Assembly (NCBI RefSeq): GCF_900091475.1
Contig: NZ_FMIB01000002.1
Coordinates: forward strand, 5,456,001-5,520,000
Source of the DNA: Micromonospora chersina
GTDB lineage: Bacteria; Actinomycetota; Actinomycetes; Mycobacteriales; Micromonosporaceae
Direction: 5' to 3'
Length of the DNA stretch: 64,000 nt
In this document: piece after piece, positions 1 to 64,000 of the stretch
How positions within the stretch are numbered: the first letter of the stretch is position 1
Layout: each line of letters begins with the position of its first letter
The notes under the pieces: generated by a model
What the model was told of the DNA's origin: nothing
Seen by the model: only the letters and a program-made list of their open reading frames with translations
The model's database searches: none
Program-made: the position numbers and the translations under genes

Positions 1-432
1 CACCTCCTCGCGGACCATCCGCTGCGGGTCGTCGTCGCCGGAGCGGCGCCAGGAGAGCCGGCCACCGGTGGCCCCGGCCAGCGCGAAGGGCGGGGCGCCA
101 CGGCGTACCGCGTCGGTGAGGAACCGGGCCAGCCCGAACCGGCCGTAGTCGCGGGGCGTGGCCGAGGCGCCGTGCAGCACCAGGCAGACCGGCAGGCCGC
201 GGCCGTCGCCGTACCCCTCGGGCACGGCCGTCCAGAAGTCCACCTCGCGGTCGCGGGCCCCGGACCGGATGCGGATCAGGCGCTCGTCCCCGGCCGGCGC
301 GTCGGGCACGGCGGGCGCCGGCCCGGGCCGGGGCTCGGCCAGTTGCCGCGCGGCGAGCCCGCCGACCACCGCGGCGCCGGCCACGCCGGCTGCGGCGCCC
401 AGCAGGGTGCGCCGGGTCAGGAGGTGAGCCAT
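1..432 (-). CDS. Secreted esterase-like alpha/beta hydrolase (C-terminus outside window)
   Basis: The visible 144 codons run off the left edge, so only the N-terminal part is present. Residues 6-30 form a signal-like segment with a twin-arginine flavour (TRRTLLGAAAG followed by a hydrophobic Ala/Gly/Val stretch), suggesting export. After a Pro-rich linker comes a first beta strand ending in VCLVLHGASATPRDYG, the oxyanion-hole strand typical of esterase-D/antigen-85-like alpha/beta hydrolases. The nucleophile elbow and the rest of the triad lie beyond the edge. The ATG at 432 is chosen because the signal peptide follows directly. Family assignment is by fold motif only and the substrate is unknown. 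Confidence 0.7.
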   Translation of the reverse strand, partial: MAHLLTRRTLLGAAAGVAGAAVVGGLAARQLAEPRPGPAPAVPDAPAGDERLIRIRSGARDREVDFWTAVPEGYGDGRGLPVCLVLHGASATPRDYGRFGLARFLTDAVRRGAPPFALAGATGGRLSWRRSGDDDPQRMVREEV

Positions 433-464
433 GCCCGCGAGTGTGCCACCCGCGGTGCGCGCCG

Positions 465-1310
465 TCAGCCGTCGCGCTTGGTGGTCCAGCGGAAGGTCGT
501 CAGGCAGAGCACCAGGCCGATCACGCACCACAGCCCGAGCACCAGGGCGACGCGGCCCAGCTCGAACGAGCCGCCCGGTTCCTGCGCCCCGAAGCTGTCC
601 GGCAGGAAGACCGAGCGCAGCCCCTGGCACATCCACTTGAGCGGGAAGAGCGCGGCGACCTGCTGCATCCAGCTCGGCAGGCTGGTGAAGACGAAGAACA
701 CGCCGGAGATGAACTGGAGGACCAGGGCCACCGGGGTGACCACGGCCGAGCCGCTGCGGGCGGTGCGGGCCAGCGAGGAGATGGCGATGCCGCACAGCGT
801 GCAGGCGGTGACGCCGAGGACGGCGACCCAGCCGAAGGTGGCCCACTTCGCGGCCGTCGCCGGCAGCTTCAGGTCGAACAGCGCCACCGACACGGCGAGC
901 AGCAGCGCCGTCTCGGCGATGCCGATGGCCACCACCATGAGCACCTTGCCGGCGAACCAGACCCACTTCGGCATCGGGGTGCCCCGGTAGCGCTTGAGCA
1001 CGCCCCGGTCCCGCTCGATCGGGATCCAGATGCCGAGGTTCTGGAAGCTCACCGTCATCAGACCGGTCGCGATCATGCCGGTGATGAAGTACTGCGTGTA
1101 GCTGACGCCGGGGGCGATCTCGTCGTTGAAGATCGCCGCGAAGATCAGGATCATGATGACCGGGAAGCCCATCGTGAAGACGACGGACTCCCGGGAGCGC
1201 AGGAACTGGGTGATCTCCAGCCGGCCCTGCCGCAGGGCGAGCGAGGCCCCGCCCGGCCGGCGACCCGGGGCGGCGGCGACCGGCGCGGCCGGCTTCGTGG
1301 TGGTCGTCAT
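465..1310 (-). CDS. ABC-2 type transporter permease
   Basis: 281 aa integral membrane protein of the ABC2_membrane (daunorubicin/nodulation export) type. A short Ala/Pro-rich cytoplasmic N-terminus precedes six hydrophobic segments. The first is at about residues 42-62 (VVFTMGFPVIMILIFAAIF) and the family loop with IPIERDRGVLKRYRGTPMP follows. The start overlaps the stop of the upstream ATPase by one base (TGATG), so the two are translationally coupled and surely form one exporter. Cargo is not deducible; this family exports drugs, lipids or polysaccharides. Confidence 0.9.
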   Translation of the reverse strand: MTTTTKPAAPVAAAPGRRPGGASLALRQGRLEITQFLRSRESVVFTMGFPVIMILIFAAIFNDEIAPGVSYTQYFITGMIATGLMTVSFQNLGIWIPIERDRGVLKRYRGTPMPKWVWFAGKVLMVVAIGIAETALLLAVSVALFDLKLPATAAKWATFGWVAVLGVTACTLCGIAISSLARTARSGSAVVTPVALVLQFISGVFFVFTSLPSWMQQVAALFPLKWMCQGLRSVFLPDSFGAQEPGGSFELGRVALVLGLWCVIGLVLCLTTFRWTTKRDG

Positions 1311-2155
1311 CAGTGTCCGATCATCCGCAGGTAGACGTCTTCCAGGGTCGGCCGGGTCACGGTGAGGCCCGGGACCTCGCCGCCGAAGCGCGCGGCCAGC
1401 TCCGCCACCAGCGCCGTCGGCGTCGCGGTCTCGGCCGTCTCCGGCGTCCCGTCCGGGGTACGCCAGGAGACCGTCGCCAGCGCCTCCTGCCGGTTGCCCA
1501 GCCGGTTCGGCGGGGCCACCTCGACCACCCGGCCGGCGGCGATCACCCCGACCCGGTCGGCCAGGGCCTCGGCCTCGTCGAGGTAGTGGGTGGTGAGCAC
1601 GATGGTGGTGCCGGCGGCCGAGAGGTCGCGGATCAGCTCCCAGAACTCGCGCCGGGCCTCCGGGTCGAAGCCCGTGGTGGGCTCGTCGAGGAACAGCAGC
1701 TCGGGGCGGCCCACGATGCCCAGCGCCACGTCCAGCCGGCGCTTCTGCCCGCCGGAGAGGGTGTGCGTGCGCGCCCGGGCCTTGGCGCCCAGCCCGACCC
1801 GCTCGACCACCTTGTCCGGGTCGTCGGCGTCCGGGTAGAAGCCGGCGAAGTGCCGCACCACCTCGGCCACGGTCAGCTCGTCGAACTCGCCGGTGCCCTG
1901 GAGCACGATGCCGACGCGGGACCGCCAGCCCGGGTCGGGGTGCGCCGGGTCGGCGCCCAGCACGCGGACCTCGCCGGCGTCGCGCCGCCGGTAGCCCTCC
2001 AGGATCTCCACCGTGGTGGTCTTGCCCGCGCCGTTCGGGCCGAGCAGGGCGAACACCTCGCCGCGGTGGACGTCGAGGTCCACCCCCGCCACCGCGACGG
2101 TGTCGCCGTACGCCTTGCGCAGTCCCCGTACGGAGATCGCGAGCTCGTCATCCAT
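1310..2155 (-). CDS. ABC transporter ATP-binding protein
   Basis: 281 aa nucleotide-binding subunit of a DrrA-like exporter. Walker A is GPNGAGKTTT (about residues 39-48), the signature is LSGGQKRRLDVA, Walker B is LLFLDEPTTGFD and the switch histidine sits in LTTHYLDEAEALADR. The final ~70 residues resemble the C-terminal extension of drug exporters. The gene is directly upstream of and overlaps the permease gene, making a two-gene operon. No convincing Shine-Dalgarno is seen before the ATG; the nearest candidate is GGAC. Confidence 0.92.
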   Translation of the reverse strand: MDDELAISVRGLRKAYGDTVAVAGVDLDVHRGEVFALLGPNGAGKTTTVEILEGYRRRDAGEVRVLGADPAHPDPGWRSRVGIVLQGTGEFDELTVAEVVRHFAGFYPDADDPDKVVERVGLGAKARARTHTLSGGQKRRLDVALGIVGRPELLFLDEPTTGFDPEARREFWELIRDLSAAGTTIVLTTHYLDEAEALADRVGVIAAGRVVEVAPPNRLGNRQEALATVSWRTPDGTPETAETATPTALVAELAARFGGEVPGLTVTRPTLEDVYLRMIGH

Positions 2156-2280
2156 GACGTCCAGTGTGCGACTCCGGCGGCCTGGCCGGGGGCCCGGGGT
2201 GTGGTGGTGTCGGCCATGTCGCGCCGCCCGTGCCCGTCGGTCCGCTCCATGGACCTGTGTGGTTTTCCACAGCCCGTTTT

Positions 2281-2298
2281 ACTGAACGGTAACTTAAA
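2281..2298. promoter_or_regulatory. Ethylmalonyl-pathway dyad operator, copy 1 (ecm)
   Basis: ACTGAACGGTAACTTAAA, read on the minus strand as TTTAAGTTACCGTTCAGT, matches the dyad found before five other acyl-CoA genes here. It ends 8 bp before the ecm ATG and overlaps a -10-like TAAACT (2295-2300). A bound regulator would cover the promoter, consistent with repression. Binding is inferred from sequence recurrence only. Confidence 0.7.
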
Positions 2299-2300
2299 CT
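2295..2300 (+). promoter_or_regulatory. -10 element of a probable leaderless ecm promoter
   Basis: TAAACT fits the actinobacterial TAnnnT -10 consensus. It is separated from the ATG at 2307 by six bases, which would put the transcription start at or next to the start codon. No Shine-Dalgarno is present between it and the ATG, so a leaderless message is likely. Confidence 0.5.
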
Positions 2301-2306
2301 CCGGCC

Positions 2307-4313
2307 ATGGACGAGAAGGCTCCTTCGGGGCGGCTGCCCGAGCGTGACCGGCCCTGGGTGATGCGCACCTACGCCGGGCACTCCTCCGCCACGGCCACCA
2401 ACGCGCTCTTCCGCCGCAACCTCGCGAAGGGGCAGACCGGTCTCTCGGTCGCCTTCGACCTGCCCACCCAGACCGGCTACGACCCGGACCACGAGCTGGC
2501 CACCGGCGAGGTGGGCCGGGTGGGCGTGCCGGTGGCGCACCTCGGCGACATGCGGGCCCTCTTCGACGGCATCCCGCTCGCCGAGATGAACACCTCGATG
2601 ACCATCAACGCGCCGGCCATGTGGCTGCTCGGCCTCTACGGCACGGTCGCCGCCGAGCAGGGCGCCGAGCTGGCCCGCTGCGCCGGCACCACGCAGAACG
2701 ACATCATCAAGGAGTACCTGTCCCGCGGGACGTACATCTTCCCGCCGGCGGCTTCGCTGCGGCTGACCGCCGACATCATCGCGTACACCCTGCGCGAGAT
2801 GCCGAAGTGGAACCCGGTCAACATCTGCTCGTACCACCTCCAGGAGGCCGGCGCGACGCCCGTGCAGGAGGTCGGCTTCGCCCTGGCCACCGCGGTCGCC
2901 GTGCTCGACCGGGTACGCGACTCCGGCCAGGTGCCCGCCGAGCGGATGGGCGACGTGGTCCAGCGGATCTCCTTCTTCGTCAACGCCGGCGTGCGCTTCG
3001 TCGAGGAGATCGCCAAGATGCGCGCGTTCGGCGCGCTCTGGGACGAGATCACCCGCGACCGGTACGGCGTGGAGAACCCGAAGCAGCGCCGCTTCCGGTA
3101 CGGCGTCCAGGTCAACTCGCTGGGCCTCACCGAGGCGCAGCCGGAGAACAACATCCAGCGCATCGTGCTGGAGATGCTCGGCGTCACCCTGTCCCGGGAC
3201 GCCCGGGCCCGGGCCGTGCAACTGCCCGCCTGGAACGAGGCGCTCGGCCTGCCCCGTCCGTGGGACCAGCAGTGGTCGCTGCGCATGCAGCAGGTGCTGG
3301 CGTACGAGTCGGACCTGCTCGAATACCCGGACCTGTTCGACGGCTCGCACGTGATGACCGCGCTTGTCGACGACATCGTCGCCGGGGCCCGGGTCGAGTT
3401 GGAGAAGGTGCTGGAGATGGGCGGCGTGGTGGCCGCCGTGGAGACCGGCTACCTCAAGAGCGCCCTCGTCGCCTCGCTGGCCGACCGGCGTCGGCGGATG
3501 GAGTCCGGCGCCGACGTGGTGGTCGGCGTCAACCGGTTCACCGAGACCGAGCCGTCGCCGCTGACCGCGGCCGGCGCCGAGGCCATCGAGCAGGTCGACC
3601 CCGCCGTCGAGGCGGCCGCCGCCACCGCCGTACGCGAGTGGCGGGCCGGCCGGGACACGGCGGCCGTGGACGCGGCACTCGCCCGGCTGCGCGCGGACGC
3701 CGCGACCACGACGAACCTCATGCCGGCGACGCTGGAGTGCGTCCGGGCCGGGGTGACCACCGGCGAGTGGGCCGGCGCGCTGCGCCAGGTGTTCGGCGAG
3801 TACCGGGCGCCCACCGGTCTGGCCGGCGCGGCCGGCGCCGGCGGCGACCCCGGCCTGGGCGCGGTCCGGGAGCGGGTCGCCGCCACCGCCCGCGAGCTGG
3901 GCAGCGGCCGGCTGCGGCTGCTCGTCGGCAAGCCCGGCCTGGACGGGCACTCCAACGGCGCCGAGCAGATCGCGGTACGCGCCCGCGACGCCGGCTTCGA
4001 GGTGGTCTACCAGGGCATCCGGCTGACCGCCGGGCAGATCGTGGCGGCCGCCGTGGAGGAGGACGTCGACCTGGTCGGCCTCTCGGTGCTCTCCGGCTCG
4101 CACCTGGCCGCCGTGCCGGCTGTGCTGGACGGGCTGCGCGCCGCCGGGCGGGCCGACCTGCCCGTGGTGGTCGGCGGCATCATCCCGGCGGTCGACGCGG
4201 ACGCGCTCCGGGCCGCCGGTGTCGCCCGGGTGTTCACGCCGAAGGACTTCGCGCTGACCGGCATCATCGACGACCTGGTCACCGTCATCCGGGAGTCCAA
4301 CGGCCTGTCCTGA
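2307..4313 (+). CDS. ecm: Ethylmalonyl-CoA mutase (MeaA), coenzyme B12-dependent
   Basis: 668 aa single-chain acyl-CoA mutase converting ethylmalonyl-CoA to methylsuccinyl-CoA. The N-terminal TIM-barrel catalytic domain (about 1-500) begins almost immediately at the RTYAGHSSATATN segment. The C-terminal cobalamin domain carries the DxHxxG base-off motif as D546-G-H548-S-N-G551. At the two specificity positions it has Tyr22 and Arg140 (EYLSRGTY), as in methylmalonyl-CoA mutase and unlike the Phe/Gln of isobutyryl-CoA mutase. The short N-terminus and AGHS in place of the AGFS of methylmalonyl-CoA mutase match the MeaA group as I know it. Other ethylmalonyl-CoA pathway genes lie further right, and the operator at 2281 ties this gene to them. 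A different mutase specificity is possible but less likely. Confidence 0.88.
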   Translation: MDEKAPSGRLPERDRPWVMRTYAGHSSATATNALFRRNLAKGQTGLSVAFDLPTQTGYDPDHELATGEVGRVGVPVAHLGDMRALFDGIPLAEMNTSMTINAPAMWLLGLYGTVAAEQGAELARCAGTTQNDIIKEYLSRGTYIFPPAASLRLTADIIAYTLREMPKWNPVNICSYHLQEAGATPVQEVGFALATAVAVLDRVRDSGQVPAERMGDVVQRISFFVNAGVRFVEEIAKMRAFGALWDEITRDRYGVENPKQRRFRYGVQVNSLGLTEAQPENNIQRIVLEMLGVTLSRDARARAVQLPAWNEALGLPRPWDQQWSLRMQQVLAYESDLLEYPDLFDGSHVMTALVDDIVAGARVELEKVLEMGGVVAAVETGYLKSALVASLADRRRRMESGADVVVGVNRFTETEPSPLTAAGAEAIEQVDPAVEAAAATAVREWRAGRDTAAVDAALARLRADAATTTNLMPATLECVRAGVTTGEWAGALRQVFGEYRAPTGLAGAAGAGGDPGLGAVRERVAATARELGSGRLRLLVGKPGLDGHSNGAEQIAVRARDAGFEVVYQGIRLTAGQIVAAAVEEDVDLVGLSVLSGSHLAAVPAVLDGLRAAGRADLPVVVGGIIPAVDADALRAAGVARVFTPKDFALTGIIDDLVTVIRESNGLS

Positions 4314-4399
4314 GGGGCGTCCGCGCTTCCCGCGTGGCCGTCGGACCCGGCGTCCGAGGTCCGTCCGGGCCGGCGGTGTCAGGCCCTGCCTCCGGCGGG

Positions 4400-4425
4400 G
4401 TCAGGCCGCCTCCGGCGGGCCTGAC
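4400..4425. terminator. Possible shared hairpin between convergent ecm and DUF1540 genes
   Basis: GTCAGGCC pairs with GGCCTGAC across a 10-nt loop between two converging genes. A partly repeated GGGTCAGGCC/CCTCCGGCGG context surrounds it. There is no U-tract, so termination activity is uncertain. Confidence 0.35.
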
Positions 4426-4430
4426 TCCGG

Positions 4431-4727
4431 TCAGCGGCTGGCGTAGGTCTGGCAGTCCGCCAGGTCCATGTCCGGGCCGACGGTGATCGCCGGGGCGTGA
4501 CACTCCAGGTCCGAGTTGTGCCGGCAGTCCGCCCGCTGGCAGGCGCCCACCTGGGCGAGCGTCTGCTCGACGCCGCCGCGCACCGGCATCTCGATGAAGG
4601 TGTGGCAGTGCGCGTGGTCGCTGCTGCCGATCGTGATCGCGAAGGCGTGGCAGTCGTTGGTGTGGTTGTAGGCGCAGGACCTGACGGCGCACTCCTGGAC
4701 CCGGGGCATCTCCATCGACGCGGTCAT
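4431..4727 (-). CDS. Tandem DUF1540 cysteine-rich protein
   Basis: 98 aa soluble protein with two copies of the DUF1540 pattern: C..4..C.YN....C.A..I followed by a fourth Cys near an HTF or QTY. Copy 1 spans about residues 10-45 (ECAVRSCAYNHTNDCHA) and copy 2 about 62-95 (GACQRADCRHNSDLECHAP). The regular spacing suggests metal binding, possibly zinc, but function is unknown. The ATG at 4727 is preceded by AGGAGG with nine bases spacing. Longer in-frame starts upstream lack this site and would add a low-quality Arg/Gly-rich extension. Confidence 0.85.
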   Translation of the reverse strand: MTASMEMPRVQECAVRSCAYNHTNDCHAFAITIGSSDHAHCHTFIEMPVRGGVEQTLAQVGACQRADCRHNSDLECHAPAITVGPDMDLADCQTYASR

Positions 4728-5420
4728 CTCTCCGGCCCTCCTCTGGACGTCAGCCACAAATGTAGGCATTCGTCCGGTCTTCGACCGCAGATCCGCCCCT
4801 GGATCACGCTGTCGGGTGCCCCCGCCGCCCGGCCGTCCGCCCTGTCCGGCAGTGCGGGCTCGTCCGGGCGGCGGCCTTCGCTCGCCTGCGGGGTGGGCAA
4901 GCCGGATAAAACCCAAGGGGTACGCGAAACGCCGACTCCACCGGGCTTCGCCCGGCTACCGGTGCCCGATGAGCGCGACCGCCCAGCGCCCCGCCCTCGG
5001 TAGCCGGCCTGGAATGGACGGAATGTCAGCTTTACGCGTCGCCCCCGACCGGTGAGTGGAACGCCCTGTATGTCTCCGGGGCCGGGATACCCACATGGCG
5101 TTCCACCGACCGAGGTCGTCTGCGCCGGATGTCCGTTTCCGGGGTGGTCGGCGGCACTCTGGCGGTGGAATGGCGGGCGGGTGGGGGTCGTTGTATGCCC
5201 GTGCACGATCGAGGAGGACGGCCCGCCGACGTGGGTGTCCCGGGCCCGGAATGATGGTGGGCCGCCGGTCGTTGTACATGATCCCGGCGCGACGAAGAGG
5301 CCCCACCCCGCACGCCGGATGATCCCCCAAGACTTTCCCCTTTTGAGCGCCTGACGGTGCTTGCGCACACGCTGACCCCCATCGGCACTGTGCGCCAACC
5401 CCCGAATGGAGCTTTCCCCC
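4728..5420. other. Gene-free 690-bp intergenic region with imperfect repeats
   Basis: No frame here shows coding quality, and short open frames on both strands are artefacts. Two direct copies of a ~65-80 bp unit begin with GGAAT at about 5167 and 5248 and share ...GGTCGTTGTA followed by an ACGA.GAGG block. A 10-bp perfect inverted repeat, GTGGAACGCC/GGCGTTCCAC, brackets about 5055-5108. A 20-bp block TCCGGGGCCGGGATACCCAC near 5075 recurs inverted near 5227-5246 with two mismatches. The last ~60 bp before 5421 presumably contain the promoter and long leader of the secreted protein gene. Confidence 0.5.
4874..4905 (-). repeat. Dispersed intergenic repeat, copy A
   Basis: Read on the minus strand this contains CCCCGCAG-GCGAGCGAAGG preceded by CCGGCTTGCC. 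The same arrangement occurs in the thiolase-meaB gap at 25041-25074. It is an intergenic repeat family, judged from two copies in this window. Confidence 0.45.
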
Positions 5421-5969
5421 ATGAACACGATGCTGCGTAAGAGCGTTCTCGGTATTGCTGGTCTGGCTTTCACCGGTGGTGTGTTCGCCGGTCCGATCGC
5501 CGCCCACGCCGACGCCGCCCCCGTGCAGGGCACCAAGCCGGTCGCGGTGAGTGTGCAGGGCGCGCAGTCGCACATCGACCTGAACGGCGAGCAGACCGCC
5601 AACGCCAAGGCGATCATCGCCGCGACGAAGAAGGCCGGTCTGCCGGAGCGGGCGGCGGTCATCTCGATCGCCACGTCGCTGCAGGAGTCGAAGCTGGAGA
5701 ACCTGGGTCACCTCGGCGACCGCAATGACCATGACTCGCTGGGCCTGTTCCAGCAGCGCCCGTCCTCGGGTTGGGGCACGCCGGAGCAGATCACCGACCC
5801 GGAGTACTCGACGCTTGCGTTCCTGAAGGGTCTGAAGCAGGTTGACGGGTGGCAGGACATGCCGCTGACCGAGGCCGCCCAGACCGTGCAGGTCTCGGCC
5901 TACCCGGATGCGTACGCGCAGTGGGAGCAGCAGGCCGCCGACATCGTCGCCCACAACTGGAACAGCTGA
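5421..5969 (+). CDS. Secreted lysozyme-like/transglycosylase-fold protein
   Basis: 182 aa with an N-terminal signal peptide (residues 1-32, basic MNTMLRKS then a hydrophobic stretch ending at AHADA). The mature domain has AVISIATSLQESKLENLGHL then DHDSLGLFQQRPSSGWGTPEQI, a block seen in actinobacterial secreted proteins related to soluble lytic transglycosylases. The Glu in QESKL sits where the catalytic acid of that fold would be. A role in cell-wall turnover is inferred. The ATG at 5421 has GGAG about eight bases upstream; the in-frame ATG at 5406 lacks a ribosome site and would weaken the signal peptide. Codon choice is less GC-extreme than its neighbours (for example GGT for Gly), suggesting high expression. 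Confidence 0.8.
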   Translation: MNTMLRKSVLGIAGLAFTGGVFAGPIAAHADAAPVQGTKPVAVSVQGAQSHIDLNGEQTANAKAIIAATKKAGLPERAAVISIATSLQESKLENLGHLGDRNDHDSLGLFQQRPSSGWGTPEQITDPEYSTLAFLKGLKQVDGWQDMPLTEAAQTVQVSAYPDAYAQWEQQAADIVAHNWNS

Positions 5970-5979
5970 CACAAGCACG

Positions 5980-6010
5980 AAGGCCGGCACCCCGATCGGG
6001 TGCCGGCCTT
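5980..6010. terminator. Bidirectional terminator
   Basis: AAGGCCGGCACCC and GGGTGCCGGCCTT form a 13-bp perfect stem around a short loop (CGATC). It lies between the stop of the secreted protein gene and the converging DUF4126 gene, so it can serve both. Confidence 0.85.
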
Positions 6011-6018
6011 CGGCGTCT

Positions 6019-6636
6019 CTAGACCCGGAACCCCGCGGCCCGGGCGGCCTGGCGTTCACGACGTCGCGAACGACGCCGCCGCAGGAACCAGAAGAAGAAC
6101 GCCACGAGCCCGAGCAGGAACGCCAGCACCAGGACCGGCAGCAGGATCGCCACCACCGACATGACCGCGCTGGTGGCGTCCTCGGCGGTGCTGGCCACCG
6201 GGGCGCCGAACCCCGCGGTGGTCGCGTTGATGACCGGCCGGGCCGCCGACTTGAGCAGGTGCACGCCGAGCGCGATGAGCACGCCGACCACTACCGGCAC
6301 CCACTGGTGTGAGGAGAAGAAGGTGTCCGGGTCGCTGACCGTGACCGTCTCCGAGGTGGAGCCGGCGCCGAAGGCCAGCCCGCCGGCGGTGGGCCGGACC
6401 ACGGTCTGCACCACGTCGTTGACGTGGTCGACCACCGGCACCTTGTCGGCCACCACCTCGACGGCGAGCAGCACGGCGAGGATCAGCAGGACCCACCCGT
6501 TGCCCAACCACTGCCAGCCGCTCGGCAGCTCCATGAGGTCGGTGTAGCGCGCGAGCAGACCCATCAGCAGGAGGGGGATGTAGGCGTTCAGGCCCGCCGA
6601 GGCGGCGAGGCCGGAACCGGTGAGGACTTCGAGCAC
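6019..6636 (-). CDS. DUF4126 family membrane protein
   Basis: 205 aa from the GTG at 6636 ([26 protein letters not shown]). It has about four to five transmembrane segments: roughly residues 8-28, 47-63, 110-130, and two near the C-terminus ending [20 protein letters not shown]. The N-terminal [12 protein letters not shown] and the [19 protein letters not shown] segment are DUF4126 hallmarks. A longer frame back to 6762 exists, but it would overlap nucS and is not hydrophobic. Function is unknown. It is divergent from nucS across 71 bp. Confidence 0.82.
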
Positions 6637-6707
6637 GATCTCAATATCGCACCGGTACGCCAGTGGCGCTCGTCGGCGAACGCCGGGTGCTCCGCTACCC
6701 TCGTCGG

Positions 6708-7367
6708 GTGCGGTTGGTGATTGCGAAGTGCTCGGTGGACTACGTCGGACGACTGTCGGCACACCTGCCGCCGGCCACCCGGTTGCTCATGGTGAAGGCG
6801 GACGGGTCGGTGTCGATCCACGCCGACGACCGGGCGTACAAGCCGTTGAACTGGATGAGCCCGCCGTGCCGGCTGGAGGAGGCCCCAGGCGTGTGGCGGG
6901 TGGTCAACAAGGCCGGCGAAGAGCTGCGCATCACCCTGGAGGAGGTCTTCCAGGACACCTCGTACGAGCTGGGCGTCGACCCGGGCCTGCGCAAGGACGG
7001 CGTCGAGGCGCACCTCCAGGAGCTGCTGGCCGCGAACCCGGAGACCCTCGGTGAGGGGTTCACGCTGGTGCGGCGGGAGTACATGACGGCGATCGGCCCG
7101 GTCGACCTGCTCTGCCGGGACGCCAACCAGGGCGCCGTGGCGGTCGAGGTGAAGCGGCGCGGGGAGATCGACGGTGTCGAACAGCTCACCCGCTACCTGG
7201 AGCTGATGAACCGCGACCCGCTGCTCGCCCCGGTCACCGGGGTGTTCGTGGCGCAGGAGATCAAGCCGCAGGCCCGGGTGCTCGCCACCGACCGGGGCAT
7301 CCGCTGCGTGGTGGTCGACTACGACCGGCTGCGCGGCATCGAGCGCGACGAGCTGACCCTGTTCTGA
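6708..7367 (+). CDS. nucS: Mismatch-specific endonuclease NucS (EndoMS)
   Basis: 219 aa single-gene mismatch-repair nuclease used by actinobacteria that lack MutS/MutL. It cleaves both strands at G-T, G-G and T-T mismatches and is known to interact with the sliding clamp. The N-terminal domain begins (V)[15 protein letters not shown], followed by the RecB-like nuclease core with D133 (GPVDLLCRD) and E147-x-K149 ([10 protein letters not shown]). The extreme C-terminus ELTLF resembles a clamp-binding tail. GTG 6708 is chosen because NucS proteins start at (M)RLVIA; an upstream ATG at 6663 would add 15 atypical residues. Confidence 0.95.
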
Positions 7368-7385
7368 GCGGGCGGGCCTGGGTCG

Positions 7386-8888
7386 TCAGCGGCCCCGGCC
7401 GTACATCAGCTTGGCGGCCTTGACCAGGCGGGCGACGTCCGCCGGCGTGCGCTCGAAGGTCATCGACGGCAGCAGCGACCGGGCCCGGCGGCGGGTGACC
7501 GACTTGGCCCGGCCGAACTCGCGCAGCCCGTCCTCGCCGTGGATGCGGCCGAAGCCGGAGTCGCCCACACCGCCGAACGGCAGGGTGGACATGCCGGCGA
7601 AGGTCAGCGCCGAGTTGACCGAGGCCATCCCGGAGCGCAGGCGCCGCGCGACGGCCACGGCCCGCTTGCGGCCGAAGACCGAACCGCCGAGACCGTACGA
7701 CAGGGCGTTGGCCCGCTCGACGGCCTCGTCCACGTCGCGGACCCGGTTGACGGTGAGCGTCGGCCCGAAGGTCTCCTCGCGCACCGCGGCCGAGTCCTCG
7801 GGCACGTCGACAAGCACGGTCGGGTGCACGTACGGCGGCTGGACCGCGTCGGGGCCGCCGAGCACCGGCCGGCCGCCGCGGGCCACCGCGTCGTCGATGT
7901 GCCGGCGGATGACGTCGACCTGGGACGGCATGGTGATGGGGCCGATGTCGGCGCCGTCGGGGCCGACGGTGAGCCGGCCGGCCTTCGTCACCACCTTGTC
8001 GACGAAGGCGTCGAAGACCTGGTCGACCGCGTAGACCCGTTCGATGCCGATGCAGGTCTGGCCGGCGTTGGTCAGCGCGCCCCAGACGCACGCCTCGGCG
8101 GCGGCGTCGAGGTCGGCGTCGCTGTCCACGATCATGGCGTCCTTGCCGCCCGCCTCCAGCAGCACCGGGGTGAGCGTCTCGGCACAGGCGGCCATGACCT
8201 TCTTGGCGGTGGCGGTCGAGCCGGTGAAGGCCAGCTTGGCCACGCCGGAGCGGCACAGCGCCGCACCCACGTCGCCGAGCCCGTGCACCGCCTGGAAGAC
8301 GGGCTGCTCCGGCACCACCTCGGCGAACCGGTCCACCAGCCACTGCCCGACGGCCGGGGTGTACTCGCTGGGCTTGAACACCACCGCGTTCCCGGCGGCC
8401 AGGGCGTACGCGGCGGAGCCGATGGGCGTGAAGACGGGGTAGTTCCAGGGGCCGATCACGCCGACCACCCCGTACGGCTGGTATTCCAGGTGGCCGGTGA
8501 ACTCGGCGAGGATCAGCCGGGAGCGGACCCGGCGCGGCCCGAGCACCCGGCGGGCGTTGCGGGCGGCCCAGTCGATGTGCTCCACCGCGGTGAGGATCTC
8601 CACCACGGCGTCGCCGACCGGCTTGCCGCCCTCGGTGTGCACCAGGTCGGCCAGCTCCTCCATCCGGCGGGCGAGCACGCCGCGCCAGCGCAGCAGCCGG
8701 TCGCGCCGGCCGGCGAAGCCCAGCCCGGCCCACCAGTCGCCGGCGGCGCGGGCCCGCTCCACCGCGGCCCGTACGTCCGCCTCGGTCGCCACCGGGAGCC
8801 GTCCGGCCTCCTCGCCGGTCGCCGGGCTCGTCGACACCAGTCGACCGTCCTCGATGAGCGGGGTCCCCGGGACACGCACAGCCGTCAT
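7386..8888 (-). CDS. NAD(P)-dependent aldehyde dehydrogenase
   Basis: 500 aa, full length for the ALDH superfamily. Catalytic Cys lies in NAGQTCIGIERV and general-base Glu in LLEAGGKD. The cofactor region shows GVIGPWNYP and AFTGSTATAKKV, and the C-terminal PFGGVGDSGFGR is typical. The pattern is closest to succinate-semialdehyde/medium-chain ALDHs, but substrate cannot be fixed. It converges on nucS with only 18 bp between stops and no visible terminator. Confidence 0.9.
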   Translation of the reverse strand: MTAVRVPGTPLIEDGRLVSTSPATGEEAGRLPVATEADVRAAVERARAAGDWWAGLGFAGRRDRLLRWRGVLARRMEELADLVHTEGGKPVGDAVVEILTAVEHIDWAARNARRVLGPRRVRSRLILAEFTGHLEYQPYGVVGVIGPWNYPVFTPIGSAAYALAAGNAVVFKPSEYTPAVGQWLVDRFAEVVPEQPVFQAVHGLGDVGAALCRSGVAKLAFTGSTATAKKVMAACAETLTPVLLEAGGKDAMIVDSDADLDAAAEACVWGALTNAGQTCIGIERVYAVDQVFDAFVDKVVTKAGRLTVGPDGADIGPITMPSQVDVIRRHIDDAVARGGRPVLGGPDAVQPPYVHPTVLVDVPEDSAAVREETFGPTLTVNRVRDVDEAVERANALSYGLGGSVFGRKRAVAVARRLRSGMASVNSALTFAGMSTLPFGGVGDSGFGRIHGEDGLREFGRAKSVTRRRARSLLPSMTFERTPADVARLVKAAKLMYGRGR

Positions 8889-9138
8889 GGCCGAAGTCTA
8901 GACCCGAGCGTTACTCACCGGTAGGTCCCGCGCAGCCCGTACTCTGCCCAGGCCGGCGGTGCGCGGGCCCGGCAGGATCGACGGACGTGCCGCCGATTGA
9001 ACCGGCGGCGCCCGCCGAAACGTTGAACAGGACATGGCCGGCCGGGGTCACGGGGGTGACCGCGCGGTGGTGGGAGCGATTACCGTGAGGTGGCAGGCTG
9101 ACGCCGCGGAGCGACGGTGGGGTGGAGGTCGACTGTCC

Positions 9139-9597
9139 ATGGAGGAGCATCCGGAACTGATGCCGCTGCTGACGGTGTCGGGCGGGGCGATGCGGGGGCT
9201 GAGTTTCCGGGTCGGTCGGGATCCACAGCTGGTCGGCCGGGCGCCGAGCGCCGACATCGTGCTGGCCGACCCGCACCTGAGCCGCCGGCACGCCACGGTC
9301 CAGGCCACCCCCGACGGGGTGGTGCTCACCGACCTCGGCTCGACGAACGGCACCTGGCTCAACGACCAGCGGATCGCCGGCAGCGTCCCGCTCGCCGACG
9401 GAGACGTCATCCGGCTCGGCCGCACCGACCTGCGCTTCTTTGACCCGGGCGTGGCCCGCACCGACCCGGTGGGGATGAGCTTCGGGCAGCCCCGCCGCGA
9501 CCAGCGGCCCACCCTGCCGCTGCCGGTCCCGCCCACGCCGCGGCCGCCCGTCGAGGCCCGCGGCGCGCTGCCCCTGGCGGTCGACGCGCACCGCTGA
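9139..9597 (+). CDS. FHA-domain protein
   Basis: 152 aa. A single forkhead-associated phosphothreonine-binding domain occupies about residues 12-100 with GRAPSADIVL, LSRRHATV and STNGTWLN all intact. A Pro-rich tail (LPLPVPPTPRPP) follows. It probably docks phosphoproteins made by Ser/Thr kinases, none of which is adjacent. ATG 9139 has GGAGG ten bases upstream; the longer frame from 9034 has no ribosome site. Confidence 0.85.
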   Translation: MEEHPELMPLLTVSGGAMRGLSFRVGRDPQLVGRAPSADIVLADPHLSRRHATVQATPDGVVLTDLGSTNGTWLNDQRIAGSVPLADGDVIRLGRTDLRFFDPGVARTDPVGMSFGQPRRDQRPTLPLPVPPTPRPPVEARGALPLAVDAHR

Positions 9598-9683
9598 CCC
9601 GGAGTTCCGCCACACCCTCCTGCGGCGCCGGATGGAGCCCGCCCACATGGACCGGTCGCGGACGGCCGTGCCAGCATGCGCGG

Positions 9684-10748
9684 ATGCGGAGCGAGCGGCA
9701 CACCGTCCAGGCCAACGGCATCACCCAGGCGGTCCGGGTGGCCGGCCCGCCGGACGGCGTGCCGGTGCTGCTGGTGCACGGCAACGTGTCGTCCGCCGCG
9801 TTCTGGGAGCCGCTGCTGCCCCGGCTGCCGGAGACGCTCCGGGTGGTCGCCCCCGACCTGCGCGGATACGGCGAGACCGACACCGCCCCGGTCGACGCCA
9901 CCCGCGGCCTCGGCGACTTCGCCGACGACGTGGCCGCGCTGCTCGACGCCCCCGGGCTGTTCGCCCCCGGCGCCAGGCCAGTGGTCGTGGGGCACTCGCT
10001 CGGCGGCGGGGTGGCGATGCGGCTGCTCGTCGACCGCCCCGACCGGGTGGCCGGGCTGCTGCTGGAGGCGCCGGTCTCCCCGTACGGCTTCGGCGGGACC
10101 CGGGACCTCGACGGCACCCCCACCACGCCCGACTTCGCCGGCACCGGCGCGGGCACCGCGAACCCCGACTTCGTGGCCCGGCTGGCCGCGGGGGACCGGG
10201 GCGCCGACGGCCCGACCAGCCCGCGCAACGTGCTGCGTTCGGCGTACGTGGCCGACCCGGCGTCGCTCGGCGGGGACGAGGACCTGCTGCTGGAGAGCAT
10301 GCTGACGACCGCCACGGGGAACGACAACTACCCCGGCACGGCGGTCGCCTCGGGGCACTGGCCGGGCACCGCGGCGGGGGAGCGCGGGGTGCTCAACGCG
10401 CTGGCGCCGGCCCACTTCCGGCTCGCCGACGAGCTGGTCGCCGTCCCGGCCAAGCCGCCGGTGACCTGGGTACGCGGCGACGCCGACGTGATCGTCTCGG
10501 ACACCTCGCTGTTCGACCTGGCGTACCTCGGGTCGCTCGGGGTGGTGCCCGGCTGGCCCGGGGAGGCCGACTGCCCGCCGCAGCCGATGGTCGGGCAGAC
10601 CCGGGCGGTCCTCGACGCGTACGCGGCGGCCGGCGGGACGTACCGGGAGGTGGTGCTGCCCGGCTGCGGGCACAGCCCGCACCTGGAGCGGCCGGCCGAG
10701 TTCGTGGCCGAGCTGCTGGCGCTCGCGGGGGTGCCCACGGGGGTCTGA
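9684..10748 (+). CDS. Alpha/beta hydrolase
   Basis: 354 aa single-domain alpha/beta hydrolase. Oxyanion strand is VLLVHGNVSSAAFWEPL, nucleophile elbow is GHSLGGG, the acid is likely in RGDADVIVSD and the histidine in GCGHSPHLERP near the C-terminus. A long cap insertion (about residues 130-240) distinguishes it from minimal hydrolases. Substrate is unknown. It stands alone upstream of the dehydrogenase gene, whose operator separates the two. Confidence 0.85.
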   Translation: MRSERHTVQANGITQAVRVAGPPDGVPVLLVHGNVSSAAFWEPLLPRLPETLRVVAPDLRGYGETDTAPVDATRGLGDFADDVAALLDAPGLFAPGARPVVVGHSLGGGVAMRLLVDRPDRVAGLLLEAPVSPYGFGGTRDLDGTPTTPDFAGTGAGTANPDFVARLAAGDRGADGPTSPRNVLRSAYVADPASLGGDEDLLLESMLTTATGNDNYPGTAVASGHWPGTAAGERGVLNALAPAHFRLADELVAVPAKPPVTWVRGDADVIVSDTSLFDLAYLGSLGVVPGWPGEADCPPQPMVGQTRAVLDAYAAAGGTYREVVLPGCGHSPHLERPAEFVAELLALAGVPTGV

Positions 10749-10819
10749 CCGGCGCGGTGCGTGAAATATCCCACCGCGTCTCGACAACTCAGCGTCACGT
10801 GGCAGACTCCGGCGCATAA

Positions 10820-10837
10820 CCTTAGCCGCCGTTCAAT
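10820..10837. promoter_or_regulatory. Ethylmalonyl-pathway dyad operator, copy 2 (3-hydroxybutyryl-CoA dehydrogenase)
   Basis: CCTTAGCCGCCGTTCAAT fits the shared dyad, with the left half CCTTAGC identical to the icmA copy and CGTTCA conserved on the right. It lies 31 bp before the GTG start of the dehydrogenase. This is the most divergent of the six copies. Confidence 0.6.
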
Positions 10838-10868
10838 GCCGGCGGAGTCGACCAAGGGGAGGCCGGTC

Positions 10869-12659
10869 GTGGCGCGCGAGTTCACCAGTGTGGGTGTGGT
10901 GGGTCTGGGCACCATGGGTGCCGGCATCGTCGAGGTGTTCGCCCGCAACGGCATCGACGTGGTGGCCGTCGAGATCTCCGCGGCCGCCGTGGAGCGCGGC
11001 CGGGCCACCCTCACCGGCTCGACGGACCGGGCGGTCGCCAAGGGCAAGCTCGCCGAGGCCGACCGCGACGCGCTGCTGGCCCGGGTGGACTGGCAGGTCG
11101 GGCTGGACGCCCTGCACTCGGTGGACCTGGTGATCGAGGCGGTGCCCGAGCACCTGGACCTGAAGCAGCGGATCTTCGCCGAGCTGGACCGGGTCTGCAA
11201 GCCCGAGGCGATCCTGGCCACCAACACCTCCTCGCTGAGCGTCACCGAGATCTCGGTCGCCACCACCCGGCCGAACCAGGTCATCGGCATCCACTTCTTC
11301 AACCCGGCGCCGGTCATGAAGCTGGTCGAGGTGGTCCGCACCGTGGTCACCTCCGCCGACGTGGTGGCCGACGTGGAGGCGCTCTGCGAGCGGCTCGGCA
11401 AGGTCGACGTCACCATCAGCGACCGGGCCGGGTTCATCGCCAACGCGCTGCTCTTCGGCTACCTCAACCACGCGGTGAGCATGTTCGAGTCCCGCTACGC
11501 CACCCGCGAGGACATCGACGCCGCCATGAAGCTCGGCTGCGGCCTGCCCATGGGCCCGCTCGCGCTGATGGACCTGATCGGCCTCGACACCGCGTACGAG
11601 ATCCTGGACACCATGTACCGGCGCGGCGGCCGCGACCGCCGGCACGCCCCGGTGCCGCTGATCAAGCAGATGGTCACGGCCGGCCTGCTCGGCCGGAAGT
11701 CCGGCCGCGGTTTCTACACCTACGAGCGGCCGGGCTCCCCGGTGGTCGTACCCGACGAGCACACCCCGGTGACCACGGGCGCCGCGCTCGCCGACGGCGC
11801 CCGGGCGATTGCCAAGGTCGGCGTCGTCGGCTCCGGGACCATGGCCACCGGCATCATCGAGGTCTTCGCCAAGGCCGGCTACGAGGTCATCTCGGTGACC
11901 CGGGGCGCGGAGAAGTCCGCCAAGGTCTGCGAGGCGGTCAAGACCTCGCTGAACAAGGGCGTGGTGCGGGGCAAGCTGAGCGAGGAGGACCGGGACGCCG
12001 CGCTCGGCCGGGTCACCTGGTCGGCCACCCTCGACCACCTGGCCGACGTCGACCTGGTCGTCGAGGCGGTGATCGAGGAGCTGAGCGTCAAGAAGGCCCT
12101 GTTCGCCAGCCTCGACGAGATCTGCAAGCCGGGCGTCGTGCTGGCTACCACCACCTCGTCGCTGCCGGTGATCGACGTGGCGATGGCCACCCAGCGGCCC
12201 GCCGACGTGATCGGCCTGCACTTCTTCAACCCGGCGCCGATCATGCCGCTGGTGGAGATCGTGCAGACCATCCGCACCTCGGCGGAGACCAGCGCCACCG
12301 CCCGGGCGGTGTGCGCGGCGCTGGGCAAGACCGGCGTGGTCTGCGGCGACCGGTCCGGCTTCATCGTCAACGCGCTGCTCTTCCCGTACCTGAACGACGC
12401 GGTGAAGATGCTGGAGGCCAGCTACTCGACGGCCGACGACATCGACTACGCCATGAAGCTCGGCTGCGGTTACCCCATGGGCCCGTTCGAGCTGCTCGAC
12501 GTGGTCGGCCTGGACGTCTCGCTGGCCATCCAGCGCGAGCTCTACCTGGAGCTGCGCGAGCCGGGCTTCGCCCCCGCGCCGCTGCTGGAGCACCTGGTCA
12601 CCGCCGGCTACCTGGGCCGCAAGAGCGGCCGCGGTTTCCGCGACCACACGAAGCGCTGA
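10869..12659 (+). CDS. Tandem-duplicated 3-hydroxybutyryl-CoA dehydrogenase
   Basis: 596 aa made of two complete 3-hydroxyacyl-CoA dehydrogenases fused head to tail (about 1-290 and 312-596). Each has a Rossmann domain and a C-terminal dimerisation domain. The role is NAD(P)H-dependent interconversion of acetoacetyl-CoA and 3-hydroxybutyryl-CoA. Half 1 has GLGTMG (12-17), NTSSLS, IGIHFFNPAP and ALLF after FIAN. Half 2 has GSGTMA (from 321), TTSSLP, IGLHFFNPAP and FIVNALLF. Half 2 has lost the third glycine of the dinucleotide motif, so it may use another cofactor or be mainly structural. GTG 10869 has GGGGAGG six bases upstream. The operator at 10820 places it with ccr, ecm and the thiolase. 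Confidence 0.9.
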   Translation: MAREFTSVGVVGLGTMGAGIVEVFARNGIDVVAVEISAAAVERGRATLTGSTDRAVAKGKLAEADRDALLARVDWQVGLDALHSVDLVIEAVPEHLDLKQRIFAELDRVCKPEAILATNTSSLSVTEISVATTRPNQVIGIHFFNPAPVMKLVEVVRTVVTSADVVADVEALCERLGKVDVTISDRAGFIANALLFGYLNHAVSMFESRYATREDIDAAMKLGCGLPMGPLALMDLIGLDTAYEILDTMYRRGGRDRRHAPVPLIKQMVTAGLLGRKSGRGFYTYERPGSPVVVPDEHTPVTTGAALADGARAIAKVGVVGSGTMATGIIEVFAKAGYEVISVTRGAEKSAKVCEAVKTSLNKGVVRGKLSEEDRDAALGRVTWSATLDHLADVDLVVEAVIEELSVKKALFASLDEICKPGVVLATTTSSLPVIDVAMATQRPADVIGLHFFNPAPIMPLVEIVQTIRTSAETSATARAVCAALGKTGVVCGDRSGFIVNALLFPYLNDAVKMLEASYSTADDIDYAMKLGCGYPMGPFELLDVVGLDVSLAIQRELYLELREPGFAPAPLLEHLVTAGYLGRKSGRGFRDHTKR

Positions 12660-12700
12660 TCCGGGTCAACACCGGGCGCCGGTGACGGCGTCTTCAGGGC

Positions 12701-13195
12701 GTGACCTTCGAGGAGTACGTCGGCAGCCGCGGCCCGGCCCTCTTGCGCCTGGCCCGGCTGCTGACCGGCGACGCGCACCGCGCCGAGGACCTGACCCAGG
12801 ACGTCCTGGCCCGTGCGTACGTGCACTGGCGGAAGATCGCCCGGGCCGACCGGCCCGACGTGTACGTGCGGCGGATGCTGGTCAACGCCAACACGTCGTG
12901 GTGGCGCCGGCGGTCCAGCCGGGAGCTGGCCGTGGACACCTTCACCGAGCGGCCCGAGCGGGGTGACCTCGGCGGTGAGGCGGCCGACCGGGACGAGATG
13001 TGGCGGCTGATCCGCGCCCTGCCCGACCGCCAGCGTGCCGTGCTGGTGCTGCGCTACTACGAGGACCTGGACGACGCGACCATCGCCCAGGTCCTCGACT
13101 GCTCGCCGGTCACCGTCCGCACCCACGCGATGCGGGCGCTCGCCCACCTCCGGGAGCGCTGCGGCGTCCCGACGACCAAGGGGAGCCGGCCGTGA
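12701..13195 (+). CDS. SigE-family (ECF) RNA polymerase sigma factor
   Basis: 164 aa. Region 2 is recognisable as FEEYVGSRGPALLRLARLLT plus the RAEDLTQDVLARAYVHW core-binding helix. Region 4 includes LPDRQRAVLVLRYYEDLDD and a helix-turn-helix ending SPVTVRTHAMRALAHLRE. This is the short 'SigE family' common in actinomycetes. It overlaps the next gene by four bases (GTGA), the usual arrangement for a sigma factor and its membrane partner. Confidence 0.9.
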   Translation: MTFEEYVGSRGPALLRLARLLTGDAHRAEDLTQDVLARAYVHWRKIARADRPDVYVRRMLVNANTSWWRRRSSRELAVDTFTERPERGDLGGEAADRDEMWRLIRALPDRQRAVLVLRYYEDLDDATIAQVLDCSPVTVRTHAMRALAHLRERCGVPTTKGSRP

Positions 13196-14259
13196 CCGAC
13201 CTCGACCAGCGGATCGCCTCGGTGCTGCGGGAGCACGCCGAGGGGGAGACGGACACCCACCGCCTGCTGCGGGACTCCCGCGCCCTCGGCCGGCGCCGGC
13301 AGGTGCGCCGCCGGACCGCCACCGGCACCGCCCTGGCCCTGGTCGGGGTGCTCGGCTTCGTCGGGGTGAGCGGCACGGACCTCGGCGGGCTGTCCGGGCG
13401 GCTGCCCTGGAGCGCGGCCACTCCGACCGCCGCCCCACCGGTGCCGCCCCGCGCCGACGGGGTGCCGGGGGCGGCCCAGCGGCCCGACCTGGTCGGCACC
13501 GACCCGCAGGTGCTGCACCTGGGCATCGACACCGGCCGGGCCCGCTACCTGGGCTGGGCCAGCGACGGGTTGAGCGGCGAGCAGATCCGGCTCAGCGTCG
13601 GAAGCGGCCAGCCGGTCCTGGTCGAGGTGAACCGGTCCGCGCGGCCGTTCGACTTCAGCATCGACGGCTTCCCGCCCTCGGCGGTTCCGGGGCGACCGAC
13701 CTTCGACGGCGAGATCCGGCACGTGAGCGGCACGACCGGCGGGCTGGTCAAGACCTGGCGGCCCGCGCCCGGCCTGTACGCCAGGGCGAGCACGCTCGGC
13801 GGCGACCGGCGCGCGCTGGCCGCGGCCGTGGATGCCCTGCGCTGGAAGGAGGCACGACGATGCGCGGCGCCGCTGAAGATCACCTCGTTGCCGGAGGGCG
13901 CCACGGTGACCGCCTGCTCCGTCGATGTCACCGCCTTCCCGGGCAGCCTCACGGTCCAGCTCACCGTCTTCCGGGAGCCGGCGACCATGTGGGTGCAACT
14001 GCTGTACGGGGCGCAGATCTCGGGCGGCCGCGCCGAGAGCAACCGCACGGTGGGTGGCCGTCCCGCCTACCTCTACCCGGCCGGCACGAAGCTGGAGCTG
14101 CTCGGCATCCCGCAGGCGCACCTGACCGCCGATGTCGTTGGGCCGTGGACCGACGGCTACCTCAAGGACAAGCCGACGTTCACCGAGGCCGACATGGCGA
14201 CCGTGCTGGCCGGGACGCAGGTGGCGAAGGACCTGACCGACCCGGAGACCTGGAAGTGA
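13192..14259 (+). CDS. Membrane-anchored protein, probable partner of the sigma factor
   Basis: 355 aa. A cytoplasmic N-terminus of about 45 residues rich in Arg (RRRQVRRRTATG) precedes one transmembrane helix (about 45-62, TALALVGVLGFVGVSG) and a large extracytoplasmic domain with no family I recognise. The topology and the overlap with the sigma gene suggest a regulatory or anti-sigma-like role, but no zinc-binding HxxxCxxC anti-sigma motif is visible. The GTG start at 13192 is fixed by the four-base overlap. Confidence 0.75.
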   Translation: MTDLDQRIASVLREHAEGETDTHRLLRDSRALGRRRQVRRRTATGTALALVGVLGFVGVSGTDLGGLSGRLPWSAATPTAAPPVPPRADGVPGAAQRPDLVGTDPQVLHLGIDTGRARYLGWASDGLSGEQIRLSVGSGQPVLVEVNRSARPFDFSIDGFPPSAVPGRPTFDGEIRHVSGTTGGLVKTWRPAPGLYARASTLGGDRRALAAAVDALRWKEARRCAAPLKITSLPEGATVTACSVDVTAFPGSLTVQLTVFREPATMWVQLLYGAQISGGRAESNRTVGGRPAYLYPAGTKLELLGIPQAHLTADVVGPWTDGYLKDKPTFTEADMATVLAGTQVAKDLTDPETWK

Positions 14260-14322
14260 GCTCCGCCGGCCGGGCCGCCCGACCCGGGCCGGCCCGGCCG
14301 GCGGACCGTACGCTTGGTGACC

Positions 14323-14649
14323 GTGAGCCCCCGTCGCAACCGTCCCCGCCGGGACGACACCATCCACCTGGACTCCGAGCGGGCGCGCCAGGGCGTGCCG
14401 ACCGTCCAGCAGTGGCGCGACGGCGACTGGCAGGTCCGCGGGATCACCGGCGGGGCGTCGGTCAAGACGTACCGGTGCCCCGGCTGCGACCAGGAGATCC
14501 GCCCCGGGGTGGCGCACGTGGTGGCCTGGCCGGCCGACGACCGGGGTGACCTGACCGACCGCCGGCACTGGCACAGCGGCTGCTGGCGGGCCCGGGACCG
14601 GCGCGGGCCGAACCTCCAGCGCGGCCGCGGCGCCCCCCGCCACGGCTGA
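14323..14649 (+). CDS. Conserved actinobacterial protein with CxxC and His/Cys pair
   Basis: 108 aa. A basic N-terminus (SPRRNRPRRDD) leads to a core with TYRCPGCDQEIRPGVAHVV and RRHWHSGCWRARDRR. The two Cys, the His residues and the last Cys could bind one zinc. I know the pattern from actinomycete genomes, where it is conserved and sometimes labelled ATP/GTP-binding without evidence. GTG 14323 gives the usual (M)SPRRNRP start. It lies 73 bp before a hydrolase gene in the same direction. Confidence 0.75.
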   Translation: MSPRRNRPRRDDTIHLDSERARQGVPTVQQWRDGDWQVRGITGGASVKTYRCPGCDQEIRPGVAHVVAWPADDRGDLTDRRHWHSGCWRARDRRGPNLQRGRGAPRHG

Positions 14650-14715
14650 GCGACCTGGATCACGCTGTTTCCGCCCCGGCGGGCGGCGCGGGCGGCGGCG
14701 CGGGAGACTGGGACC

Positions 14716-15525
14716 GTGAGCACACGGATCCGTGCGTCGTCGATCCTGCCCGGCCGCCGGGAGGACATCGAGCTGCACACCGCCGACGGGCTGACGCTGG
14801 TCGGCGAGCTGGCCCGGCCGCTGGACCGGGAGCCGGTCGGCACCCTGGTCTGCCTGCACCCGCTGCCCACCCACGGCGGGATGATGGACAGCCACGTGTT
14901 CCGCAAGGCGGCCTGGCGGCTGCCGGCGCTGGCCGACCTGGCCGTGCTCCGCTTCAACACCCGGGGCACCAGCAGCGTCCGCGGCACGAGCGAGGGGACC
15001 TTCGACGCCGCGGTCGGCGAGCGCTTCGACGTGGCCGCCGCCATCGAGTACGCCGAGTTCCACGAGCTGCCGAACATCTGGCTGGTCGGCTGGTCCTTCG
15101 GCACCGACCTGGTGCTCAAGTACGGCTGCGACCCGGCGGTGGCCGGGGCCATCCTGCTCTCCCCGCCGCTGCGCTTCTCCCAGCCCGAGGACCTGACCGT
15201 CTGGGCGGAGTCCGGCCGGCCGCTCACCGCCCTGGTTCCCGAGTTCGACGACTACCTGCGCCCCGAGGAGGCCCGGCAGCGCTTCGCCGCGGTGCCGCAG
15301 GCCGAGGTGGTCGGGGTGCCCGGCGCCAAGCACCTCTGGGTCGGCGACGCGGAGACGGTGCTCAACGAGATCGTCAGCCGGGTGAACCCGGCCGTGCCGG
15401 TCCCGCTGCCGACCACCTGGGACGGCCCCATGGAGACCGGCGACGCGAGCGCGTACGCCGACCGGACCGTGGCCGCCTTCGCCGACACCCCGGTGGCCGG
15501 GCCGGAGCAGCGCCGCGCCGGTTGA
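14716..15525 (+). CDS. Alpha/beta hydrolase
   Basis: 269 aa hydrolase-fold protein. An initial beta sheet region (IELHTADGLTLVGELARP) is followed by LVCLHPLPTHGGMMDSHVF, RFNTRGTSSVRG and the nucleophile elbow LVGWSFGTDL. GAKHLWVGD near residue 205 supplies the likely histidine. The family includes uncharacterised CocE/YqiA-like cytoplasmic hydrolases. Substrate is unknown. Confidence 0.82.
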   Translation: MSTRIRASSILPGRREDIELHTADGLTLVGELARPLDREPVGTLVCLHPLPTHGGMMDSHVFRKAAWRLPALADLAVLRFNTRGTSSVRGTSEGTFDAAVGERFDVAAAIEYAEFHELPNIWLVGWSFGTDLVLKYGCDPAVAGAILLSPPLRFSQPEDLTVWAESGRPLTALVPEFDDYLRPEEARQRFAAVPQAEVVGVPGAKHLWVGDAETVLNEIVSRVNPAVPVPLPTTWDGPMETGDASAYADRTVAAFADTPVAGPEQRRAG

Positions 15526-15529
15526 GGCG

Positions 15530-16807
15530 TCAGCGGGACTCCTGCCGGGGCAGCACCACCTCGCGCAGGATGAGCTGGAGCGCGGCCACCGTGGGGATGG
15601 CGATCAGCGCGCCGACCACGCCCAGCAGCGACACCCCGAGCAGGGCGGCGAGCAGCGCCGCCACCTCGTTGACCGAGACCGCCCGCCGCATGATCTTCGG
15701 GTAGATCAGGTAGTTCTCCACCTGCTGGTAGACCAGGAAGAAGCCCAGGCAGGCGATGCCGACCGGCAGGTCGGTGGCGAGGCCGACCAGGGTCACCACC
15801 ACGGCGCCCAGGGTCGCACCGATCTGCGGGATCAGGTCGGTCACCGCGACCACCACGGCCAGGGCGAAGGGGTACGGCAGACCGACCACCAGGGCGAACA
15901 CGAAGGTGCTCGCCCCGGCCAGCACCGCGATGGTCAGCGCCCCCACCATGTACGCGCCGACCCGGGTGAGGATCTCGTCACCGATGAGGCGTACCCGCTC
16001 CCGGCGGGACCGGGGCACCAGCGCGTACCCGAGGTCGCGCAGCTTGTTGAAGTAGGCCAGGAAGTAGATCGTCAGCACCAGCACGGTCAGTGCCCGGAAG
16101 ATGGTGCCGAAGATGAGCTGCGCCCCGCCGAGCACGCCGCCGAGGGCTCGGCCGATGGTGTCCGCGTTCGCCGCCGACTGGACGCGCCGCATCACGTCGT
16201 AGCGCTCGACGAGGTCGTTGACAGTGGGGTTGCGGCGCAGGTCGTCGACGTAGCCGGGAAGGTGCTCGATGAACTGGCCGGACTGGGTCACCACGGGCGG
16301 CACCAGGGCGAGCAGCCCGCCGACGATCAGCAGCAGCACGGTCAGCGTCACCACGGCCACGGCGAGCCCGTGCGGCAGCCCCCAGCGCCGCAACCGCACA
16401 ACGGCGGGGTGCAGGCCGACGGCGAGGAAGAGCGCGATCACGACGAGCACCAGGATGCCGGCCGAGTTCCGCACGCCCAGGAAGACCGCGTACGCCAGCA
16501 GCACGCCGAGCGCCCCCGTGAAGCCGACCAGGAAGCTGCTGCGCCGCAGCGGCCGGCCCGGGACGCCGAACCGCCCGCTCGGCTCGAACTCGGTCGGCTC
16601 GGTCTCCACGCCGACCTCGGCCAGCGCGGGCTCGCCACCCGGTTCGCCGCCGCCGACCGGTCCCGTGCTCTCGGCCCGTCCCGCGTTGCCGGTCGGCCCC
16701 TGGGCGCCGGTGCGGCGGGAGGTGGCGTCCGCGTCGTGAGGATCGGGTTCGGGGCGCAACGCGTCGAGCGGGTCGTCGTCCGGGGCGGCGGATCCCTCCT
16801 GCGACAC
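15530..16807 (-). CDS. AI-2E family transporter (PerM/DUF20)
   Basis: 425 aa. The first ~90 residues are an acidic, Gly/Pro-rich disordered tail. The rest is the eight-helix AI-2E/PerM permease with GYALVPRSRRERV, the DLIPQIGATLGAVV motif and VYQQVENYLIYPKIM near the C-terminus. Members include sodium-proton antiporters and proteins of unknown cargo; autoinducer export should not be assumed. The GTG at 16807 has GGGGAGG about six bases upstream. It converges on the preceding hydrolase with 4 bp between stops. Confidence 0.9.
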   Translation of the reverse strand: MSQEGSAAPDDDPLDALRPEPDPHDADATSRRTGAQGPTGNAGRAESTGPVGGGEPGGEPALAEVGVETEPTEFEPSGRFGVPGRPLRRSSFLVGFTGALGVLLAYAVFLGVRNSAGILVLVVIALFLAVGLHPAVVRLRRWGLPHGLAVAVVTLTVLLLIVGGLLALVPPVVTQSGQFIEHLPGYVDDLRRNPTVNDLVERYDVMRRVQSAANADTIGRALGGVLGGAQLIFGTIFRALTVLVLTIYFLAYFNKLRDLGYALVPRSRRERVRLIGDEILTRVGAYMVGALTIAVLAGASTFVFALVVGLPYPFALAVVVAVTDLIPQIGATLGAVVVTLVGLATDLPVGIACLGFFLVYQQVENYLIYPKIMRRAVSVNEVAALLAALLGVSLLGVVGALIAIPTVAALQLILREVVLPRQESR

Positions 16808-16974
16808 CCGTGCCTCCCCGGCTCCCCGCTCCGGCTTGGCGGAGCGCCCCTGCGGCGGACCGTGAGGACCGGACGGGTCCTCGACGGCGCAGCCCTTCTG
16901 CCCGCAGGCTAGCGGTAGACGCCCGCTCCGACCATCCCTCCGCGACTTCCCGGCACCCCGTGCCGGGCGGCGGG

Positions 16975-18996
16975 TCAGTCCTTCTCGACGGTGACGGTGC
17001 TCGGCTTGGCGCTGCGCTCGTCGGTGGTCGGCTTGGTCGGGCGCTTGCCGTTCTCGCCGGTGCTGGTGATCTTCGTGGGGGTGGCGCCCCGGCCGCCCTC
17101 ACCGGGCACGGCGGCCACGGTCGGCTCGCCGTCCACGCCGGCGCTGGCGCCGGCACCGTCCACGGTGGTCACCGGCTCGGCGACCGGCCGGGCCTTCGCG
17201 GTGTCCGCCGCCGGCTCGCCGGCCTCCGCGGCCGCTGCGGGGGCCGCGCCGTTGGGCGAGACCGTCGCGGTCCCCTTGGCGTCGACGGACACCGGAGCCC
17301 GGTCACCCTTCGGGGCCCGGTCACCCGCCGGCGTGTCGCCGGACCGTGCGCCACCCGCCTCCCCGCCGGCCGCGCCGGCCAGTTCGGCCGGGTCGACGGG
17401 GGTGGCGGCGAGGCCGGCCGGTCCGGCCTCGGCGCGCAGTTCGGCGATCCGGCGCTGGAGGTCGTCGGACTCCTGCCGGGACTTCCAGGTCTCGGTGCGC
17501 AGGTCGGCGAGTTCCTGCTGGGCGTTGGCGATCTCCAGCATCACCTGGGCGAGCTGCTGCCGGCCCGCGGCCACCTCCTGCTGGGTGGCGGCGAGGTGCT
17601 GCTGGGTGGTGGCCAGGTGCTGCTGGGTGGTGGCCGCGTACTCCTCGAACTGCCGGCGCGACGCGGCCACGTGCTCGTCGGCCTTGCGGCGCTTGTCGCC
17701 GGCGTCCGCCTCGGCCCGGCGCAGCAGCTCGGCGGCCTCCTCCTCGGCCCGACGGCGCATGGTGAGCGCGTCCTGCTCGGCGGCCTGCCGCAGCTCCGCG
17801 GCGCCCTGCTCGATCTCCGCCCGTCGGGCCGTGTACGCCTTCTCCAGCTCGTCCTGCCGCTTGGTGTGCTGCCTGTCCAGCTCGTCGCGGCGCTTGGCGA
17901 ACTCCTGCTCGGCGGTGGCCCGGCGCTGGGCCAGCTCCTTGTCCGCCGTCTCGCGCCGGGCGTTGACCTCCTTCTCCACGCCGGCCCGCCAGGCGCCCAG
18001 CTCCTGCTGGGTCTGGGCCCGGGCCTGCTGGACGTACGCCTCGGTCTCGCTGCGCATCCGCTGCACGTACGCCTCGACCTCGGCGCGGTTGCGCTGGCCC
18101 GCCTCGGCGGCCTCGGTGGTGAGCCGGTTGGCCTCGGTGCGGGCCCGCCCGCGGGTGACCTTCGCGGCCTCTTCCGCGTCGTCGACGATCTTCTTGGCCT
18201 CGGCGAGCGCCTTGGCGTGGGTGGCCCGGCCGGCCTCGGCGGCGGAGTCGGTGAGCCGCTTGGCCTCCTGCTGGGCCTTGGCGTGCACCTCCTTGGCCGC
18301 CTCGCGCAGCTGGGTGGCCTCCTGCTGGGCCTTGGCCAGCGCCTCCTTGGCCGTCTCGCGCAGCCGGCTGGACTCCTGCTGGGCGCGGGCGTGGATCTCC
18401 TTGGCGGTGTCCCGGAGCTGGGTGGCCTCCCGCTGCGCCGTGGCCAGCGCGTCCTGGGCGTTCTTCCGCAGCTTCTCGGCCTCGTCGCGGGCGGCCTTGA
18501 GAGTGGACTCCGCCTCGGCCTTGCGGGCGGCCGTGTGCCGCTCCTCCTCGGCCCGGCGGGCGGCGAGGGCGATCTCGAAGTCCTTGAGGGCCTGGGCGGC
18601 CTGCTCGCGGGCCTCCTCGATGATGTGCTCGGCGGCCGCGCGCCGGGCCTCGATCTCCTCGTTGGCGGCGGCCAGGATCTCGTCGGCCTGCTCCTCGGCC
18701 ATGACGAGGATCTGCTCGACCCGCGGACCGAGGTGCCGGAACGAGGCCCGGTCCACCACGCCCACCTGCTTGCGCACCTGGGCGAGGTCGCGTTGCAGCA
18801 CCTCGACCTGGCCGGCCAGCTTGTGGATCTGGGTGTACGCCTGTTCCCGCTCGGTTGTCAGCGCCGAGATCTCGTGCTCCGCACGAGCGACGTAGCGGTC
18901 GACCTGTCGTTTGTCGTACCCCCGCAGAGCGGACTCGAAGCTGGGCTCCGTGGTCACGTCCCCGCCGAGGGCGAACAGTTCCTCGCCGTGCGACAT
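16975..18996 (-). CDS. DivIVA-type coiled-coil cytoskeletal protein (FilP/Scy-like)
   Basis: 673 aa. A short DivIVA-like N-terminus (FESALRGYDKRQVDRYVARAE, about 20-40) is followed by a near-continuous coiled coil to ~residue 530 and a disordered Ala/Pro/Gly/Thr-rich tail. Residues 179-250 are four tandem 18-residue repeats of the form TAKEALAKAQQEATQLRE. A shorter 7-residue repeat (ATTQQHL twice, then AATQQEV) follows later. The probable role is polar scaffolding or intermediate-filament-like support of growth, as for FilP and Scy in Streptomyces. It is read in the same direction as the next, related gene at 19168. Confidence 0.82.
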   Translation of the reverse strand: MSHGEELFALGGDVTTEPSFESALRGYDKRQVDRYVARAEHEISALTTEREQAYTQIHKLAGQVEVLQRDLAQVRKQVGVVDRASFRHLGPRVEQILVMAEEQADEILAAANEEIEARRAAAEHIIEEAREQAAQALKDFEIALAARRAEEERHTAARKAEAESTLKAARDEAEKLRKNAQDALATAQREATQLRDTAKEIHARAQQESSRLRETAKEALAKAQQEATQLREAAKEVHAKAQQEAKRLTDSAAEAGRATHAKALAEAKKIVDDAEEAAKVTRGRARTEANRLTTEAAEAGQRNRAEVEAYVQRMRSETEAYVQQARAQTQQELGAWRAGVEKEVNARRETADKELAQRRATAEQEFAKRRDELDRQHTKRQDELEKAYTARRAEIEQGAAELRQAAEQDALTMRRRAEEEAAELLRRAEADAGDKRRKADEHVAASRRQFEEYAATTQQHLATTQQHLAATQQEVAAGRQQLAQVMLEIANAQQELADLRTETWKSRQESDDLQRRIAELRAEAGPAGLAATPVDPAELAGAAGGEAGGARSGDTPAGDRAPKGDRAPVSVDAKGTATVSPNGAAPAAAAEAGEPAADTAKARPVAEPVTTVDGAGASAGVDGEPTVAAVPGEGGRGATPTKITSTGENGKRPTKPTTDERSAKPSTVTVEKD

Positions 18997-19167
18997 GCCC
19001 CCATCCTCACACGCATCCGGCCCTGCTGGGGCGATACGGACGCCCCGGTTGGGAGGTGCACTTCACTGAACAGGCGAAACGGCCGGGAAAGCGTGACGGC
19101 GCGGGGCGGCACCGGTCACCCGGTGTCACCCCGCGCCGCGGCTCATGCCCCGTCTGCGGGTGGTTGT

Positions 19168-20421
19168 TCAGCCGGCCGACTCGGCCGTGACCTTCTGCTC
19201 GGAGCCGCCGGCCTTGGGCGCCTCCGGCTTGTTGGCGCCCGCCGCCGGCACGCCCGGCACGATGCCGGCGAGACCGGAGAGCATCTGCCCGAGCTGCGAG
19301 GTGACGGCGTCCTTCTGCCGGGTGAGGTCCTCGACCTCGCGGCGGGCCGCCTGGGTGGTCAGCTCGGCCTCGGTGCGGGCCTCGCTGAGCAGGCGCTGGG
19401 CCTCGGCCCGCGCCTCGGAGACCGTCTTCTCGGCCAGTGCCTTGGCCTTCTCCACCGTGTCGGTGGCGGTGCGCTCGGACTCGACCCGGCGGGCCTCGGC
19501 CCGCTGCTCGATCTCCTTGGCCCGCTCCTGGGCGGCACGGGCGCGCTGCTCGGCCTCGCTGACCAGCTTCTGGGTCTGCGCGACCTGGGCGGCGTGCCGC
19601 TCGGACTCCTCGCGCTCGGCCTTCTCGCGCCGCTCGGCGAGCTGGAGCTCCAGGGCCTGGAGGTCCTTGTCGCGCTTGTCCCGCGCGTCGGTGAGGAGCT
19701 TGGTGGCCTCGGCCCGCTTCTCCTCGGCCTCCCGGGCGGCCTTCGCCCGCTGCTGGGTGATCTCCCGCTCGGCGGTGGCGCGCAGGGTGGCGACCTCGCG
19801 CTCCACGGTCGACTTCAGCTCGGCCACCTCGTGGGCGGTGACCGTGCGCAGCTGCTTGGTCTCCCGGTCGGCGTCGGCGCGCAGGGTGTCCGCCTCGCGG
19901 CGGGCCTGCACGCGCACCTCGGCGGCCTCCCGCTCGGCGGCGGTGCGGACGCTGCCGGCCTCGCGCTCGGCGGTGGCCTTCATGGCGGCCGCCTCGGCGC
20001 GCGCCTTGTCGGTGATCTCCCGCGCCTCGAGGCGGGCGGCGGAGAGGATGCCCTCCGACTCGCGCTTGGCCTCGTTGCGGTGGTCGTTGGCCTGCTCCTC
20101 GGCCAGCCGGAGGATCTGCTCGACGCGGGTGCCCAGGCCGGAGAGGGTCGGCCGGCTGTTCTCCTCGAGCTGCTTGTTGGTCTCGGTGAGCTTCTGCTCG
20201 AGCGCGCCCTGGCGCTGCTCGGCTTGGCGCAGCCGGCGCTGCGCGTCGTTCATCCGCTGCTCGGCCTCGGCCCGGGCCTGCTCGGACTGGCTCAGGGCGG
20301 CGGTCAGCCGGCCGATGAAGTCGTCGACCTGGTTGGTGTTGTAACCGCGCAGGCCAACGGTGAAATCGGGCTGTGAGTTCGCGTTATCGAAGAACGCAAG
20401 AGGGGACTGCTGCTGGGGCAT
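19168..20421 (-). CDS. DivIVA-type coiled-coil filament protein (FilP/Scy-like)
   Basis: 417 aa. The N-terminal DivIVA-like box is DFTVGLRGYNTNQVDDFIGRL (positions 19-39), and a coiled coil runs from about 40 to 375. The tail (about 376-417) is Gly/Pro/Ala-rich. It is a shorter paralogue of the protein encoded at 16975-18996, sharing LGTRVEQILRLAEEQA with the other's LGPRVEQILVMAEEQA. In Streptomyces the filP-scy pair sits next to the epimerase-thiolase-meaB genes, and the same neighbourhood is seen here with ccr inserted. No clear Shine-Dalgarno precedes ATG 20421. Confidence 0.82.
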   Translation of the reverse strand: MPQQQSPLAFFDNANSQPDFTVGLRGYNTNQVDDFIGRLTAALSQSEQARAEAEQRMNDAQRRLRQAEQRQGALEQKLTETNKQLEENSRPTLSGLGTRVEQILRLAEEQANDHRNEAKRESEGILSAARLEAREITDKARAEAAAMKATAEREAGSVRTAAEREAAEVRVQARREADTLRADADRETKQLRTVTAHEVAELKSTVEREVATLRATAEREITQQRAKAAREAEEKRAEATKLLTDARDKRDKDLQALELQLAERREKAEREESERHAAQVAQTQKLVSEAEQRARAAQERAKEIEQRAEARRVESERTATDTVEKAKALAEKTVSEARAEAQRLLSEARTEAELTTQAARREVEDLTRQKDAVTSQLGQMLSGLAGIVPGVPAAGANKPEAPKAGGSEQKVTAESAG

Positions 20422-20580
20422 TGGGACATACTCGCAGACGCCCCAGGGTGCTTCGCAAGAGCGGTCCGGACCTTTCGTGTCCTGTTTACATGGTCAACTT
20501 CGACCGCGCGACGGGACCGGACCAACCGGCGATCTTGGCAGGTCCCGGGCGGGTCGGGCGACCCCGAGTGGAGGGCGCGA

Positions 20581-20612
20581 AAAGGGCCGCGGGCGGGTGC
20601 CCGCGGCCCTTT
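20581..20612. terminator. Strong hairpin terminator after ccr
   Basis: AAAGGGCCGCGGGC pairs perfectly with GCCCGCGGCCCTTT over 14 bp with a GGGT loop. It lies 53 bp beyond the ccr stop. On the minus strand it ends in TTTT, which suits intrinsic termination before the coiled-coil gene. Confidence 0.9.
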
Positions 20613-20664
20613 GTCGGACAGCAATCGAATGGTGTTCCGGCTTACCCGAAAGGCAATGCGGCTC

Positions 20665-22020
20665 TCAGTGCCCGCGGAACCGGTTGATCGCGGTTTCGTG
20701 CCGGGCGCGCAGCGCGGTGTCCCGGACGCCGAGACCGTCGGCGGGCGCCAGGCAGCGCACGCCGACCTTGCCCTGGTGCGCGTTGCGGTGCACCTCGTAC
20801 GCGGCCTGGCCGGTCTGCTCCAGCGGGTAGGTCTTCGACACGGTCGGGTGCACCTTGCCCAGCGCCACGAGGCGGTTGGCCTGCCAGGCCTCGTGGTAGT
20901 TGGCGAAGTGGCTGCCGACGATCCGCTTGAGGTGCATCCACAGGTAGCGGTTGTCGTACTGGTGCAGGAAGCCGCTCGTGGAGGCGCAGGTGACGATGGT
21001 GCCGCCCTTCTTGGCGACGTAGACGCTGGCGCCGAAGGTCTCCCGGCCGGGGTGCTCGAAGACGATGTCCGGGTCCTCGCCGCCGGTCAGCTCGCGGATC
21101 CGCTCCCCGAACCGGCGCCACTCGTCCTGGTCCTGGGTCTCCTCGTCCTTCCAGAACCGGAAGCCCTCGGCGGTCCGGTCGATGACCAGCTCGGCGCCCA
21201 TCTTCCGGCACAGCTCGGCCTTCTCCGGCGAGGAGACCACGCAGACCGGGATGGCCCCGCCGTTCAGCGCCATCTGGGTGGCGTAGCCGCCGAGGCCGCC
21301 GGAGGCGCCCCAGATCAGCACCACGTCGCCCTGCTTCATGTTCGCCCCGTGGTGGGACACGAGCTGCCGGTACGCCGTGGAGTTGACCAGCCCCGGGCTG
21401 GCCGCCTCCTCCCAGCTCAGGTGGCGCGGCTTCGGCATGAGCTGGTTGGCCTTGACCACGGCCAGCTCGGCCAGGCCGCCGAAGTTGGTCTCGAAGCCCC
21501 AGATCCGCTGCTGCGGGTCGAGCATGGTGTCGTCGTGGCCGGCGGCGTCCTCCAGCTCCACCGAGAGGCAGTGCGCGACCACCTCGTCGCCCGCCTTCCA
21601 GCGGGTCACCCCGGGCCCGGTCCGCAGCACCACGCCGGCCGCGTCCGACCCGACCACGTGGTACGGCAGGTCGTGCCGGCGGGTCAGCTCGGAGAGCCGG
21701 CCGTAGCGCTGGAGGAACTTGAAGGTGGGCAGCGGCTCGAAGATGCTGGTCCACACGGTGTTGTAGTTGATGGCGCTGGCCATCACCGCGACGAGCGCCT
21801 CGCCGGGGCCCAGCTCGGGGGTGGGCACCTCCTGGACGTGCAGCGCCTTGCGCGGGTCCTTGTCCCGGGTGGCCATGCCGTCGAACATGCGGGTGTCCTC
21901 GGCGCGGACCACCACGCCCCGGTAGCTCTCCGGTACCGGCAGGCCGGCGAGGCCGGCGAGTTCCCGCTCCGGCTGAGCGGAGCCCTCCGCCGCCATGATC
22001 GCTTCAAGGATGTCCTGCAC
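20665..22020 (-). CDS. ccr: Crotonyl-CoA carboxylase/reductase
   Basis: 451 aa NADPH-dependent enzyme that reductively carboxylates crotonyl-CoA to (2S)-ethylmalonyl-CoA, the committing step of the ethylmalonyl-CoA pathway. It is a medium-chain dehydrogenase with the nucleotide loop WGASGGLGGYA. Residues known to hold CO2 are all present: Asn in the AINYNTVW segment, Phe-Glu in WGFETNFGG and His in GSHFANYHE. GTG 22020 has GGGAGG five bases upstream and gives the N-terminus (V)QDILEAI typical of actinomycete Ccr. The longer frame to 22119 has no ribosome site. The leader of about 130 nt begins at the operator-bearing promoter at 22150-22172. Confidence 0.95.
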   Translation of the reverse strand: MQDILEAIMAAEGSAQPERELAGLAGLPVPESYRGVVVRAEDTRMFDGMATRDKDPRKALHVQEVPTPELGPGEALVAVMASAINYNTVWTSIFEPLPTFKFLQRYGRLSELTRRHDLPYHVVGSDAAGVVLRTGPGVTRWKAGDEVVAHCLSVELEDAAGHDDTMLDPQQRIWGFETNFGGLAELAVVKANQLMPKPRHLSWEEAASPGLVNSTAYRQLVSHHGANMKQGDVVLIWGASGGLGGYATQMALNGGAIPVCVVSSPEKAELCRKMGAELVIDRTAEGFRFWKDEETQDQDEWRRFGERIRELTGGEDPDIVFEHPGRETFGASVYVAKKGGTIVTCASTSGFLHQYDNRYLWMHLKRIVGSHFANYHEAWQANRLVALGKVHPTVSKTYPLEQTGQAAYEVHRNAHQGKVGVRCLAPADGLGVRDTALRARHETAINRFRGH

Positions 22021-22149
22021 GGTGACCTCCCGTTCGTTGCGCACCCGCACCGGGCGGGCAGGGGTGCTGCCATCGTCGGCGCCGGTGCGACGGGACCGCC
22101 ATGTCGGCAATCGACACATCCGGCACCGGTCGCACTCCTGTGGGGCGGG

Positions 22150-22172
22150 ACGTTACTGAACGGTAGCTAGGG
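22150..22172. promoter_or_regulatory. ccr promoter with dyad operator, copy 3
   Basis: The dyad ACTGAACGGTAGCTAGGG (22155-22172; minus strand CCCTAGCTACCGTTCAGT) fills the gap between a -10 TAACGT (minus strand, 22150-22155) and a -35-like TTCCGG. The plus-strand text TTACTGAACGGTA is identical to copy 1 at ecm. Placement between the promoter boxes suggests repression. Confidence 0.7.
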
Positions 22173-22269
22173 CCGGAAGTCCTCTGTGAAAAACTGCATC
22201 CACCGATGCGTGGAGCTGTCCGTGGGAACGTGAAAACGCGCAGTGCCGCGCCGTGTCCCAGGAAGTAGG

Positions 22270-22301
22270 AAGGGGCCCCGGCCGTCACGCCGGGACCCCT
22301 T
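22270..22301. terminator. Hairpin terminator after the epimerase gene
   Basis: AAGGGGCCCCGGC pairs with GCCGGGACCCCTT over 13 positions with one C-A mismatch and a 6-nt loop. It starts 9 bp past the epimerase stop and separates this unit from the ccr promoter. Confidence 0.8.
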
Positions 22302-22309
22302 GGCGCAGC

Positions 22310-22786
22310 TCAGTGACCGGTGGCGGCGGGCTCGACCAGTTCGACAAGGACGCCGCCGGCGTCCTTCGGGTGGACGAAGTTGATCCGCGAGTCGGCGGTG
22401 CCCCGCTTCGGCTTCTCGTAGAGCAGCCGGACGCCGCGCTCGCGCAGCGCCGCGCAGGCCGCGTCGATGTCGGTCACCGTGTACGCGACCTGCTGCACGC
22501 CCGGCCCGTTGCGGTCCAGGAACTTGGCGATCGTCGAGGACGGCGACAGCGGGGCGAGCAGTTGCACGCAGCCGCCCTCGGCGGTCGGCCCGACGGCCAG
22601 CATCGCCTCGCGTACGCCCTGCTCCTCGTTGGTCTCGGTGTGCACGCAGCGCATGCCGAAGGTGCGCTCGTAGAAGTCGATCGCGGCGTCCAGGTCCGCC
22701 ACGGCGATCCCGACGTGGTCGATGCGGCGCAGGCCGATGTCGGTGGCGTGGTCGGCAGCGGGCTCGACGGGGGAGTTCTCAGCCAT
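22310..22786 (-). CDS. mce: Methylmalonyl-CoA/ethylmalonyl-CoA epimerase
   Basis: 158 aa VOC-fold enzyme interconverting the 2R and 2S forms of methylmalonyl-CoA and, in this pathway, ethylmalonyl-CoA. Paired beta-alpha-beta-beta-beta modules span about 22-85 and 92-155. Metal ligands are recognisable as His24 (RIDHVGIAV), Gln in [10 protein letters not shown] and Glu in VELVEP. The third ligand position has QQVAYTV instead of the His of many homologues, which is usual for actinobacteria. ATG 22786 lies 13 bp from operator copy 4, with CAGACT as a -10-like box six bases from the ATG and no Shine-Dalgarno, so the message is probably leaderless. Confidence 0.92.
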
Positions 22787-22798
22787 GGCGCCAGTCTG

Positions 22799-22816
22799 GC
22801 CGAACAATCGTTCAGG
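22799..22816. promoter_or_regulatory. Ethylmalonyl-pathway dyad operator, copy 4 (mce, possibly bidirectional)
   Basis: GCCGAACAATCGTTCAGG matches the dyad. On the plus strand, 22801-22830 is nearly identical to 23779-23809 before the thiolase (two substitutions and one inserted base). This site may therefore drive rightward transcription into the two small genes at 23006 and 23351 as well as leftward mce. Confidence 0.7.
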
Positions 22817-23005
22817 CGTACAGGTCGGCAATCTCACGCCTCCTCCTAACGGGCCACCCCGAACGAGGTCCTCGGGCGGGCCTCCGCCGTACACCCGAGC
22901 CGGCGCCGGCCGCGCCGCGATCGTCGTGCTGCACGGACGATGCCCGCCGAGCAGGGTGGCGAGGACCATCGAACCGGCATGAACAGCAGCAGAGGAGCGG
23001 TCGGC

Positions 23006-23320
23006 ATGACGCTGGAGCAGTGGGCGGCGGCCGGCGTCGTGCTGGGCGCGATGCTGAGCGCGCTGACCCTGGCCGTGACGGTGAGCCGGCCGCTGCGCCG
23101 GCTGGCCCGGCAGAACGAGGAGTTCCGGCAGGACTGGTACGGGGTGCCCGCGAGACCGGGCCACGACGCCGTCGCGGGGGTGCCGGAGCGGTTGCGGCGG
23201 ATCGAGAGCCGTCTCGACGGGGTGGAGAGCCGCCTCGACGACCACCTCCGGTCGCCGCACGGCGGTCAGCTCAGTCCATCGATCGTTCGGCATATGCGAA
23301 CCCGGACGGAGCAAGGTTGA
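23006..23320 (+). CDS. Small single-pass membrane protein, unknown function
   Basis: 104 aa. One transmembrane helix lies near the N-terminus (about 8-29, [20 protein letters not shown]), followed by a charged cytoplasmic segment with [16 protein letters not shown] and a short coiled coil ([20 protein letters not shown]). ATG 23006 has GAGGAG eight bases upstream. The gene sits between mce and the thiolase, 30 bp before another small gene, and downstream of the rightward face of operator copy 4. I do not recognise a family. Membrane association of a pathway complex is possible but is speculation. Confidence 0.65.
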
Positions 23321-23350
23321 TCTGCAACTTGCACCCGGTGAAGAGTACCG

Positions 23351-23674
23351 ATGGTGAGTTCCCTGTCACGCCCCGTCGCCGCCATCTGGATCCCCGCCCA
23401 CGTCGACCCGATCGAACCCCACCTCATGGCCTGCCTGGACCACACGAGGCGATGCCGCTACGACCTCCTCGGGATCGTCACCACCGCACCGTGGGACGAG
23501 GTCCGGCAGATGATGCTCGACGGCACCGTCGACGTGGTGGTGGTCGCCGCGCGGGAGCACCTCCCGCCGGACCGCACCCCGCGGATCGAGGTGGCCGCGC
23601 AGGGGACCCACCCGTCGGCGTCGTCGCCCCGGGGCCCGGTGCCGCCGCGCCGGCGCCGCCCGCACCAGGGCTGA
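23351..23674 (+). CDS. Small hypothetical protein, weak resolvase-fold resemblance
   Basis: 107 aa with strong third-position GC, so it is probably real. The core [19 protein letters not shown] through [19 protein letters not shown] and [19 protein letters not shown] alternates strands and helices like the N-terminal domain of serine recombinases. No catalytic Ser is evident and there is no DNA-binding domain. The last 25 residues are Pro/Arg-rich. The start ATG 23351 has GAAGAG five bases upstream. It follows the membrane protein gene by 30 bp, so they are likely co-transcribed. Confidence 0.55.
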
Positions 23675-23776
23675 CCGCGCGGCCCGGCGGTCAGCCATCG
23701 ACCGTCGTGACCTGGAACGCGTTGCGGACGTGCTCGGGGTCACCGTACGGTCGCGGTTCCCGGCAGATATGGTGCG

Positions 23777-23794
23777 TCCTAACAATCGTTAAGG
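23777..23794. promoter_or_regulatory. Ethylmalonyl-pathway dyad operator, copy 5 (thiolase-meaB)
   Basis: TCCTAACAATCGTTAAGG fits the dyad and is followed by GCGTTACAGGTCGGCA, shared with the copy at 22801-22830. It lies 32 bp before the thiolase ATG. A -10-like TTACAGG follows the site. Confidence 0.7.
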
Positions 23795-23826
23795 CGTTAC
23801 AGGTCGGCACCCCCTCGGAGGCAGGC

Positions 23827-25020
23827 ATGGCTTCGGTGATCGTCAGCGGCGCGCGGACCCCGATGGGGCGCCTGCTGGGCAACCTCAAGGACCTCCCCGC
23901 GACGAAGCTCGGCGGCGTCGCGATCAAGGCGGCGCTGGAGCGCGCCGGCGTGGCCCCGGACCAGGTCCAGTACGTGATCATGGGCCAGGTGCTCCAGGCC
24001 GGCGCGGGCCAGATCCCGGCCCGCCAGGCCGCCGTCGAGGCGGGCATCCCCATGTCCACCCCGGCGCTGACCATCAACAAGGTCTGCCTCTCCGGCCTGG
24101 ACGCCATCGCCCTGGCCGACCAGCTCATCCGGGCCGGCGAGTTCGACATCGTGGTGGCCGGCGGCATGGAGTCCATGACCAACGCCCCGCACCTGCTGCT
24201 CGGCCAGCGCTCCGGCTACAAGTACGGCGACGTGACGGTCAAGGACCACATGGCCCTGGACGGCCTCACCGACGCCTGGGACTGCTGCTCGATGGGCGAG
24301 TCCACCGAGCGCCTCGGGGCGAAGCACGGCATCACCCGCGAGGAGCAGGACGCGTTCGCCGCGGCCAGCCACCAGCGCGCCGCCGCCGCCCAGAAGAACG
24401 GCCACTTCGCCGACGAGATCACCCCGGTGATCATCCCGCAGCGCAAGGGCGACCCGCTGGTGATCAGCGAGGACGAGGGCATCCGTCCGGACACCACCGC
24501 GGAGTCGCTGGGCAAGCTCCGCCCCGCGTTCACCAAGGACGGCACCATCACGGCCGGCAGCTCCTCGCCGATCTCCGACGGCGCCGCCGCGGTGGTCGTC
24601 ATGAGCAAGGCCAAGGCCAAGGAGCTGGGGCTCACCTGGCTGGCCGAGATCGGCGCCCACGGCAACGTGGCCGGCCCGGACAACTCCCTGCACTCGCAGC
24701 CGTCCAACGCCATCAACCACGCGCTGAAGAAGGCCGGCCTGGCCGTCTCCGACCTCGACCTCATCGAGATCAACGAGGCGTTCGCCCAGGTCGGCATCCA
24801 GTCCGCGCGGGACCTCGGCGTCAGCACCGACAAGGTGAACGTCAACGGCGGCGCCATCGCGCTCGGCCACCCGATCGGCATGTCCGGCGCCCGGCTGGTG
24901 CTCACGCTGGCGCTGGAGCTCAAGCGGCGGGGCGGCGGCACCGGCGCGGCCGCGCTCTGCGGCGGCGGCGGCCAGGGCGACGCGCTGATCATCCACGTCC
25001 CGAACGGCGCCGAGAGCTGA
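23827..25020 (+). CDS. atoB: Acetyl-CoA C-acetyltransferase (acetoacetyl-CoA thiolase)
   Basis: 397 aa biosynthetic-type thiolase condensing two acetyl-CoA to acetoacetyl-CoA, the first step feeding the pathway. All catalytic residues are present: nucleophile Cys87 ([11 protein letters not shown]), His348 ([10 protein letters not shown]) and Cys378 (ALCGGGGQG). The NEAF motif of the active site is visible in [14 protein letters not shown] 23827 has GGAGG five bases upstream. It is followed 61 bp later by meaB in the same direction, probably one operon under operator copy 5. Confidence 0.93.
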
Positions 25021-25022
25021 CC

Positions 25023-25078
25023 GTGAGCGCGAGGAGTGAGCCGGGTCTCCGAGCCCCGCAGCCGCGAGCGAAGGCAGC
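25023..25078 (+). repeat. Dispersed intergenic repeat, copy B
   Basis: Begins GTGAGCGCGAGGAGTGAGCC and ends CCCCGCAGCCGCGAGCGAAG. The right half matches copy A at 4874-4905 on the opposite strand. It fills almost the whole thiolase-meaB gap without a terminator-like stem, so the operon is presumably not interrupted. Confidence 0.45.
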
Positions 25079-25081
25079 ACC

Positions 25082-26086
25082 GTGACCGACGATGTCCAGA
25101 ACGTCCCGGCGGCGGCCACCGGCTCGGTGCGCCGCAGCCGGGACGTACCCCTGCTTGTCGAGCGGGCCCGCGCGGGCGACCCCCGCGCGGTGGCCCGGCT
25201 GATCACCCTTGTCGAGTCCGGCGACGAGGTGCTGCCGCAGGTCGCGGCGGCCCTCGCCCCCTACGCCGGGCACGCCCAGGTGGTCGGCCTGACCGGCTCG
25301 CCGGGCGTGGGCAAGTCGACCACCACGAACGAGCTGGTCCGGGCGCTGCGGGCGCGCGGCCACCGGGTGGGCGTGCTGGCCATCGACCCGTCCAGCCCGT
25401 TCACCGGCGGGGCGATCCTCGGTGACCGGGTCCGGATGCAGGACCACGCCACCGACCCCGGCGTCTACATCCGCTCGATGTCCAGCCGGGGCCACCTCGG
25501 CGGGCTCTCCGCGGCCACGCCGCAGGCGGTGCGGGTGCTGGAGGGCGCCGGCTGCGACGTGGTGCTGGTGGAGACCGTCGGCGTCGGCCAGGCCGAGGTC
25601 GAGGTGGCCTCCCTGGCCGACACCACGCTGGTGCTGCTGGCCCCGGGCATGGGCGACGCCATCCAGGCCGTGAAGGCCGGCATCCTGGAGATCGCCGACG
25701 TCTTCGTGGTCAACAAGGCCGACCGGGACGGCGCCGACGCCACCGTGCGCGACATCCAGGGCATGATCGCCCTGGGCGAGCGAGGCCCGGGGGAGTGGCG
25801 GCCGCAGGTGGTCCGCTCGATCGCCGCGCGCGGCGAGGGCATCGACGACATCGCCGCCGCGATCGACAAGCACCGCGACTGGCTGGAGCGCCACGGCGAG
25901 CTGCGCCGCCGCCGGGAGGCGCGGGCCGCCGCCGAGATCGAGGCCATCGCGCTGGGCACCCTGCGGGACCGGATCGGCTCCCTGCGCGACGGTACGCAGC
26001 TGCCGACCCTCGCGGCGAAGGTGGCCGAGGGCGCCATCGACCCGTACGCCGCCGCCACGGAACTGCTGGAGCAGTTGGGCGCCTGA
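25082..26086 (+). CDS. meaB: MeaB, G-protein chaperone of B12-dependent acyl-CoA mutases
   Basis: 334 aa GTPase of the MeaB/ArgK/MMAA group. It gates cofactor loading and protects methylmalonyl-CoA-type mutases. Walker A is GSPGVGKST (72-80); DPSSPFTGGAILGDRVRM and VETVGVGQAE mark switch regions; the base-specificity motif is NKAD. The C-terminal helical dimerisation region ends AATELLEQL. Known clients are methylmalonyl-CoA and isobutyryl-CoA mutases. Here icmA lies 1.5 kb downstream and ecm 20 kb away, so either could be the client. Confidence 0.93.
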   Translation: MTDDVQNVPAAATGSVRRSRDVPLLVERARAGDPRAVARLITLVESGDEVLPQVAAALAPYAGHAQVVGLTGSPGVGKSTTTNELVRALRARGHRVGVLAIDPSSPFTGGAILGDRVRMQDHATDPGVYIRSMSSRGHLGGLSAATPQAVRVLEGAGCDVVLVETVGVGQAEVEVASLADTTLVLLAPGMGDAIQAVKAGILEIADVFVVNKADRDGADATVRDIQGMIALGERGPGEWRPQVVRSIAARGEGIDDIAAAIDKHRDWLERHGELRRRREARAAAEIEAIALGTLRDRIGSLRDGTQLPTLAAKVAEGAIDPYAAATELLEQLGA

Positions 26087-26159
26087 CCGCCGGCGGGTTT
26101 CGACCGGCTGCCGCCAAGGGCACAGTGCCACCGACGGCCCGGAGGCGGGGGGGTGGCGC

Positions 26160-27002
26160 ATGGCGGCGGACGAGGCTCCCGCGGGGCCGGACCGGGCACC
26201 CGTCTCCGCCGGCTGGGGTGGCCGGCGGCTGCCGGTGTCGGCACTGCCGGGCCTGGCCCTCTTCGTCGTGCTGGCGGTCTGCGGCCTCGTCGGGCTGAGC
26301 GGCGGAATCGCGGACGGCGACGGGCCGCTGATCGTGGGTGGGGCCTTCCTGCTCCTTCTCTTCGGGTCCCTGGCCGCGTTCCTCGTCGCGGCCTCGTCGC
26401 GGGGCTCCGGCGCCGGGACGACCCTGGTGCCGTCGCCGGGCGGTGGCGGCCGTGCGGTGCGCTTCGCCTACTCGACCGTCACCTACGTCCTGTTCGGCGC
26501 GGTGGTCGTGAGCTGCGCCGTCGCCCTGCTCGGCTTCGCCGTGGCGCTGGGGGTCCGGGGCGGCGCCCTCAGCCGCGTGATCGCGGTCGTCCTGGCCGGT
26601 GCGGCAGTGCTGCTCGGCTGGTACGTCGTGGTGATGGTCCGCCACGCCCCCGGCGGCCTGCTGCTCTCCCCGGCCGGGATCGCGCACGCGGGGCTGACCA
26701 CCTTCTACTCCGTGCCGTGGGTGGCCGTGCACGCGGTGGAGGCGCGGAGGCTCGGCACGACGGTGCTGGTGGTGAAGGCGGAGCCGTCGCCGCAGAGCGT
26801 GCTGCGCCGGTACACGGGCCGGTTCGACACGGGGGAGCTGCGGTTCCTGCCCTTCCTGGTCGTGCGCACCTACTGGCTGGCCGCCGACCGGGAGGCCGTG
26901 CTGTCCGCGCTGGCCTTCTACCTGGCCCGTCCCGAGCTGCGGGGCGAGCTGGCCACCCCGGAGGCGGTACGCCGGATCGCCGAGGGGCGTACCCGGGCCT
27001 GA
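26160..27002 (+). CDS. Four-helix membrane protein with PH-like C-terminal domain
   Basis: 280 aa. Four transmembrane segments are predicted at about 28-45, 57-78, 103-130 and 139-158. A soluble C-terminal part follows with LLLSPAGIAHAGLTTFYSVPW and AVHAVEARRLGTTVLVVK, the strand pattern of bacterial PH-like membrane proteins. I do not recognise a named family. It lies 73 bp after meaB in the same direction, but no functional tie to the pathway is evident. Confidence 0.72.
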   Translation: MAADEAPAGPDRAPVSAGWGGRRLPVSALPGLALFVVLAVCGLVGLSGGIADGDGPLIVGGAFLLLLFGSLAAFLVAASSRGSGAGTTLVPSPGGGGRAVRFAYSTVTYVLFGAVVVSCAVALLGFAVALGVRGGALSRVIAVVLAGAAVLLGWYVVVMVRHAPGGLLLSPAGIAHAGLTTFYSVPWVAVHAVEARRLGTTVLVVKAEPSPQSVLRRYTGRFDTGELRFLPFLVVRTYWLAADREAVLSALAFYLARPELRGELATPEAVRRIAEGRTRA

Positions 27003-27087
27003 GGGGTCCACTCCGGATCCCGGCCGGCTAGTACGCTCGCACCGGCCCGGCGACGGTCGTGGGGCCGGAGACGTGGGCGGGTAGGGC

Positions 27088-27501
27088 ATGGCTGACGAGG
27101 CGACCCAGGAGCTGACGGTGACCCCGAACGCGGTGGCGGGCGGTGCGACGCACGTCTCCGACGAGGTGGTGGAGAAGATCGCGGTGGCCGCCGCGAAGTC
27201 GGTGCCCGGGGTGGCCGAGCTCGGGGGCGACGTGGCCCGCTTCTTCAACGCCGTGCTGGACCGGGTCGGGCTGGACCAGGTCGGCGACGCCCGGCGCGGC
27301 TGCTCGGCGCATGTCACCGACGGCGCGGCCGTGGTCAACCTGGTCATCGTGATCGGCGGCGGCCGGCCGGTGCCCGAGGTGACCGACGCGGTGCGGGTCG
27401 CGGTGACCTCGGCGGTCGAGGCGTACGGGCTGCGGGTCGACGAGATCAACATCCGGGTCGACGACGTGGCGCTGGGCGGGCCGGTGGCGCCCTCGGCCTG
27501 A
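27088..27501 (+). CDS. Asp23/Gls24 family envelope stress protein
   Basis: 137 aa alkaline-shock-protein-23-like protein. The first strand/helix pair is THVSDEVVEKIAVAAAKSVPGVAELG and the second is AAVVNLVIVIGGGRPVPEVTDAVR, ending with YGLRVDEINIRVDDV. Such proteins are associated with the membrane under cell-envelope stress. It is a single gene here and its nearest partner, the membrane protein at 26160, could anchor it (inference). Confidence 0.85.
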   Translation: MADEATQELTVTPNAVAGGATHVSDEVVEKIAVAAAKSVPGVAELGGDVARFFNAVLDRVGLDQVGDARRGCSAHVTDGAAVVNLVIVIGGGRPVPEVTDAVRVAVTSAVEAYGLRVDEINIRVDDVALGGPVAPSA

Positions 27502-27527
27502 CCCGGGTTACCGGCCGGTACGCACTT

Positions 27528-27560
27528 CCTTAGCGATCGTTCAGGCTGGCGTTCTACACT
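27528..27560 (+). promoter_or_regulatory. icmA promoter with dyad operator, copy 6
   Basis: CCTTAGCGATCGTTCAGG (27528-27545) is the best dyad of the set: seven of nine base pairs match around a central CGATCG. A -10 TACACT follows at 27555-27560, so the operator covers the -35 position. The gene has a normal leader with GAGGAGG before the ATG. Confidence 0.75.
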
Positions 27561-27596
27561 CGGTCTGACCCCTGGACTCGAGGAGGAGCTCCGCGC

Positions 27597-29285
27597 ATGG
27601 ACGCCGACGAGATCGCCGCCGGTCGGGCCCGCTGGCAGGCCCGCTACGACGCCGCCCGCAAGCGCGACGCGGACTTCACCACGCTCTCCGGGATGACCGT
27701 GGACCCGGTGTACGGCCCGCCCGAGGGGGTGCCGTACCCGGGCTTCGAGCGGATCGGCTGGCCGGGCGAGTTCCCGTACACCCGGGGTTTGTACCCGACC
27801 GGCTACCGCGGGCGGACCTGGACCATCCGGCAGTTCGCCGGGTTCGGCAACGCCCAGCAGACCAACGAGCGCTACAAGATGATCCTCGGGGCCGGTGGTG
27901 GCGGTCTCTCCGTCGCCTTCGACATGCCGACCCTGATGGGCCGTGACTCCGACGACCCGCAGTCGCTCGGCGAGGTCGGCCACTGCGGCGTGGCGGTCGA
28001 CTCGGCCGCCGACATGGAGGTGCTCTTCGACGGCATCGACCTGGCCGGCGTGACCACCTCGATGACCATCTCCGGTCCGGCCGTGCCGGTCTTCTGCATG
28101 TACCTGGTGGCCGCCGAGCGGCAGGGCGCCGACCTGTCCACTCTGGACGGCACGCTCCAGACGGACATCTTCAAGGAGTACATCGCGCAGAAGGAGTGGC
28201 TCTTCGACCCGGAGCCGCACCTGCGCCTCATCGGCGACCTCATGGAGTACTGCGCCCGGGAGATCCCGCGGTACAAGCCGCTCTCGGTCTCCGGCTACCA
28301 CATCCGCGAGGCCGGCTCGACCGCCGCGCAGGAGCTGGCGTACACCCTGGCCGACGGGTTCGGCTACGTCGAGCTGGGGCTATCGCGGGGGCTGGACGTC
28401 AACGTCTTCGCCCCGGGCCTGAGCTTCTTCTTCGACTCCCACGTGGACTTCTTCGAGGAGATCGCCAAGTTCCGGGCCGCCCGCCGGATCTGGGCCCGCT
28501 GGCTGCGCGACGTCTACGGCGCCACCAGCGAGAAGGCCCAGTGGCTGCGGTTCCACACCCAGACCGCCGGGGTGTCTCTCACCGCCCAGCAGCCGGTCAA
28601 CAACGTGGTGCGGACCGCCGTGGAGGCCCTGGCCGCCGTGCTCGGCGGCACCAACTCGCTGCACACGAACGCCCTCGACGAGACCCTGGCCCTGCCCACC
28701 GACGAGTCGGCCGAGATCGCCCTGCGCACCCAGCAGGTGCTCATGGAGGAGACCGGGGTCGTCAACGTCGCCGACCCGCTCGGCGGCTCCTGGTACGTCG
28801 AGGCGCTCACCGACAAGATCGAGGCCGAGGCGGAGGAGATCTTCGCCCGGATCCGGCAGCTCGGTGGCGAGGGGCCGCACCAGATCGGCCCCATGACCTC
28901 GGGCATCCTGCGCGGCATCGAGGACGGCTGGTTCACCGGCCACATCGCCGAGTCGGCCTTCGTCTACCAGCAGGCGCTGGAGAAGGGCGACAAGCGGATC
29001 GTCGGGGTCAACTGCCACACCGGCACCGTCGCCAAGGACCTGGAGATCCTGCGCATCTCGCACGAGGTCGAGCTGGAGCAGCGCCGGGTGCTCGCCGAGC
29101 GCAAGGCGGGCCGCGACGACGCCGCGGTCAAGGCCGCCGTGCAGCGGATGGTCGAGGTCAGCCGGACCGGCGAGAACATGATCCCGGCCATGCTGGACGC
29201 GGTCCGGGCCGAGGCCACCCTGGGCGAGATCTGCGACGCGCTGCGTGCCGAGTGGGGCGTCTACCGCGAGCCCGCCCGGTTCTGA
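27597..29285 (+). CDS. icmA: Isobutyryl-CoA mutase large subunit (IcmA)
   Basis: 562 aa catalytic subunit interconverting isobutyryl-CoA and n-butyryl-CoA. It is the barrel domain only, without a cobalamin domain, so it needs the separate small subunit IcmB. The residues that define substrate choice are Phe80 (TIRQFAGFG) and Gln198 (YIAQKEW), exactly the isobutyryl-CoA mutase pair in place of the Tyr/Arg of methylmalonyl-CoA mutase. The N-terminus [20 protein letters not shown] matches the IcmA family. No icmB is present in the window. GAGGAGG lies about eight bases before ATG 27597. Butyryl-CoA links this enzyme to the neighbouring C4 acyl-CoA genes. Confidence 0.93.
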
Positions 29286-29291
29286 TCGATC

Positions 29292-29322
29292 GCGCGGGTG
29301 CCGGCCGTCCCGGCACCCGCGC
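29292..29322. terminator. Hairpin terminator after icmA
   Basis: GCGCGGGTGCCGG pairs with CCGGCACCCGCGC, a 13-bp perfect stem with a 5-nt loop, 6 bp past the icmA stop. Confidence 0.85.
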
Positions 29323-29400
29323 CGACCAGGCGTGAGAGTTGCAACTGTCGCCGTCGCGGTTGATCTGAGTTCCGCGGGACACGTGCGAGACTAGATAACC

Positions 29401-30321
29401 ATGAGCGACCCACGGATCACCTCGTCGATCTTCACCCGCGGCGCGGTCGACCTCAGCGCGTTGCGCGGCACCCCGGAACCCTCCCGTCCCACCACCCCGA
29501 GCCAGGCCGGCCCCCCGGCCGGCGTACCCGGCGGCCCGCCGGCGGGTGGTGGCGTGGCCGTCATCGACGTGACCGAGGCGACCTTCCAGTCCGAGGTGTT
29601 GGAACGGTCGCTGACCACGCCCGTGGTCGTGGACTTCTGGGCCGAGTGGTGCGAGCCCTGCAAGCAGCTCTCGCCGGTGCTGGAGCGCCTGGCCGCCGAG
29701 GGCGAGGGCGCCTGGGTGCTCGCCAGGGTCGACGTCGACGCCAACCCGCGGCTCGCCCAGATGTTCCGGGTCCAGGGCATCCCCATGGTCTACGCGGTGG
29801 TCGGCGGCCAGCCGATCGACGCCTTCTCCGGCGTGGTGCCGGAGGCGCAGCTCCGCCAGTGGATCCAGGCCATCCTCAAGGCCGGTGGCGTCACCGTAGC
29901 CGAGCCGGAGGACCCGCGGCTGATCGAGGCCGACGACGCGCTGATGTCCGGCGACCTGGAGGCGGCCGAGGCGGCGTACCGGAAGATCCTGGCCGAGAGC
30001 CCGGCGGACGCCGCGGCCGAGGCCGGCCTGGCCCAGGTCGGGGTGGCCCGGCGGGTGGCCGGCGCCGACCCGCGCGCCGCGCTCGCCGCCGCCGAGCAGG
30101 CCCCCGACGACATCGAGGCGCAGCTCCTCGCCGCCGACATCGAGGTGCTCAGCGGCCTCGCCGAGCAGGCGTACGCCCGCCTCGTCGGCCTGGTCCGCCG
30201 CACCTTCGGCGACGACCGGGAGAAGGTCCGCCAGCACCTGGTGTCGCTGTTCACCATCGCCGGCCCGGACGACCCCGCCGTGGCGTCCGCCCGACGGGCC
30301 CTGGCCAGCGCCCTGTTCTGA
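29401..30321 (+). CDS. Thioredoxin-TPR co-chaperone (YbbN/CnoX-like)
   Basis: 306 aa. A Pro/Gly-rich N-terminus of ~50 residues precedes a thioredoxin domain (about 52-160) with active site W83-C84-E-P-C87 and the cis-Pro segment GIPMVYAV. A helical TPR-like C-terminal domain follows, including [19 protein letters not shown]. The architecture is that of YbbN/CnoX, which protects proteins under oxidative stress. A TAGATA -10-like box lies just before the ATG and no Shine-Dalgarno is present, so a leaderless or very short leader is likely. Confidence 0.88.
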
Positions 30322-30338
30322 GTTCACCGCACGCCAGC

Positions 30339-30364
30339 GCGGGCCGGCGTACCGGCCGGCCCGC
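30339..30364. terminator. Weak hairpin between thioredoxin and arginase genes
   Basis: GCGGGCCGG pairs with CCGGCCCGC with an 8-nt loop that is itself partly palindromic. It has no U-tract and may be only an attenuator. Confidence 0.4.
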
Positions 30365-30387
30365 CCGACCACCGAGGACGGGAGCCC

Positions 30388-31527
30388 ATGATGCGCCGGA
30401 TCGCCGTCCTCGACGCGCCGACGAACCTCGGCCTGCGCCCACCCACGTCCACCTCCGTCCCGGGCTGCGCCAAGGCGCCCGGCGCGCTGCGCGACCACGG
30501 CCTGCTCGCCCGGCTGCGGGCCCGCGACGCCGGCTGCCTCACCCCGCCCCGGTACGACCCCGGTGACTGGCGCCCCGGCGACGGGGTCTGCCACGCCCGG
30601 GAGATCTCCGGCTACTCGGTGGCGCTTGCCGACCGGATCGGCGCGATCATCGACCGGGGCGAGTTCCCGCTGGTGCTCGGCGGGGACTGCTCGGTGCTGC
30701 TCGGCTCGGCGCTGGCCATGCACCGGCTCGGCGAGGCGGTCGGCGGGCGGGTCGGGCTGGTCTTCGTCGACGGCCACTCCGACTTCCGGCACCCCGGCAA
30801 CGCCTCGTACGTGGGCGCGGCCGCGGGGGAGGACCTGGCCCTGGTCACCGGCCGGGGGCAGGCCGACCTGGCCGCCATCGAGGGGCGGCGCCCCTACTTC
30901 CGGGACATCGACGTGGTGGTGCTCGGCATCCGGGCGCAGGACGAGTACCGGCTCGACCTCCAGGCCGCCGGCATCACCACGCGACCCGTGCCGGCCCTGC
31001 GCGCCGAGGGGGCGGCCCGCACCGCCCAGTGGGCGCACGAGCAGTTGGCCGACTGCGCCGGCTACTGGGTGCACATCGACGTGGACGTGCTCGACCCGGC
31101 GGTGATGCCCGCGGTGGACGCGCCCGACCCGGGCGGGATCGCCTTCGCCGAGCTGGAGATCCTGCTCGCCGGCCTGGTGGACACCCCGCACTGCCTCGGC
31201 GTCGAGCTGACCGTCTTCGACCCCGACTACGACCCCGACGGGTCGTACGCCGCCGAGATCGTCAACACCGTGGTGGCCGGGCTCGCCCCGGTCGCCGCAC
31301 CCGGCGCCATGCCGCCCCGGCTGCTGCCGGCCGGCCCGGTCGCGCCGGCGCCCCGCCCCGGCAACGGCCGGCCGCCCGCCCGCGACGTGCTGCCCGGCCC
31401 GGCGGCGGTCCCGGCGCCGGCCGTGGCGGTGGAGCCGATCGGCCCGGCCCCGACGGAGGAGCCGGACGAGGCAGAGGCGGACGAGGCGGAGCCGGACGCG
31501 ACCCGACCGGGTGCCGACATCGCCTGA
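30388..31527 (+). CDS. Arginase/agmatinase-family ureohydrolase with disordered tail
   Basis: 379 aa. Dimanganese ligands are visible in GGDCSVLLG, DGHSDF and DVDVLDP, so the enzyme core (about 1-290) is intact. The substrate (arginine, agmatine, formiminoglutamate or another guanidino compound) is not determined by sequence. The last ~80 residues are a Pro/Ala-rich then strongly acidic extension (EEPDEAEADEAEPDA) absent from ordinary arginases. Two consecutive ATG codons (30388 and 30391) follow GGGAG; the second has better spacing. Confidence 0.85.
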   Translation: MMRRIAVLDAPTNLGLRPPTSTSVPGCAKAPGALRDHGLLARLRARDAGCLTPPRYDPGDWRPGDGVCHAREISGYSVALADRIGAIIDRGEFPLVLGGDCSVLLGSALAMHRLGEAVGGRVGLVFVDGHSDFRHPGNASYVGAAAGEDLALVTGRGQADLAAIEGRRPYFRDIDVVVLGIRAQDEYRLDLQAAGITTRPVPALRAEGAARTAQWAHEQLADCAGYWVHIDVDVLDPAVMPAVDAPDPGGIAFAELEILLAGLVDTPHCLGVELTVFDPDYDPDGSYAAEIVNTVVAGLAPVAAPGAMPPRLLPAGPVAPAPRPGNGRPPARDVLPGPAAVPAPAVAVEPIGPAPTEEPDEAEADEAEPDATRPGADIA

Positions 31528-31537
31528 CCGGCGCCGG

Positions 31538-33505
31538 TCAGCGGGCCGCGAGGCCGCGCAGGAACCGCTCCGCGATCGGGACCGCGCTCGTCGTGCTCGA
31601 CCCGCCCTGCTCGACGAAGACCGCGAACGCCACGTCGCCCTGCCAGCCGACGAACCACGCGTGGGTGTGCGCCGGGTTGTTGTCGTACTCGGCGGTGCCG
31701 GTCTTGCCGTACACCGGCTCGCCGGGGACGTCGGCCAGCGCGGCGCCCGTGCCGCCGGTGACCACCGCGCGCATCATCGTCTTCACCGCCGTCACCGACT
31801 CCGCCCTGAGGGCCGGGCCGGCCGGGGCGGGCTTCGCCGGGGCGGGGTCGAGCAGCAGCCTGGGCTGATCCCAGTGGCCGCGGGCCACGGCGGCGGTGGC
31901 GCCGGCCATGGCGAGCGGGCTGACCACTGTCGTGCCCTGACCGATCGCGGCGGCGGCCTGCTCGGTGGCCGAGCCGTTGGCGGAGACCTTGCCGGTGAAG
32001 GCGTCGGCGCCCAGGTCCCACTCGCTCTCCAGGCCGAGCGTGCGGCCGGCCTGCGCCAGCCCGTCGGGGCCGAGCCTGGGGGCCAGGGCGGTGAAGGCGG
32101 TGTTGCAGGACTTCGCGAAGTCGGTGGTGAACGGGACGTCGCCCAGCTCGAAGTTGTCGGAGTTCTTGAACGAGCGGCCGTCGACCTCGAACGTCTTCGG
32201 GCAGCGCACCGTCGCTTCCGGGGTCACCGCGCCCTTGTCGAGCAGGGCGAGCGCGCTGACCATCTTGAACGTCGAGCCGGGCGGCACCTGGGCGGTGAAG
32301 GCCAGGTTCTCGCCGGCCGCGCCGGGGCCGTTGGCGGCGGCAAGCACCGCGCCGTCGCTGATCCGGAGGGCCACCAGGGCGGAGCGTCGGGTCTGGCCGC
32401 GCAGCGCCGCGTCGGCGGCGTTCTGGGTGGCCACGTCGAGGGTGGTCTTCACCGGCTGGCCGGCCTTCGGCTCGCCGCGGAACACCTCGACCCCGGTGGG
32501 CGTGCTGGTGCCGTCGGGCGCCGGGTGCTGCGTGATCACGGTGATCCCCGGGGCGCCGCGCAGCCGGTCGTCGTAGCGGCCCTGGAGGCCGCCGTGGCCG
32601 ACGAGGTCGCCCCGGACGTACTTGTCGGGGTGGGCCTTGAGGTCGTCGGCCTGGGCCGGGTCGACCGAGCCGAGCAGGGCCCGGGCGAACTCGCGGGTCG
32701 GGGCCAGGAAGAGCTGGTCGGACTGGAACCGGGTGCCGGGCAGGTCGTAGATCCGGGGCTTGATCTGGCGGTACGCCTCGTCGCGCAGGGTCACCACCTC
32801 GACCAGCGCGCCCCGGTCCGCCTCCTTCAGGCGCTGGGGCAGGTCGGCGAGGTCGACCGGCGGGGTGAGCGCGGGCCGGATCGCCTTGAACGCGGCGTCG
32901 AGCTTCCGGACCAGGGCCTTCACGTCGGTGACCTCGCCGGGGGTGACCTGCACCCGGACCACCGGGCGGGGCGCCACGAGCGGTGCGCCGGCGGAATCCA
33001 GCACGCCGGCCCGGGGCGCGGCCTCCCGGCGCAGCGCGAACCGGTCGCCGGGCTCCAGCTTCTCGTGCACGACGGTCGGCTCCCAGATGACCTGCCACTG
33101 GTCGTCGGCGCCGTGCCGGAGGCGTACCGGATTCTCGTAGGTCCAGGTGGTGCCGCCCGGCAGCGGCCAGGTGAGCCTGACCCGCGCGGTGGCGATGTCG
33201 CCCTCGACCTTCACGTCGCCGGTGCGCTCGAGCTTCGGCGGGGTGTCGGCCAGCTCGCCGGCGAAGGACCGGAGCTCCTTGGTCACCTCGGTCGCGGCCA
33301 CCTTGGCGCCGGCCGGGTCGATGAAGCCGACCGCCTGGAGGTCGCCGGAGCGCCAGCCCTTCAGGAAGGCGTCGACGCTCTGCTCCGGCCCGTCCTCGCC
33401 CGAGCATCCGGTCAACGCGCCCGCCGCCAGCACGGTGGCGGCGAGCGCCGCGAGGACCCGGCGGCGAGGGGAGAGGCGGGGGCGGACGGGGTACGACAGG
33501 AGCAT
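31538..33505 (-). CDS. Lipoprotein penicillin-binding transpeptidase
   Basis: 655 aa. The signal peptide ends in the lipobox ALTGCSGE, so the protein is a lipoprotein. An NTF2-like MecR1-type domain (about 40-155) and a dimerisation domain precede the transpeptidase. Catalytic motifs are S411-T-F-K414, the SCN triad (SCNTAF) and K601-T-G (YGKTGTAEY). It cross-links peptidoglycan at the outer membrane face. GGAGGG lies eight bases before ATG 33505; the in-frame extension further left across the glutamate dehydrogenase gene is not coding. The gene is divergent from gdh. Confidence 0.92.
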   Translation of the reverse strand: MLLSYPVRPRLSPRRRVLAALAATVLAAGALTGCSGEDGPEQSVDAFLKGWRSGDLQAVGFIDPAGAKVAATEVTKELRSFAGELADTPPKLERTGDVKVEGDIATARVRLTWPLPGGTTWTYENPVRLRHGADDQWQVIWEPTVVHEKLEPGDRFALRREAAPRAGVLDSAGAPLVAPRPVVRVQVTPGEVTDVKALVRKLDAAFKAIRPALTPPVDLADLPQRLKEADRGALVEVVTLRDEAYRQIKPRIYDLPGTRFQSDQLFLAPTREFARALLGSVDPAQADDLKAHPDKYVRGDLVGHGGLQGRYDDRLRGAPGITVITQHPAPDGTSTPTGVEVFRGEPKAGQPVKTTLDVATQNAADAALRGQTRRSALVALRISDGAVLAAANGPGAAGENLAFTAQVPPGSTFKMVSALALLDKGAVTPEATVRCPKTFEVDGRSFKNSDNFELGDVPFTTDFAKSCNTAFTALAPRLGPDGLAQAGRTLGLESEWDLGADAFTGKVSANGSATEQAAAAIGQGTTVVSPLAMAGATAAVARGHWDQPRLLLDPAPAKPAPAGPALRAESVTAVKTMMRAVVTGGTGAALADVPGEPVYGKTGTAEYDNNPAHTHAWFVGWQGDVAFAVFVEQGGSSTTSAVPIAERFLRGLAAR

Positions 33506-33757
33506 GAAGGAGTCCCTCCGGTTTGAGACTGCCCTGCACGCTAGTACGACGCGCGGCTCCCCACGGCCCCGGCACGGCCCTTGCGCAGGCAAAGATCGCC
33601 CTGTGGCAGTGTGATGAACATCGCCAGTCCGGGTACTCCGCGACCGGCCGACCACGTACCCGCAACGGGTGAAAGGACAGAGTCCCGATCCGGACGTCCG
33701 GCCGGTGGTCCGCCGACAAAGGGGCACAGCGGCAGGGCCTAGGCTGGGCGGCAGAGT

Positions 33758-33785
33758 GACCCACAACGCGGTGGGTCGAGGGGAG
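33758..33785 (+). promoter_or_regulatory. Leader hairpin abutting the gdh ribosome-binding site
   Basis: GACCCAC (33758-33764) pairs with GTGGGTC (33771-33777), and the Shine-Dalgarno GAGGGGAG follows immediately (33778-33785). A -10-like TAGGCT at 33740-33745 would start the message within a few bases of the hairpin. The placement could limit or protect initiation. Confidence 0.4.
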
Positions 33786-33793
33786 TGGCACCG

Positions 33794-36700
33794 ATGGACC
33801 GGCGTCCGGCGATCAAACCGGGACCCGACCTCCGGCAGGCTGACACCAGCCGGGACGATGACAGCTTCGATTCGGCGACCGACGGGGACGGTTTCGGCCG
33901 TCTCGACACAGGAGTGACCGGGATGACCGGTTCCAGCATCGACACCCTCTACGACCTGGGCCTGCCCGCGCAGGCACTGGGCGACGAGACCGAGGATGCC
34001 GAGCTGGACGAGCCGGTACCCAACGCGGAGCGCCTGGTCGCCCAGGCGGTCGCGCTGGCCGGGGACGACCACGACGCGGCCACCCTGGTGGGCCGCTTCT
34101 GGCGGTTCGCGCCGGACGAGGAGCTGATCGGCTTCACCGCCGAGGAGATGCTCGACGCGGCCCGGGCCCACCGGGACCTCGCCCAGCAGCGGGTACCGGG
34201 CGAGCTGAAGCTGCGCATCCACGAGCCGGACGCCGAGCAGCACCACACCGTGATCGAGATCGTCACCGACGACATGCCGTTCCTGGTCGACTCGGTGACC
34301 GCGCTGCTGAACTCGCACCACCTCGACGTGCACCTGCTGGTGCACCCGCTGGTCGTGGTGCGGCGCGAGCCGCTGGGCCGGCTGACCGAGGTCTCCGCGG
34401 ACGTGGAGCCGGACGACGCGATCGCCGGCGACCTGGTCGAGAGCTGGATGCGGATCGAGATCGACCCGGTCCGTGACGCGGCCGAGCGGGAGAAGCTGCG
34501 CCGGGAGCTCCAGCGGGTCCTCACCGACGTGCGGGAGGCCGTCGAGGACTGGCCCAAGATGCGGCAGCGCGCCCTGGCGCTGGCCGACGAGCTGGCGTCG
34601 GCGCGCACGTCGGACAACCGCCCGCCGGTGCCGGAGAAGGACATCACCGACTCGGTGGAGCTGCTGCGCTGGCTGGCGCACGACCACTTCACCTTCCTCG
34701 GCTACCGGGAGTACCGGCTGGTCGACACCGACGGCGCGGACGGCGGCCAGGCCCTGGAGGCCGTCCTCGGCACCGGGCTGGGCATCCTGCGCTCCGACTC
34801 GCCCGAGGCGCGGTCGCTGAACTCGATGACCCCCGAGGCGCACGAGAAGGTGCTGGAGAAGCGCCTGCTCATCATCACCAAGGCCAACTCGCGGGCCACC
34901 GTGCACCGGTCGGCCTACCTCGACTACATCGGCTTCAAGATCTTCAACGACTCCGGCGAGGTGGTCGGGGAGCGGCGCTTCCTGGGCCTGTTCTCCACGG
35001 CGGCGTACCGGACCAGCGTGCAGGAGCTGCCGGTGGTCCGGCGCAAGGTCGCCGAGGTGCTCGACCGCTCGGGCCTGAGCCTGCGCAGCCACTCCGGCAA
35101 GGACCTGCTCCAGATCCTGGAGACCTATCCCCGCGACGAGCTGTTCCAGATCAAGACGGACGACCTCTACCACGCCGTGATCGGCGTGCTCCGGATGGCC
35201 GGCCGTCGGCAGCTGCGGGTCTTCCTGCGGCGGGACGCGTACGGGCGGTTCATCTCCTGCCTGATCTACCTGCCGCGGGACCGGTTCACCACACAGAACA
35301 GGCTGCGCATGCAGGACATCCTGCTGCGCGAGCTGAACGGCGTCGGGGTGGACTACACCACCCGGGTGACCGAGTCGATGCTGGCCCGGGTGCACTTCAT
35401 CGTCCGGACCGACCCGAACAACCCGCCCGGCGACATCGACGCCGACCTGCTCGCCGAGGAGCTGGCCGACGCGACCCGCCTCTGGGACGACGACTACCGG
35501 CTGGTCCTGGAGCGCAAGCTCGGCGACGAGCAGGCCAAGCACCTGTTCGCCCGGTACGCCGACGCCTTCCCGGAGGGCTACAAGGACGGGCACACGCCGT
35601 ACGAGGCGATGAAGGACCTGGCCAAGCTGGAGCTGCTGGAGGAGTCCGGCCAGCTCGAGATGCACCTGTTCCGCAAGCAGCTCGCCGGGCGCACGAACGG
35701 GGCCGGCCGGGCCGTCGAGGTCGACGAGACCATGGACGTCCGGTTCAAGGTCTACCGGTACGGCGAGCCGATGATGCTCTCCGCCGTGCTGCCGGTGCTG
35801 CACTCGCTCGGCGTCCGGGTGGTCGACGAGCACCCGTACGAGGTGGAGCGCGTCGACGGCCGGATCTGGCTCTACGACTTCGGGCTGCAACTGCCCGAGG
35901 CGCACCAGGAGCTGGCCGAGGTCCGCCCGCACGTGGAGAACGCCTTCGCCGCCGCCTGGCGGGGCGAGGCCGAGGTGGACGGCTTCAACGAGCTGGTGCT
36001 CCGGGCCGGGCTCACCTGGCGGCAGGTGGTGGTGCTGCGGGCGTACGCGAAGTACCTGCGGCAGGCCGGCACCGTGTTCTCGCAGGAGTACATGGAGCAG
36101 ACCTTCATCGCGTACCCGAAGATCGCCTCGCTGCTGGTGGAGCTCTTCGAGACCCGGTTCGCACCGGGCGCGTCCACCCTGGACGAGCGGCGGCAGCGCA
36201 GCGGCGAGCTGGTCTCGGCGATCGGCGAGGCCCTGGACGACGTGGCCAGCCTCGACCAGGACCGGATCCTGCGCTCCTACCTGACGTTGATCCAGGCCAC
36301 CCTGCGCACCAGCTTCTACCAGAAGCCGGTCGGCGGGCGGCCCAAGTCGTACGTCGCGTTCAAGCTGGACCCGCAGGCGATCCCGGAGCTGCCGGCGCCG
36401 CGGCCCAAGTTCGAGATCTTCGTCTACTCGCCCCGGTTCGAGGGCGTGCACCTGCGGTTCGGGCCGGTGGCCCGGGGCGGCCTGCGCTGGTCCGACCGGC
36501 GTGAGGACTTCCGCACCGAGGTGCTCGGCCTGGTCAAGGCGCAGATGGTGAAGAACGCCGTGATCGTGCCGGTGGGCGCCAAGGGCGGCTTCGTGCTGAA
36601 GCAGAAGCCGGGCGACCGGGACGAGGCGGTGGCCTGCTACAAGGAGTTCGTCGGCGCGCTGCTCGACGTCACCGACAACATCGCCAGCGGTGAGATCGTG

Positions 36701-38860
36701 CCGCCGGAGGACGTGGTCCGGCACGACGCCGACGACCCGTACCTGGTGGTGGCGGCGGACAAGGGCACCGCGACCTTCTCCGACATCGCCAACGAGATCT
36801 CCGCCGCGCACAACTTCTGGCTGGGCGACGCCTTCGCCTCCGGCGGCTCGGCCGGCTACGACCACAAGAAGATGGGCATCACGGCCCGGGGCGCCTGGGA
36901 GTCGGTGAAGCGGCACTTCCGGGAACTGGGGCACGACACCCAGACCCAGGACTTCACAGTGGTCGGCGTCGGCGACATGTCCGGCGACGTGTTCGGCAAC
37001 GGGATGCTGCTGTCCAAGCACATCCGGCTGGTGGCCGCCTTCGACCACCGGCACATCTTCCTGGACCCGGACCCGGACGCGGCCACCTCGTGGGACGAGC
37101 GGAAGCGGCTGTTCGACCTGCCCCGGTCGTCCTGGCAGGACTACAACCCCGAGCTGATCTCGGCCGGCGGCGGCATCTACCCGCGTACCGCCAAGTCGGT
37201 GCCGGTCTCGCCGCAGGTGCGCGCGGTGCTCGGCCTCGACGACGACGTCACCCAGCTCAGCCCGCAGGAGCTGATGAAGGCGATCCTCACCGCGCCGGTG
37301 GACCTGTTCTGGAACGGCGGCATCGGCACCTACGTGAAGGCGTCGACGCAGACCAACGCCGAGGTCGGGGACAAGTCCAACGACGCCATCCGCGTGGACG
37401 GCAAGAGCCTGCGCTGCCGGGTGGCCGGCGAGGGCGGCAACCTGGGCTGGACCCAGCAGGGCCGGATCGAGTACGCGGCGGCCGGCGGCCGGATCTACAC
37501 CGACTTCATCGACAACGCGGCCGGGGTGGACTGCTCCGACCACGAGGTGAACATCAAGATCCTGCTGAACACGGCGGTCGCCGACGGCGCGCTGGACATG
37601 CCGGACCGCGACGAGCTGCTGGCCCAGATGACCGACGAGGTCGCCGAGCTGGTGCTGCGGGACAACTACGACCAGGCCCGGGCGCTGAACAACGCCCAGG
37701 CCCAGGCCGCCTCGCTGCTCCCGGTGCACCGCCGGATGATCAGCGAGCTGGAGCGGGCCGGTCAGCTCGACCGTGCGCTGGAGGCGCTGCCGTCGGACGA
37801 GGAGCTGGCGGTACGCGGCGAGAGCGGGCTGACCGCGCCGGAGTTCGCGGTGCTGCTGGCGTACGTGAAGATCGTGCTGGAGCGGGAGATCGTCAGCGAG
37901 GGGCTGGCGGACGAGGAGTGGACGACCGACGTCCTGGTCAACTACTTCCCGACCCCGCTGCGGGAGCGGTTCGCCGACCGGATGGGCCGGCACCGGCTGC
38001 GCCGCGACATCGTCACCACCGTCCTGGTCAACGAGGCGATCAACCGGGGCGGCATCACGTTCGTCTTCCGGGTCGTCGAGGAGACGGCCGCGTCGGCGGC
38101 CGACGTGCTGCGGGCGTACGTGGTGGTCCGCGAGGTGTTCCGACTGCGCGAGCTGTGGGACGCGGTCGAGGCGCTGGACAACAAGGTCTCGCCCGAGTTG
38201 CAGACCAGCGTCTACCTGGACACCCGCCGGCTGCTCGACCGCGCGGTGCGCTGGCTGGTCACCAACCGGCGCTCGCCGATCGACGTGCCGGGGGAGATCG
38301 CCCGGCTGCGGGACGGGGTGGCCCGGCTCCTGCCGGAGCTGGAGAACCTCTTCTACGGCACCGAGCGGGAGGCGATCGCCGCCCACATCGACTCGCTGAC
38401 CGGCAAGGGGCTGCCCCGCGACCTGGCCGAGCAGGCGACCCGGCTGATGTACAGCTTCGGCCTGCTCGACGTGGTGGAGACCGCCCGGTCGACCGGCCGG
38501 GACGTGAGCGAGGTGGCCTCGGTCTACTTCGTCCTCTCCGACCGGTTCCGGGTGGACGCCCTGCTGTCGAAGATCTCCCTGCTGCCGCGGGAGGACCGCT
38601 GGCAGACCCTGGCCCGGATGGCGCTGCGCTACGACCTGTACGCCGCGTTGGCCGCGCTCACCGCGGAGGTCCTCGGCTCCACCCCGGACAGCCTCCCGCC
38701 GGTCGAGCGGGTGCAGGAGTGGGAGCAGGCGAACGCCACCTCGATCCACCGGGCGCACCGGGCCATGGGGGAGTTCGACGAGTCCCGCGCCGACCTGTCC
38801 GCCCTGTCCGTGCTGCTGCGGCAGATCCGCACCCTGGTGCGGACCTCGGCGGCGGCCTGA
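33794..38860 (+). CDS. gdh: NAD-specific glutamate dehydrogenase, large (L_180) class
   Basis: 1688 aa giant glutamate dehydrogenase deaminating glutamate to 2-oxoglutarate. A long N-terminal regulatory region with ACT-like modules spans about 40-700. The catalytic core (about 720-1200) includes GPVARGGLRWSDRREDFRTE, VPVGAKGGFV and VVGVGDMSGDVFGNGML. A helical C-terminal domain follows. Size and motifs match the Streptomyces/Pseudomonas 180-kDa class. ATG 33794 lies eight bases after GGGGAG; a GTG at 33785 overlaps the ribosome site. No partner genes are adjacent. A 2441-codon antisense frame opposite is spurious. Confidence 0.96.
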   Translation: MDRRPAIKPGPDLRQADTSRDDDSFDSATDGDGFGRLDTGVTGMTGSSIDTLYDLGLPAQALGDETEDAELDEPVPNAERLVAQAVALAGDDHDAATLVGRFWRFAPDEELIGFTAEEMLDAARAHRDLAQQRVPGELKLRIHEPDAEQHHTVIEIVTDDMPFLVDSVTALLNSHHLDVHLLVHPLVVVRREPLGRLTEVSADVEPDDAIAGDLVESWMRIEIDPVRDAAEREKLRRELQRVLTDVREAVEDWPKMRQRALALADELASARTSDNRPPVPEKDITDSVELLRWLAHDHFTFLGYREYRLVDTDGADGGQALEAVLGTGLGILRSDSPEARSLNSMTPEAHEKVLEKRLLIITKANSRATVHRSAYLDYIGFKIFNDSGEVVGERRFLGLFSTAAYRTSVQELPVVRRKVAEVLDRSGLSLRSHSGKDLLQILETYPRDELFQIKTDDLYHAVIGVLRMAGRRQLRVFLRRDAYGRFISCLIYLPRDRFTTQNRLRMQDILLRELNGVGVDYTTRVTESMLARVHFIVRTDPNNPPGDIDADLLAEELADATRLWDDDYRLVLERKLGDEQAKHLFARYADAFPEGYKDGHTPYEAMKDLAKLELLEESGQLEMHLFRKQLAGRTNGAGRAVEVDETMDVRFKVYRYGEPMMLSAVLPVLHSLGVRVVDEHPYEVERVDGRIWLYDFGLQLPEAHQELAEVRPHVENAFAAAWRGEAEVDGFNELVLRAGLTWRQVVVLRAYAKYLRQAGTVFSQEYMEQTFIAYPKIASLLVELFETRFAPGASTLDERRQRSGELVSAIGEALDDVASLDQDRILRSYLTLIQATLRTSFYQKPVGGRPKSYVAFKLDPQAIPELPAPRPKFEIFVYSPRFEGVHLRFGPVARGGLRWSDRREDFRTEVLGLVKAQMVKNAVIVPVGAKGGFVLKQKPGDRDEAVACYKEFVGALLDVTDNIASGEIVPPEDVVRHDADDPYLVVAADKGTATFSDIANEISAAHNFWLGDAFASGGSAGYDHKKMGITARGAWESVKRHFRELGHDTQTQDFTVVGVGDMSGDVFGNGMLLSKHIRLVAAFDHRHIFLDPDPDAATSWDERKRLFDLPRSSWQDYNPELISAGGGIYPRTAKSVPVSPQVRAVLGLDDDVTQLSPQELMKAILTAPVDLFWNGGIGTYVKASTQTNAEVGDKSNDAIRVDGKSLRCRVAGEGGNLGWTQQGRIEYAAAGGRIYTDFIDNAAGVDCSDHEVNIKILLNTAVADGALDMPDRDELLAQMTDEVAELVLRDNYDQARALNNAQAQAASLLPVHRRMISELERAGQLDRALEALPSDEELAVRGESGLTAPEFAVLLAYVKIVLEREIVSEGLADEEWTTDVLVNYFPTPLRERFADRMGRHRLRRDIVTTVLVNEAINRGGITFVFRVVEETAASAADVLRAYVVVREVFRLRELWDAVEALDNKVSPELQTSVYLDTRRLLDRAVRWLVTNRRSPIDVPGEIARLRDGVARLLPELENLFYGTEREAIAAHIDSLTGKGLPRDLAEQATRLMYSFGLLDVVETARSTGRDVSEVASVYFVLSDRFRVDALLSKISLLPREDRWQTLARMALRYDLYAALAALTAEVLGSTPDSLPPVERVQEWEQANATSIHRAHRAMGEFDESRADLSALSVLLRQIRTLVRTSAAA

Positions 38861-38875
38861 CAAAGTACCAACGCC

Positions 38876-38917
38876 GGCGCGGCCGGGTGGTGGGATGACC
38901 GACCACCCGGCCGCGCC
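38876..38917. terminator. Bidirectional terminator between gdh and the sortase gene
   Basis: GGCGCGGCCGGGTGGT pairs perfectly with ACCACCCGGCCGCGCC over 16 bp around a 10-nt loop. The plus strand continues GTTTC. It lies between converging stop codons. Confidence 0.9.
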
Positions 38918-38920
38918 GTT

Positions 38921-39682
38921 TCACGCCATGCTGGCGAACGCGATGACGTTGTCGACGTAGCTGCGGCTGCTCTCGTCGAACGCCCCACCGCAGGTGACCA
39001 CCCGCAGGCCGGGCGTGGCGGAGGGGCCGTAGACCAACTCGGTGGGGAAGGCCGTCTTCGGGTACGACTTCACCTCGGTCACCGTGAACGTGACGGACGA
39101 GCCGTCCTCCCGGGCGATCGAGATGGTGTCCCCCGTCCGGAGCGCGCCGAGGTTGAAGAAGACGGCCGGCCCGAGCTTGGCGGAGTCGACGTGGCCGACG
39201 ATCACCGCGTTGCCCTCCTCGCCGGGGCTGGGCCCGGGGGAGTACCAGCCCGCCTTCATGGCCTGCTCCAGCGGGGGCACCTGCGCCGTGCCGTCCGGGT
39301 TCAGGCCGAGGGTCATGATCTCGGCGTGCACGCCGATCCGGGGGATCGAGATGGTCGTCGGGGTCGACCGGGGCAGTCCGGCGGCGGTGAGGTCCGGGTG
39401 CGCCGTGACCGGGGACTGGCCGTCGACGGACGCCTGGTCGGCGGTCTCCGCGGCGACGCGGCCGCCGGGGCCCGGGATGGCGGTCGGCGACGGCGACGGG
39501 TCGGCGGGCCCGGCCTGGGCGAGCGGCTGGGGCGGGCGGGGCGGCGGCACGGTCCGCACCGACGCCCCGATCATGCCGGCGCCCACCATGGCGAGCAGGA
39601 CGACGACAGCGGCGCCGGCGGCACGCCACGGTTTCCCGTGACGGCCGCCGGCCCGTGTCGCCGTCCGGTCAGGCGAGGTCAT
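38921..39682 (-). CDS. Class E/F sortase
   Basis: 253 aa. A basic N-terminus and one membrane anchor (about 20-42, AAGAAVVVLLAMVGAGMIGASV) are followed by a Pro-rich linker and the sortase barrel. The catalytic triad is H164 (GHVDS), C231 (VVTCGG) and R240 (RSYVDN). Sortases of this type attach surface proteins or pili to the wall. Its start overlaps the upstream gene (39669-40586) by 14 bp, so the two form an operon and the repeat protein is the obvious candidate partner. Confidence 0.9.
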   Translation of the reverse strand: MTSPDRTATRAGGRHGKPWRAAGAAVVVLLAMVGAGMIGASVRTVPPPRPPQPLAQAGPADPSPSPTAIPGPGGRVAAETADQASVDGQSPVTAHPDLTAAGLPRSTPTTISIPRIGVHAEIMTLGLNPDGTAQVPPLEQAMKAGWYSPGPSPGEEGNAVIVGHVDSAKLGPAVFFNLGALRTGDTISIAREDGSSVTFTVTEVKSYPKTAFPTELVYGPSATPGLRVVTCGGAFDESSRSYVDNVIAFASMA

Positions 39683-40586
39683 CGCCCCGACGCCGGCGCA
39701 GCAGGATCATGCCGCCCAGGGCGGCGGCGCCGATGACGCCCACCCCGCTGGCGGCCATGTTGCGGTCCAGGCTGGTGGTGGTCATGCCACCGTCACCGCC
39801 GTCGACGTGGCCACGCGGCATGCAGTCCTTGCGGTCCTCGTCCTTGCGGCCGTGGTCCTTGCCGTCGTGGTCCTTGCCGTCGTCCTTGCCGTCCCAGCTC
39901 CGGTTGTCCCAGTCCTTGCGGTCCACGTCCTTGCCGTCGTGGTCCTTGCGGTCCTCGTCGCGCTGGTCCCGGTCCTTGGCGTCGTGCTCCTTGTTGTCCC
40001 GGTCGTTGCGCTCGTCGTTCTTGCCGTTCTCGTCCTTGCGGTTCTCGTCCTTGCCGTCGTGGTCCTTGCGGTCCCGCTCGTCGCCGGGCTGGTCGGCGAC
40101 GAGGCCGCCGCCCTGGCCGTCGGCGCCCGGCTGCCAGGAGTCGCTGCCCTGCCAGTCCTTGCGCTCCTCGCCCTTGCCGTCGTCGTGCTTGCCGCCCTGG
40201 TCCTTGCCGTTGTCGTACCCGCCGCCGTTGTCGTACCCGCCGTTGTCGTACTTGCCGTCGTCGTGCTTGCCGTCCCAGTCCTTGCCGTCGCGGTCCTTGC
40301 CGTCGTCGTGCTTGCCGTCCCGGTCCTTGCCGTCGTGGCCCTTGCGGTCCTCGTCCTTGCGGTCGTGGTCCTTGCGGTCCTCGTAGCTCCGGTCCCAGTC
40401 CTTGCGGTCCCAGTTCTTGTGGTCCCAGTCCTCGTGCTCCCCAGAGCAGGTACCGGGAAGGCTGACCTGCGGCTTGGCGACGGCGTCCGCGCTGGCCGCG
40501 TTCGCCGCCCCGGGCGAGAACAGCAGCAGGGACGCGCCACCGAGAGCGGCACCCGCGACGAGCTTCCCGAGCATCTTCTTAGCCAT
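39669..40586 (-). CDS. Asp/Lys/Arg pentapeptide-repeat surface protein
   Basis: 305 aa. The signal peptide is residues 1-30 (MAKKMLGKLVAGAALGGASLL...ANA). A hypercharged region of about 200 residues is built of pentapeptides of the type [WHER]-D-[RG]-K-D. A Gly/Tyr-Asn interruption (KYDNGGYDNGGGYDNGK) and a GADGQGGG linker divide it. The C-terminus has a hydrophobic helix (GVGVIGAAALGGMILL) and RRRRGDD, the anchor typical of sortase substrates, but no LPxTG or LAxTG precedes it. The only similar string is LPGTC near residue 44. The gene overlaps the sortase gene by 14 bp. Repeat structure suggests intrinsic disorder and possible cation binding; function is unknown. Confidence 0.85.
   Translation of the reverse strand: MAKKMLGKLVAGAALGGASLLLFSPGAANAASADAVAKPQVSLPGTCSGEHEDWDHKNWDRKDWDRSYEDRKDHDRKDEDRKGHDGKDRDGKHDDGKDRDGKDWDGKHDDGKYDNGGYDNGGGYDNGKDQGGKHDDGKGEERKDWQGSDSWQPGADGQGGGLVADQPGDERDRKDHDGKDENRKDENGKNDERNDRDNKEHDAKDRDQRDEDRKDHDGKDVDRKDWDNRSWDGKDDGKDHDGKDHGRKDEDRKDCMPRGHVDGGDGGMTTTSLDRNMAASGVGVIGAAALGGMILLRRRRGDDLA
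39829..40440 (-). repeat. 15-bp-period coding repeats of the charged surface protein
   Basis: The DNA shows many near-identical 15-bp units, on the plus strand variants of TCCTTGCGGTCGTGG and TCCTTGCCGTCGTGG. Units differ mostly at one or two codons, indicating recent expansion and contraction. The tract is split by the linker at about 40085-40140. Confidence 0.8.
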
Positions 40587-41080
40587 GACCTGCGTCACTC
40601 CATCCCTTTTTGTCCTGAGCCCGCCTTCAGTCGAGCTACGACCGACGTTAGACCGGTTCACGACTTATCCGGGGAAAGATTCGTGTTTAGGAGTTTGTTG
40701 GCTCTGGGAGCGATACGGGTGCTAAGCCCCTTTAGAGACCGGGCCGTACCCGTGGGACCGTGGCGCGACGAACCCGCCGCCGTGTCCGGTCGGGCGGTGT
40801 TCCATCGAGCCATTGCCATGGAAGCGCTCCCATGCAAGAATCGCTGCACGCGGTTCGGGGAGCCACACCGCGAGCTCAGACGTCGAGGGCAGCCGGGTCA
40901 CCGGACGGCGTCCGACTCCCCGACCGGTCCCCGCGGGCCGGTCGTCCACCACCACCATCACGCCCGTCCGGGTCGGGCACCCCCGAGAAACCCGTGGCGC
41001 CGGCCGTCCCGTGGCGGACGTCCGAGCGCCTTTCCACCGGGCCGTACGCGGATCCGGTCTCGCCCAAGGAGATCAGTGGC
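40587..41080. other. Divergent intergenic region without genes
   Basis: About 490 bp between the repeat-protein gene and the cellulase gene. The first ~130 bp are AT-richer and probably hold the divergent promoters. A partial CebR-like half site TGGGAGCG occurs at 40705-40712 and a near-complete box at 40819-40832. No coding frame is supported. Confidence 0.6.
40819..40832. promoter_or_regulatory. CebR-type operator upstream of the cellulase gene
   Basis: TGGAAGCGCTCCCA differs at one position from the 14-bp palindrome TGGGAGCGCTCCCA bound by the cellobiose-responsive repressor CebR in Streptomyces. It lies ~250 bp before the cellulase start, so cellobiose induction of this gene is likely. 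No cebR is present in the window. Confidence 0.8.
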
Positions 41081-42862
41081 ATGAATCTGTGGAGAAGGCT
41101 GTCCGGCCGCAGCCGGGCGCTCGCGCTGACCGGCGCGGGTGTCCTGGTCGCCGGTGGACTGGTGACCCTCCCGGTCACGGCGGCGCAGGCCGCGACCCAG
41201 TGCAGCGTGGACTACACCACCAGCGACTGGCCCGGTGGCTTCACCGCGACGGTGGTCATCAAGAACATAGGTGACCCGCTCAGCTCGTGGAACCTCGGCT
41301 TCACCTTCCCGAACAGCAGCCAGAAGGTGCAGCAGGGCTGGTCGGCGAAGTGGTCGCAGAGCGGTCAGAACGTCACCGCGCAGAACGAGTCCTACAACGG
41401 GACGCTGGCCACCGGCGCCAGCACCAGCATCGGCTTCAACGGCGCCTGGAGCGGCAGCAACCCGAAGCCGACCCAGTTCACGCTGAACGGCACGGTCTGC
41501 AACGGCGGCACGCCGCCCACCTCGACCCCGCCGACGACCACCCCGCCGCCCACGTCGCCGCCGCCCACCACCCCGCCGCCCACGTCGCCCCCGCCGCCCG
41601 GCCAGAAGGTCGACAACCCGTACGCCGGGGTGAAGGGGTACGTGAACCCCGAGTGGAAGGCCAAGGCCGAGTCGGTGTCCGGCGGCAGCCGGGTGTCGAA
41701 CAACCCGACCGCGGTGTGGATCGACCGGATCGCCGCCATCAACGGCACCCCGAACAGCAGCTCCAACGGCGCGATGGGGGTCCGTGACCACCTGGACGCC
41801 GCGCTCGCCCAGGGCGCCGGCTACATCCAGTTCGTCATCTACAACCTGCCCGGCCGGGACTGCTCGGCGCTCGCCTCCAACGGTGAGCTGGGCCCCGACG
41901 AGCTGCCCCGCTACAAGGCCGAGTACATCGACCCGATCGCCGCGATCCAGGGCGACGCGAAGTACAAGAACCTGCGCATCGTCAACATCATCGAGATCGA
42001 CTCGCTGCCCAACCTGGTGACCAACACCTCGGGCAACGCGGGCGGCACCGTCATGTGCGACACGGTCAAGGCCAACGGCGCGTACGTCAACGGCGTGGGT
42101 TACGCCCTGGCGAAGCTCGGCGCGATCGGCAACGTCTACAACTACATCGACGCCGCGCACCACGGGTGGATCGGCTGGGACAGCAACTTCGGCCCGGTCG
42201 CCGACCAGCTCAAGGCCGCCGCCGTCGCGTCCGGCAGCACGGTGCACAACGTGCACGGCTTCATCGTCAACACCGCCAACTACTCCGCGCTGAAGGAGCC
42301 GTACGTCAAGGTCACCGACTCGGTGAACGGCCAGACCGTGCGGCAGTCCAAGTGGATCGACTGGAACCAGTACGTCGACGAGCTCTCGTTCGCCCAGGCG
42401 TTCCGGCAGAAGCTGGTGTCGATCGGCTTCGACAGCGGTATCGGCATGCTGATCGACACCTCCCGCAACGGCTGGGGCGGGTCCGCCCGGCCCACCGGCC
42501 CGGGCCCGCTGACCAGCGTCGACGCCTACGTCGACGGAGGCCGGGTCGACCGGCGCTACCACACCGGCAACTGGTGCAACCAGGCCGGCGCGGGCCTCGG
42601 CGAGCGGCCGCGGGCCAACCCGGAGACGGGCATCGACGCGTACGTCTGGGTGAAGCCCCCGGGTGAGTCGGACGGCTCCAGCACGGCCATCCCGAACGAC
42701 GAGGGCAAGGGCTTCGACCGGATGTGCGACCCGACGTACACCGGCAACGCCCGCAACGGCAACAACCTGTCCGGCGCCCTGCCGAACGCGCCGATCTCCG
42801 GTGCGTGGTTCCCGGCCCAGTTCCAGCAGCTGATGCAGAACGCCTACCCGCCGCTCTCCTGA
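41081..42862 (+). CDS. Secreted GH6 cellulase (cellobiohydrolase type) with CBM2
   Basis: 593 aa extracellular enzyme degrading cellulose. A signal peptide (1-38, ending AAQAA) is followed by a family 2 cellulose-binding module (about 40-140, with QCSVDYTTSDWPGGFTATV). Next comes a Pro/Thr linker (TPPTSTPPTTTPPPTSPPP) and a GH6 catalytic domain. The general acid is D260 in YNLPGRDCSA. GH6 segments KWIDWNQYVDEL and LIDTSRNGWGG are present. Length and loops fit the exo-acting, non-reducing-end cellobiohydrolases, though endoglucanase activity cannot be excluded. AAGGAG lies nine bases before the ATG. The CebR-like box upstream suggests cellobiose control. Confidence 0.93.
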   Translation: MNLWRRLSGRSRALALTGAGVLVAGGLVTLPVTAAQAATQCSVDYTTSDWPGGFTATVVIKNIGDPLSSWNLGFTFPNSSQKVQQGWSAKWSQSGQNVTAQNESYNGTLATGASTSIGFNGAWSGSNPKPTQFTLNGTVCNGGTPPTSTPPTTTPPPTSPPPTTPPPTSPPPPGQKVDNPYAGVKGYVNPEWKAKAESVSGGSRVSNNPTAVWIDRIAAINGTPNSSSNGAMGVRDHLDAALAQGAGYIQFVIYNLPGRDCSALASNGELGPDELPRYKAEYIDPIAAIQGDAKYKNLRIVNIIEIDSLPNLVTNTSGNAGGTVMCDTVKANGAYVNGVGYALAKLGAIGNVYNYIDAAHHGWIGWDSNFGPVADQLKAAAVASGSTVHNVHGFIVNTANYSALKEPYVKVTDSVNGQTVRQSKWIDWNQYVDELSFAQAFRQKLVSIGFDSGIGMLIDTSRNGWGGSARPTGPGPLTSVDAYVDGGRVDRRYHTGNWCNQAGAGLGERPRANPETGIDAYVWVKPPGESDGSSTAIPNDEGKGFDRMCDPTYTGNARNGNNLSGALPNAPISGAWFPAQFQQLMQNAYPPLS

Positions 42863-42919
42863 TCCGGCGGCCGGCCCACCCGCGGCGGCGGGAGTGAGGC
42901 ACCGCCGCGCGGGTTCCCC

Positions 42920-42954
42920 GGGCCCCTGGTCGACCCCACGTCGACCAGGGGCCC
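42920..42954. terminator. Strong terminator after the cellulase gene
   Basis: GGGCCCCTGGTCGAC pairs perfectly with GTCGACCAGGGGCCC over 15 bp with a CCCAC loop. It lies between the cellulase stop and a converging gene. Confidence 0.9.
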
Positions 42955-42961
42955 CCGGGCG

Positions 42962-43345
42962 TCAGGGGACCGTCTTCTCGATCGCCGCCCGGCCCAGCTC
43001 GTCCAGGTCGCGGCGGGCCCGCTCCAGGTTCTCCGGTGTCATGTCCTGACCCCGGGCCATCACCAGGTCCTCGGGGTCCCACGGCTGCTCCGCCCCGGTG
43101 CGGATGTTGTCCCCGCCCGCCCCCGTACCGGTGCCGGTGGCCCCGGTCCCGGCCGCGTACGGGTCGCCGAGGAGGTCCGGCGAGCCCGTGTCGGGCACCG
43201 CGCCGTCGGGCTCGGTGAAGACGGGATTGTCCGGGTCGGCGCCACCGGTGCGCAGCTGCGGCACCGTGCTGTCGTCGTCCACCGCGGCGGCCACCTCGGG
43301 GGTCTCCTCCAGCGGCCGCTCGCCACCGCGGTCACGATCCGTCAT
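42962..43345 (-). CDS. Acidic disordered hypothetical protein
   Basis: 127 aa, mostly low-complexity Asp/Gly/Pro/Thr with a predicted helix at the C-terminus (TPENLERARRDLDELGRAAIEK). No family is recognised. ATG 43345 has GGAGGG seven bases upstream. The symporter operon next to it is read in the same direction, with 90 bp between them. Confidence 0.6.
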   Translation of the reverse strand: MTDRDRGGERPLEETPEVAAAVDDDSTVPQLRTGGADPDNPVFTEPDGAVPDTGSPDLLGDPYAAGTGATGTGTGAGGDNIRTGAEQPWDPEDLVMARGQDMTPENLERARRDLDELGRAAIEKTVP

Positions 43346-43435
43346 GCTGCTGCCCTCCTGTCCCGTTCCCTGATCCCCACGGCGTACCCCGTGCGGGCCC
43401 GGCCATGCCGCCCGGGGCGGCGTCCCGGCCGTCGG

Positions 43436-43759
43436 TCAGCGCTCGTCGGCGGCGTGCGGCTCCGGCGGCTCGGTGGGACGCAGCCGCTGCCAGAGCAGCA
43501 TCAGCAACCCGAAGACCAGCATCGCCAGGCCGGCCCACAGGTTGATCCGGACGCCCTGCGCCTTGTCGATCTCCGCGGACGAGTCGAAGAGCCCCATGAG
43601 GCCCACGATCAGCCCGTACGCGACGAACAGGCCGCCGATCACCCGGCGGATGTCGAAGAGCCGGGCCGCCGCGGAGCGCGCCTCCCGCGCGTCCTCGGTC
43701 TCGTCGACCAGCGGGTCGTGGGCCTCGCCGTGCTGGTACCGGTCGGCGTCGTCTGCCAT
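43436..43759 (-). CDS. Small two-helix membrane protein, symporter partner
   Basis: 107 aa with an acidic N-terminus and two transmembrane helices (about 40-58, IGGLFVAYGLIVGLMGLF, and 74-92, WAGLAMLVFGLLMLLW). It begins 16 bp after the stop of the sodium:solute symporter gene and is co-transcribed. Small helical proteins in this position are common next to actinobacterial symporters and may stabilise them (inference). Confidence 0.75.
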   Translation of the reverse strand: MADDADRYQHGEAHDPLVDETEDAREARSAAARLFDIRRVIGGLFVAYGLIVGLMGLFDSSAEIDKAQGVRINLWAGLAMLVFGLLMLLWQRLRPTEPPEPHAADER

Positions 43760-43775
43760 GGCGTACGTCCCTTCC

Positions 43776-45431
43776 TCAGAAGACCGGGATGTAGAAGAGG
43801 GCGGCGAGGACCACGGCGATCACGCCGAGCAGCACCGGCGAGCGGTACCAGGCGGCGTCGCCGGCCAGCGAGTCGTCCTTGAGCGTGGTGTCGGACAGGC
43901 CGTAGACCAGCCCGGTCAGCTCGTCGGCCGGCTTCGGCCGGGTCAGCGGCGTCACGATCGCGGCGACCACCGCCACGGTGACGAAGGCGAGGCCCGCGCC
44001 CCAGAAGCTCTCCTCCAGGTCGGAGTTGAAGTGGATCACGCCGGCCCGGTAGAGCAGGTAGGTCCCGAGCGCCACCACGGTGCCGGACAGCAGCGACCAG
44101 AAGCCGGCCAGCGCGGTCATCCGCTTCCAGAACATGCCGATGATGAAGGTGCCGAAGAGCGGGGCGTTGAACACCGAGAACAGCGCCTGGATGTAGTTCA
44201 TGATGTTGCTGAACCCGGCGGCGATGAAGGCCGTGCCGATGCCGATCAGCACCGCGACGACGGTGGCGATCCGGCCCACCCGCACGTAGTACTCGTCCGA
44301 GCGGTCCCGCTGGAAGTACGCCTGCCAGATGTCGTACGTGAACACCGTGTTGAAGCCGCTGACGTTGGCGGCCATGCCGGCCATGAACGAGGCCACCAGG
44401 CCGGTCACCGCGATGCCGAGCACCCCGTTGGGCAGCAGGTCGCGCATGAGCAGCGGGATGGCGTTGTTGTAGACCATGTCGCCGCTCTCGGCGCCGAGAC
44501 CCTTGACGGTGATCAGGGCGATGAGGCCCGGGATCACGGTCACCACGGGGATGAGCAGCTTCGGGTACGCCGCGATGATCGGCGTACGCCGGGCCGCGCT
44601 CATGTTCCGCGCGGACAGGGCGCGCTGCACCTCGGCGAAGTTGGTGGTCCAGTAGCCGAACGAGAGCACGAAGCCGAGGCCGAAGACGATGCCCAGCCAG
44701 TGCGCGCCGAGCGGGTTGTCCGTGCTGCCGGTGTTCTGCCAGGCGTGCAGCCCGGCCTCGCCCAGCTTCGAGCCGCGGACCGCGTCCATCAGGCCGCTGA
44801 CGCCGCCGACCTTCACGAGGCCGAGCACGGTGATCGGCACCAGACCCGCGATGATCACGAAGAACTGGAGCACCTCGTTGTAGATCGCGCCGGAGAGGCC
44901 GCCGATGGTGATGTAGACGAGCACGATGAACGCGCCGATCACGATCGCCACCCAGAGCGGCCAGCCGAGCAGCAGCTGCATGATCAGGGCCAGCGCGTAC
45001 AGGTTCACGCCGGCGATGAGGACCTGGGCGATCGCGAAGCTGAGCGCGTTCAGCAGGTGGGTCGGGCGGTTGAAGCGCAGCCGCAGGTATTCGGGAACGC
45101 TGCGGACCTTCGAGCCGTAGTAGAAGGGCATCATCACGATGCCGAGGAAGACCATGGCCGGCACGGCGCCGATCCAGTAGTAGTGGACGGTCATGATGCC
45201 GTACTGGGCGCCGTTGGCGGCCATGCCGATGATCTCCAGGGCGCCCAGGTTCGCCGAGACGAACGCCAGGCCGGTGACCCACGCGGGCAGCGACCGCCCG
45301 GAGAGGAAGAAGTCGACACTGGTGCGGATGGCCCGCCGTGCGGCGAAGCCGACGCCGAGCACCGTGACGAAGTAGAGCGCCAGGATCACGTAGTCCAGGG
45401 CGTTCATGTTCAACCGCAGACCGTCACCCAT
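43776..45431 (-). CDS. Sodium:solute symporter family transporter
   Basis: 551 aa with about thirteen to fourteen transmembrane helices of the LeuT-fold SSS family. The N-terminus MNALDYVILALYFVTVLGVGF and the FFLSGRSLPAWVTGLAFVSANLGALE segment are diagnostic. The pattern resembles sugar-type (SGLT/VSP-like) members more than proline permeases, but the solute is unknown. ATG 45431 has GGAGGG eight bases upstream. It is followed by the small membrane protein gene. Confidence 0.9.
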   Translation of the reverse strand: MGDGLRLNMNALDYVILALYFVTVLGVGFAARRAIRTSVDFFLSGRSLPAWVTGLAFVSANLGALEIIGMAANGAQYGIMTVHYYWIGAVPAMVFLGIVMMPFYYGSKVRSVPEYLRLRFNRPTHLLNALSFAIAQVLIAGVNLYALALIMQLLLGWPLWVAIVIGAFIVLVYITIGGLSGAIYNEVLQFFVIIAGLVPITVLGLVKVGGVSGLMDAVRGSKLGEAGLHAWQNTGSTDNPLGAHWLGIVFGLGFVLSFGYWTTNFAEVQRALSARNMSAARRTPIIAAYPKLLIPVVTVIPGLIALITVKGLGAESGDMVYNNAIPLLMRDLLPNGVLGIAVTGLVASFMAGMAANVSGFNTVFTYDIWQAYFQRDRSDEYYVRVGRIATVVAVLIGIGTAFIAAGFSNIMNYIQALFSVFNAPLFGTFIIGMFWKRMTALAGFWSLLSGTVVALGTYLLYRAGVIHFNSDLEESFWGAGLAFVTVAVVAAIVTPLTRPKPADELTGLVYGLSDTTLKDDSLAGDAAWYRSPVLLGVIAVVLAALFYIPVF

Positions 45432-45558
45432 CGCGTGCTCCCTCCGTGGCGACTGCGCCCGCAGATACCCACTTCGCGAAATTCCATGCCGGTAGGTCGA
45501 TCCGTGGACGCGGCGGAGCCCCGGCCGTCCACCCGGCCGGGGCTCCGTGCGACGTGGG

Positions 45559-46524
45559 TCAGCGGCCCAGGACCCGGTCCAGGAAGTCCCGGTAGCCGCG
45601 TACGGCGACCCGGAGCTGCTCGGTGTCGGCCGAGCCGGACTCCTGCCAGCCGCCGAGCTTGGTCTTCTGCTCGCGCAGCGCGGCGGAGAGCGCCTCGATG
45701 GCCTCCTCGACCAGCGACTGGGCCTCGCCGACCGCGGCACGCGGGTCGTCCACGAAGCGGAGTTGGACGTCACGCCAGCGGTCCCGGAAGTCCTGGGCGA
45801 TCTCCGGGGTGAAGAGGGTGGCGGCGTCGGTCGGCACCGCGCCCGGGGTGGGCCGGGCCGCGCCGGCGACCGCCGCGGCCGCACCGGCCGCGCCCGCACC
45901 GGCCGCGGCCGTGCTGGTGTCCGGGTCGACCATCGCCGGCTCGGCGCTGCCGTAGCCGGCCCCGCCGGCGGCCGCCGTGTCGTCGACCGCCGCGCCGGAG
46001 TGGGCGGCCTCCCAGCGGTCCGGGTCGTGCAGCCGGTCGCCCGCCGTGGGGTCGGCCCGCTCGTCGTCGAACGCGTCGGTCCGGCCCGGGGCGCCGTCGC
46101 CCGGCGCGACGGTGTCCTCGCCCCGCGGGTCCCGTTCGTCCTCGGGCCGCCCGCTGGCCATCGCCGAGGCGGCGACCGCGTCGCCCACCGAGGCCGCCCC
46201 GAACGTCGTCGGCAGCGGCGCCGGATCGTGGTACACCGGCCGGTCGTCGGCGTCGGCGGCCTCCGCGTCGCGGAGGTCCCCGGCGTCGTACGCCCGGGTC
46301 TCGTCGGGCTCCGCCTCCCGGCGGTCGGCGCGCTCGCCGGCCACCGCCGGGTCGTCGAAGGTGCCCCGGTCGTCCAGCGCGTCCTCCGGCACCTCGGCCC
46401 GGGTGGACCGGTCGGTCTCGGAACCGTCGCCGTCGGCCCGGTCGCCCGGGGGCGGGACCGGCACCGGAGCGGACCGGACGGCCTCGGGGTGGTCCTGCGT
46501 GACCTGCTGCTCTTCCTGACGCAT
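45559..46524 (-). CDS. Acidic protein with C-terminal 'RFVD-P' domain
   Basis: 321 aa. The first ~220 residues are acidic, Ala/Asp/Pro-rich and probably disordered. The last ~90 form a helical domain: DFRDRWRDVQLRFVDDPRAA followed by VGEAQSLVEEAIEALSAALREQ and LRVAVRGYRDFLDRVLGR. The same domain occurs in the upstream gene product. GAGGAGG lies eight to nine bases before ATG 46524. It is 13 bp after that gene, so the two are co-transcribed. Confidence 0.75.
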   Translation of the reverse strand: MRQEEQQVTQDHPEAVRSAPVPVPPPGDRADGDGSETDRSTRAEVPEDALDDRGTFDDPAVAGERADRREAEPDETRAYDAGDLRDAEAADADDRPVYHDPAPLPTTFGAASVGDAVAASAMASGRPEDERDPRGEDTVAPGDGAPGRTDAFDDERADPTAGDRLHDPDRWEAAHSGAAVDDTAAAGGAGYGSAEPAMVDPDTSTAAAGAGAAGAAAAVAGAARPTPGAVPTDAATLFTPEIAQDFRDRWRDVQLRFVDDPRAAVGEAQSLVEEAIEALSAALREQKTKLGGWQESGSADTEQLRVAVRGYRDFLDRVLGR

Positions 46525-46537
46525 GGCGGCGGCCTCC

Positions 46538-47131
46538 TCAGCGGCTCGTGGCGTCGTGCTCGGAATCGGGGTGGCGCTGGTCCGGCGCCCGGTGCCCGAC
46601 CGGGTCCTCGCCGAGCAGGTCGGCGAAGAGGGCCCGGTAGTGCACCAGCGCCTGCCGGAGGTCCTCGGTGCCGGCCTCGCCGCGCTCGTTGCGCAGCCGG
46701 ATGTCGTGCGCGTCCCGGTAATGGGTCAGGGTGCGGGCGTGCTCGACGGAGAGGTGGGCGATCTGGTCGGAGAAGTCCCCGGTGGGGTAGCCACGCTCGG
46801 CGATCAGCCGGCTGACCAGTTCGTCGGCGTCGCCCACGGTTTCGGCCGGGGAGTCGACGAAGCGGACCTGGAGTTCCTCCCAGGCGGCGGCGTAGCGGGC
46901 CCGGGACTCCGGGCTGAGCGGGGTCAGTTCCAGCTCGGCGTGGCGGCGCTCCCGCTCGCGCAGCTCCCGCTCGGCCGCGCCGCGGCTGTCCTGCTCGGCG
47001 ACGGCCCGGTCGTACTCGGGGCCGAAGCGCTGCTTGAGGGCCCGGCGGCGGCTGGCCACCACGGCGAACGCGGCCAGGGCGGCGAGCACGATGACGACGA
47101 TGACTATGACGACTACCTGCGTGGGCGACAT
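46538..47131 (-). CDS. Membrane-anchored 'RFVD-P' domain protein
   Basis: 197 aa. One N-terminal transmembrane helix (about 5-25, VVVIVIVVIVLAALAAFAVVA) is followed by a charged helix (LKQRFGPEYDRAVAEQDSRG) and the domain ARYAAAWEELQVRFVDSPAE with VGDADELVSRLIAERGYP. A helical region ends LVHYRALFADLLGE. Its downstream partner shares the W..hQ.RFVD.P...VG.A..LV core. GGAGGAG directly precedes the ATG. I do not know a function for this domain. Confidence 0.75.
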   Translation of the reverse strand: MSPTQVVVIVIVVIVLAALAAFAVVASRRRALKQRFGPEYDRAVAEQDSRGAAERELRERERRHAELELTPLSPESRARYAAAWEELQVRFVDSPAETVGDADELVSRLIAERGYPTGDFSDQIAHLSVEHARTLTHYRDAHDIRLRNERGEAGTEDLRQALVHYRALFADLLGEDPVGHRAPDQRHPDSEHDATSR

Positions 47132-47542
47132 GGCTCCTCCTTCGCCCGCTGTATTCCCTCCCGCGCGTGATCGCCAATCCCGATCGGCGGCACTTTCCTG
47201 CGCGATGACACCCCCAGACCTCCCTACGGCACGACGGGGCACACATGGTCCGACTTCGCCAAAAGTGGACTCATTCCAGTAAGCGCGCCGCCGGGGATCC
47301 GGGGACCGCGTACGGGACGCCGGATCGTGCGCCTCTTGTGGACGAACCTTCCGGCGGGGCGTTCCCGTCCAACGGTGTCCACAGCGAACATTCCGGACCG
47401 TAGTGAGGGGCGAGACGGCCGGTAGTGCAACGGCTGGGGATTACGTATCCTGCCCAAGGCGCCCGGGCCGGGGCCCGGCGTCGCGGCCCTTCCGGCGGGT
47501 GCCGGCGCCACCCCTGCGACACCTTCCCCGGGGCGAGGTTTG
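47132..47542. other. Divergent intergenic region without genes
   Basis: About 410 bp between the RFVD-P operon and the conservon. I see no supported coding frame. A -10-like TATCCT at 47446-47451 is a candidate conservon promoter. Otherwise nothing distinctive is visible. Confidence 0.5.
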
Positions 47543-49837
47543 ATGAACACCCGAGACTGGCCGATCCGCGCCAAGCTGACCGCGCTGGTCGTCGGTCCGG
47601 TGACCGGGCTGCTGGCCCTCTGGATCTTCGCCACGACGCTGACCTTCGGCCCGGCCCTCGACCTGCTCGCCGCGCGCACCCTCCTCTACGACCTGGGCCG
47701 GCCCGGCGAGAGCGTGGTCGCCGAGCTGCAACGGGAACGCCGGCTCTCGGTCGTCCAGCTCGCCGGCGACACCGCCCTGCCGGCGCTGGCCGAGCAGCGC
47801 ACCCGCACCGACCGGGCCGTCGCCGAGCTGCGGCGCCGGGTCGACGGGGAGAAGCTGCGCGACGCCGCCGACGACCAGCTCGACGCCCGGCTCGACCAGC
47901 TGGTCTCCGCGCTCGACGCGCTGCCCGCCGGCCGGGGCTTCATCGACAGCAGGAAGGTCGACCGGGCCGGCGCCGTCGGGCTCTACAGCGGCATGATCGG
48001 CTCCGCCTTCCAGGCGTTCTCCGGCATGGCCACCCTGCCCGACACCCAGATCAACCGGGAGGCACTGGCGCTCACCGCGCTGGGCCGGTCCCGGGAGCTG
48101 CTCGGCCAGGCCGACGCACTGCTGGCCGGCGCGGTCACCGCCGGCCGGTACGCGGAGGGCGAGCACGAGCAGCTGGTCCGCACCATCGAGAACCAGCGCT
48201 TCCTGGCCGAGAACGCGGTGGCCGACCTGCCGCCCGCCGAACGCGCCGGATACCAGCGGCTCACCGAAGGGGAGGGGTTCGTCCGGCTGCGCGCCCTCCA
48301 GGACACCCTGATCCGCGCCCGTGACCTGCCGGCCGGGCTCGACGTACGGTCCTGGGAGACCAGCTACGCCGCGGTCTCGCAGGGCCTGCGGGACTTCGAG
48401 CTGCGCGGCGCCGACACCCTCGCCGAGCGGTCCGTGCCCATGGCGGTCCGCATCCTGGTCCGGCTCGCCGCCGCCGGGGTGCTCGGCCTGCTCGCCATCG
48501 TGGTCTGCGTGCTGGTGGCGCTGCGGGTCGGCCGGTCGCTGGACCGGCGCCTCACCAGCGTGCGCACCGCCGCGCTGGAGATGGCCGAGCACCGGCTGCC
48601 CGACGTGGTGGCCCGGCTGCGTCGCGGCGAGGAGGTCGACGTCGCCCGCGAGGCGCCCGAGCTGGACCACGGCGGCGACGAGATCGGCCAGGTGGGCCGG
48701 GCCTTCAACGAGGTGCGCCGCACCGCCGTCCAGGCCGCCGTCGACGAGGTCACCCTGCGCCGCGGCCTCAACGAGGTGTTCCTCAACATCGCCCGGCGCA
48801 GCCAGGGCCTGGTGCACCGGCAGCTGGCGCTGCTGGACCGGCTCGAGCGGCGGACCGAGGACCCGGACGAGCTGGCCGGCCTGTTCCAGGTCGACCACCT
48901 CGCCACCCGGCTTCGGCGGCACGCCGAGGACCTGGTCATCCTGGCCGGCGCGGCCCCCGGGCGGGGCTGGCGCAACCCGGTCGCCGCGGTGGACGTGGTG
49001 CGCGGCGCGATCTCCGAGGTCGAGTCGTACGACCGGGTCGACGTGGGCGAGGTGCAGCCGGCCGGGGTGCTCGGCCGCGCCGTCGGCGACGTGATCCACC
49101 TGCTCGCCGAGCTGATCGAGAACGCCACCGTCTTCTCCCCGCCCGGCACCCGGGTGGACGTCAGCGGCCGGAGCGTGCCGGGCGGCTACACCATCGAGAT
49201 CACCGACCGGGGGCTCGGCATGTCGCCGCCGGCCCTGGCCGACGCGAACCACAAGCTCTCCCACGCCCCGGAGTTCGACCCGGCCGACAGCGCGCGGCTG
49301 GGCCACTTCGTGGTCGCCCGGCTCGCCGCCCGACACGGCGTCCGGGTCGAGCTGCGGCCGGCTTCCCCCGGGGGGACCACCGCCGCGGTGCTCGTCCCGT
49401 CGGACCTGGTCACCGACGAGCCGGCGCTCGGCCCCGCCGCCACGGACGGCGTCGCCGGCCCCGACGACCGGCGGATGGCCAAGGTGACCCGGCTGGCCAC
49501 GGTCCCCCGGCCACGGACCACCCGGCCCGGCCGGGAGCGGCCCGAGTCGGCGGTGCTGCCGCTGCCCGCCGGCCGTACCTCGTCTGTGGAGACGCCGGCG
49601 GACGGCGACGGCCTGCCCCGCCGGGTCCGCCGGCGCGGGCCGGTGGCCCGCCCCCGGCCGGTCGCCGTCGACAAACCGGCGCACCGCACGCCCGAGGAGG
49701 CCCGCCGGGCCATGTCCGCGCTCCAGGCCGGCACCGCCCGCGGCCGCCGCGACGGCGCCCGCCGCGCCGCCGAGCCCTCCCCGCCGGAGCCGCCCGCGGC
49801 TCCGGACCAACCAACCGCGACTGAGAGGGACGCCTAG
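47543..49837 (+). CDS. cvnA: Conservon sensor histidine kinase-like protein CvnA
   Basis: 764 aa. Transmembrane helix 1 (about 12-35) and helix 2 (about 306-328) flank an extracytoplasmic nitrate/nitrite-sensor-like (NIT) domain. HAMP-like and dimerisation segments follow, with NIARRSQGLVHRQLALLDRLE. The ATPase domain has the N-box ELIENATVFSPPG and G-box DRGLGM. The C-terminal ~150 residues are basic and disordered. Position and architecture are those of the A component of actinobacterial conservons, membrane-associated GTPase signalling modules. ATG 47543 follows GGGGCGAGG. It overlaps cvnB by one base. Confidence 0.92.
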   Translation: MNTRDWPIRAKLTALVVGPVTGLLALWIFATTLTFGPALDLLAARTLLYDLGRPGESVVAELQRERRLSVVQLAGDTALPALAEQRTRTDRAVAELRRRVDGEKLRDAADDQLDARLDQLVSALDALPAGRGFIDSRKVDRAGAVGLYSGMIGSAFQAFSGMATLPDTQINREALALTALGRSRELLGQADALLAGAVTAGRYAEGEHEQLVRTIENQRFLAENAVADLPPAERAGYQRLTEGEGFVRLRALQDTLIRARDLPAGLDVRSWETSYAAVSQGLRDFELRGADTLAERSVPMAVRILVRLAAAGVLGLLAIVVCVLVALRVGRSLDRRLTSVRTAALEMAEHRLPDVVARLRRGEEVDVAREAPELDHGGDEIGQVGRAFNEVRRTAVQAAVDEVTLRRGLNEVFLNIARRSQGLVHRQLALLDRLERRTEDPDELAGLFQVDHLATRLRRHAEDLVILAGAAPGRGWRNPVAAVDVVRGAISEVESYDRVDVGEVQPAGVLGRAVGDVIHLLAELIENATVFSPPGTRVDVSGRSVPGGYTIEITDRGLGMSPPALADANHKLSHAPEFDPADSARLGHFVVARLAARHGVRVELRPASPGGTTAAVLVPSDLVTDEPALGPAATDGVAGPDDRRMAKVTRLATVPRPRTTRPGRERPESAVLPLPAGRTSSVETPADGDGLPRRVRRRGPVARPRPVAVDKPAHRTPEEARRAMSALQAGTARGRRDGARRAAEPSPPEPPAAPDQPTATERDA

Positions 49838-50253
49838 TGGTGCACACGACGCGGCAGAACGCCGATCTCGACTGGTTGCTGGACGACCTGGTGGAGCGGG
49901 TGCCGGCCGCCCGCCAGGCGGTGGTGCTGTCGGCGGACGGGCTCCTGCTCGGCGCCTCCGCCGACCTGGACCGCGCCGACGCCGAACACCTCTGCGCGCT
50001 GGCCTCCGGCTTCTCCAGCCTCGCGAAGGGAGCCACCCGGCACGTGGGTGGCGGCGCGGTCCGGCAGACCGTGGTGGAGATGGAGTCGGCGTACCTGTTC
50101 GTCACGGCCGCGGGGCAGGGCGCCTGCCTGGCGGTGGTGAGCGAGGCCGACGCCGACATCGGCCTGGTGGCGTACGAGATGGCGATGCTGGTGATCCGGG
50201 TCGGCGAGAACCTCAGCGCACCGGCCCGCACGGCGGCGACCGATGCGGGCTGA
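49837..50253 (+). CDS. cvnB: Conservon roadblock/LC7 protein CvnB
   Basis: 138 aa roadblock/LC7 fold typical of GTPase-activating regulators in conservons. DLDWLLDDLVERVPAARQAVVLSADGLLLGASADL is split across the first helix and strand. It starts at the stop codon of cvnA (GTG overlapping TAG by one base) and overlaps cvnC by 11 bp. Confidence 0.92.
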   Translation: MVHTTRQNADLDWLLDDLVERVPAARQAVVLSADGLLLGASADLDRADAEHLCALASGFSSLAKGATRHVGGGAVRQTVVEMESAYLFVTAAGQGACLAVVSEADADIGLVAYEMAMLVIRVGENLSAPARTAATDAG

Positions 50254-50632
50254 GTCGCCGGGCCCCCAGCACGAGTGGCTGGACGCCGCCGCCGGCCCGG
50301 TGGTCCGCCCGTACACCCTCACCGGCGGGCGGGTGCGGCCGCCGGTCGACGGCTTCGACCTGGTGGCGTTCGTGCTGACGACGCCGGGGGCCGACCCGGC
50401 CGGGGTGCCCGGTCTCCAGCCGGAGCACCGGCGCCTCGTCGACCTGGCCCGGCGGCCGGTGGCCGTTGCCGACCTCGCCGCCGACCTCGACCTCGCCGTC
50501 GGCGTGGTCCGGGTGCTGCTCGGCGACCTCCTCGCCCGTGGGCTCGTCACGGTGCGCCGGCCGCCGGCCGCCGCCCACCTGCCCGACGACAACATCCTCA
50601 AGGCGGTGGTCAGTGGACTCCGTGCGCTTTGA
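50243..50632 (+). CDS. cvnC: Conservon DUF742 protein CvnC
   Basis: 129 aa with VVRPYTLTGGRVRPPVDGFDL (19-39) at the N-terminus, a winged-helix-like middle and the C-terminal DDNILKAVVSGLRAL characteristic of DUF742. It overlaps both neighbours, by 11 and 20 bp, so translation of the whole set is coupled. Confidence 0.9.
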   Translation: MRAESPGPQHEWLDAAAGPVVRPYTLTGGRVRPPVDGFDLVAFVLTTPGADPAGVPGLQPEHRRLVDLARRPVAVADLAADLDLAVGVVRVLLGDLLARGLVTVRRPPAAAHLPDDNILKAVVSGLRAL

Positions 50633-51215
50633 CCGGGAGCCGGCCGCGCCGCGGGTGCCGCTGGCTCTGAAGATCCTCATCGCCGGTGGCTTCGGCGCCG
50701 GCAAGACGACGCTGGTGAGCGCGTTGAGCGAGGTCCGGCCCTTGCAGACCGAGGAGGTGCTGACCGGCGCCGGCATCGGCACCGACGACGTCTCCGGCGT
50801 GGAGCAGAAGTCGACCACCACGGTGGCCATGGACTTCGGCCGGATCACCATCAACGACGACCTCCAGGTCTACCTGTTCGGCACGCCGGGCCAGGACCGG
50901 TTCTGGTTCCTCTGGGACGAGCTGGCGTTCGGTGCGCTCGGCGCGGTGGTGCTCGCCGACACCCGCCGGCTGGCCGACTGCTTCCCCTCGATCGACTACT
51001 TCGAGCAGCGGGGCATCCCGTTCGTGGTGGGGGTGAACTGCTTCGACGGGTCCCGCCGGTTCGGCCTGGAGGCGGTCCGCGACGCCCTGGACCTGGATCC
51101 GGACGTGCCGCTGGTGCTCTGCGACGCCCGGGACCGGCAGTCCGGGAAGCTGGTGCTGATCTCGCTGGTCGAACACGTCGCGCGGCAGCGGGGCGAGCCG
51201 GTGCCGGTGGGCTGA
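50613..51215 (+). CDS. cvnD: Conservon small GTPase CvnD
   Basis: 200 aa Ras-like GTPase. The P-loop is GGFGAGKTT (residues 25-33), the G3 region is FGTPGQDRFWF and the G4-like element is VNCFDGS. The GTG at 50613 is set by overlap with cvnC. The A-B-C-D order is complete; the cytochrome P450 (CvnE) found in some conservons is absent. Confidence 0.92.
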   Translation: MDSVRFDREPAAPRVPLALKILIAGGFGAGKTTLVSALSEVRPLQTEEVLTGAGIGTDDVSGVEQKSTTTVAMDFGRITINDDLQVYLFGTPGQDRFWFLWDELAFGALGAVVLADTRRLADCFPSIDYFEQRGIPFVVGVNCFDGSRRFGLEAVRDALDLDPDVPLVLCDARDRQSGKLVLISLVEHVARQRGEPVPVG

Positions 51216-51365
51216 CCCGTCCGTCCACCGGCGCGGTCCGGCCGGCCCCGGAAACGGCGCGTTCCGGCCGCCCGGAAAACCGGTGCCCCGGATGACGCCT
51301 AACCGGCCGGCTGTCCGGGAAGCCTCTGGTTTGATCGACGGTGGAGACGGCGGAAGGTGGGAGCG

Positions 51366-52400
51366 GTGACCGGGCAGGACGCGATCGTCCACATCGGGGG
51401 CTACACGGCGGAGTCGGACGGGCGGGCCGAGGGCATCGTCGCCGCCCGGCGCGACCCGGCGACCGGCGCGCTGACACCGCTCGGCACGGTGGCGGTCACC
51501 CCGTCGCCGTCGTTCCTCGTCCGACACCCGTCGCTGCCGGTGCTCTACGCGGTCAACGAGCTGGCCGACGGGCGGGTCAGCGCCTTCCGGGTGGGCCCGG
51601 GCGGCGACCTCGACCCGCTGGGCGTACGCCCGACCGGCGGGGCCGAGCCCTGCCACCTGGCGGTCGCCCCGGACGGGCGGCACCTGTTCGTGGCGAACTA
51701 CGGCGGCGGGAGCGTGGCGGTGTTCCCGCTGGCCGCCGACGGCGCGCCGGGGGAGCGCAGCGACCTGGTCCGGCACGAGGGGCACGGCGCCGACCCGGAG
51801 CGGCAGGAGCAGGCGCACTGTCACATGGTCTCGCCCGACCCGGGCGGCGGCCCGCTGCTCGCCGTCGACCTGGGGACCGACTCCGTCTACCGGTACGACC
51901 TCGACGCCCCCTCCGGGCGGCTGGTGCCCCGCGCCCCCCGGCTGCGGACGCCGGCCGGCACCGGGCCGCGGCACCTGGCCCGCCACCCGGACGGGCGGCG
52001 CTGCTGGCTGGTCGGCGAGCTGGACGGCACGGTCACCGCGTACGACCTGACCCCGGACGGGCTGCACCAGCGGGTGCGCGTGGACGCCAGCGGCCGGGTC
52101 GGGCACGTGCAGCCCTCCGAGGTCGCCGTCGGGCCGGACGGCCGCTACCTCTACGTGGGCAACCGGGGGGTCGGCACGGTGGCGGTCTTCGCGCTGGCCG
52201 GGGCGGCGCCGGAGCTGGTGGCCGAGGTGGACACCGGGGGCGAGTGGCCGCGGCACTTCGTCCTGACCGGCGGGCACCTCTACGTGGCCGACGAGCGGGC
52301 CGGCATGATCAGGATCTTCCGGGTGGATCCGGGCACCGGGGTGCCCGAGCCGGTGGGCGAGCCGGTGCCGGTGGCGAGCCCCACCTGCGTCTGTCCGTGA
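51366..52400 (+). CDS. 6-phosphogluconolactonase-like beta-propeller (YbhE/Pgl family)
   Basis: 344 aa seven-bladed lactonase fold. Blades carry recurring HLAVAPDGRHLFVANYGGG-type segments, with YLYVGNRGVGTVAVFALAG late in the chain, and the conserved HCHMVSPDP is present. Members hydrolyse 6-phosphogluconolactone or other lactones, and the true substrate here is unproven. GTG 51366 has GGAAGG eight bases upstream. Confidence 0.85.
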   Translation: MTGQDAIVHIGGYTAESDGRAEGIVAARRDPATGALTPLGTVAVTPSPSFLVRHPSLPVLYAVNELADGRVSAFRVGPGGDLDPLGVRPTGGAEPCHLAVAPDGRHLFVANYGGGSVAVFPLAADGAPGERSDLVRHEGHGADPERQEQAHCHMVSPDPGGGPLLAVDLGTDSVYRYDLDAPSGRLVPRAPRLRTPAGTGPRHLARHPDGRRCWLVGELDGTVTAYDLTPDGLHQRVRVDASGRVGHVQPSEVAVGPDGRYLYVGNRGVGTVAVFALAGAAPELVAEVDTGGEWPRHFVLTGGHLYVADERAGMIRIFRVDPGTGVPEPVGEPVPVASPTCVCP

Positions 52401-52550
52401 CCGACCGGTGACCGCAACACCGTCCTGAGTGGACTTTGATCACCTGGGATGACTGATCGCTCACTCAACGTAATGATTTGGCGATCAACTGTTTCTCCTG
52501 CGTAACTTTCGTCCGAACGGTTGTGGCAGTAACCCCACGAGATACGCAAG

Positions 52551-54332
52551 ATGGTCACCGTGTCTGGCCGCCATCGCATGCGTTCACGCCTCCACGGGGC
52601 AGTTGCCGTCGCCGCGGCGATCGCTCTCGCTGTCGTCGTAGCCGGCTCCTGGTTCGGTTACCGGCAGCTGGCCGGCCCGAGCTGCTCGGGCCGGATCGAA
52701 CTGTCCCTCGCGGCGGCCCCGGAGATCGCCCCCGCCGTACGCGGGGCCGCCGACCAGTGGGTCGCCGACGGCGCGGCCGTCGGCGACACCTGCATCGCCG
52801 TGAACGTCTCCGCGGCCGAGCCGGTCGACGTGGCCGCCGCGGTGGCGAGCAAGCACGGCGCCACCCTGGCCGGGGTCGGGCAGGCCAGCGGCACGGCGGT
52901 CACCCCGGACGTCTGGGTGCCGGACTCCTCCACCTGGCTGGTCCGGCTCAAGAGCGGCGGCGCCACCGCCTTCGCGCCGGCCAACGGCGCCTCGATCGCC
53001 CGCAGCCCCGTGGTGGTCGCCCTGCCCGAGCCGGTGGCCTCCCGCATCGGCTGGCCCGACAAGGAGATCCGCTGGACCGACCTGCTGGGCCAGGTCACCA
53101 GCAGCAAGCCGCTGCGCGCCGGGATCGTCGAGCCGACCCAGGACGCGGCCGGCCTGTCCGGGCTGCTCTCGCTGACCGCCGCCGCCAGCGCCACCGGCAA
53201 GGCCGGCTCCCCGCAGGCGCAGGAGGCCATGGTCGGTGCCCTGCGGGCGCTGGCCACCAACCGCTCCTCGCTGCGACAGGACCTCCTCGCCCGCTTCCCG
53301 CGCTCCACCGACCCGACGGCCATCGCCAACGGTCTGGGTGCGGCGGCGCTGTCGGAGGAGGACGTGATCGCCTACAACAACACCAAGCCGCCGATCCCGC
53401 TGGCCGCGCTCTACATGAAGCCGGACCCGATCGCGCTGGACTACCCGTTCGCGGTGCTGCCCGGCATCGAGCCGACCAAGGCCTCGGCCGCCCGGGTGCT
53501 CTTCGAGGTGCTGCGGACGTCGAGCTTCAAGAACCGGCTGGCGGCGCAGGCGCTGCGGGCTCCGGACGGCAACTGGGGCGACGGGTTCAAGGCGCCGCAG
53601 GGCGCGCCCAGCCCGGCGAACGGCGGCGCGAGCGCCGTCCCGCCGTCCGGCCAGGGCGGCGCGGCCGACCTGGACCCGAAGGCCATCCAGACGGCGACCA
53701 CCACCTGGTCGGTGGCCACCCAGTCCGGTCGCATGCTCTGCGTCATCGACGTCTCCGGCTCGATGAAGAAGCCGGTGGCGACCGCCAACGGCGCCAGCCG
53801 GGAGCAGGTCACCGTCGCCGCCGCGAGCCAGGGCCTGGGGCTCTTCGACGACTCCTGGTCGATCGGCCTGTGGACGTTCTCCACCAACCTCCAGGGTTCC
53901 CAGGACTACCGGGAGGTGATCGGGATCAAGCCGCTGTCGAGCAACCGTGGCGCGCTCCAGCAGGGCCTCGCCTCGATCCGGCCCTCGGACGGCGACACCG
54001 GTCTCTACGACACCATGCTCGCGGCGTACAAGAAGGTCCAGGAGGACTGGGAGCCGGGCAAGGTCAACTCGATCGTGCTGTTCACCGACGGCAAGAACGA
54101 CGACGCCAACGGCATCAGCCAGAAGGCGCTGCTCGACCAGCTCAAGAAGCTGCGGGACGAGGAGCAGCCGGTGCAGGTGATCATCATCGGCATCGGCACC
54201 GAGGTCAGCCGCGCCGAGCTCAAGTCGATCACCGACGTGACAGGCGGTGGCTCGTTCGTCACCACCGACCCGAGCAAGATCGGCGAGATCTTCCTGCAGG
54301 CGATCGCGCTGCGCCCGCCGGCGCCGCGCTGA
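52551..54332 (+). CDS. Membrane-anchored substrate-binding / von Willebrand A fusion protein
   Basis: 593 aa. An N-terminal membrane anchor (about 16-36) is followed by a solute-binding-protein-like domain (about 45-350, with TPDVWVPDSSTWLVRL and PVVVALPEPVASRIGW). A VWA domain (about 390-585) has the MIDAS motif DVSGSM, the threonine region DGDTGLYDT and FTDGKNDD. The combination suggests an extracytoplasmic, metal-dependent adhesion or sensing role. ATG 52551 has a weak GAGATACG before it; ATG 52578 is an alternative start. The preceding 150 bp are AT-rich and likely contain the promoter. Confidence 0.82.
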   Translation: MVTVSGRHRMRSRLHGAVAVAAAIALAVVVAGSWFGYRQLAGPSCSGRIELSLAAAPEIAPAVRGAADQWVADGAAVGDTCIAVNVSAAEPVDVAAAVASKHGATLAGVGQASGTAVTPDVWVPDSSTWLVRLKSGGATAFAPANGASIARSPVVVALPEPVASRIGWPDKEIRWTDLLGQVTSSKPLRAGIVEPTQDAAGLSGLLSLTAAASATGKAGSPQAQEAMVGALRALATNRSSLRQDLLARFPRSTDPTAIANGLGAAALSEEDVIAYNNTKPPIPLAALYMKPDPIALDYPFAVLPGIEPTKASAARVLFEVLRTSSFKNRLAAQALRAPDGNWGDGFKAPQGAPSPANGGASAVPPSGQGGAADLDPKAIQTATTTWSVATQSGRMLCVIDVSGSMKKPVATANGASREQVTVAAASQGLGLFDDSWSIGLWTFSTNLQGSQDYREVIGIKPLSSNRGALQQGLASIRPSDGDTGLYDTMLAAYKKVQEDWEPGKVNSIVLFTDGKNDDANGISQKALLDQLKKLRDEEQPVQVIIIGIGTEVSRAELKSITDVTGGGSFVTTDPSKIGEIFLQAIALRPPAPR

Positions 54333-54349
54333 CCCGAGACTCAGCGCAC

Positions 54350-54389
54350 GCGTTCCGCCGTACCGGCAGAATCCGGTACGGCGGAACGC
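54350..54389. terminator. Strong hairpin terminator
   Basis: GCGTTCCGCCGTACCGG pairs perfectly with CCGGTACGGCGGAACGC over 17 bp, loop CAGAAT, starting 18 bp past the VWA gene stop. Confidence 0.92.
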
Positions 54390-54545
54390 TTCCCGGCTCC
54401 GGCGGTCGGGCGAAAACTGACGGTAATGCGTCCGAATCAATCGGTGACCATAATTGCCAAGGCATGATGACCGGGTGCTCCGAGCCGCAGCCCCCCACCG
54501 GGAAGGCGCGGCGCGGGGTCGTCCTGAGCGAAGTGGGGAGGGCCG

Positions 54546-56030
54546 GTGACCTCGGCGACGCTGTTGACCCCCGCCAGCACGTCGTCGCGACCGGGTGGCG
54601 ACCGCCCCGGTCCGGCGACCCGCGCGGCGGAGCGGGCCTACATCCGGCTGCTCGTGGTGCTGGACACCGCCGTGCTGGCCGTGGCCATCCTGATCGGCTA
54701 CGTGGCCCGGTTCGGCGACGAGCAGCCGAGCGGCTCGGAGATCCCGTACGTGGTGGTCGCGCCCGCCCTGCTGCTGGTCTGGCTGGTCTCGCTCAAGGCG
54801 ATGCGCTGCTACGACGACCAGGTGCTCGGCTACGGCGCCGACGAGTACCGGCGGGTCAACGCGGCGAGCCTGCGGCTGGCCGGCGGCATCGCCATCGCCG
54901 GCTACATCGCCGACGTCGGGGTGTCCCGGGGCTTCCTGGCCATCTCCTTCGCGGTCGGCACGGTCGGCCTGGAGGTGGCCCGGTTCGCCGCCCGCAAGCG
55001 GCTGCACCGCGCCCGCGACCGGGGCGCCGGCTGGTCCCGCAAGGTGCTGGTGGTCGGCGACACCGCGCACGTGCTGGAACTGGTGCACACCCTGCGCCGC
55101 GAGCCGTACGCCGGGTACCAGGTGGTCGGCGCCTGCATCCCCGACGCGCTGCTCGCCCCGGTGCCACAACGGCTGGGCGACGTGCCGGTGGTCGGCTCGT
55201 TCCGGGGCATCCCCGAGGCGGCCACCGCGATCGGCGCGGACACCGTGGCGGTCACCGCCTCGGGTGAGCTCACCGCGACCCGGCTGCGCCGCCTGGGCTG
55301 GCAGCTGGAGGGCACCGGCGTCGAGTTGGTGGTGGCGCCGGCGCTGACCGACGTCGCCGGCCCGCGCATCCACACCCGGCCGGTCGCCGGCCTGCCGCTC
55401 ATCCACGTCGAGGCGCCCGAGTTCCGGGGCGCCCGCAAGCTGGTCAAGGGGCTGGTCGACCGCTCGATCTCGCTGATCGCCCTGCTCCTGCTGGCCCCGC
55501 TGCTGGGGGTGATCGCGCTCGCCATCAAGCTGGACAGCCGGGGCCCGGTGCTGTTCCGCCAGACGCGGGTCGGCCAGGGCGGCAAGGAGTTCGGCGTCTT
55601 CAAGTTCCGCACCATGGTGGTCAACGCCGACGCCCTGCTCGCCGAGCTGGCCGCGCGCAACGAGACCGACGGCCTCATGTTCAAGATGCGCGACGACCCC
55701 CGGGTGACCCGGGTCGGCCGGCTGCTGCGCAAGTGGTCCCTGGACGAGCTGCCCCAGCTCGCGAACGTGCTGCTCGGCCAGATGAGCCTGGTCGGCCCCC
55801 GCCCGCCGCTGCCCTCCGAGGTGGCCCGGTACGACGGGGACGTGGCCCGCCGGCTGCTGGTGAAGCCGGGCATGACCGGGCTGTGGCAGGTCAGCGGCCG
55901 GTCCGACCTGAGCTGGGAGGACGGCATCCGGCTCGACCTCTACTACGTGGAGAACTGGTCGCTCGCCGCCGACCTGACCATCCTCTGGAAGACCTTCGGC
56001 GCGGTGGTCAACAGCCGGGGCGCCTACTGA
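54546..56030 (+). CDS. Polyprenyl-phosphate sugar phosphotransferase (exopolysaccharide initiation)
   Basis: 494 aa of the WbaP/CpsE type. About four to five N-terminal transmembrane helices precede a CoA-binding-like domain (VLVVGDTAHVLELVHTLRREPYAGYQVVG). A membrane helix near 310 leads into the bacterial sugar transferase domain, with FGVFKFRTMVVNAD, KWSLDELPQL and LVGPRPPLPSEV. It transfers a sugar-1-phosphate to undecaprenyl phosphate to start polysaccharide synthesis. No other glycosyltransferase is in the window. GTG 54546 follows GGGGAGG. Confidence 0.9.
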   Translation: MTSATLLTPASTSSRPGGDRPGPATRAAERAYIRLLVVLDTAVLAVAILIGYVARFGDEQPSGSEIPYVVVAPALLLVWLVSLKAMRCYDDQVLGYGADEYRRVNAASLRLAGGIAIAGYIADVGVSRGFLAISFAVGTVGLEVARFAARKRLHRARDRGAGWSRKVLVVGDTAHVLELVHTLRREPYAGYQVVGACIPDALLAPVPQRLGDVPVVGSFRGIPEAATAIGADTVAVTASGELTATRLRRLGWQLEGTGVELVVAPALTDVAGPRIHTRPVAGLPLIHVEAPEFRGARKLVKGLVDRSISLIALLLLAPLLGVIALAIKLDSRGPVLFRQTRVGQGGKEFGVFKFRTMVVNADALLAELAARNETDGLMFKMRDDPRVTRVGRLLRKWSLDELPQLANVLLGQMSLVGPRPPLPSEVARYDGDVARRLLVKPGMTGLWQVSGRSDLSWEDGIRLDLYYVENWSLAADLTILWKTFGAVVNSRGAY

Positions 56031-56052
56031 GCCGGCGGCCGGCCCGGGCGGG

Positions 56053-57183
56053 TCAGGGCTGCGGGCCCAACCAGTCCAGGCAGACCACGACCGCGTCGTC
56101 GACCAGGTCGCCGGCCACGAAGGCGCGCAGGTCCCCGATCAGCGACCGGACGGCGTCCAGCGGCTCCATCGGGCCCGTCCGCCGCAGGAAGCGGTCCAGC
56201 GCGGTCTCGCCGTAGCGGATCCGCTCGGAGGTGGCGTCGATCACCCCGTCGCTCACCACGAAGAGCCGGTCCCCCCGCCGCAGCTGGAACTGCTGCTCCC
56301 GGTAGTCGGTGCCCTCGAACATGCCGAGCGGGAACTGCTTGTCCAGGACCTGCTCGGACACCTCGCCGTCGCGCAGCAGCACCAGGCGGGGCGAGCCGGC
56401 GTCGACAACGGTCAGCATCCCGGTGGCCAGGTCCAGCTCCAGCAGCAGCGCGGAGAGGTGCTGCTCGCCCCGGTGCAGCGCGTAGATCGCCTGGTCGGCC
56501 AGGGCGGCCTGGTCGGCCAGCCCCAGCCGGGCGCGGCGGGCGTTGCGCAGCGCGTGGATGGCCAGCGAGGTGAGCATGGAGGCGGCGACCCCCTCACCCG
56601 AGCCGTTGACCACCGAGAGCCACAGCCGGTGGCCGTCGTCGGACCAGTCGAAGCCGTCGCCGCGCACCGCGTACGCCGGCTCCAGCTGGCCGGCCAGGCT
56701 GAACGAGGGACGGATCCGGCTGCGGCCCGGCAGCAGCTCCCACTGCATCTCGGCGGCGAGGGTGAGCCGCCGGCTGCGCCGGGCGGTCAGGTAGATGTCG
56801 GTGGTGGCCGCCACCGCGGCCAGCTCGTGGCCGAGCGCGGTGGCGACGGCGTCCAGCGCGCCCAGGTCGGCCGGGTCGCCGGGCACCGGCGAGAGCCGGA
56901 GCACCCCGCGCCGCTCGCCGCGCATCCCCACCGGGAACCAGCCGGTGCCCTCCGAGACGATCGGCTCCTGGTGGTCGAAGCACCGCCACGCCGGGTGCCC
57001 GGGGGTGACGATCGGCTCACCTCCGGACAACGGCAGCAGCGCGGCCAGCCGGTAGTCGACCTGGTACAGCTCAGTGCTGGTGATCCCGTACGACTGTTCC
57101 AGCTCGACGGCGAGCCGGTCGACGAGCTGGTCCGTCGGCGCCTCGGTGAGGCTCCGCCGCGCCCGATCCACCGGTCCGCTCAT
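56053..57183 (-). CDS. SpoIIE-type PP2C phosphatase with atypical metal site
   Basis: 376 aa. A GAF-like N-terminus (about 15-135) precedes a SpoIIE/PP2C domain. The usual first aspartates appear as RGDGFDWSDDG, but the second motif normally reading VGDV.GHG is VVNGSGEG, so a metal-binding Asp is replaced by Asn. The terminal DDAVVV is intact. Activity may be reduced or altered. AAGGAG lies six bases before ATG 57183. It is divergent from the MarR gene. Confidence 0.85.
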   Translation of the reverse strand: MSGPVDRARRSLTEAPTDQLVDRLAVELEQSYGITSTELYQVDYRLAALLPLSGGEPIVTPGHPAWRCFDHQEPIVSEGTGWFPVGMRGERRGVLRLSPVPGDPADLGALDAVATALGHELAAVAATTDIYLTARRSRRLTLAAEMQWELLPGRSRIRPSFSLAGQLEPAYAVRGDGFDWSDDGHRLWLSVVNGSGEGVAASMLTSLAIHALRNARRARLGLADQAALADQAIYALHRGEQHLSALLLELDLATGMLTVVDAGSPRLVLLRDGEVSEQVLDKQFPLGMFEGTDYREQQFQLRRGDRLFVVSDGVIDATSERIRYGETALDRFLRRTGPMEPLDAVRSLIGDLRAFVAGDLVDDAVVVCLDWLGPQP

Positions 57184-57239
57184 CTTTGCTCCTTTGCACA
57201 GGTCGCCGGCCTGGTGAGCCGGGTAGTCTCGGGCGCACC

Positions 57240-57803
57240 ATGGCCGAAGAACGCGGTCCCGAGGGACCTGATCTGAGTATGGCCGCCGCACTGGACGAGG
57301 CGGCGGGCACCCTGCTGGCTGTCTGGGAGGCGGCCCGGGAGCGGACCACGAGTCGGCTCTCCGGCGCCCAGTTACGTGCGGTCATGGTCGTCGAGCAGTA
57401 CGACGGGATCAACCTCCGCCGCCTCGCCACCCTGACCGACATGCTGCTCTCCTCCGCCAGCCGGCTCTGCGACCGGCTGGTGGCGGCCGGGATGCTGGAG
57501 CGCGAGCCGGGCCGGTACGACCGCCGGGAGATCGCCCTGCACCTCACCCCGACGGCCACCCGGCTCCTCGCCGAGCTGCGTGCCGACCGGCGCCACCGGC
57601 TGGACCGGATCCTGGCCGGAATGAGCGCGGAGGGGCGGGCCGCGCTGCTGCGCGGGATGCGCGAGTTCGACGAGGTCGGCCGGCGCGGGGAGGCCGCCCC
57701 GGCGGAGGGCTGGCCGGTGCTCCAGCCTTCGGGGGAGCGGATCGGCGACCCGCTGGCCGGGCCGGAGTCACCGGGCGAGCCGCCGGTGGCCCGCACCGCC
57801 TGA
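57240..57803 (+). CDS. MarR-family transcriptional regulator
   Basis: 187 aa winged helix-turn-helix protein. The recognition region is INLRRLATLTDMLLSSASRL, and the wing follows at LEREPGRYDRREIALHLTPTA. The C-terminal ~45 residues are Pro/Gly-rich. A TAGTCT -10-like box lies 10 bp before the ATG, in the 56-bp gap to the divergent phosphatase gene, so it may autoregulate and control that gene. It lies between two SpoIIE phosphatases. Confidence 0.85.
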   Translation: MAEERGPEGPDLSMAAALDEAAGTLLAVWEAARERTTSRLSGAQLRAVMVVEQYDGINLRRLATLTDMLLSSASRLCDRLVAAGMLEREPGRYDRREIALHLTPTATRLLAELRADRRHRLDRILAGMSAEGRAALLRGMREFDEVGRRGEAAPAEGWPVLQPSGERIGDPLAGPESPGEPPVARTA

Positions 57804-57812
57804 CCGGCCGGG

Positions 57813-59459
57813 TCAGCCCGCCGCCACGACCAGCATGGCGATGTCGTCGTGCACCTGGCCGCCGAGCCACTCGTCGACGAGCGCGAGCAGCCGGTCGACC
57901 AGCGCGGCCGGCGGCAGGCCGGCCGCCGGGGCGAGCGCCTGCCGCAGCCGGTCGTCGCCGAACATCTCCAGCCCGGTGGGGCCACCCCGGGCCTCGGTGA
58001 CCCCGTCGGTGTACGCGACCAGCAGGTCGCCGGGGCTGAGGCGTACCTCCGCCTCGGCGAAGCGGGCCGCGGTGAGCGCGCCGACCGGCATGCCCCCGAC
58101 GGTGACCGGCTCGACCCGGCCGTCGGCCCGGACCACGAGCGGGGCCGGGTGGCCGCCGCCGGCCAACCGGACCAGCAGCCCGCCGTCCGGCTCGCGGCCC
58201 AGGGCGCCCAGCAGGAGGGTGGTGAACTGGGCCCGGCGGGCCGCGTCGGGGGCGTCCAGCAGCGCGCGGTTGAGCAGCACCATGAGCTCCCGCGGGCGCT
58301 GCTCGACCAGCCGCAGGGTCTGCAACGACTGCCGTACCCGCCCGGTCAGCACGGCGGCGCCGACGCCCTTGCCGCAGACGTCGCCGACCGCGAAGAGGCC
58401 GCCGTCGGCGGTGGGGAAGAGGTCGTAGAAGTCACCGCCGATGCGCAGGCCGTCCCCGGCGGCCCGGTAGCCGCCGGCCAGCGTCATCCCGGGCAGCGGC
58501 GGCAGGTGCGGCGGGAGGAGGCTGTTCTGGAGCACACGGGCCAGGTGGGCCTGCTCGCCGTAGAGCTCGGCGGCGGCCAGCGCCGCGCCCGCCCGCGCGG
58601 CGAACTCGCGGGCCAGCTCGGTCTCCCGGAGGTCGAAGCCCGCCCGCTCGGGCCGGCGGACCAGGATCAGGGCGCCGGCCGGCCCGCCGGCGCTGCGCAT
58701 CGGGCTGATCAGCACGGTGCCGGGCCGGCCGAAGCCGGCGGGCAGCACCTCGGCCAGGTCGGCCAGCTCGGCGTCGAGCCAGGGGTTGGGTTCGGTGGGT
58801 TCCCCCGCGAGCGCCTCGACCAGCCCGGGCACCGACTCGGCGGCCCGCCACCCGGTGACGCCGGTGGCCGGGCCGGGGTCATCGGTGGCGTACCGGATCC
58901 AGTGCGGCGCGTCCTCGGCGGGCGGGGCCGGGCGGTGCACGACCACGGCGGCGTCGGCCAGGTAGGGCACCGGCAGGGTCACGGCGGCGTGCAGCGTCTG
59001 CTCCCGGTGCAGGGACAGCCCGAGCCGGCTGCCGGCCCGGGCCAGGAACGCGGTCCGGGACCGTTCGGCCGCCAGGGCGTCGGCGCGTGCCTGCTCCTCG
59101 GTGGCGTCCCGCACGTACCAGGCGCAGTGGCCGCCGGCCAGGCCGCGGCGTACGCCGCGCAGCCGGCGGCCGTGGTGCTCGGTGTCGAAGGTCCCGGCGC
59201 CGTCGCGGACCGCGCCGGCCAGCGCGGGCACGGGGCAGCCGGCCAGGCCGACGCCGGGGGACAGTTCGGGGAGGAGTTCCGCGGCCATCGCGTTGACCAG
59301 GGTCACCACGCCGGCCCCGTCGGTGGTCACGACGGCCTCGGCGAGCCCGTCCAGCAGTTCGCGGGCGAGTCGGTCGTCGGCCGGCTCCGCGGTCCCGGCC
59401 GGCCGGCCCGGGGAGGTCTGCTCCTCGCCGGCGACCCCACCCCGTCGGGCGTTCGTCAC
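57813..59459 (-). CDS. PAS-GAF SpoIIE-type PP2C phosphatase
   Basis: 548 aa. A PAS-like sensor (about 25-135, VVTTDGAGVVTLVNAMAAELL), a GAF-like domain (about 160-310) and a SpoIIE phosphatase (about 325-548) are visible. Metal motifs GGDFYD, VGDVCGKG and DDIAML are all intact, so it is likely active on anti-anti-sigma-type phosphoproteins. The start is uncertain; GTG 59459 is taken because the domain begins soon after and upstream codons look non-coding. It converges on the MarR gene with 9 bp between. Confidence 0.85.
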   Translation of the reverse strand: MTNARRGGVAGEEQTSPGRPAGTAEPADDRLARELLDGLAEAVVTTDGAGVVTLVNAMAAELLPELSPGVGLAGCPVPALAGAVRDGAGTFDTEHHGRRLRGVRRGLAGGHCAWYVRDATEEQARADALAAERSRTAFLARAGSRLGLSLHREQTLHAAVTLPVPYLADAAVVVHRPAPPAEDAPHWIRYATDDPGPATGVTGWRAAESVPGLVEALAGEPTEPNPWLDAELADLAEVLPAGFGRPGTVLISPMRSAGGPAGALILVRRPERAGFDLRETELAREFAARAGAALAAAELYGEQAHLARVLQNSLLPPHLPPLPGMTLAGGYRAAGDGLRIGGDFYDLFPTADGGLFAVGDVCGKGVGAAVLTGRVRQSLQTLRLVEQRPRELMVLLNRALLDAPDAARRAQFTTLLLGALGREPDGGLLVRLAGGGHPAPLVVRADGRVEPVTVGGMPVGALTAARFAEAEVRLSPGDLLVAYTDGVTEARGGPTGLEMFGDDRLRQALAPAAGLPPAALVDRLLALVDEWLGGQVHDDIAMLVVAAG

Positions 59460-59590
59460 CGCGGGTGGCCGGGCGCTTCGGTCAGTCGACCCGTGCGCAT
59501 GCTGTCGGTGCACTCCTCGGTTGCGGGTACGTCGCCTGGCGGCAAGCGTACCGAGCGGGGCTGTCGAACGCCCGTCGAGGAGTGCCGGGG

Positions 59591-60823
59591 TCACCCGGAG
59601 CGGGCCAGCCAGCCGACCGGCCGTTCGACGATCCGGCGGATCACCGAGGCCGCCCCGCCGACCGCCGCGGACCGCGCCCCGAGCGCGGCGGGACGCACCG
59701 TCACGGGTGACCAGGCGGCGGTGAGCACCCGCCGGGAGATCTCCGCGACCACGGGCGGGCGCAGCCAGGGGGCCAGCGGGGCGTATCCGCCGCCGAGCAC
59801 CACGGTGTCCAGGTCGAGCAGGTTCACCACGCCCGACACGGCCACCCCGAGGGCCGTCCCGGCGTCCGCCAGCGCGGCCAGGGCGGCCGGGTCGCCCGCC
59901 CCGGCCAGGTCCGCCAGCCGGGTGGCGGCGGTGTCCGCCGGGAGGTCCGCGCCGGCCAGGCCGGCGGCGGCCAGGATCGCCTCCTGGCCCGCGTACCGCT
60001 CCAGGCAGCCCTGGCCGCCGCAGCGGCACGGCCGTCCCTGCGGCTGCACCGGGATGTGACCGATCTCGCCGCTCCAGCCGCGCGCGCCCCGGTAGAGCAC
60101 CCCGTCGAGCACGATGCCCGCGCCGATGCCGATCTCGCCGGTGATGTGCAGGAAGCTGGCCGAGCCGGGCGGGCCGGCGTGCAGTTCGCCGAGGGCGGCC
60201 AGGTTGGCCTCGTTGTCGACCACCAGCGGCGGGATCCCGTCGACCGGCGCGGCGAGGGGGTGCCCGGCCAGCAGGGCGGGCACGTCGACGTCGCGCCAGC
60301 CGAGGTTGGGCGCGAGCCGGACCAGGCCGCCGTCGCCCACCAGGCCCGGGACGGCGAGCGCCGCGCCGGCCACGGTCAGCCCGTCGCGGACGGCGGCGGC
60401 GCGGGCCTCGGCGGCCAGCGTGGCGAGCCGGTCCAGGGCGTCGGCGGGGGGCACCGGGCGCAGGTCGGCGCGGCGCACGAGGTGGTGCCGGACCGTGCCG
60501 GTCAGGTCGACCACGCAGGCGGCCAGGTAGTCGACGTTCACCTCCAGGCCGAGCCCGGCGGGGCCGTCGCCGGACAGCACCAGGCCACGGGCGGGCCGGC
60601 CGGCCCCGGTACGCGGCGCGGGCTCCGCCTCGGCCACCAGCCGGCCGGCGATCAGGTCGTCGACCACGGCGGACACGGTGGCCCGGGTCAGGCCGGTGCC
60701 GGCGGCGATCTCGGCCCGGGACGGTGGCCGGTCGGCGGCGGCGATCCGCCGGAGCACGACCGCGAGGTTGAGCTCGCGGAGGCTGCCCTGCCGGACGGCC
60801 CCGGCGCTGCTGGTGCTGTTCAC
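59591..60823 (-). CDS. xylR: ROK-family xylose repressor
   Basis: 410 aa. An N-terminal winged helix ([38 protein letters not shown] is split into helix 1-2 and recognition helix) is followed by a ROK sugar-kinase-like domain. The latter has [13 protein letters not shown], the zinc motif [10 protein letters not shown] and [10 protein letters not shown]. It is divergent from xylA, and the operator at 60849-60873 lies between. GTG 60823 is preferred; an ATG at 60850 would overlap the operator. Confidence 0.9.
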
Positions 60824-60848
60824 CGCTTGACACTGCCACACGACGGCC

Positions 60849-60873
60849 ATTTAATTCAACCACTGAACAAATT
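60849..60873. promoter_or_regulatory. Probable xylR/xylA operator
   Basis: ATTTAATTCA and TGAACAAATT form arms around ACCAC, with the TTCA-N5-TGAA core perfect and 7 of 10 arm positions paired. It is the only AT-rich island in the xylR-xylA gap, consistent with binding by a ROK repressor. Confidence 0.7.
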
Positions 60874-60903
60874 GCGGACGACGCCACCACCCGGAGGTCC
60901 CCC

Positions 60904-62091
60904 ATGGCACCCAGTCCCACCCCCGCCGACAAGTTCTCCTTCGGTCTCTGGACGGTGGGCTGGCCGGCCCGCGACCCGTTCGGGGACGCCACCCGGCCCG
61001 CCCTGGACGCCGTCGAGGCCGTGCACCGGCTCGCCGAGCTCGGGGCGTACGGGATCACCTTCCACGACGACGACCTGGTGCCCTTCGGCGCGGACGCCGC
61101 CACCCGCGACCAGCACATCGCCCGGTTCCGCAAGGCCCTCGACGAGACCGGCCTGGTCGTGCCGATGGTCACCACCAACCTCTTCAACCACCCGGTGTTC
61201 AAGGACGGCGGCTTCACCAGCAACGACCGGGACATCCGCCGGTACGCGCTGCGCAAGGTGCTGCGCAACGTCGACCTCGCCGCCGAACTGGGCGCCCGCA
61301 CCTTCGTCATGTGGGGCGGCCGGGAGGGCGCCGAGTACGACGTGGCCAAAGACGTCCGGGCGGCGCTGGACCGCTACCGCGAGGCGGTCGACCTGCTCTG
61401 CCAGTACGTCGTCGACCGCGGCTACGACCTGCGCTTCGCCCTGGAGCCGAAGCCGAACGAGCCGCGCGGCGACATCCTGCTGCCCACCGTCGGGCACGCG
61501 CTGGCGTTCATCTCCACCCTGGCCCGCCCGGAGCTGGTCGGCCTGAACCCCGAGGTCGGCCACGAGCAGATGGCCGGGCTGAACTTCGCGCACGGCATCG
61601 CCCAGGCGCTCTGGCAGGGCAAGCTGTTCCACATCGACCTCAACGGCCAGCGCGGCATCAAGTACGACCAGGACCTGGTCTTCGGCCACGGCGACCTGCT
61701 CAACGCGTTCGCCCTGGTGGACCTGCTGGAGAACGGCGGGCCGGACGGCGGTCCCGCGTACGACGGGCCCCGGCACTTCGACTACAAGCCCTCCCGGACC
61801 GAGGACATGACCGGGGTGTGGGCCTCGGCGGCGGCGAACATGCGCACCTACCTGCTGCTCAAGGAGCGGGCCGCGGCGTTCCGGGCCGACCCGGAGGTGG
61901 CCGAGGCCCTGGCCGCCAGCAAGGTGGCCGAGCTGGCCACCCCGACCCTGAACCCGGGCGAGGGCTACGCCGACCTGCTCGCCGACCGCGCGGCGTTCGA
62001 GGAGTTCGACCCGGACGCGGCCGGCGCGAAGGGCTTCGGCTTCGTGCGGCTCAACCAGCTCGCCGTCGAGCACCTGCTCGGCGCGCGCTGA
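60904..62091 (+). CDS. xylA: Xylose isomerase
   Basis: 395 aa metal-dependent TIM-barrel enzyme isomerising D-xylose to D-xylulose. The catalytic His/Asp pair is in [12 protein letters not shown]. Metal ligands are in [42 protein letters not shown] and HFDYKPSR. The length is typical of the actinomycete class I enzymes. GGAGG lies about six bases before the ATG. It is followed by xylB after 11 bp. Confidence 0.96.
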
Positions 62092-62102
62092 GGCGGGCCG
62101 CC

Positions 62103-63545
62103 ATGCCGCTCGTCGCCGGGGTCGACTCGTCGACCCAGTCCTGCAAGGTGGTGATCCGGGACGCGGAGACCGGCGCGCTGGTCCGGCAGGGCCGCGCGCC
62201 GCACCCCGAGGGCACCGAGGTCGACCCGCACGCCTGGTGGGACGCCCTGCGGGCGGCCGTCGCCGAGGCCGGCGGGCTGGCCGACGTGGCCGCCGTCGCG
62301 GTCGGCGGCCAGCAGCACGGCATGGTCTGCCTGGACGAGGCGGGGCAGGTGGTCCGCCCGGCGCTGCTCTGGAACGACACCCGCTCCGCCGACGCCGCCC
62401 GGGAGCTGGTCGAGGAGGCCGGCGGCGGTGAGGCCGGCCGCCGGTTCTGGGCCGACGCGACGGGCGCCGTGCCGGTGGCCAGCTTCACCGCCACGAAGCT
62501 GCGCTGGCTGGCCCGGCACGAGCCGGCCAACGCCGAACGGGTGGCCGCGGTCTGCCTGCCGCACGACTGGCTCACCTGGCGGCTGGCCGGCGCCCCCGGC
62601 CTGGCCGCGCTGCGCACCGACCGGGGCGACGCCAGCGGCACCGGCTACTGGTCGCCGCGCACCGGCGAGTACCGCCTCGACCTGCTGGAACGCGCCTTCG
62701 GGCGGCGGCTGCGGGTGCCTGTCGTGCTCGGTCCCGCCGAGGTGGCCGGGCACCTGGACCCGGCGGCGCTCGGCGGCGGGTCCGGTGCCGGCGACCGGGT
62801 GCTGCTCGGTCCGGGCACCGGTGACAACGCCGCCGCGGCGCTCGGCGCCGGGGCCGGCCCGGGCGACGTGGTCGTCTCGATCGGCACCTCGGGCACCGTC
62901 TTCGCGGTCGCCGACACGCCCGCCGCCGACCCGACCGGTGCGGTGGCCGGCTTCGCCGACGCCACCGGCCGGTTCCTGCCGCTGGTGTGCACGCTCAACG
63001 CGGCCCGCGTGCTCGACGCCGCCGCGACGCTGCTCGGGGTCGACCTGGCCACGCTGAGCGAGCTGGCCCTGGCCGCCCCGCCCGGCGCCGACGGGCTGGT
63101 GATGGTGCCGTACCTGGAGGGCGAGCGGACCCCGGACCGGCCCACGGCGACCGGCGCGCTGCACGGCCTGACCCTGGGCACCTCGACGCCGACCCACCTG
63201 GCCCGGGCCGCCGTCGAGGGCATGCTCTGCGCGCTCGCCGACGGTCTCGACGCGCTTACCGCGCAGGGCGCCCGCGCCAACCGCATCATCCTGGTCGGCG
63301 GCGGGGCCCGCTCCGCCGCCGTCCGGCGGATCGCTCCGCAGGTCTTCGGCCGGCCCGTGGTCGTGCCCCCGCCCGGGGAGTACGTCGCCGACGGCGCCGC
63401 CCGCCAGGCCGCCTGGGTCGCCCTGGGCGGGGCCGCGCCGCCCGCCTGGTCGGTCGGCGACACCGAGGAGTACGCGTCGCCGGGCGTCCCCGCCATCCGC
63501 GAGCGCTACGCCCTCGCCCGCGACCGGGTCGTGGACCGGGGATAA
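62103..63545 (+). CDS. xylB: Xylulokinase
   Basis: 480 aa FGGY-family kinase phosphorylating D-xylulose. The N-terminal phosphate region is [13 protein letters not shown], and the substrate segment is [12 protein letters not shown] with LLWNDTRSA. The ATP-binding region includes [13 protein letters not shown] and the C-terminal [12 protein letters not shown]. It is co-transcribed with xylA. xylA plus xylB complete entry of xylose into the pentose phosphate pathway; no xylose transporter is within the window. Confidence 0.95.
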
Positions 63546-63585
63546 ACCGGATGCCGGGCGGTCGACCGGCGGGGATCATCGTGGC

Positions 63586-64000
63586 GTGCCGCCACCTTCC
63601 CCGTCCGGAGACGCCGCCCGGCCCGGCCCGCTGCCCGTCTTCCAGTACGACGACGTCGACAGCCCGGGCGACGTCATCGACACGCTGCTGCTCACCGACT
63701 TCGTCACCGGCCGCCACCCCTGGGCCCGGACGGTCCGCCTGGCCAAGGTCCGGGCCGGCGCCCGGCTGGTGCCCGAGCGGGCGGTGCTGACCCGGACGGC
63801 CATCGAGCGCAACCGGGTGGCCCGGCTCGCCGGCGGCGACGGCTGGACGGTACGGGTGGTGAGCTGGCGCGGCCGGGGCGCGGAGGTGACGGTCACCGCC
63901 GTCGACGAGGCGACCGGCGCGGCCGTCCTGGACGAGATCGTCACGGGCGGGGCCGAGCCGGCGCGGCGGGACACCGGCCCGATGGGCTTCTGGCACCAGA
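63586..64000 (+). CDS. Probable DUF5925/AAA ATPase, N-terminal part
   Basis: The first 138 codons of a gene continuing beyond the right edge. After a Pro-rich start come DDVDSPGDVIDTLLLTDFVTG, then GDGWTVRVVSWRGRGAEVTV and PMGFWHQ at the edge. This order matches the N-terminal DUF5925 region of actinomycete AAA-type ATPases as I remember it. No ATP-binding motif is reached. GTG 63586 is the only sensible start. Confidence 0.65.
   Translation, partial: MPPPSPSGDAARPGPLPVFQYDDVDSPGDVIDTLLLTDFVTGRHPWARTVRLAKVRAGARLVPERAVLTRTAIERNRVARLAGGDGWTVRVVSWRGRGAEVTVTAVDEATGAAVLDEIVTGGAEPARRDTGPMGFWHQ

What the first reader, a model, noticed from the sequence alone, without database searches (positions are those of the whole stretch)
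2281..27545. A six-promoter ethylmalonyl-CoA/isobutyryl-CoA regulon defined by one 18-bp dyad
The same imperfect palindrome (consensus near CCTnAnCnATCGTTnAGG) sits at the promoters of ecm (2281-2298), the tandem 3-hydroxybutyryl-CoA dehydrogenase (10820-10837), ccr (22155-22172), mce (22799-22816), the thiolase-meaB operon (23777-23794) and icmA (27528-27545). In ccr it fills the -35/-10 spacer, in icmA it covers the -35 region and in ecm it overlaps the -10, all fitting a repressor. The genes are dispersed, on both strands, yet all act on C4/C5 acyl-CoAs. The dyad type is that of TetR-family acyl-CoA-responsive regulators, but none is encoded here.
Basis: partly seen in the sequence, partly recalled or inferred. 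Interest (0 to 1): 0.85.

Follow-up and report, generated by a model that had tools for sequence, protein, structure and literature searches.

The report
Two acyl-CoA regulons, not one

Summary
The dyad is real at four of six places: 3-hydroxybutyryl-CoA dehydrogenase (hbd), mce, thiolase-meaB and icmA. "Motif A" is CCTKAACGnnCGTTMAGG, conserved at these promoters across Micromonosporaceae beyond chance. In this genome it recurs 27-61 bp before accA1, accD1, ilvE, a second biotin carboxylase, icmB, a MaoC hydratase, a second hbd and ppdk. The likely regulator is a TetR protein 1.24 Mb away, beside accA1-hmgL-accD1: a homologue of BkaR and, by synteny, AccR. Of 56 relatives with Arg in the recognition helix, 52 carry GTTAA-N6-TTAAC upstream; of 65 with His, 20 carry CTKAA-N6-TTMAG, 2 the G-type, 3 are ambiguous and 40 show neither there. 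One change on the tree suffices. At ccr and ecm the conserved element is "motif B", GnTACYnnnnRGTAnC: exact at 14 of 15 ccr, within one mismatch at 13 of 15 ecm promoters. A CRP-like dyad lies upstream. Motif B otherwise marks fatty-acid-oxidation genes. So: a known repressor type with an apparently enlarged target set, interleaved with a regulon whose regulator is unknown. All binding is inferred.

The parts
27528..27545 (+). Motif A operator at icmA (CCTTAGCGATCGTTCAGG), covering the presumed -35 region; TACACT 9 bp downstream
   Evidence: within 3 mismatches in 27 of 28 icmA promoters of the family (expected 0.08)
22799..22816 (-). Motif A operator at mce; on the minus strand it abuts CAGACT + 6 nt + ATG, so it fills the presumed -35/-10 spacer of a leaderless promoter
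   Evidence: motif A within 3 mismatches in 17 of 30, within 4 in 24 of 30 (expected 0.1 and 0.8), AGACT in the 8 bases after the best hit in 28 of 30
23777..23794 (+). Motif A operator at thiolase-meaB, apparently a duplicate of the mce operator
   Evidence: in the 29 relatives mce and thiolase are divergent with neighbouring starts; 23 of those 29 have one site of at most 4 mismatches there
10820..10837 (+). Motif A operator at the tandem 3-hydroxybutyryl-CoA dehydrogenase gene (weak copy here)
   Evidence: within 4 mismatches in 24 of 28 promoters (expected 0.77), within 3 in 14 of 28 (expected 0.17)
22152..22167 (-). Motif B dyad at ccr (GCTACCGTTCAGTAAC), followed by GT so that it ends in TAACGT, a possible -10 element
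   Evidence: Exact match to GnTACYnnnnRGTAnC in 14 of 15 ccr promoters (expected 0.0)
2278..2293 (+). Motif B dyad at ecm, next to TAAACT + CCGGCC + ATG (presumed leaderless)
   Evidence: At most 1 mismatch in 13 of 15 ecm promoters (expected 0.23)
27507..27522 (+). Motif B-like dyad (GTTACCGGCCGGTACG, 1 mismatch) just upstream of the icmA motif A site
   Evidence: motif B within 1 mismatch in 8 of 28 icmA promoters (expected 0.33)
22186..22199 (-). CRP-like dyad upstream of ccr (ATGCAGTTTTTCAC, 2 mismatches to GTGA-N6-TCAC)
   Evidence: 20 of 30 ccr and ecm promoters within 1 mismatch (expected 0.51)
2257..2270 (+). CRP-like dyad upstream of ecm (GTGTGGTTTTCCAC, 2 mismatches)
2307..4313 (+). 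ecm, presumed ethylmalonyl-CoA mutase (acyl-CoA mutase family)
   Evidence: TIGR00641, 451 bits, cut-off 304; found in the same 15 of 30 genomes as the close ccr orthologue
10869..12659 (+). tandem 3-hydroxybutyryl-CoA dehydrogenase (hbd)
   Evidence: two 3HCDH_N and two 3HCDH stretches
20665..22119 (-). ccr, crotonyl-CoA carboxylase/reductase
   Evidence: TIGR01751, 608 bits, cut-off 379
22310..22786 (-). mce, methylmalonyl-CoA epimerase
   Evidence: TIGR03081, 139 bits, cut-off 115
23827..25020 (+). acetyl-CoA C-acyltransferase (thiolase)
   Evidence: TIGR01930, 462 bits, cut-off 241
25082..26086 (+). meaB GTPase
   Evidence: TIGR00750, 340 bits, cut-off 241
27597..29285 (+). icmA, acyl-CoA mutase large subunit (isobutyryl-CoA mutase by context)
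   Evidence: TIGR00641, 650 bits, cut-off 304; 28 of the 30 genomes give a full close orthologue (83% identity or more)

Best explanation
The window holds promoters of two interleaved acyl-CoA regulons. Regulon A (hbd, mce, thiolase-meaB, icmA here; accA1, accD1-acyl-CoA dehydrogenase, ilvE, a second biotin carboxylase, icmB, a MaoC hydratase, a second hbd and probably ppdk elsewhere) is repressed by a TetR-family dimer of the BkaR/AccR kind. That gene lies 1.24 Mb away beside accA1-hmgL-accD1-acyl-CoA dehydrogenase. The dimer sits on an 18-bp dyad in the core promoter (mce: -35/-10 spacer; icmA: -35) and is released by a short-chain acyl-CoA, switching on branched-chain amino acid, propionyl-/isobutyryl-CoA and C4 acyl-CoA breakdown together. 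Regulon B (ccr, ecm and fatty-acid-oxidation genes) has a different dyad, TACY-N4-RGTA, and an unidentified regulator, with a CRP-like site upstream at ccr and ecm. Shown by sequence: the motifs, their conservation and genomic distribution, the TetR synteny and the operator/helix association. Inferred: promoter elements, binding, repression, ligand, and that this TetR is the protein that reads motif A.
For: Motif A at orthologous promoters within 3 mismatches, observed against shuffles: icmA 27 of 28 (0.08), hbd 14 of 28 (0.17), tetR itself 12 of 29 (0.07), mce 17 of 30 (0.1). In 61 genomes the stricter pattern gives 39 hits against 1 control hit. One locus per genome, 29 of the 37 hits in relatives, was read: 24 of the 29 sites lie 26-61 bp before icmA (17), accA1 (3), the accD1-linked acyl-CoA dehydrogenase, icmB, ilvE or the second hbd (1 each). 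Own-genome sites at accD1, accA1, ilvE, biotin carboxylase and MaoC, and icmB, second hbd and ppdk. TetR gene beside the operon; at least two of accA1, accD1, hmgL and the acyl-CoA dehydrogenase near it in 67 of 80 loci. Operator type against helix residue: Arg 52 G-type, 4 none, of 56; His 20 C-type, 3 ambiguous, 2 G-type, 40 none, of 65 (union). Published analogues: BkaR, core GTTA(N)T(N4)A(N)TAAC (passages of PMC3920632); AccR, GTTAA-N6-TTAAC, accD1A1-hmgL-fadE4 (passages of PMC10933834). Independent expression data: in Streptomyces albus L-valine raises isobutyryl-CoA mutase (log2 5.2), the carboxylases XNRR2_4211/4212 (up to 4.7) and the AccR homologue XNRR2_4213, while crotonyl-CoA carboxylase/reductase falls (log2 -2.1) (passages of PMC8176718), as a split would predict. 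Motif B: for ccr and ecm, 17 against 3 control.
Against: No binding data, and no expression data for this organism. Motifs A and B were drawn up from some of the same promoters that were then counted, and the genomes are relatives, so the promoter counts are not independent tests. In the genomes of this genus examined, motif A is not upstream of tetR; in this genome and some others it lies between tetR and accA1, so autoregulation is not evident here. The Arg/His association needs only one change on the tree, and in 40 of 65 His proteins no site of either type was found upstream of tetR. The TetR scores 228 against the NCBIfam SACE_7040 cut-off of 250. Three ccr promoters and one ecm promoter in relatives do carry motif A within 1 mismatch besides motif B, and the B sites of this genome contain one intact A half-site (CTGAACG), so cross-talk is possible. 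Of the 29 read loci 5 have no recognised target. Of 30 mce promoters two (L062, L063) have no comparable site and four have 5 mismatches. Own-genome motif A at 3 mismatches is only 44 against 22 in the control.
Confidence: 0.85

Rival explanations
1. One regulon: the same TetR also reads the ccr and ecm sites, as degenerate copies of motif A using the intact CTGAACG half.
For: In this genome ccr and ecm carry ACTGAACGGTA, a near-perfect A half-site. In relatives a clear A site (1 mismatch) lies near ccr in L124, L127 and L128 and near ecm in L147. Within 4 mismatches motif A is found at 8 of 15 ccr and 4 of 15 ecm promoters.
Against: Across the 15 genomes the half-site is often lost (GCTACTGGGCAGTAAC, GCTACCCATGAGTAAC, GTTACCGCTTAGTAAA and others) while the outer TAC...GTA dyad is kept: 14 of 15 exact at ccr, 13 of 15 within 1 mismatch at ecm. 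The ecm dyad also occurs in flipped orientation in different genera. In S. albus ccr moves against icm and the carboxylases on L-valine (passages of PMC8176718).
Confidence: 0.08
2. Motif A is read by another TetR or non-TetR factor, and the neighbouring TetR only controls its own operon.
For: Motif A is absent from the tetR promoter in the genomes of this genus examined. Another TetR gene carries CGGTCAG-type dyads (L009, L010).
Against: In other Micromonosporaceae the same motif lies about 50-110 bp before this tetR. Its relatives outside the family carry the sister motif at the same place, and that sister motif is the published operator of BkaR and AccR.
Confidence: 0.07
3. Motif B is a GlnR/PhoP-type site or a promoter element rather than the operator of a TetR-like dimer.
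For: GnTAC-N6-GTAnC has the 5-6-5 layout of GlnR boxes (recalled), and at ccr the dyad ends in a TAnnnT -10-like hexamer.
Against: Symmetric Y/R extension of both halves, flipped orientation at ecm in different genera, and a target set of fatty-acid-oxidation genes point to a dimeric acyl-CoA regulator.
Confidence: 0.15

Closest known systems
BkaR (MSMEG_4718 / Rv2506) of mycobacteria
   Same: TetR repressor of an operon with carboxylase subunits, acyl-CoA dehydrogenase and hydratase; 16-bp dyad bound as a dimer; a thiolase gene as an outlying target (passages). The best solved-structure hits of our TetR are 4g12 and 6yl2, E 3e-42; that these are Rv2506 is recalled.
   Different: Operator half-site is GTTAAT there and CTKAACG here; the targets named in the passages seen include no mce, meaB, icmA, icmB or ilvE.
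AccR of Streptomyces avermitilis
   Same: TetR repressor of accD1A1-hmgL-fadE4, the kinds of genes that flank this TetR; same N6 spacing of the two TTAA boxes; Streptomyces homologues of this TetR have GTTAA-N6-TTAAC upstream, exact or with one mismatch. The S. albus AccR homologue XNRR2_4213 has the next locus tag to carboxylases XNRR2_4211/4212.
   Different: Outer base of the half-site (G there, C here), Arg in place of His in the recognition helix of Streptomyces homologues, and a target list given in a review as accD1A1-hmgL-fadE4, echA8, echA9 and fadE2. The original paper is not held.
PccD of Saccharopolyspora erythraea
   Same: Said to resemble the S. albus AccR homologue and to control the branched-chain dehydrogenase operon (passage of PMC8176718).
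   Different: Its printed motif (T/ATGACGG/CTGT/CTGT/A, table in PMC10933834) does not look like motif A; no sequence comparison was made here.
SACE_7040 of Saccharopolyspora erythraea
   Same: Best NCBIfam model for this TetR (228 bits).
   Different: Below the curated cut-off of 250; described in print as a morphogenesis regulator (passages of PMC3825060).
Crp of Streptomyces
   Same: CRP-like dyads upstream of motif B at ccr and ecm. Crp raises ccr, epi and atoB expression in S. cinnamonensis (passages of PMC7074812).
   Different: Binding not tested; the gap to motif B differs between ccr (18-19 bp in 14 of 15) and ecm (7-13 bp). The CRP consensus is recalled.
FdmR and other fatty-acid-degradation TetR repressors
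   Same: Motif B marks fatty-acid-oxidation genes, as such a repressor would.
   Different: Motif and homologue not compared; FdmR is known here only from citing passages.

Membership tests
BkaR/AccR-type TetR repressor | TetR-family HTH protein homologous to BkaR/AccR | tested here: met
   PF00440 62 bits; PDB chains 4g12 and 6yl2 E 3e-42 (recalled to be BkaR). No AccR sequence was compared directly.
BkaR/AccR-type TetR repressor | gene beside accA1/accD1/hmgL/acyl-CoA dehydrogenase | tested here: met
   (own locus, names by analogy), 67 of 80 loci with at least two of the four at 45% identity (accA1 74, acyl-CoA dehydrogenase 59, hmgL 33, accD1 22)
BkaR/AccR-type TetR repressor | 16-bp dyad with two TTAA-like boxes spaced by 6 | tested here: met
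   CTKAA-N6-TTMAG
BkaR/AccR-type TetR repressor | exact published operator letters GTTAA-N6-TTAAC | tested here: not met
   Outer base is C/G here; GTTAA-N6-TTAAC within 1 mismatch in 0 of 30 loci L264-L293, against 45 of 47 loci L297-L343. Filed as a variant, not as AccR or BkaR itself.
BkaR/AccR-type TetR repressor | autoregulation through a site in its own promoter | tested here: inconclusive
   Motif A within 3 mismatches upstream of tetR in 12 of 29 family genomes; in this genome it lies between tetR and accA1 instead
BkaR/AccR-type TetR repressor | release by short-chain acyl-CoA | not testable with these tools
   Needs purified protein
SACE_7040 equivalog (NCBIfam NF050111) | score at or above 250 bits | tested here: not met
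   228.3 bits
Single ethylmalonyl-CoA/isobutyryl-CoA regulon with one dyad | same dyad conserved at ccr and ecm | tested here: not met
   Motif A within 3 mismatches at 3 of 15 ccr and 1 of 15 ecm promoters (within 4: 8 and 4, mostly the B dyad off-centre); motif B at 14 of 15 (exact) and 13 of 15 (within 1)
CRP-controlled promoter (ccr, ecm) | GTGA-N6-TCAC-like dyad at a regular place | tested here: met
   20 of 30 within 1 mismatch, 30 of 30 within 2; expected 0.51 and 5.35. Sequence only; binding not tested.
TetR-type fatty-acid-oxidation repressor reading motif B | identified regulator gene | not tested
   No regulator identified; a TetR beside a DUF6230 gene with a B-like site (L025) is only a lead

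The most novel reading that the evidence does not exclude
In one actinobacterial clade (Micromonosporaceae and a few neighbours) the BkaR/AccR repressor changed its recognition helix (YRHF to YHHF) together with the outer base pair of its operator, and its regulon covers not only leucine/branched-chain degradation but the whole methylmalonyl-/isobutyryl-CoA branch. Meanwhile the carbon-assimilating ethylmalonyl-CoA genes ccr and ecm answer to a second, still unknown fatty-acid-oxidation regulator plus CRP, so growth on fat and growth on amino acids are wired separately through the same C4 intermediates.
Probability: 0.5. Interest if true: 0.6.

Novelty: new variant of a known kind. Interest (0 to 1): 0.5.

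Why it matters
Methylmalonyl-CoA, ethylmalonyl-CoA and isobutyryl-CoA are building blocks for polyketides made by Micromonospora and its relatives (established knowledge). If the reading is right, deleting one TetR gene should raise flux through mce, icmA, icmB and the carboxylases, but not through ccr and ecm, which need a different regulator. The operator/helix switch is also a natural, directly testable case of repressor specificity change.

Tried and rejected
Rejected: a single dyad at all six promoters. Set aside as chance by gene context: A-like hits inside coding regions or before unrelated genes (L003, L008, L208, L209, L211, L212, L214-L217, L236, L238, L240, L241). L009 and L010 (CCTGACCGATCGGTCAG twice before a TetR gene) look like another TetR's own operator. 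Left open: hits before a prolidase-like gene (L213), a secreted-type protein (L210) and a zinc-dependent oxidoreductase (L234). Of the 44 weak hits, 30 were read (8 of them chosen by eye) and 14 were not. All 17 motif B hits were read. Considered: AcrT (motif nttGaTc), PccD and SAV7471 (motifs in the table of PMC10933834); by motif none fits as well as AccR/BkaR.

A slip found on checking: locus L082 is cut short at its left end, so looked in the wrong place for that one mce promoter. One search repeats the mce count with the place mended: 24 of 30 within 4 mismatches instead of 23, AGACT in 28 of 30 instead of 27.

Literature: the listings showed no title or abstract start about a regulator joining icmA, mce, ccr and ecm in actinomycetes. 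The nearest is PMC8176718 (passages), which ties valine, BkdR, icm and ccr expression together in S. albus. Only the held open library was searched, so absence from print is not claimed. The AccR paper was not held. The FdmR paper was seen only in citations. No paper was read whole; all were seen as passages by term search.

Several B-regulon gene names (FadF-like L227, thioesterase L225, SDR L218, aceE-like L239) are by eye from translations; others (EtfB, acyl-CoA dehydrogenases, malic enzyme) rest on family matches below the curated cut-offs. The names accA1, accD1 and icmB are by analogy from family matches and context.

Full report
What was checked. The six 18-mers are where the finding puts them. 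Their symmetry differs sharply: icmA pairs at 14 of 18 positions, mce and thiolase at 12, hbd at 8, ccr at 6 and ecm at 4. A pattern built from the good ones, CCTKAACGATCGTTMAGG with up to 3 mismatches, finds icmA, mce and thiolase in the window (0.01 expected). It finds 12 sites in the 6.68-Mb genome, against 0 for the reversed pattern; 8 of the 12 lie before acyl-CoA or branched-chain amino acid genes. A pattern from the other two, TTACTGAACGGTARCT, finds only ecm and ccr at 0 mismatches genome-wide; at up to 3 mismatches it gives 7 hits on one strand and 6 on the other, against 6 and 5 in the control. Together these suggested two motifs, A and B.

Conservation decides it. Starting from 81 genomes of the family I took 30, those with the 30 best mce matches, this one included, and fetched mce, tetR, icmA, hbd, ccr and ecm loci. 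Motif A within 3 mismatches, with the number expected from shuffles: icmA 27 of 28 (0.08), hbd 14 of 28 (0.17), tetR 12 of 29 (0.07), ccr 3 of 15 (0.03), ecm 1 of 15 (0.05) (dinucleotide shuffles); mce 17 of 30 (0.1, mononucleotide shuffles, which mends one mis-placed locus). Motif B (GnTACYnnnnRGTAnC) is exact at ccr in 14 of 15 (0.0), and within one mismatch at ecm in 13 of 15 (0.23), icmA 8 of 28 (0.33), tetR 7 of 29 (0.25), hbd 5 of 28 (0.30) and mce 0 of 30 (0.18). Rows left out: lower-identity ccr hits L130-L134, the partial icmA L178, the mutase paralogues including L179, and the tetR paralogue L114. The patterns came from some of these same promoters and the genomes are relatives, so these are descriptions of conservation and not independent tests.

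Against the split: within 4 mismatches motif A is found at 8 of 15 ccr and 4 of 15 ecm promoters (expected 0.63 and 0.40). Of those, 5 ccr and 3 ecm hits are the B dyad read off-centre; the other 3 ccr (L124, L127, L128) and 1 ecm (L147) are separate, clear A sites with 1 mismatch. For the split: the centre of the ccr/ecm dyad varies (CGTTCA, TGGGCA, TCGGCA, CCATGA, CGCTTA and others) while TAC...GTA stays, and at ecm the dyad occurs in both orientations in different genera. So the finding's ccr and ecm sites are most simply a chance overlap of an A half-site with motif B.

ccr and ecm are a true pair. The close ccr orthologues (76% identity or more) and ecm (E up to 1e-200) occur in the same 15 of the 30 genomes. 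Upstream of motif B both promoters carry a CRP-like dyad: 8 of 30 exact GTGA-N6-TCAC, 12 more with one mismatch and 10 with two (expected 0.02, 0.49 and 4.84, mononucleotide shuffles). It lies 18-19 bp from motif B at ccr in 14 of 15 and 7-13 bp away at ecm. Crp overexpression raises ccr, epi and atoB in Streptomyces cinnamonensis (passages of PMC7074812).

The motif A regulon in this genome. Besides the window, A sites lie shortly before accD1 (28 bp), accA1 (38 bp), ilvE (29 bp), a second biotin carboxylase (54 bp) and a MaoC gene of the mesaconyl-CoA hydratase type (45 bp). At 3 mismatches with a free centre they also lie before icmB (36 bp), a second 3-hydroxybutyryl-CoA dehydrogenase (61 bp, 1.3 kb upstream of the window) and pyruvate phosphate dikinase (27 bp). 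Distances run to the first possible start codon of the ORF; some genes may start further in. The looser scan gives 44 sites against 22 in the control, so its individual hits need the gene context. In 61 genomes the pattern with free centre and at most 1 mismatch gives 39 hits against 1 control hit. Of the 37 hits in relatives 29 were read, one per genome: 24 sites lie 26-61 bp before icmA (17), accA1 (3), the accD1-linked acyl-CoA dehydrogenase, icmB, ilvE or the second hbd (1 each); 5 have no recognised target.

Promoter geometry. On the minus strand the mce operator runs straight into CAGACT, six bases and the start codon. AGACT follows the best hit in 28 of 30 genomes. The operator would then fill the -35/-10 spacer of a leaderless promoter, which suits a repressor. 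In the 29 relatives mce and thiolase are divergent; their starts are 23-120 bp apart in 28 and overlap, as extrapolated, in one (L081). 23 of the 29 have an A site of at most 4 mismatches there. In this genome the gap has grown to about 1 kb and each promoter has its own copy with similar flanks.

The regulator. The A sites at accD1 and accA1 lie in an operon-like row with a TetR gene (G000:C2:4213235-4213855, minus), 1.24 Mb from the window. It is found in 29 of the 30 family genomes (the one without is 77% complete). Its best solved relatives are 4g12 and 6yl2 (recalled to be Rv2506 = BkaR). BkaR represses accD1-accA1-fadE19-hydratase-citE-bkd and a thiolase through GTTA(N)T(N4)A(N)TAAC and binds as a dimer (passages of PMC3920632). 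AccR of S. avermitilis represses accD1A1-hmgL-fadE4 through GTTAA-N6-TTAAC (passages of PMC10933834); its reported ligands include methylcrotonyl-, propionyl- and acetyl-CoA (passage of PMC8546615). Homologues of our TetR in 80 named loci (the best 80 of a capped list) have at least two of accA1, accD1, hmgL and the acyl-CoA dehydrogenase nearby in 67 of 80. In L297-L343 (Streptomyces, Actinomadura, Pseudonocardia and others) the locus holds GTTAA-N6-TTAAC within one mismatch in 45 of 47. In L264-L293 (nearly all Micromonosporaceae) it does so in 0 of 30, while motif A within 2 mismatches is in 25 of 30 (and in 2 of the 47; the three Glycomyces loci L294-L296 have neither).

A specificity switch. 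The recognition helix reads YRHF (YRYF in L314) in the first group and YHHF in the second. Over the 121 loci with a readable helix (union, which searched stretches of somewhat different length; one of 122 unreadable), 56 have Arg: 52 with a G-type site upstream of tetR and 4 with none. 65 have His: 20 C-type, 3 ambiguous, 2 G-type and 40 none in that stretch. On the tree of 117 of these sequences one change of the residue is enough, support 100/100 (the residue's own column was left in). The association is therefore one correlated change; it is suggestive and not a statistical proof.

Regulon B. GnTACYnnnnRGTAnC gives 17 sites in this genome against 3 in the control. Genes behind them include a FadA-like thiolase, electron-transfer flavoprotein beta, two acyl-CoA dehydrogenases, malic enzyme and ccr (several matches are below curated cut-offs), and by eye a FadF-like protein, a thioesterase and a pyruvate dehydrogenase E1 gene. 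This is largely a fatty-acid-oxidation set; the remaining sites have mixed or unknown neighbours. Its regulator was not found. Motif B also appears at icmA in this genus and near relatives and at some tetR and hbd promoters, so the two regulons overlap.

Outside evidence. That is another genus and other regulators such as BkdR are involved, but icm and the carboxylases moving together and against ccr is what two regulons would give.

Verdict. What looks new here: the enlarged target set, the clade-specific operator variant with its helix change, and the separate B element at ccr and ecm. The regulator itself belongs to a known kind. Nothing here shows binding.

Noticed in passing
22817-23776: The mce-thiolase intergenic gap is about 1 kb here and holds two small ORFs (22940-23320, 23351-23674), while the 29 relatives have neighbouring divergent starts; the operator seems to have been duplicated with the expansion.
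   Followed up: partly
L009/L010 (G000:C2:5399008-5399044): Two tandem CCTGACCGATCGGTCAG dyads before a TetR gene, with transporter-like genes nearby: probably that TetR's own operator, unrelated to motif A.
   Followed up: no
L025:1501-1516 and L229:1501-1516: Motif B-like sites next to two DUF6230 genes, one beside a TetR gene (L025:1611-2375): a possible lead to the motif B regulator.
   Followed up: partly
L237:1994-2011: Motif A-like site 27 bp before pyruvate phosphate dikinase, hinting that gluconeogenesis from amino-acid carbon may be co-regulated; conservation not tested.
   Followed up: no
L239:1821-1836: Motif B site upstream of a pyruvate dehydrogenase E1-like gene (named by eye).
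   Followed up: no
L112, L113 and other tetR loci: In 7 of 29 family genomes a motif B site within one mismatch lies upstream of the presumed motif A repressor gene itself (expected 0.25), suggesting a hierarchy between the two regulons.
   Followed up: no
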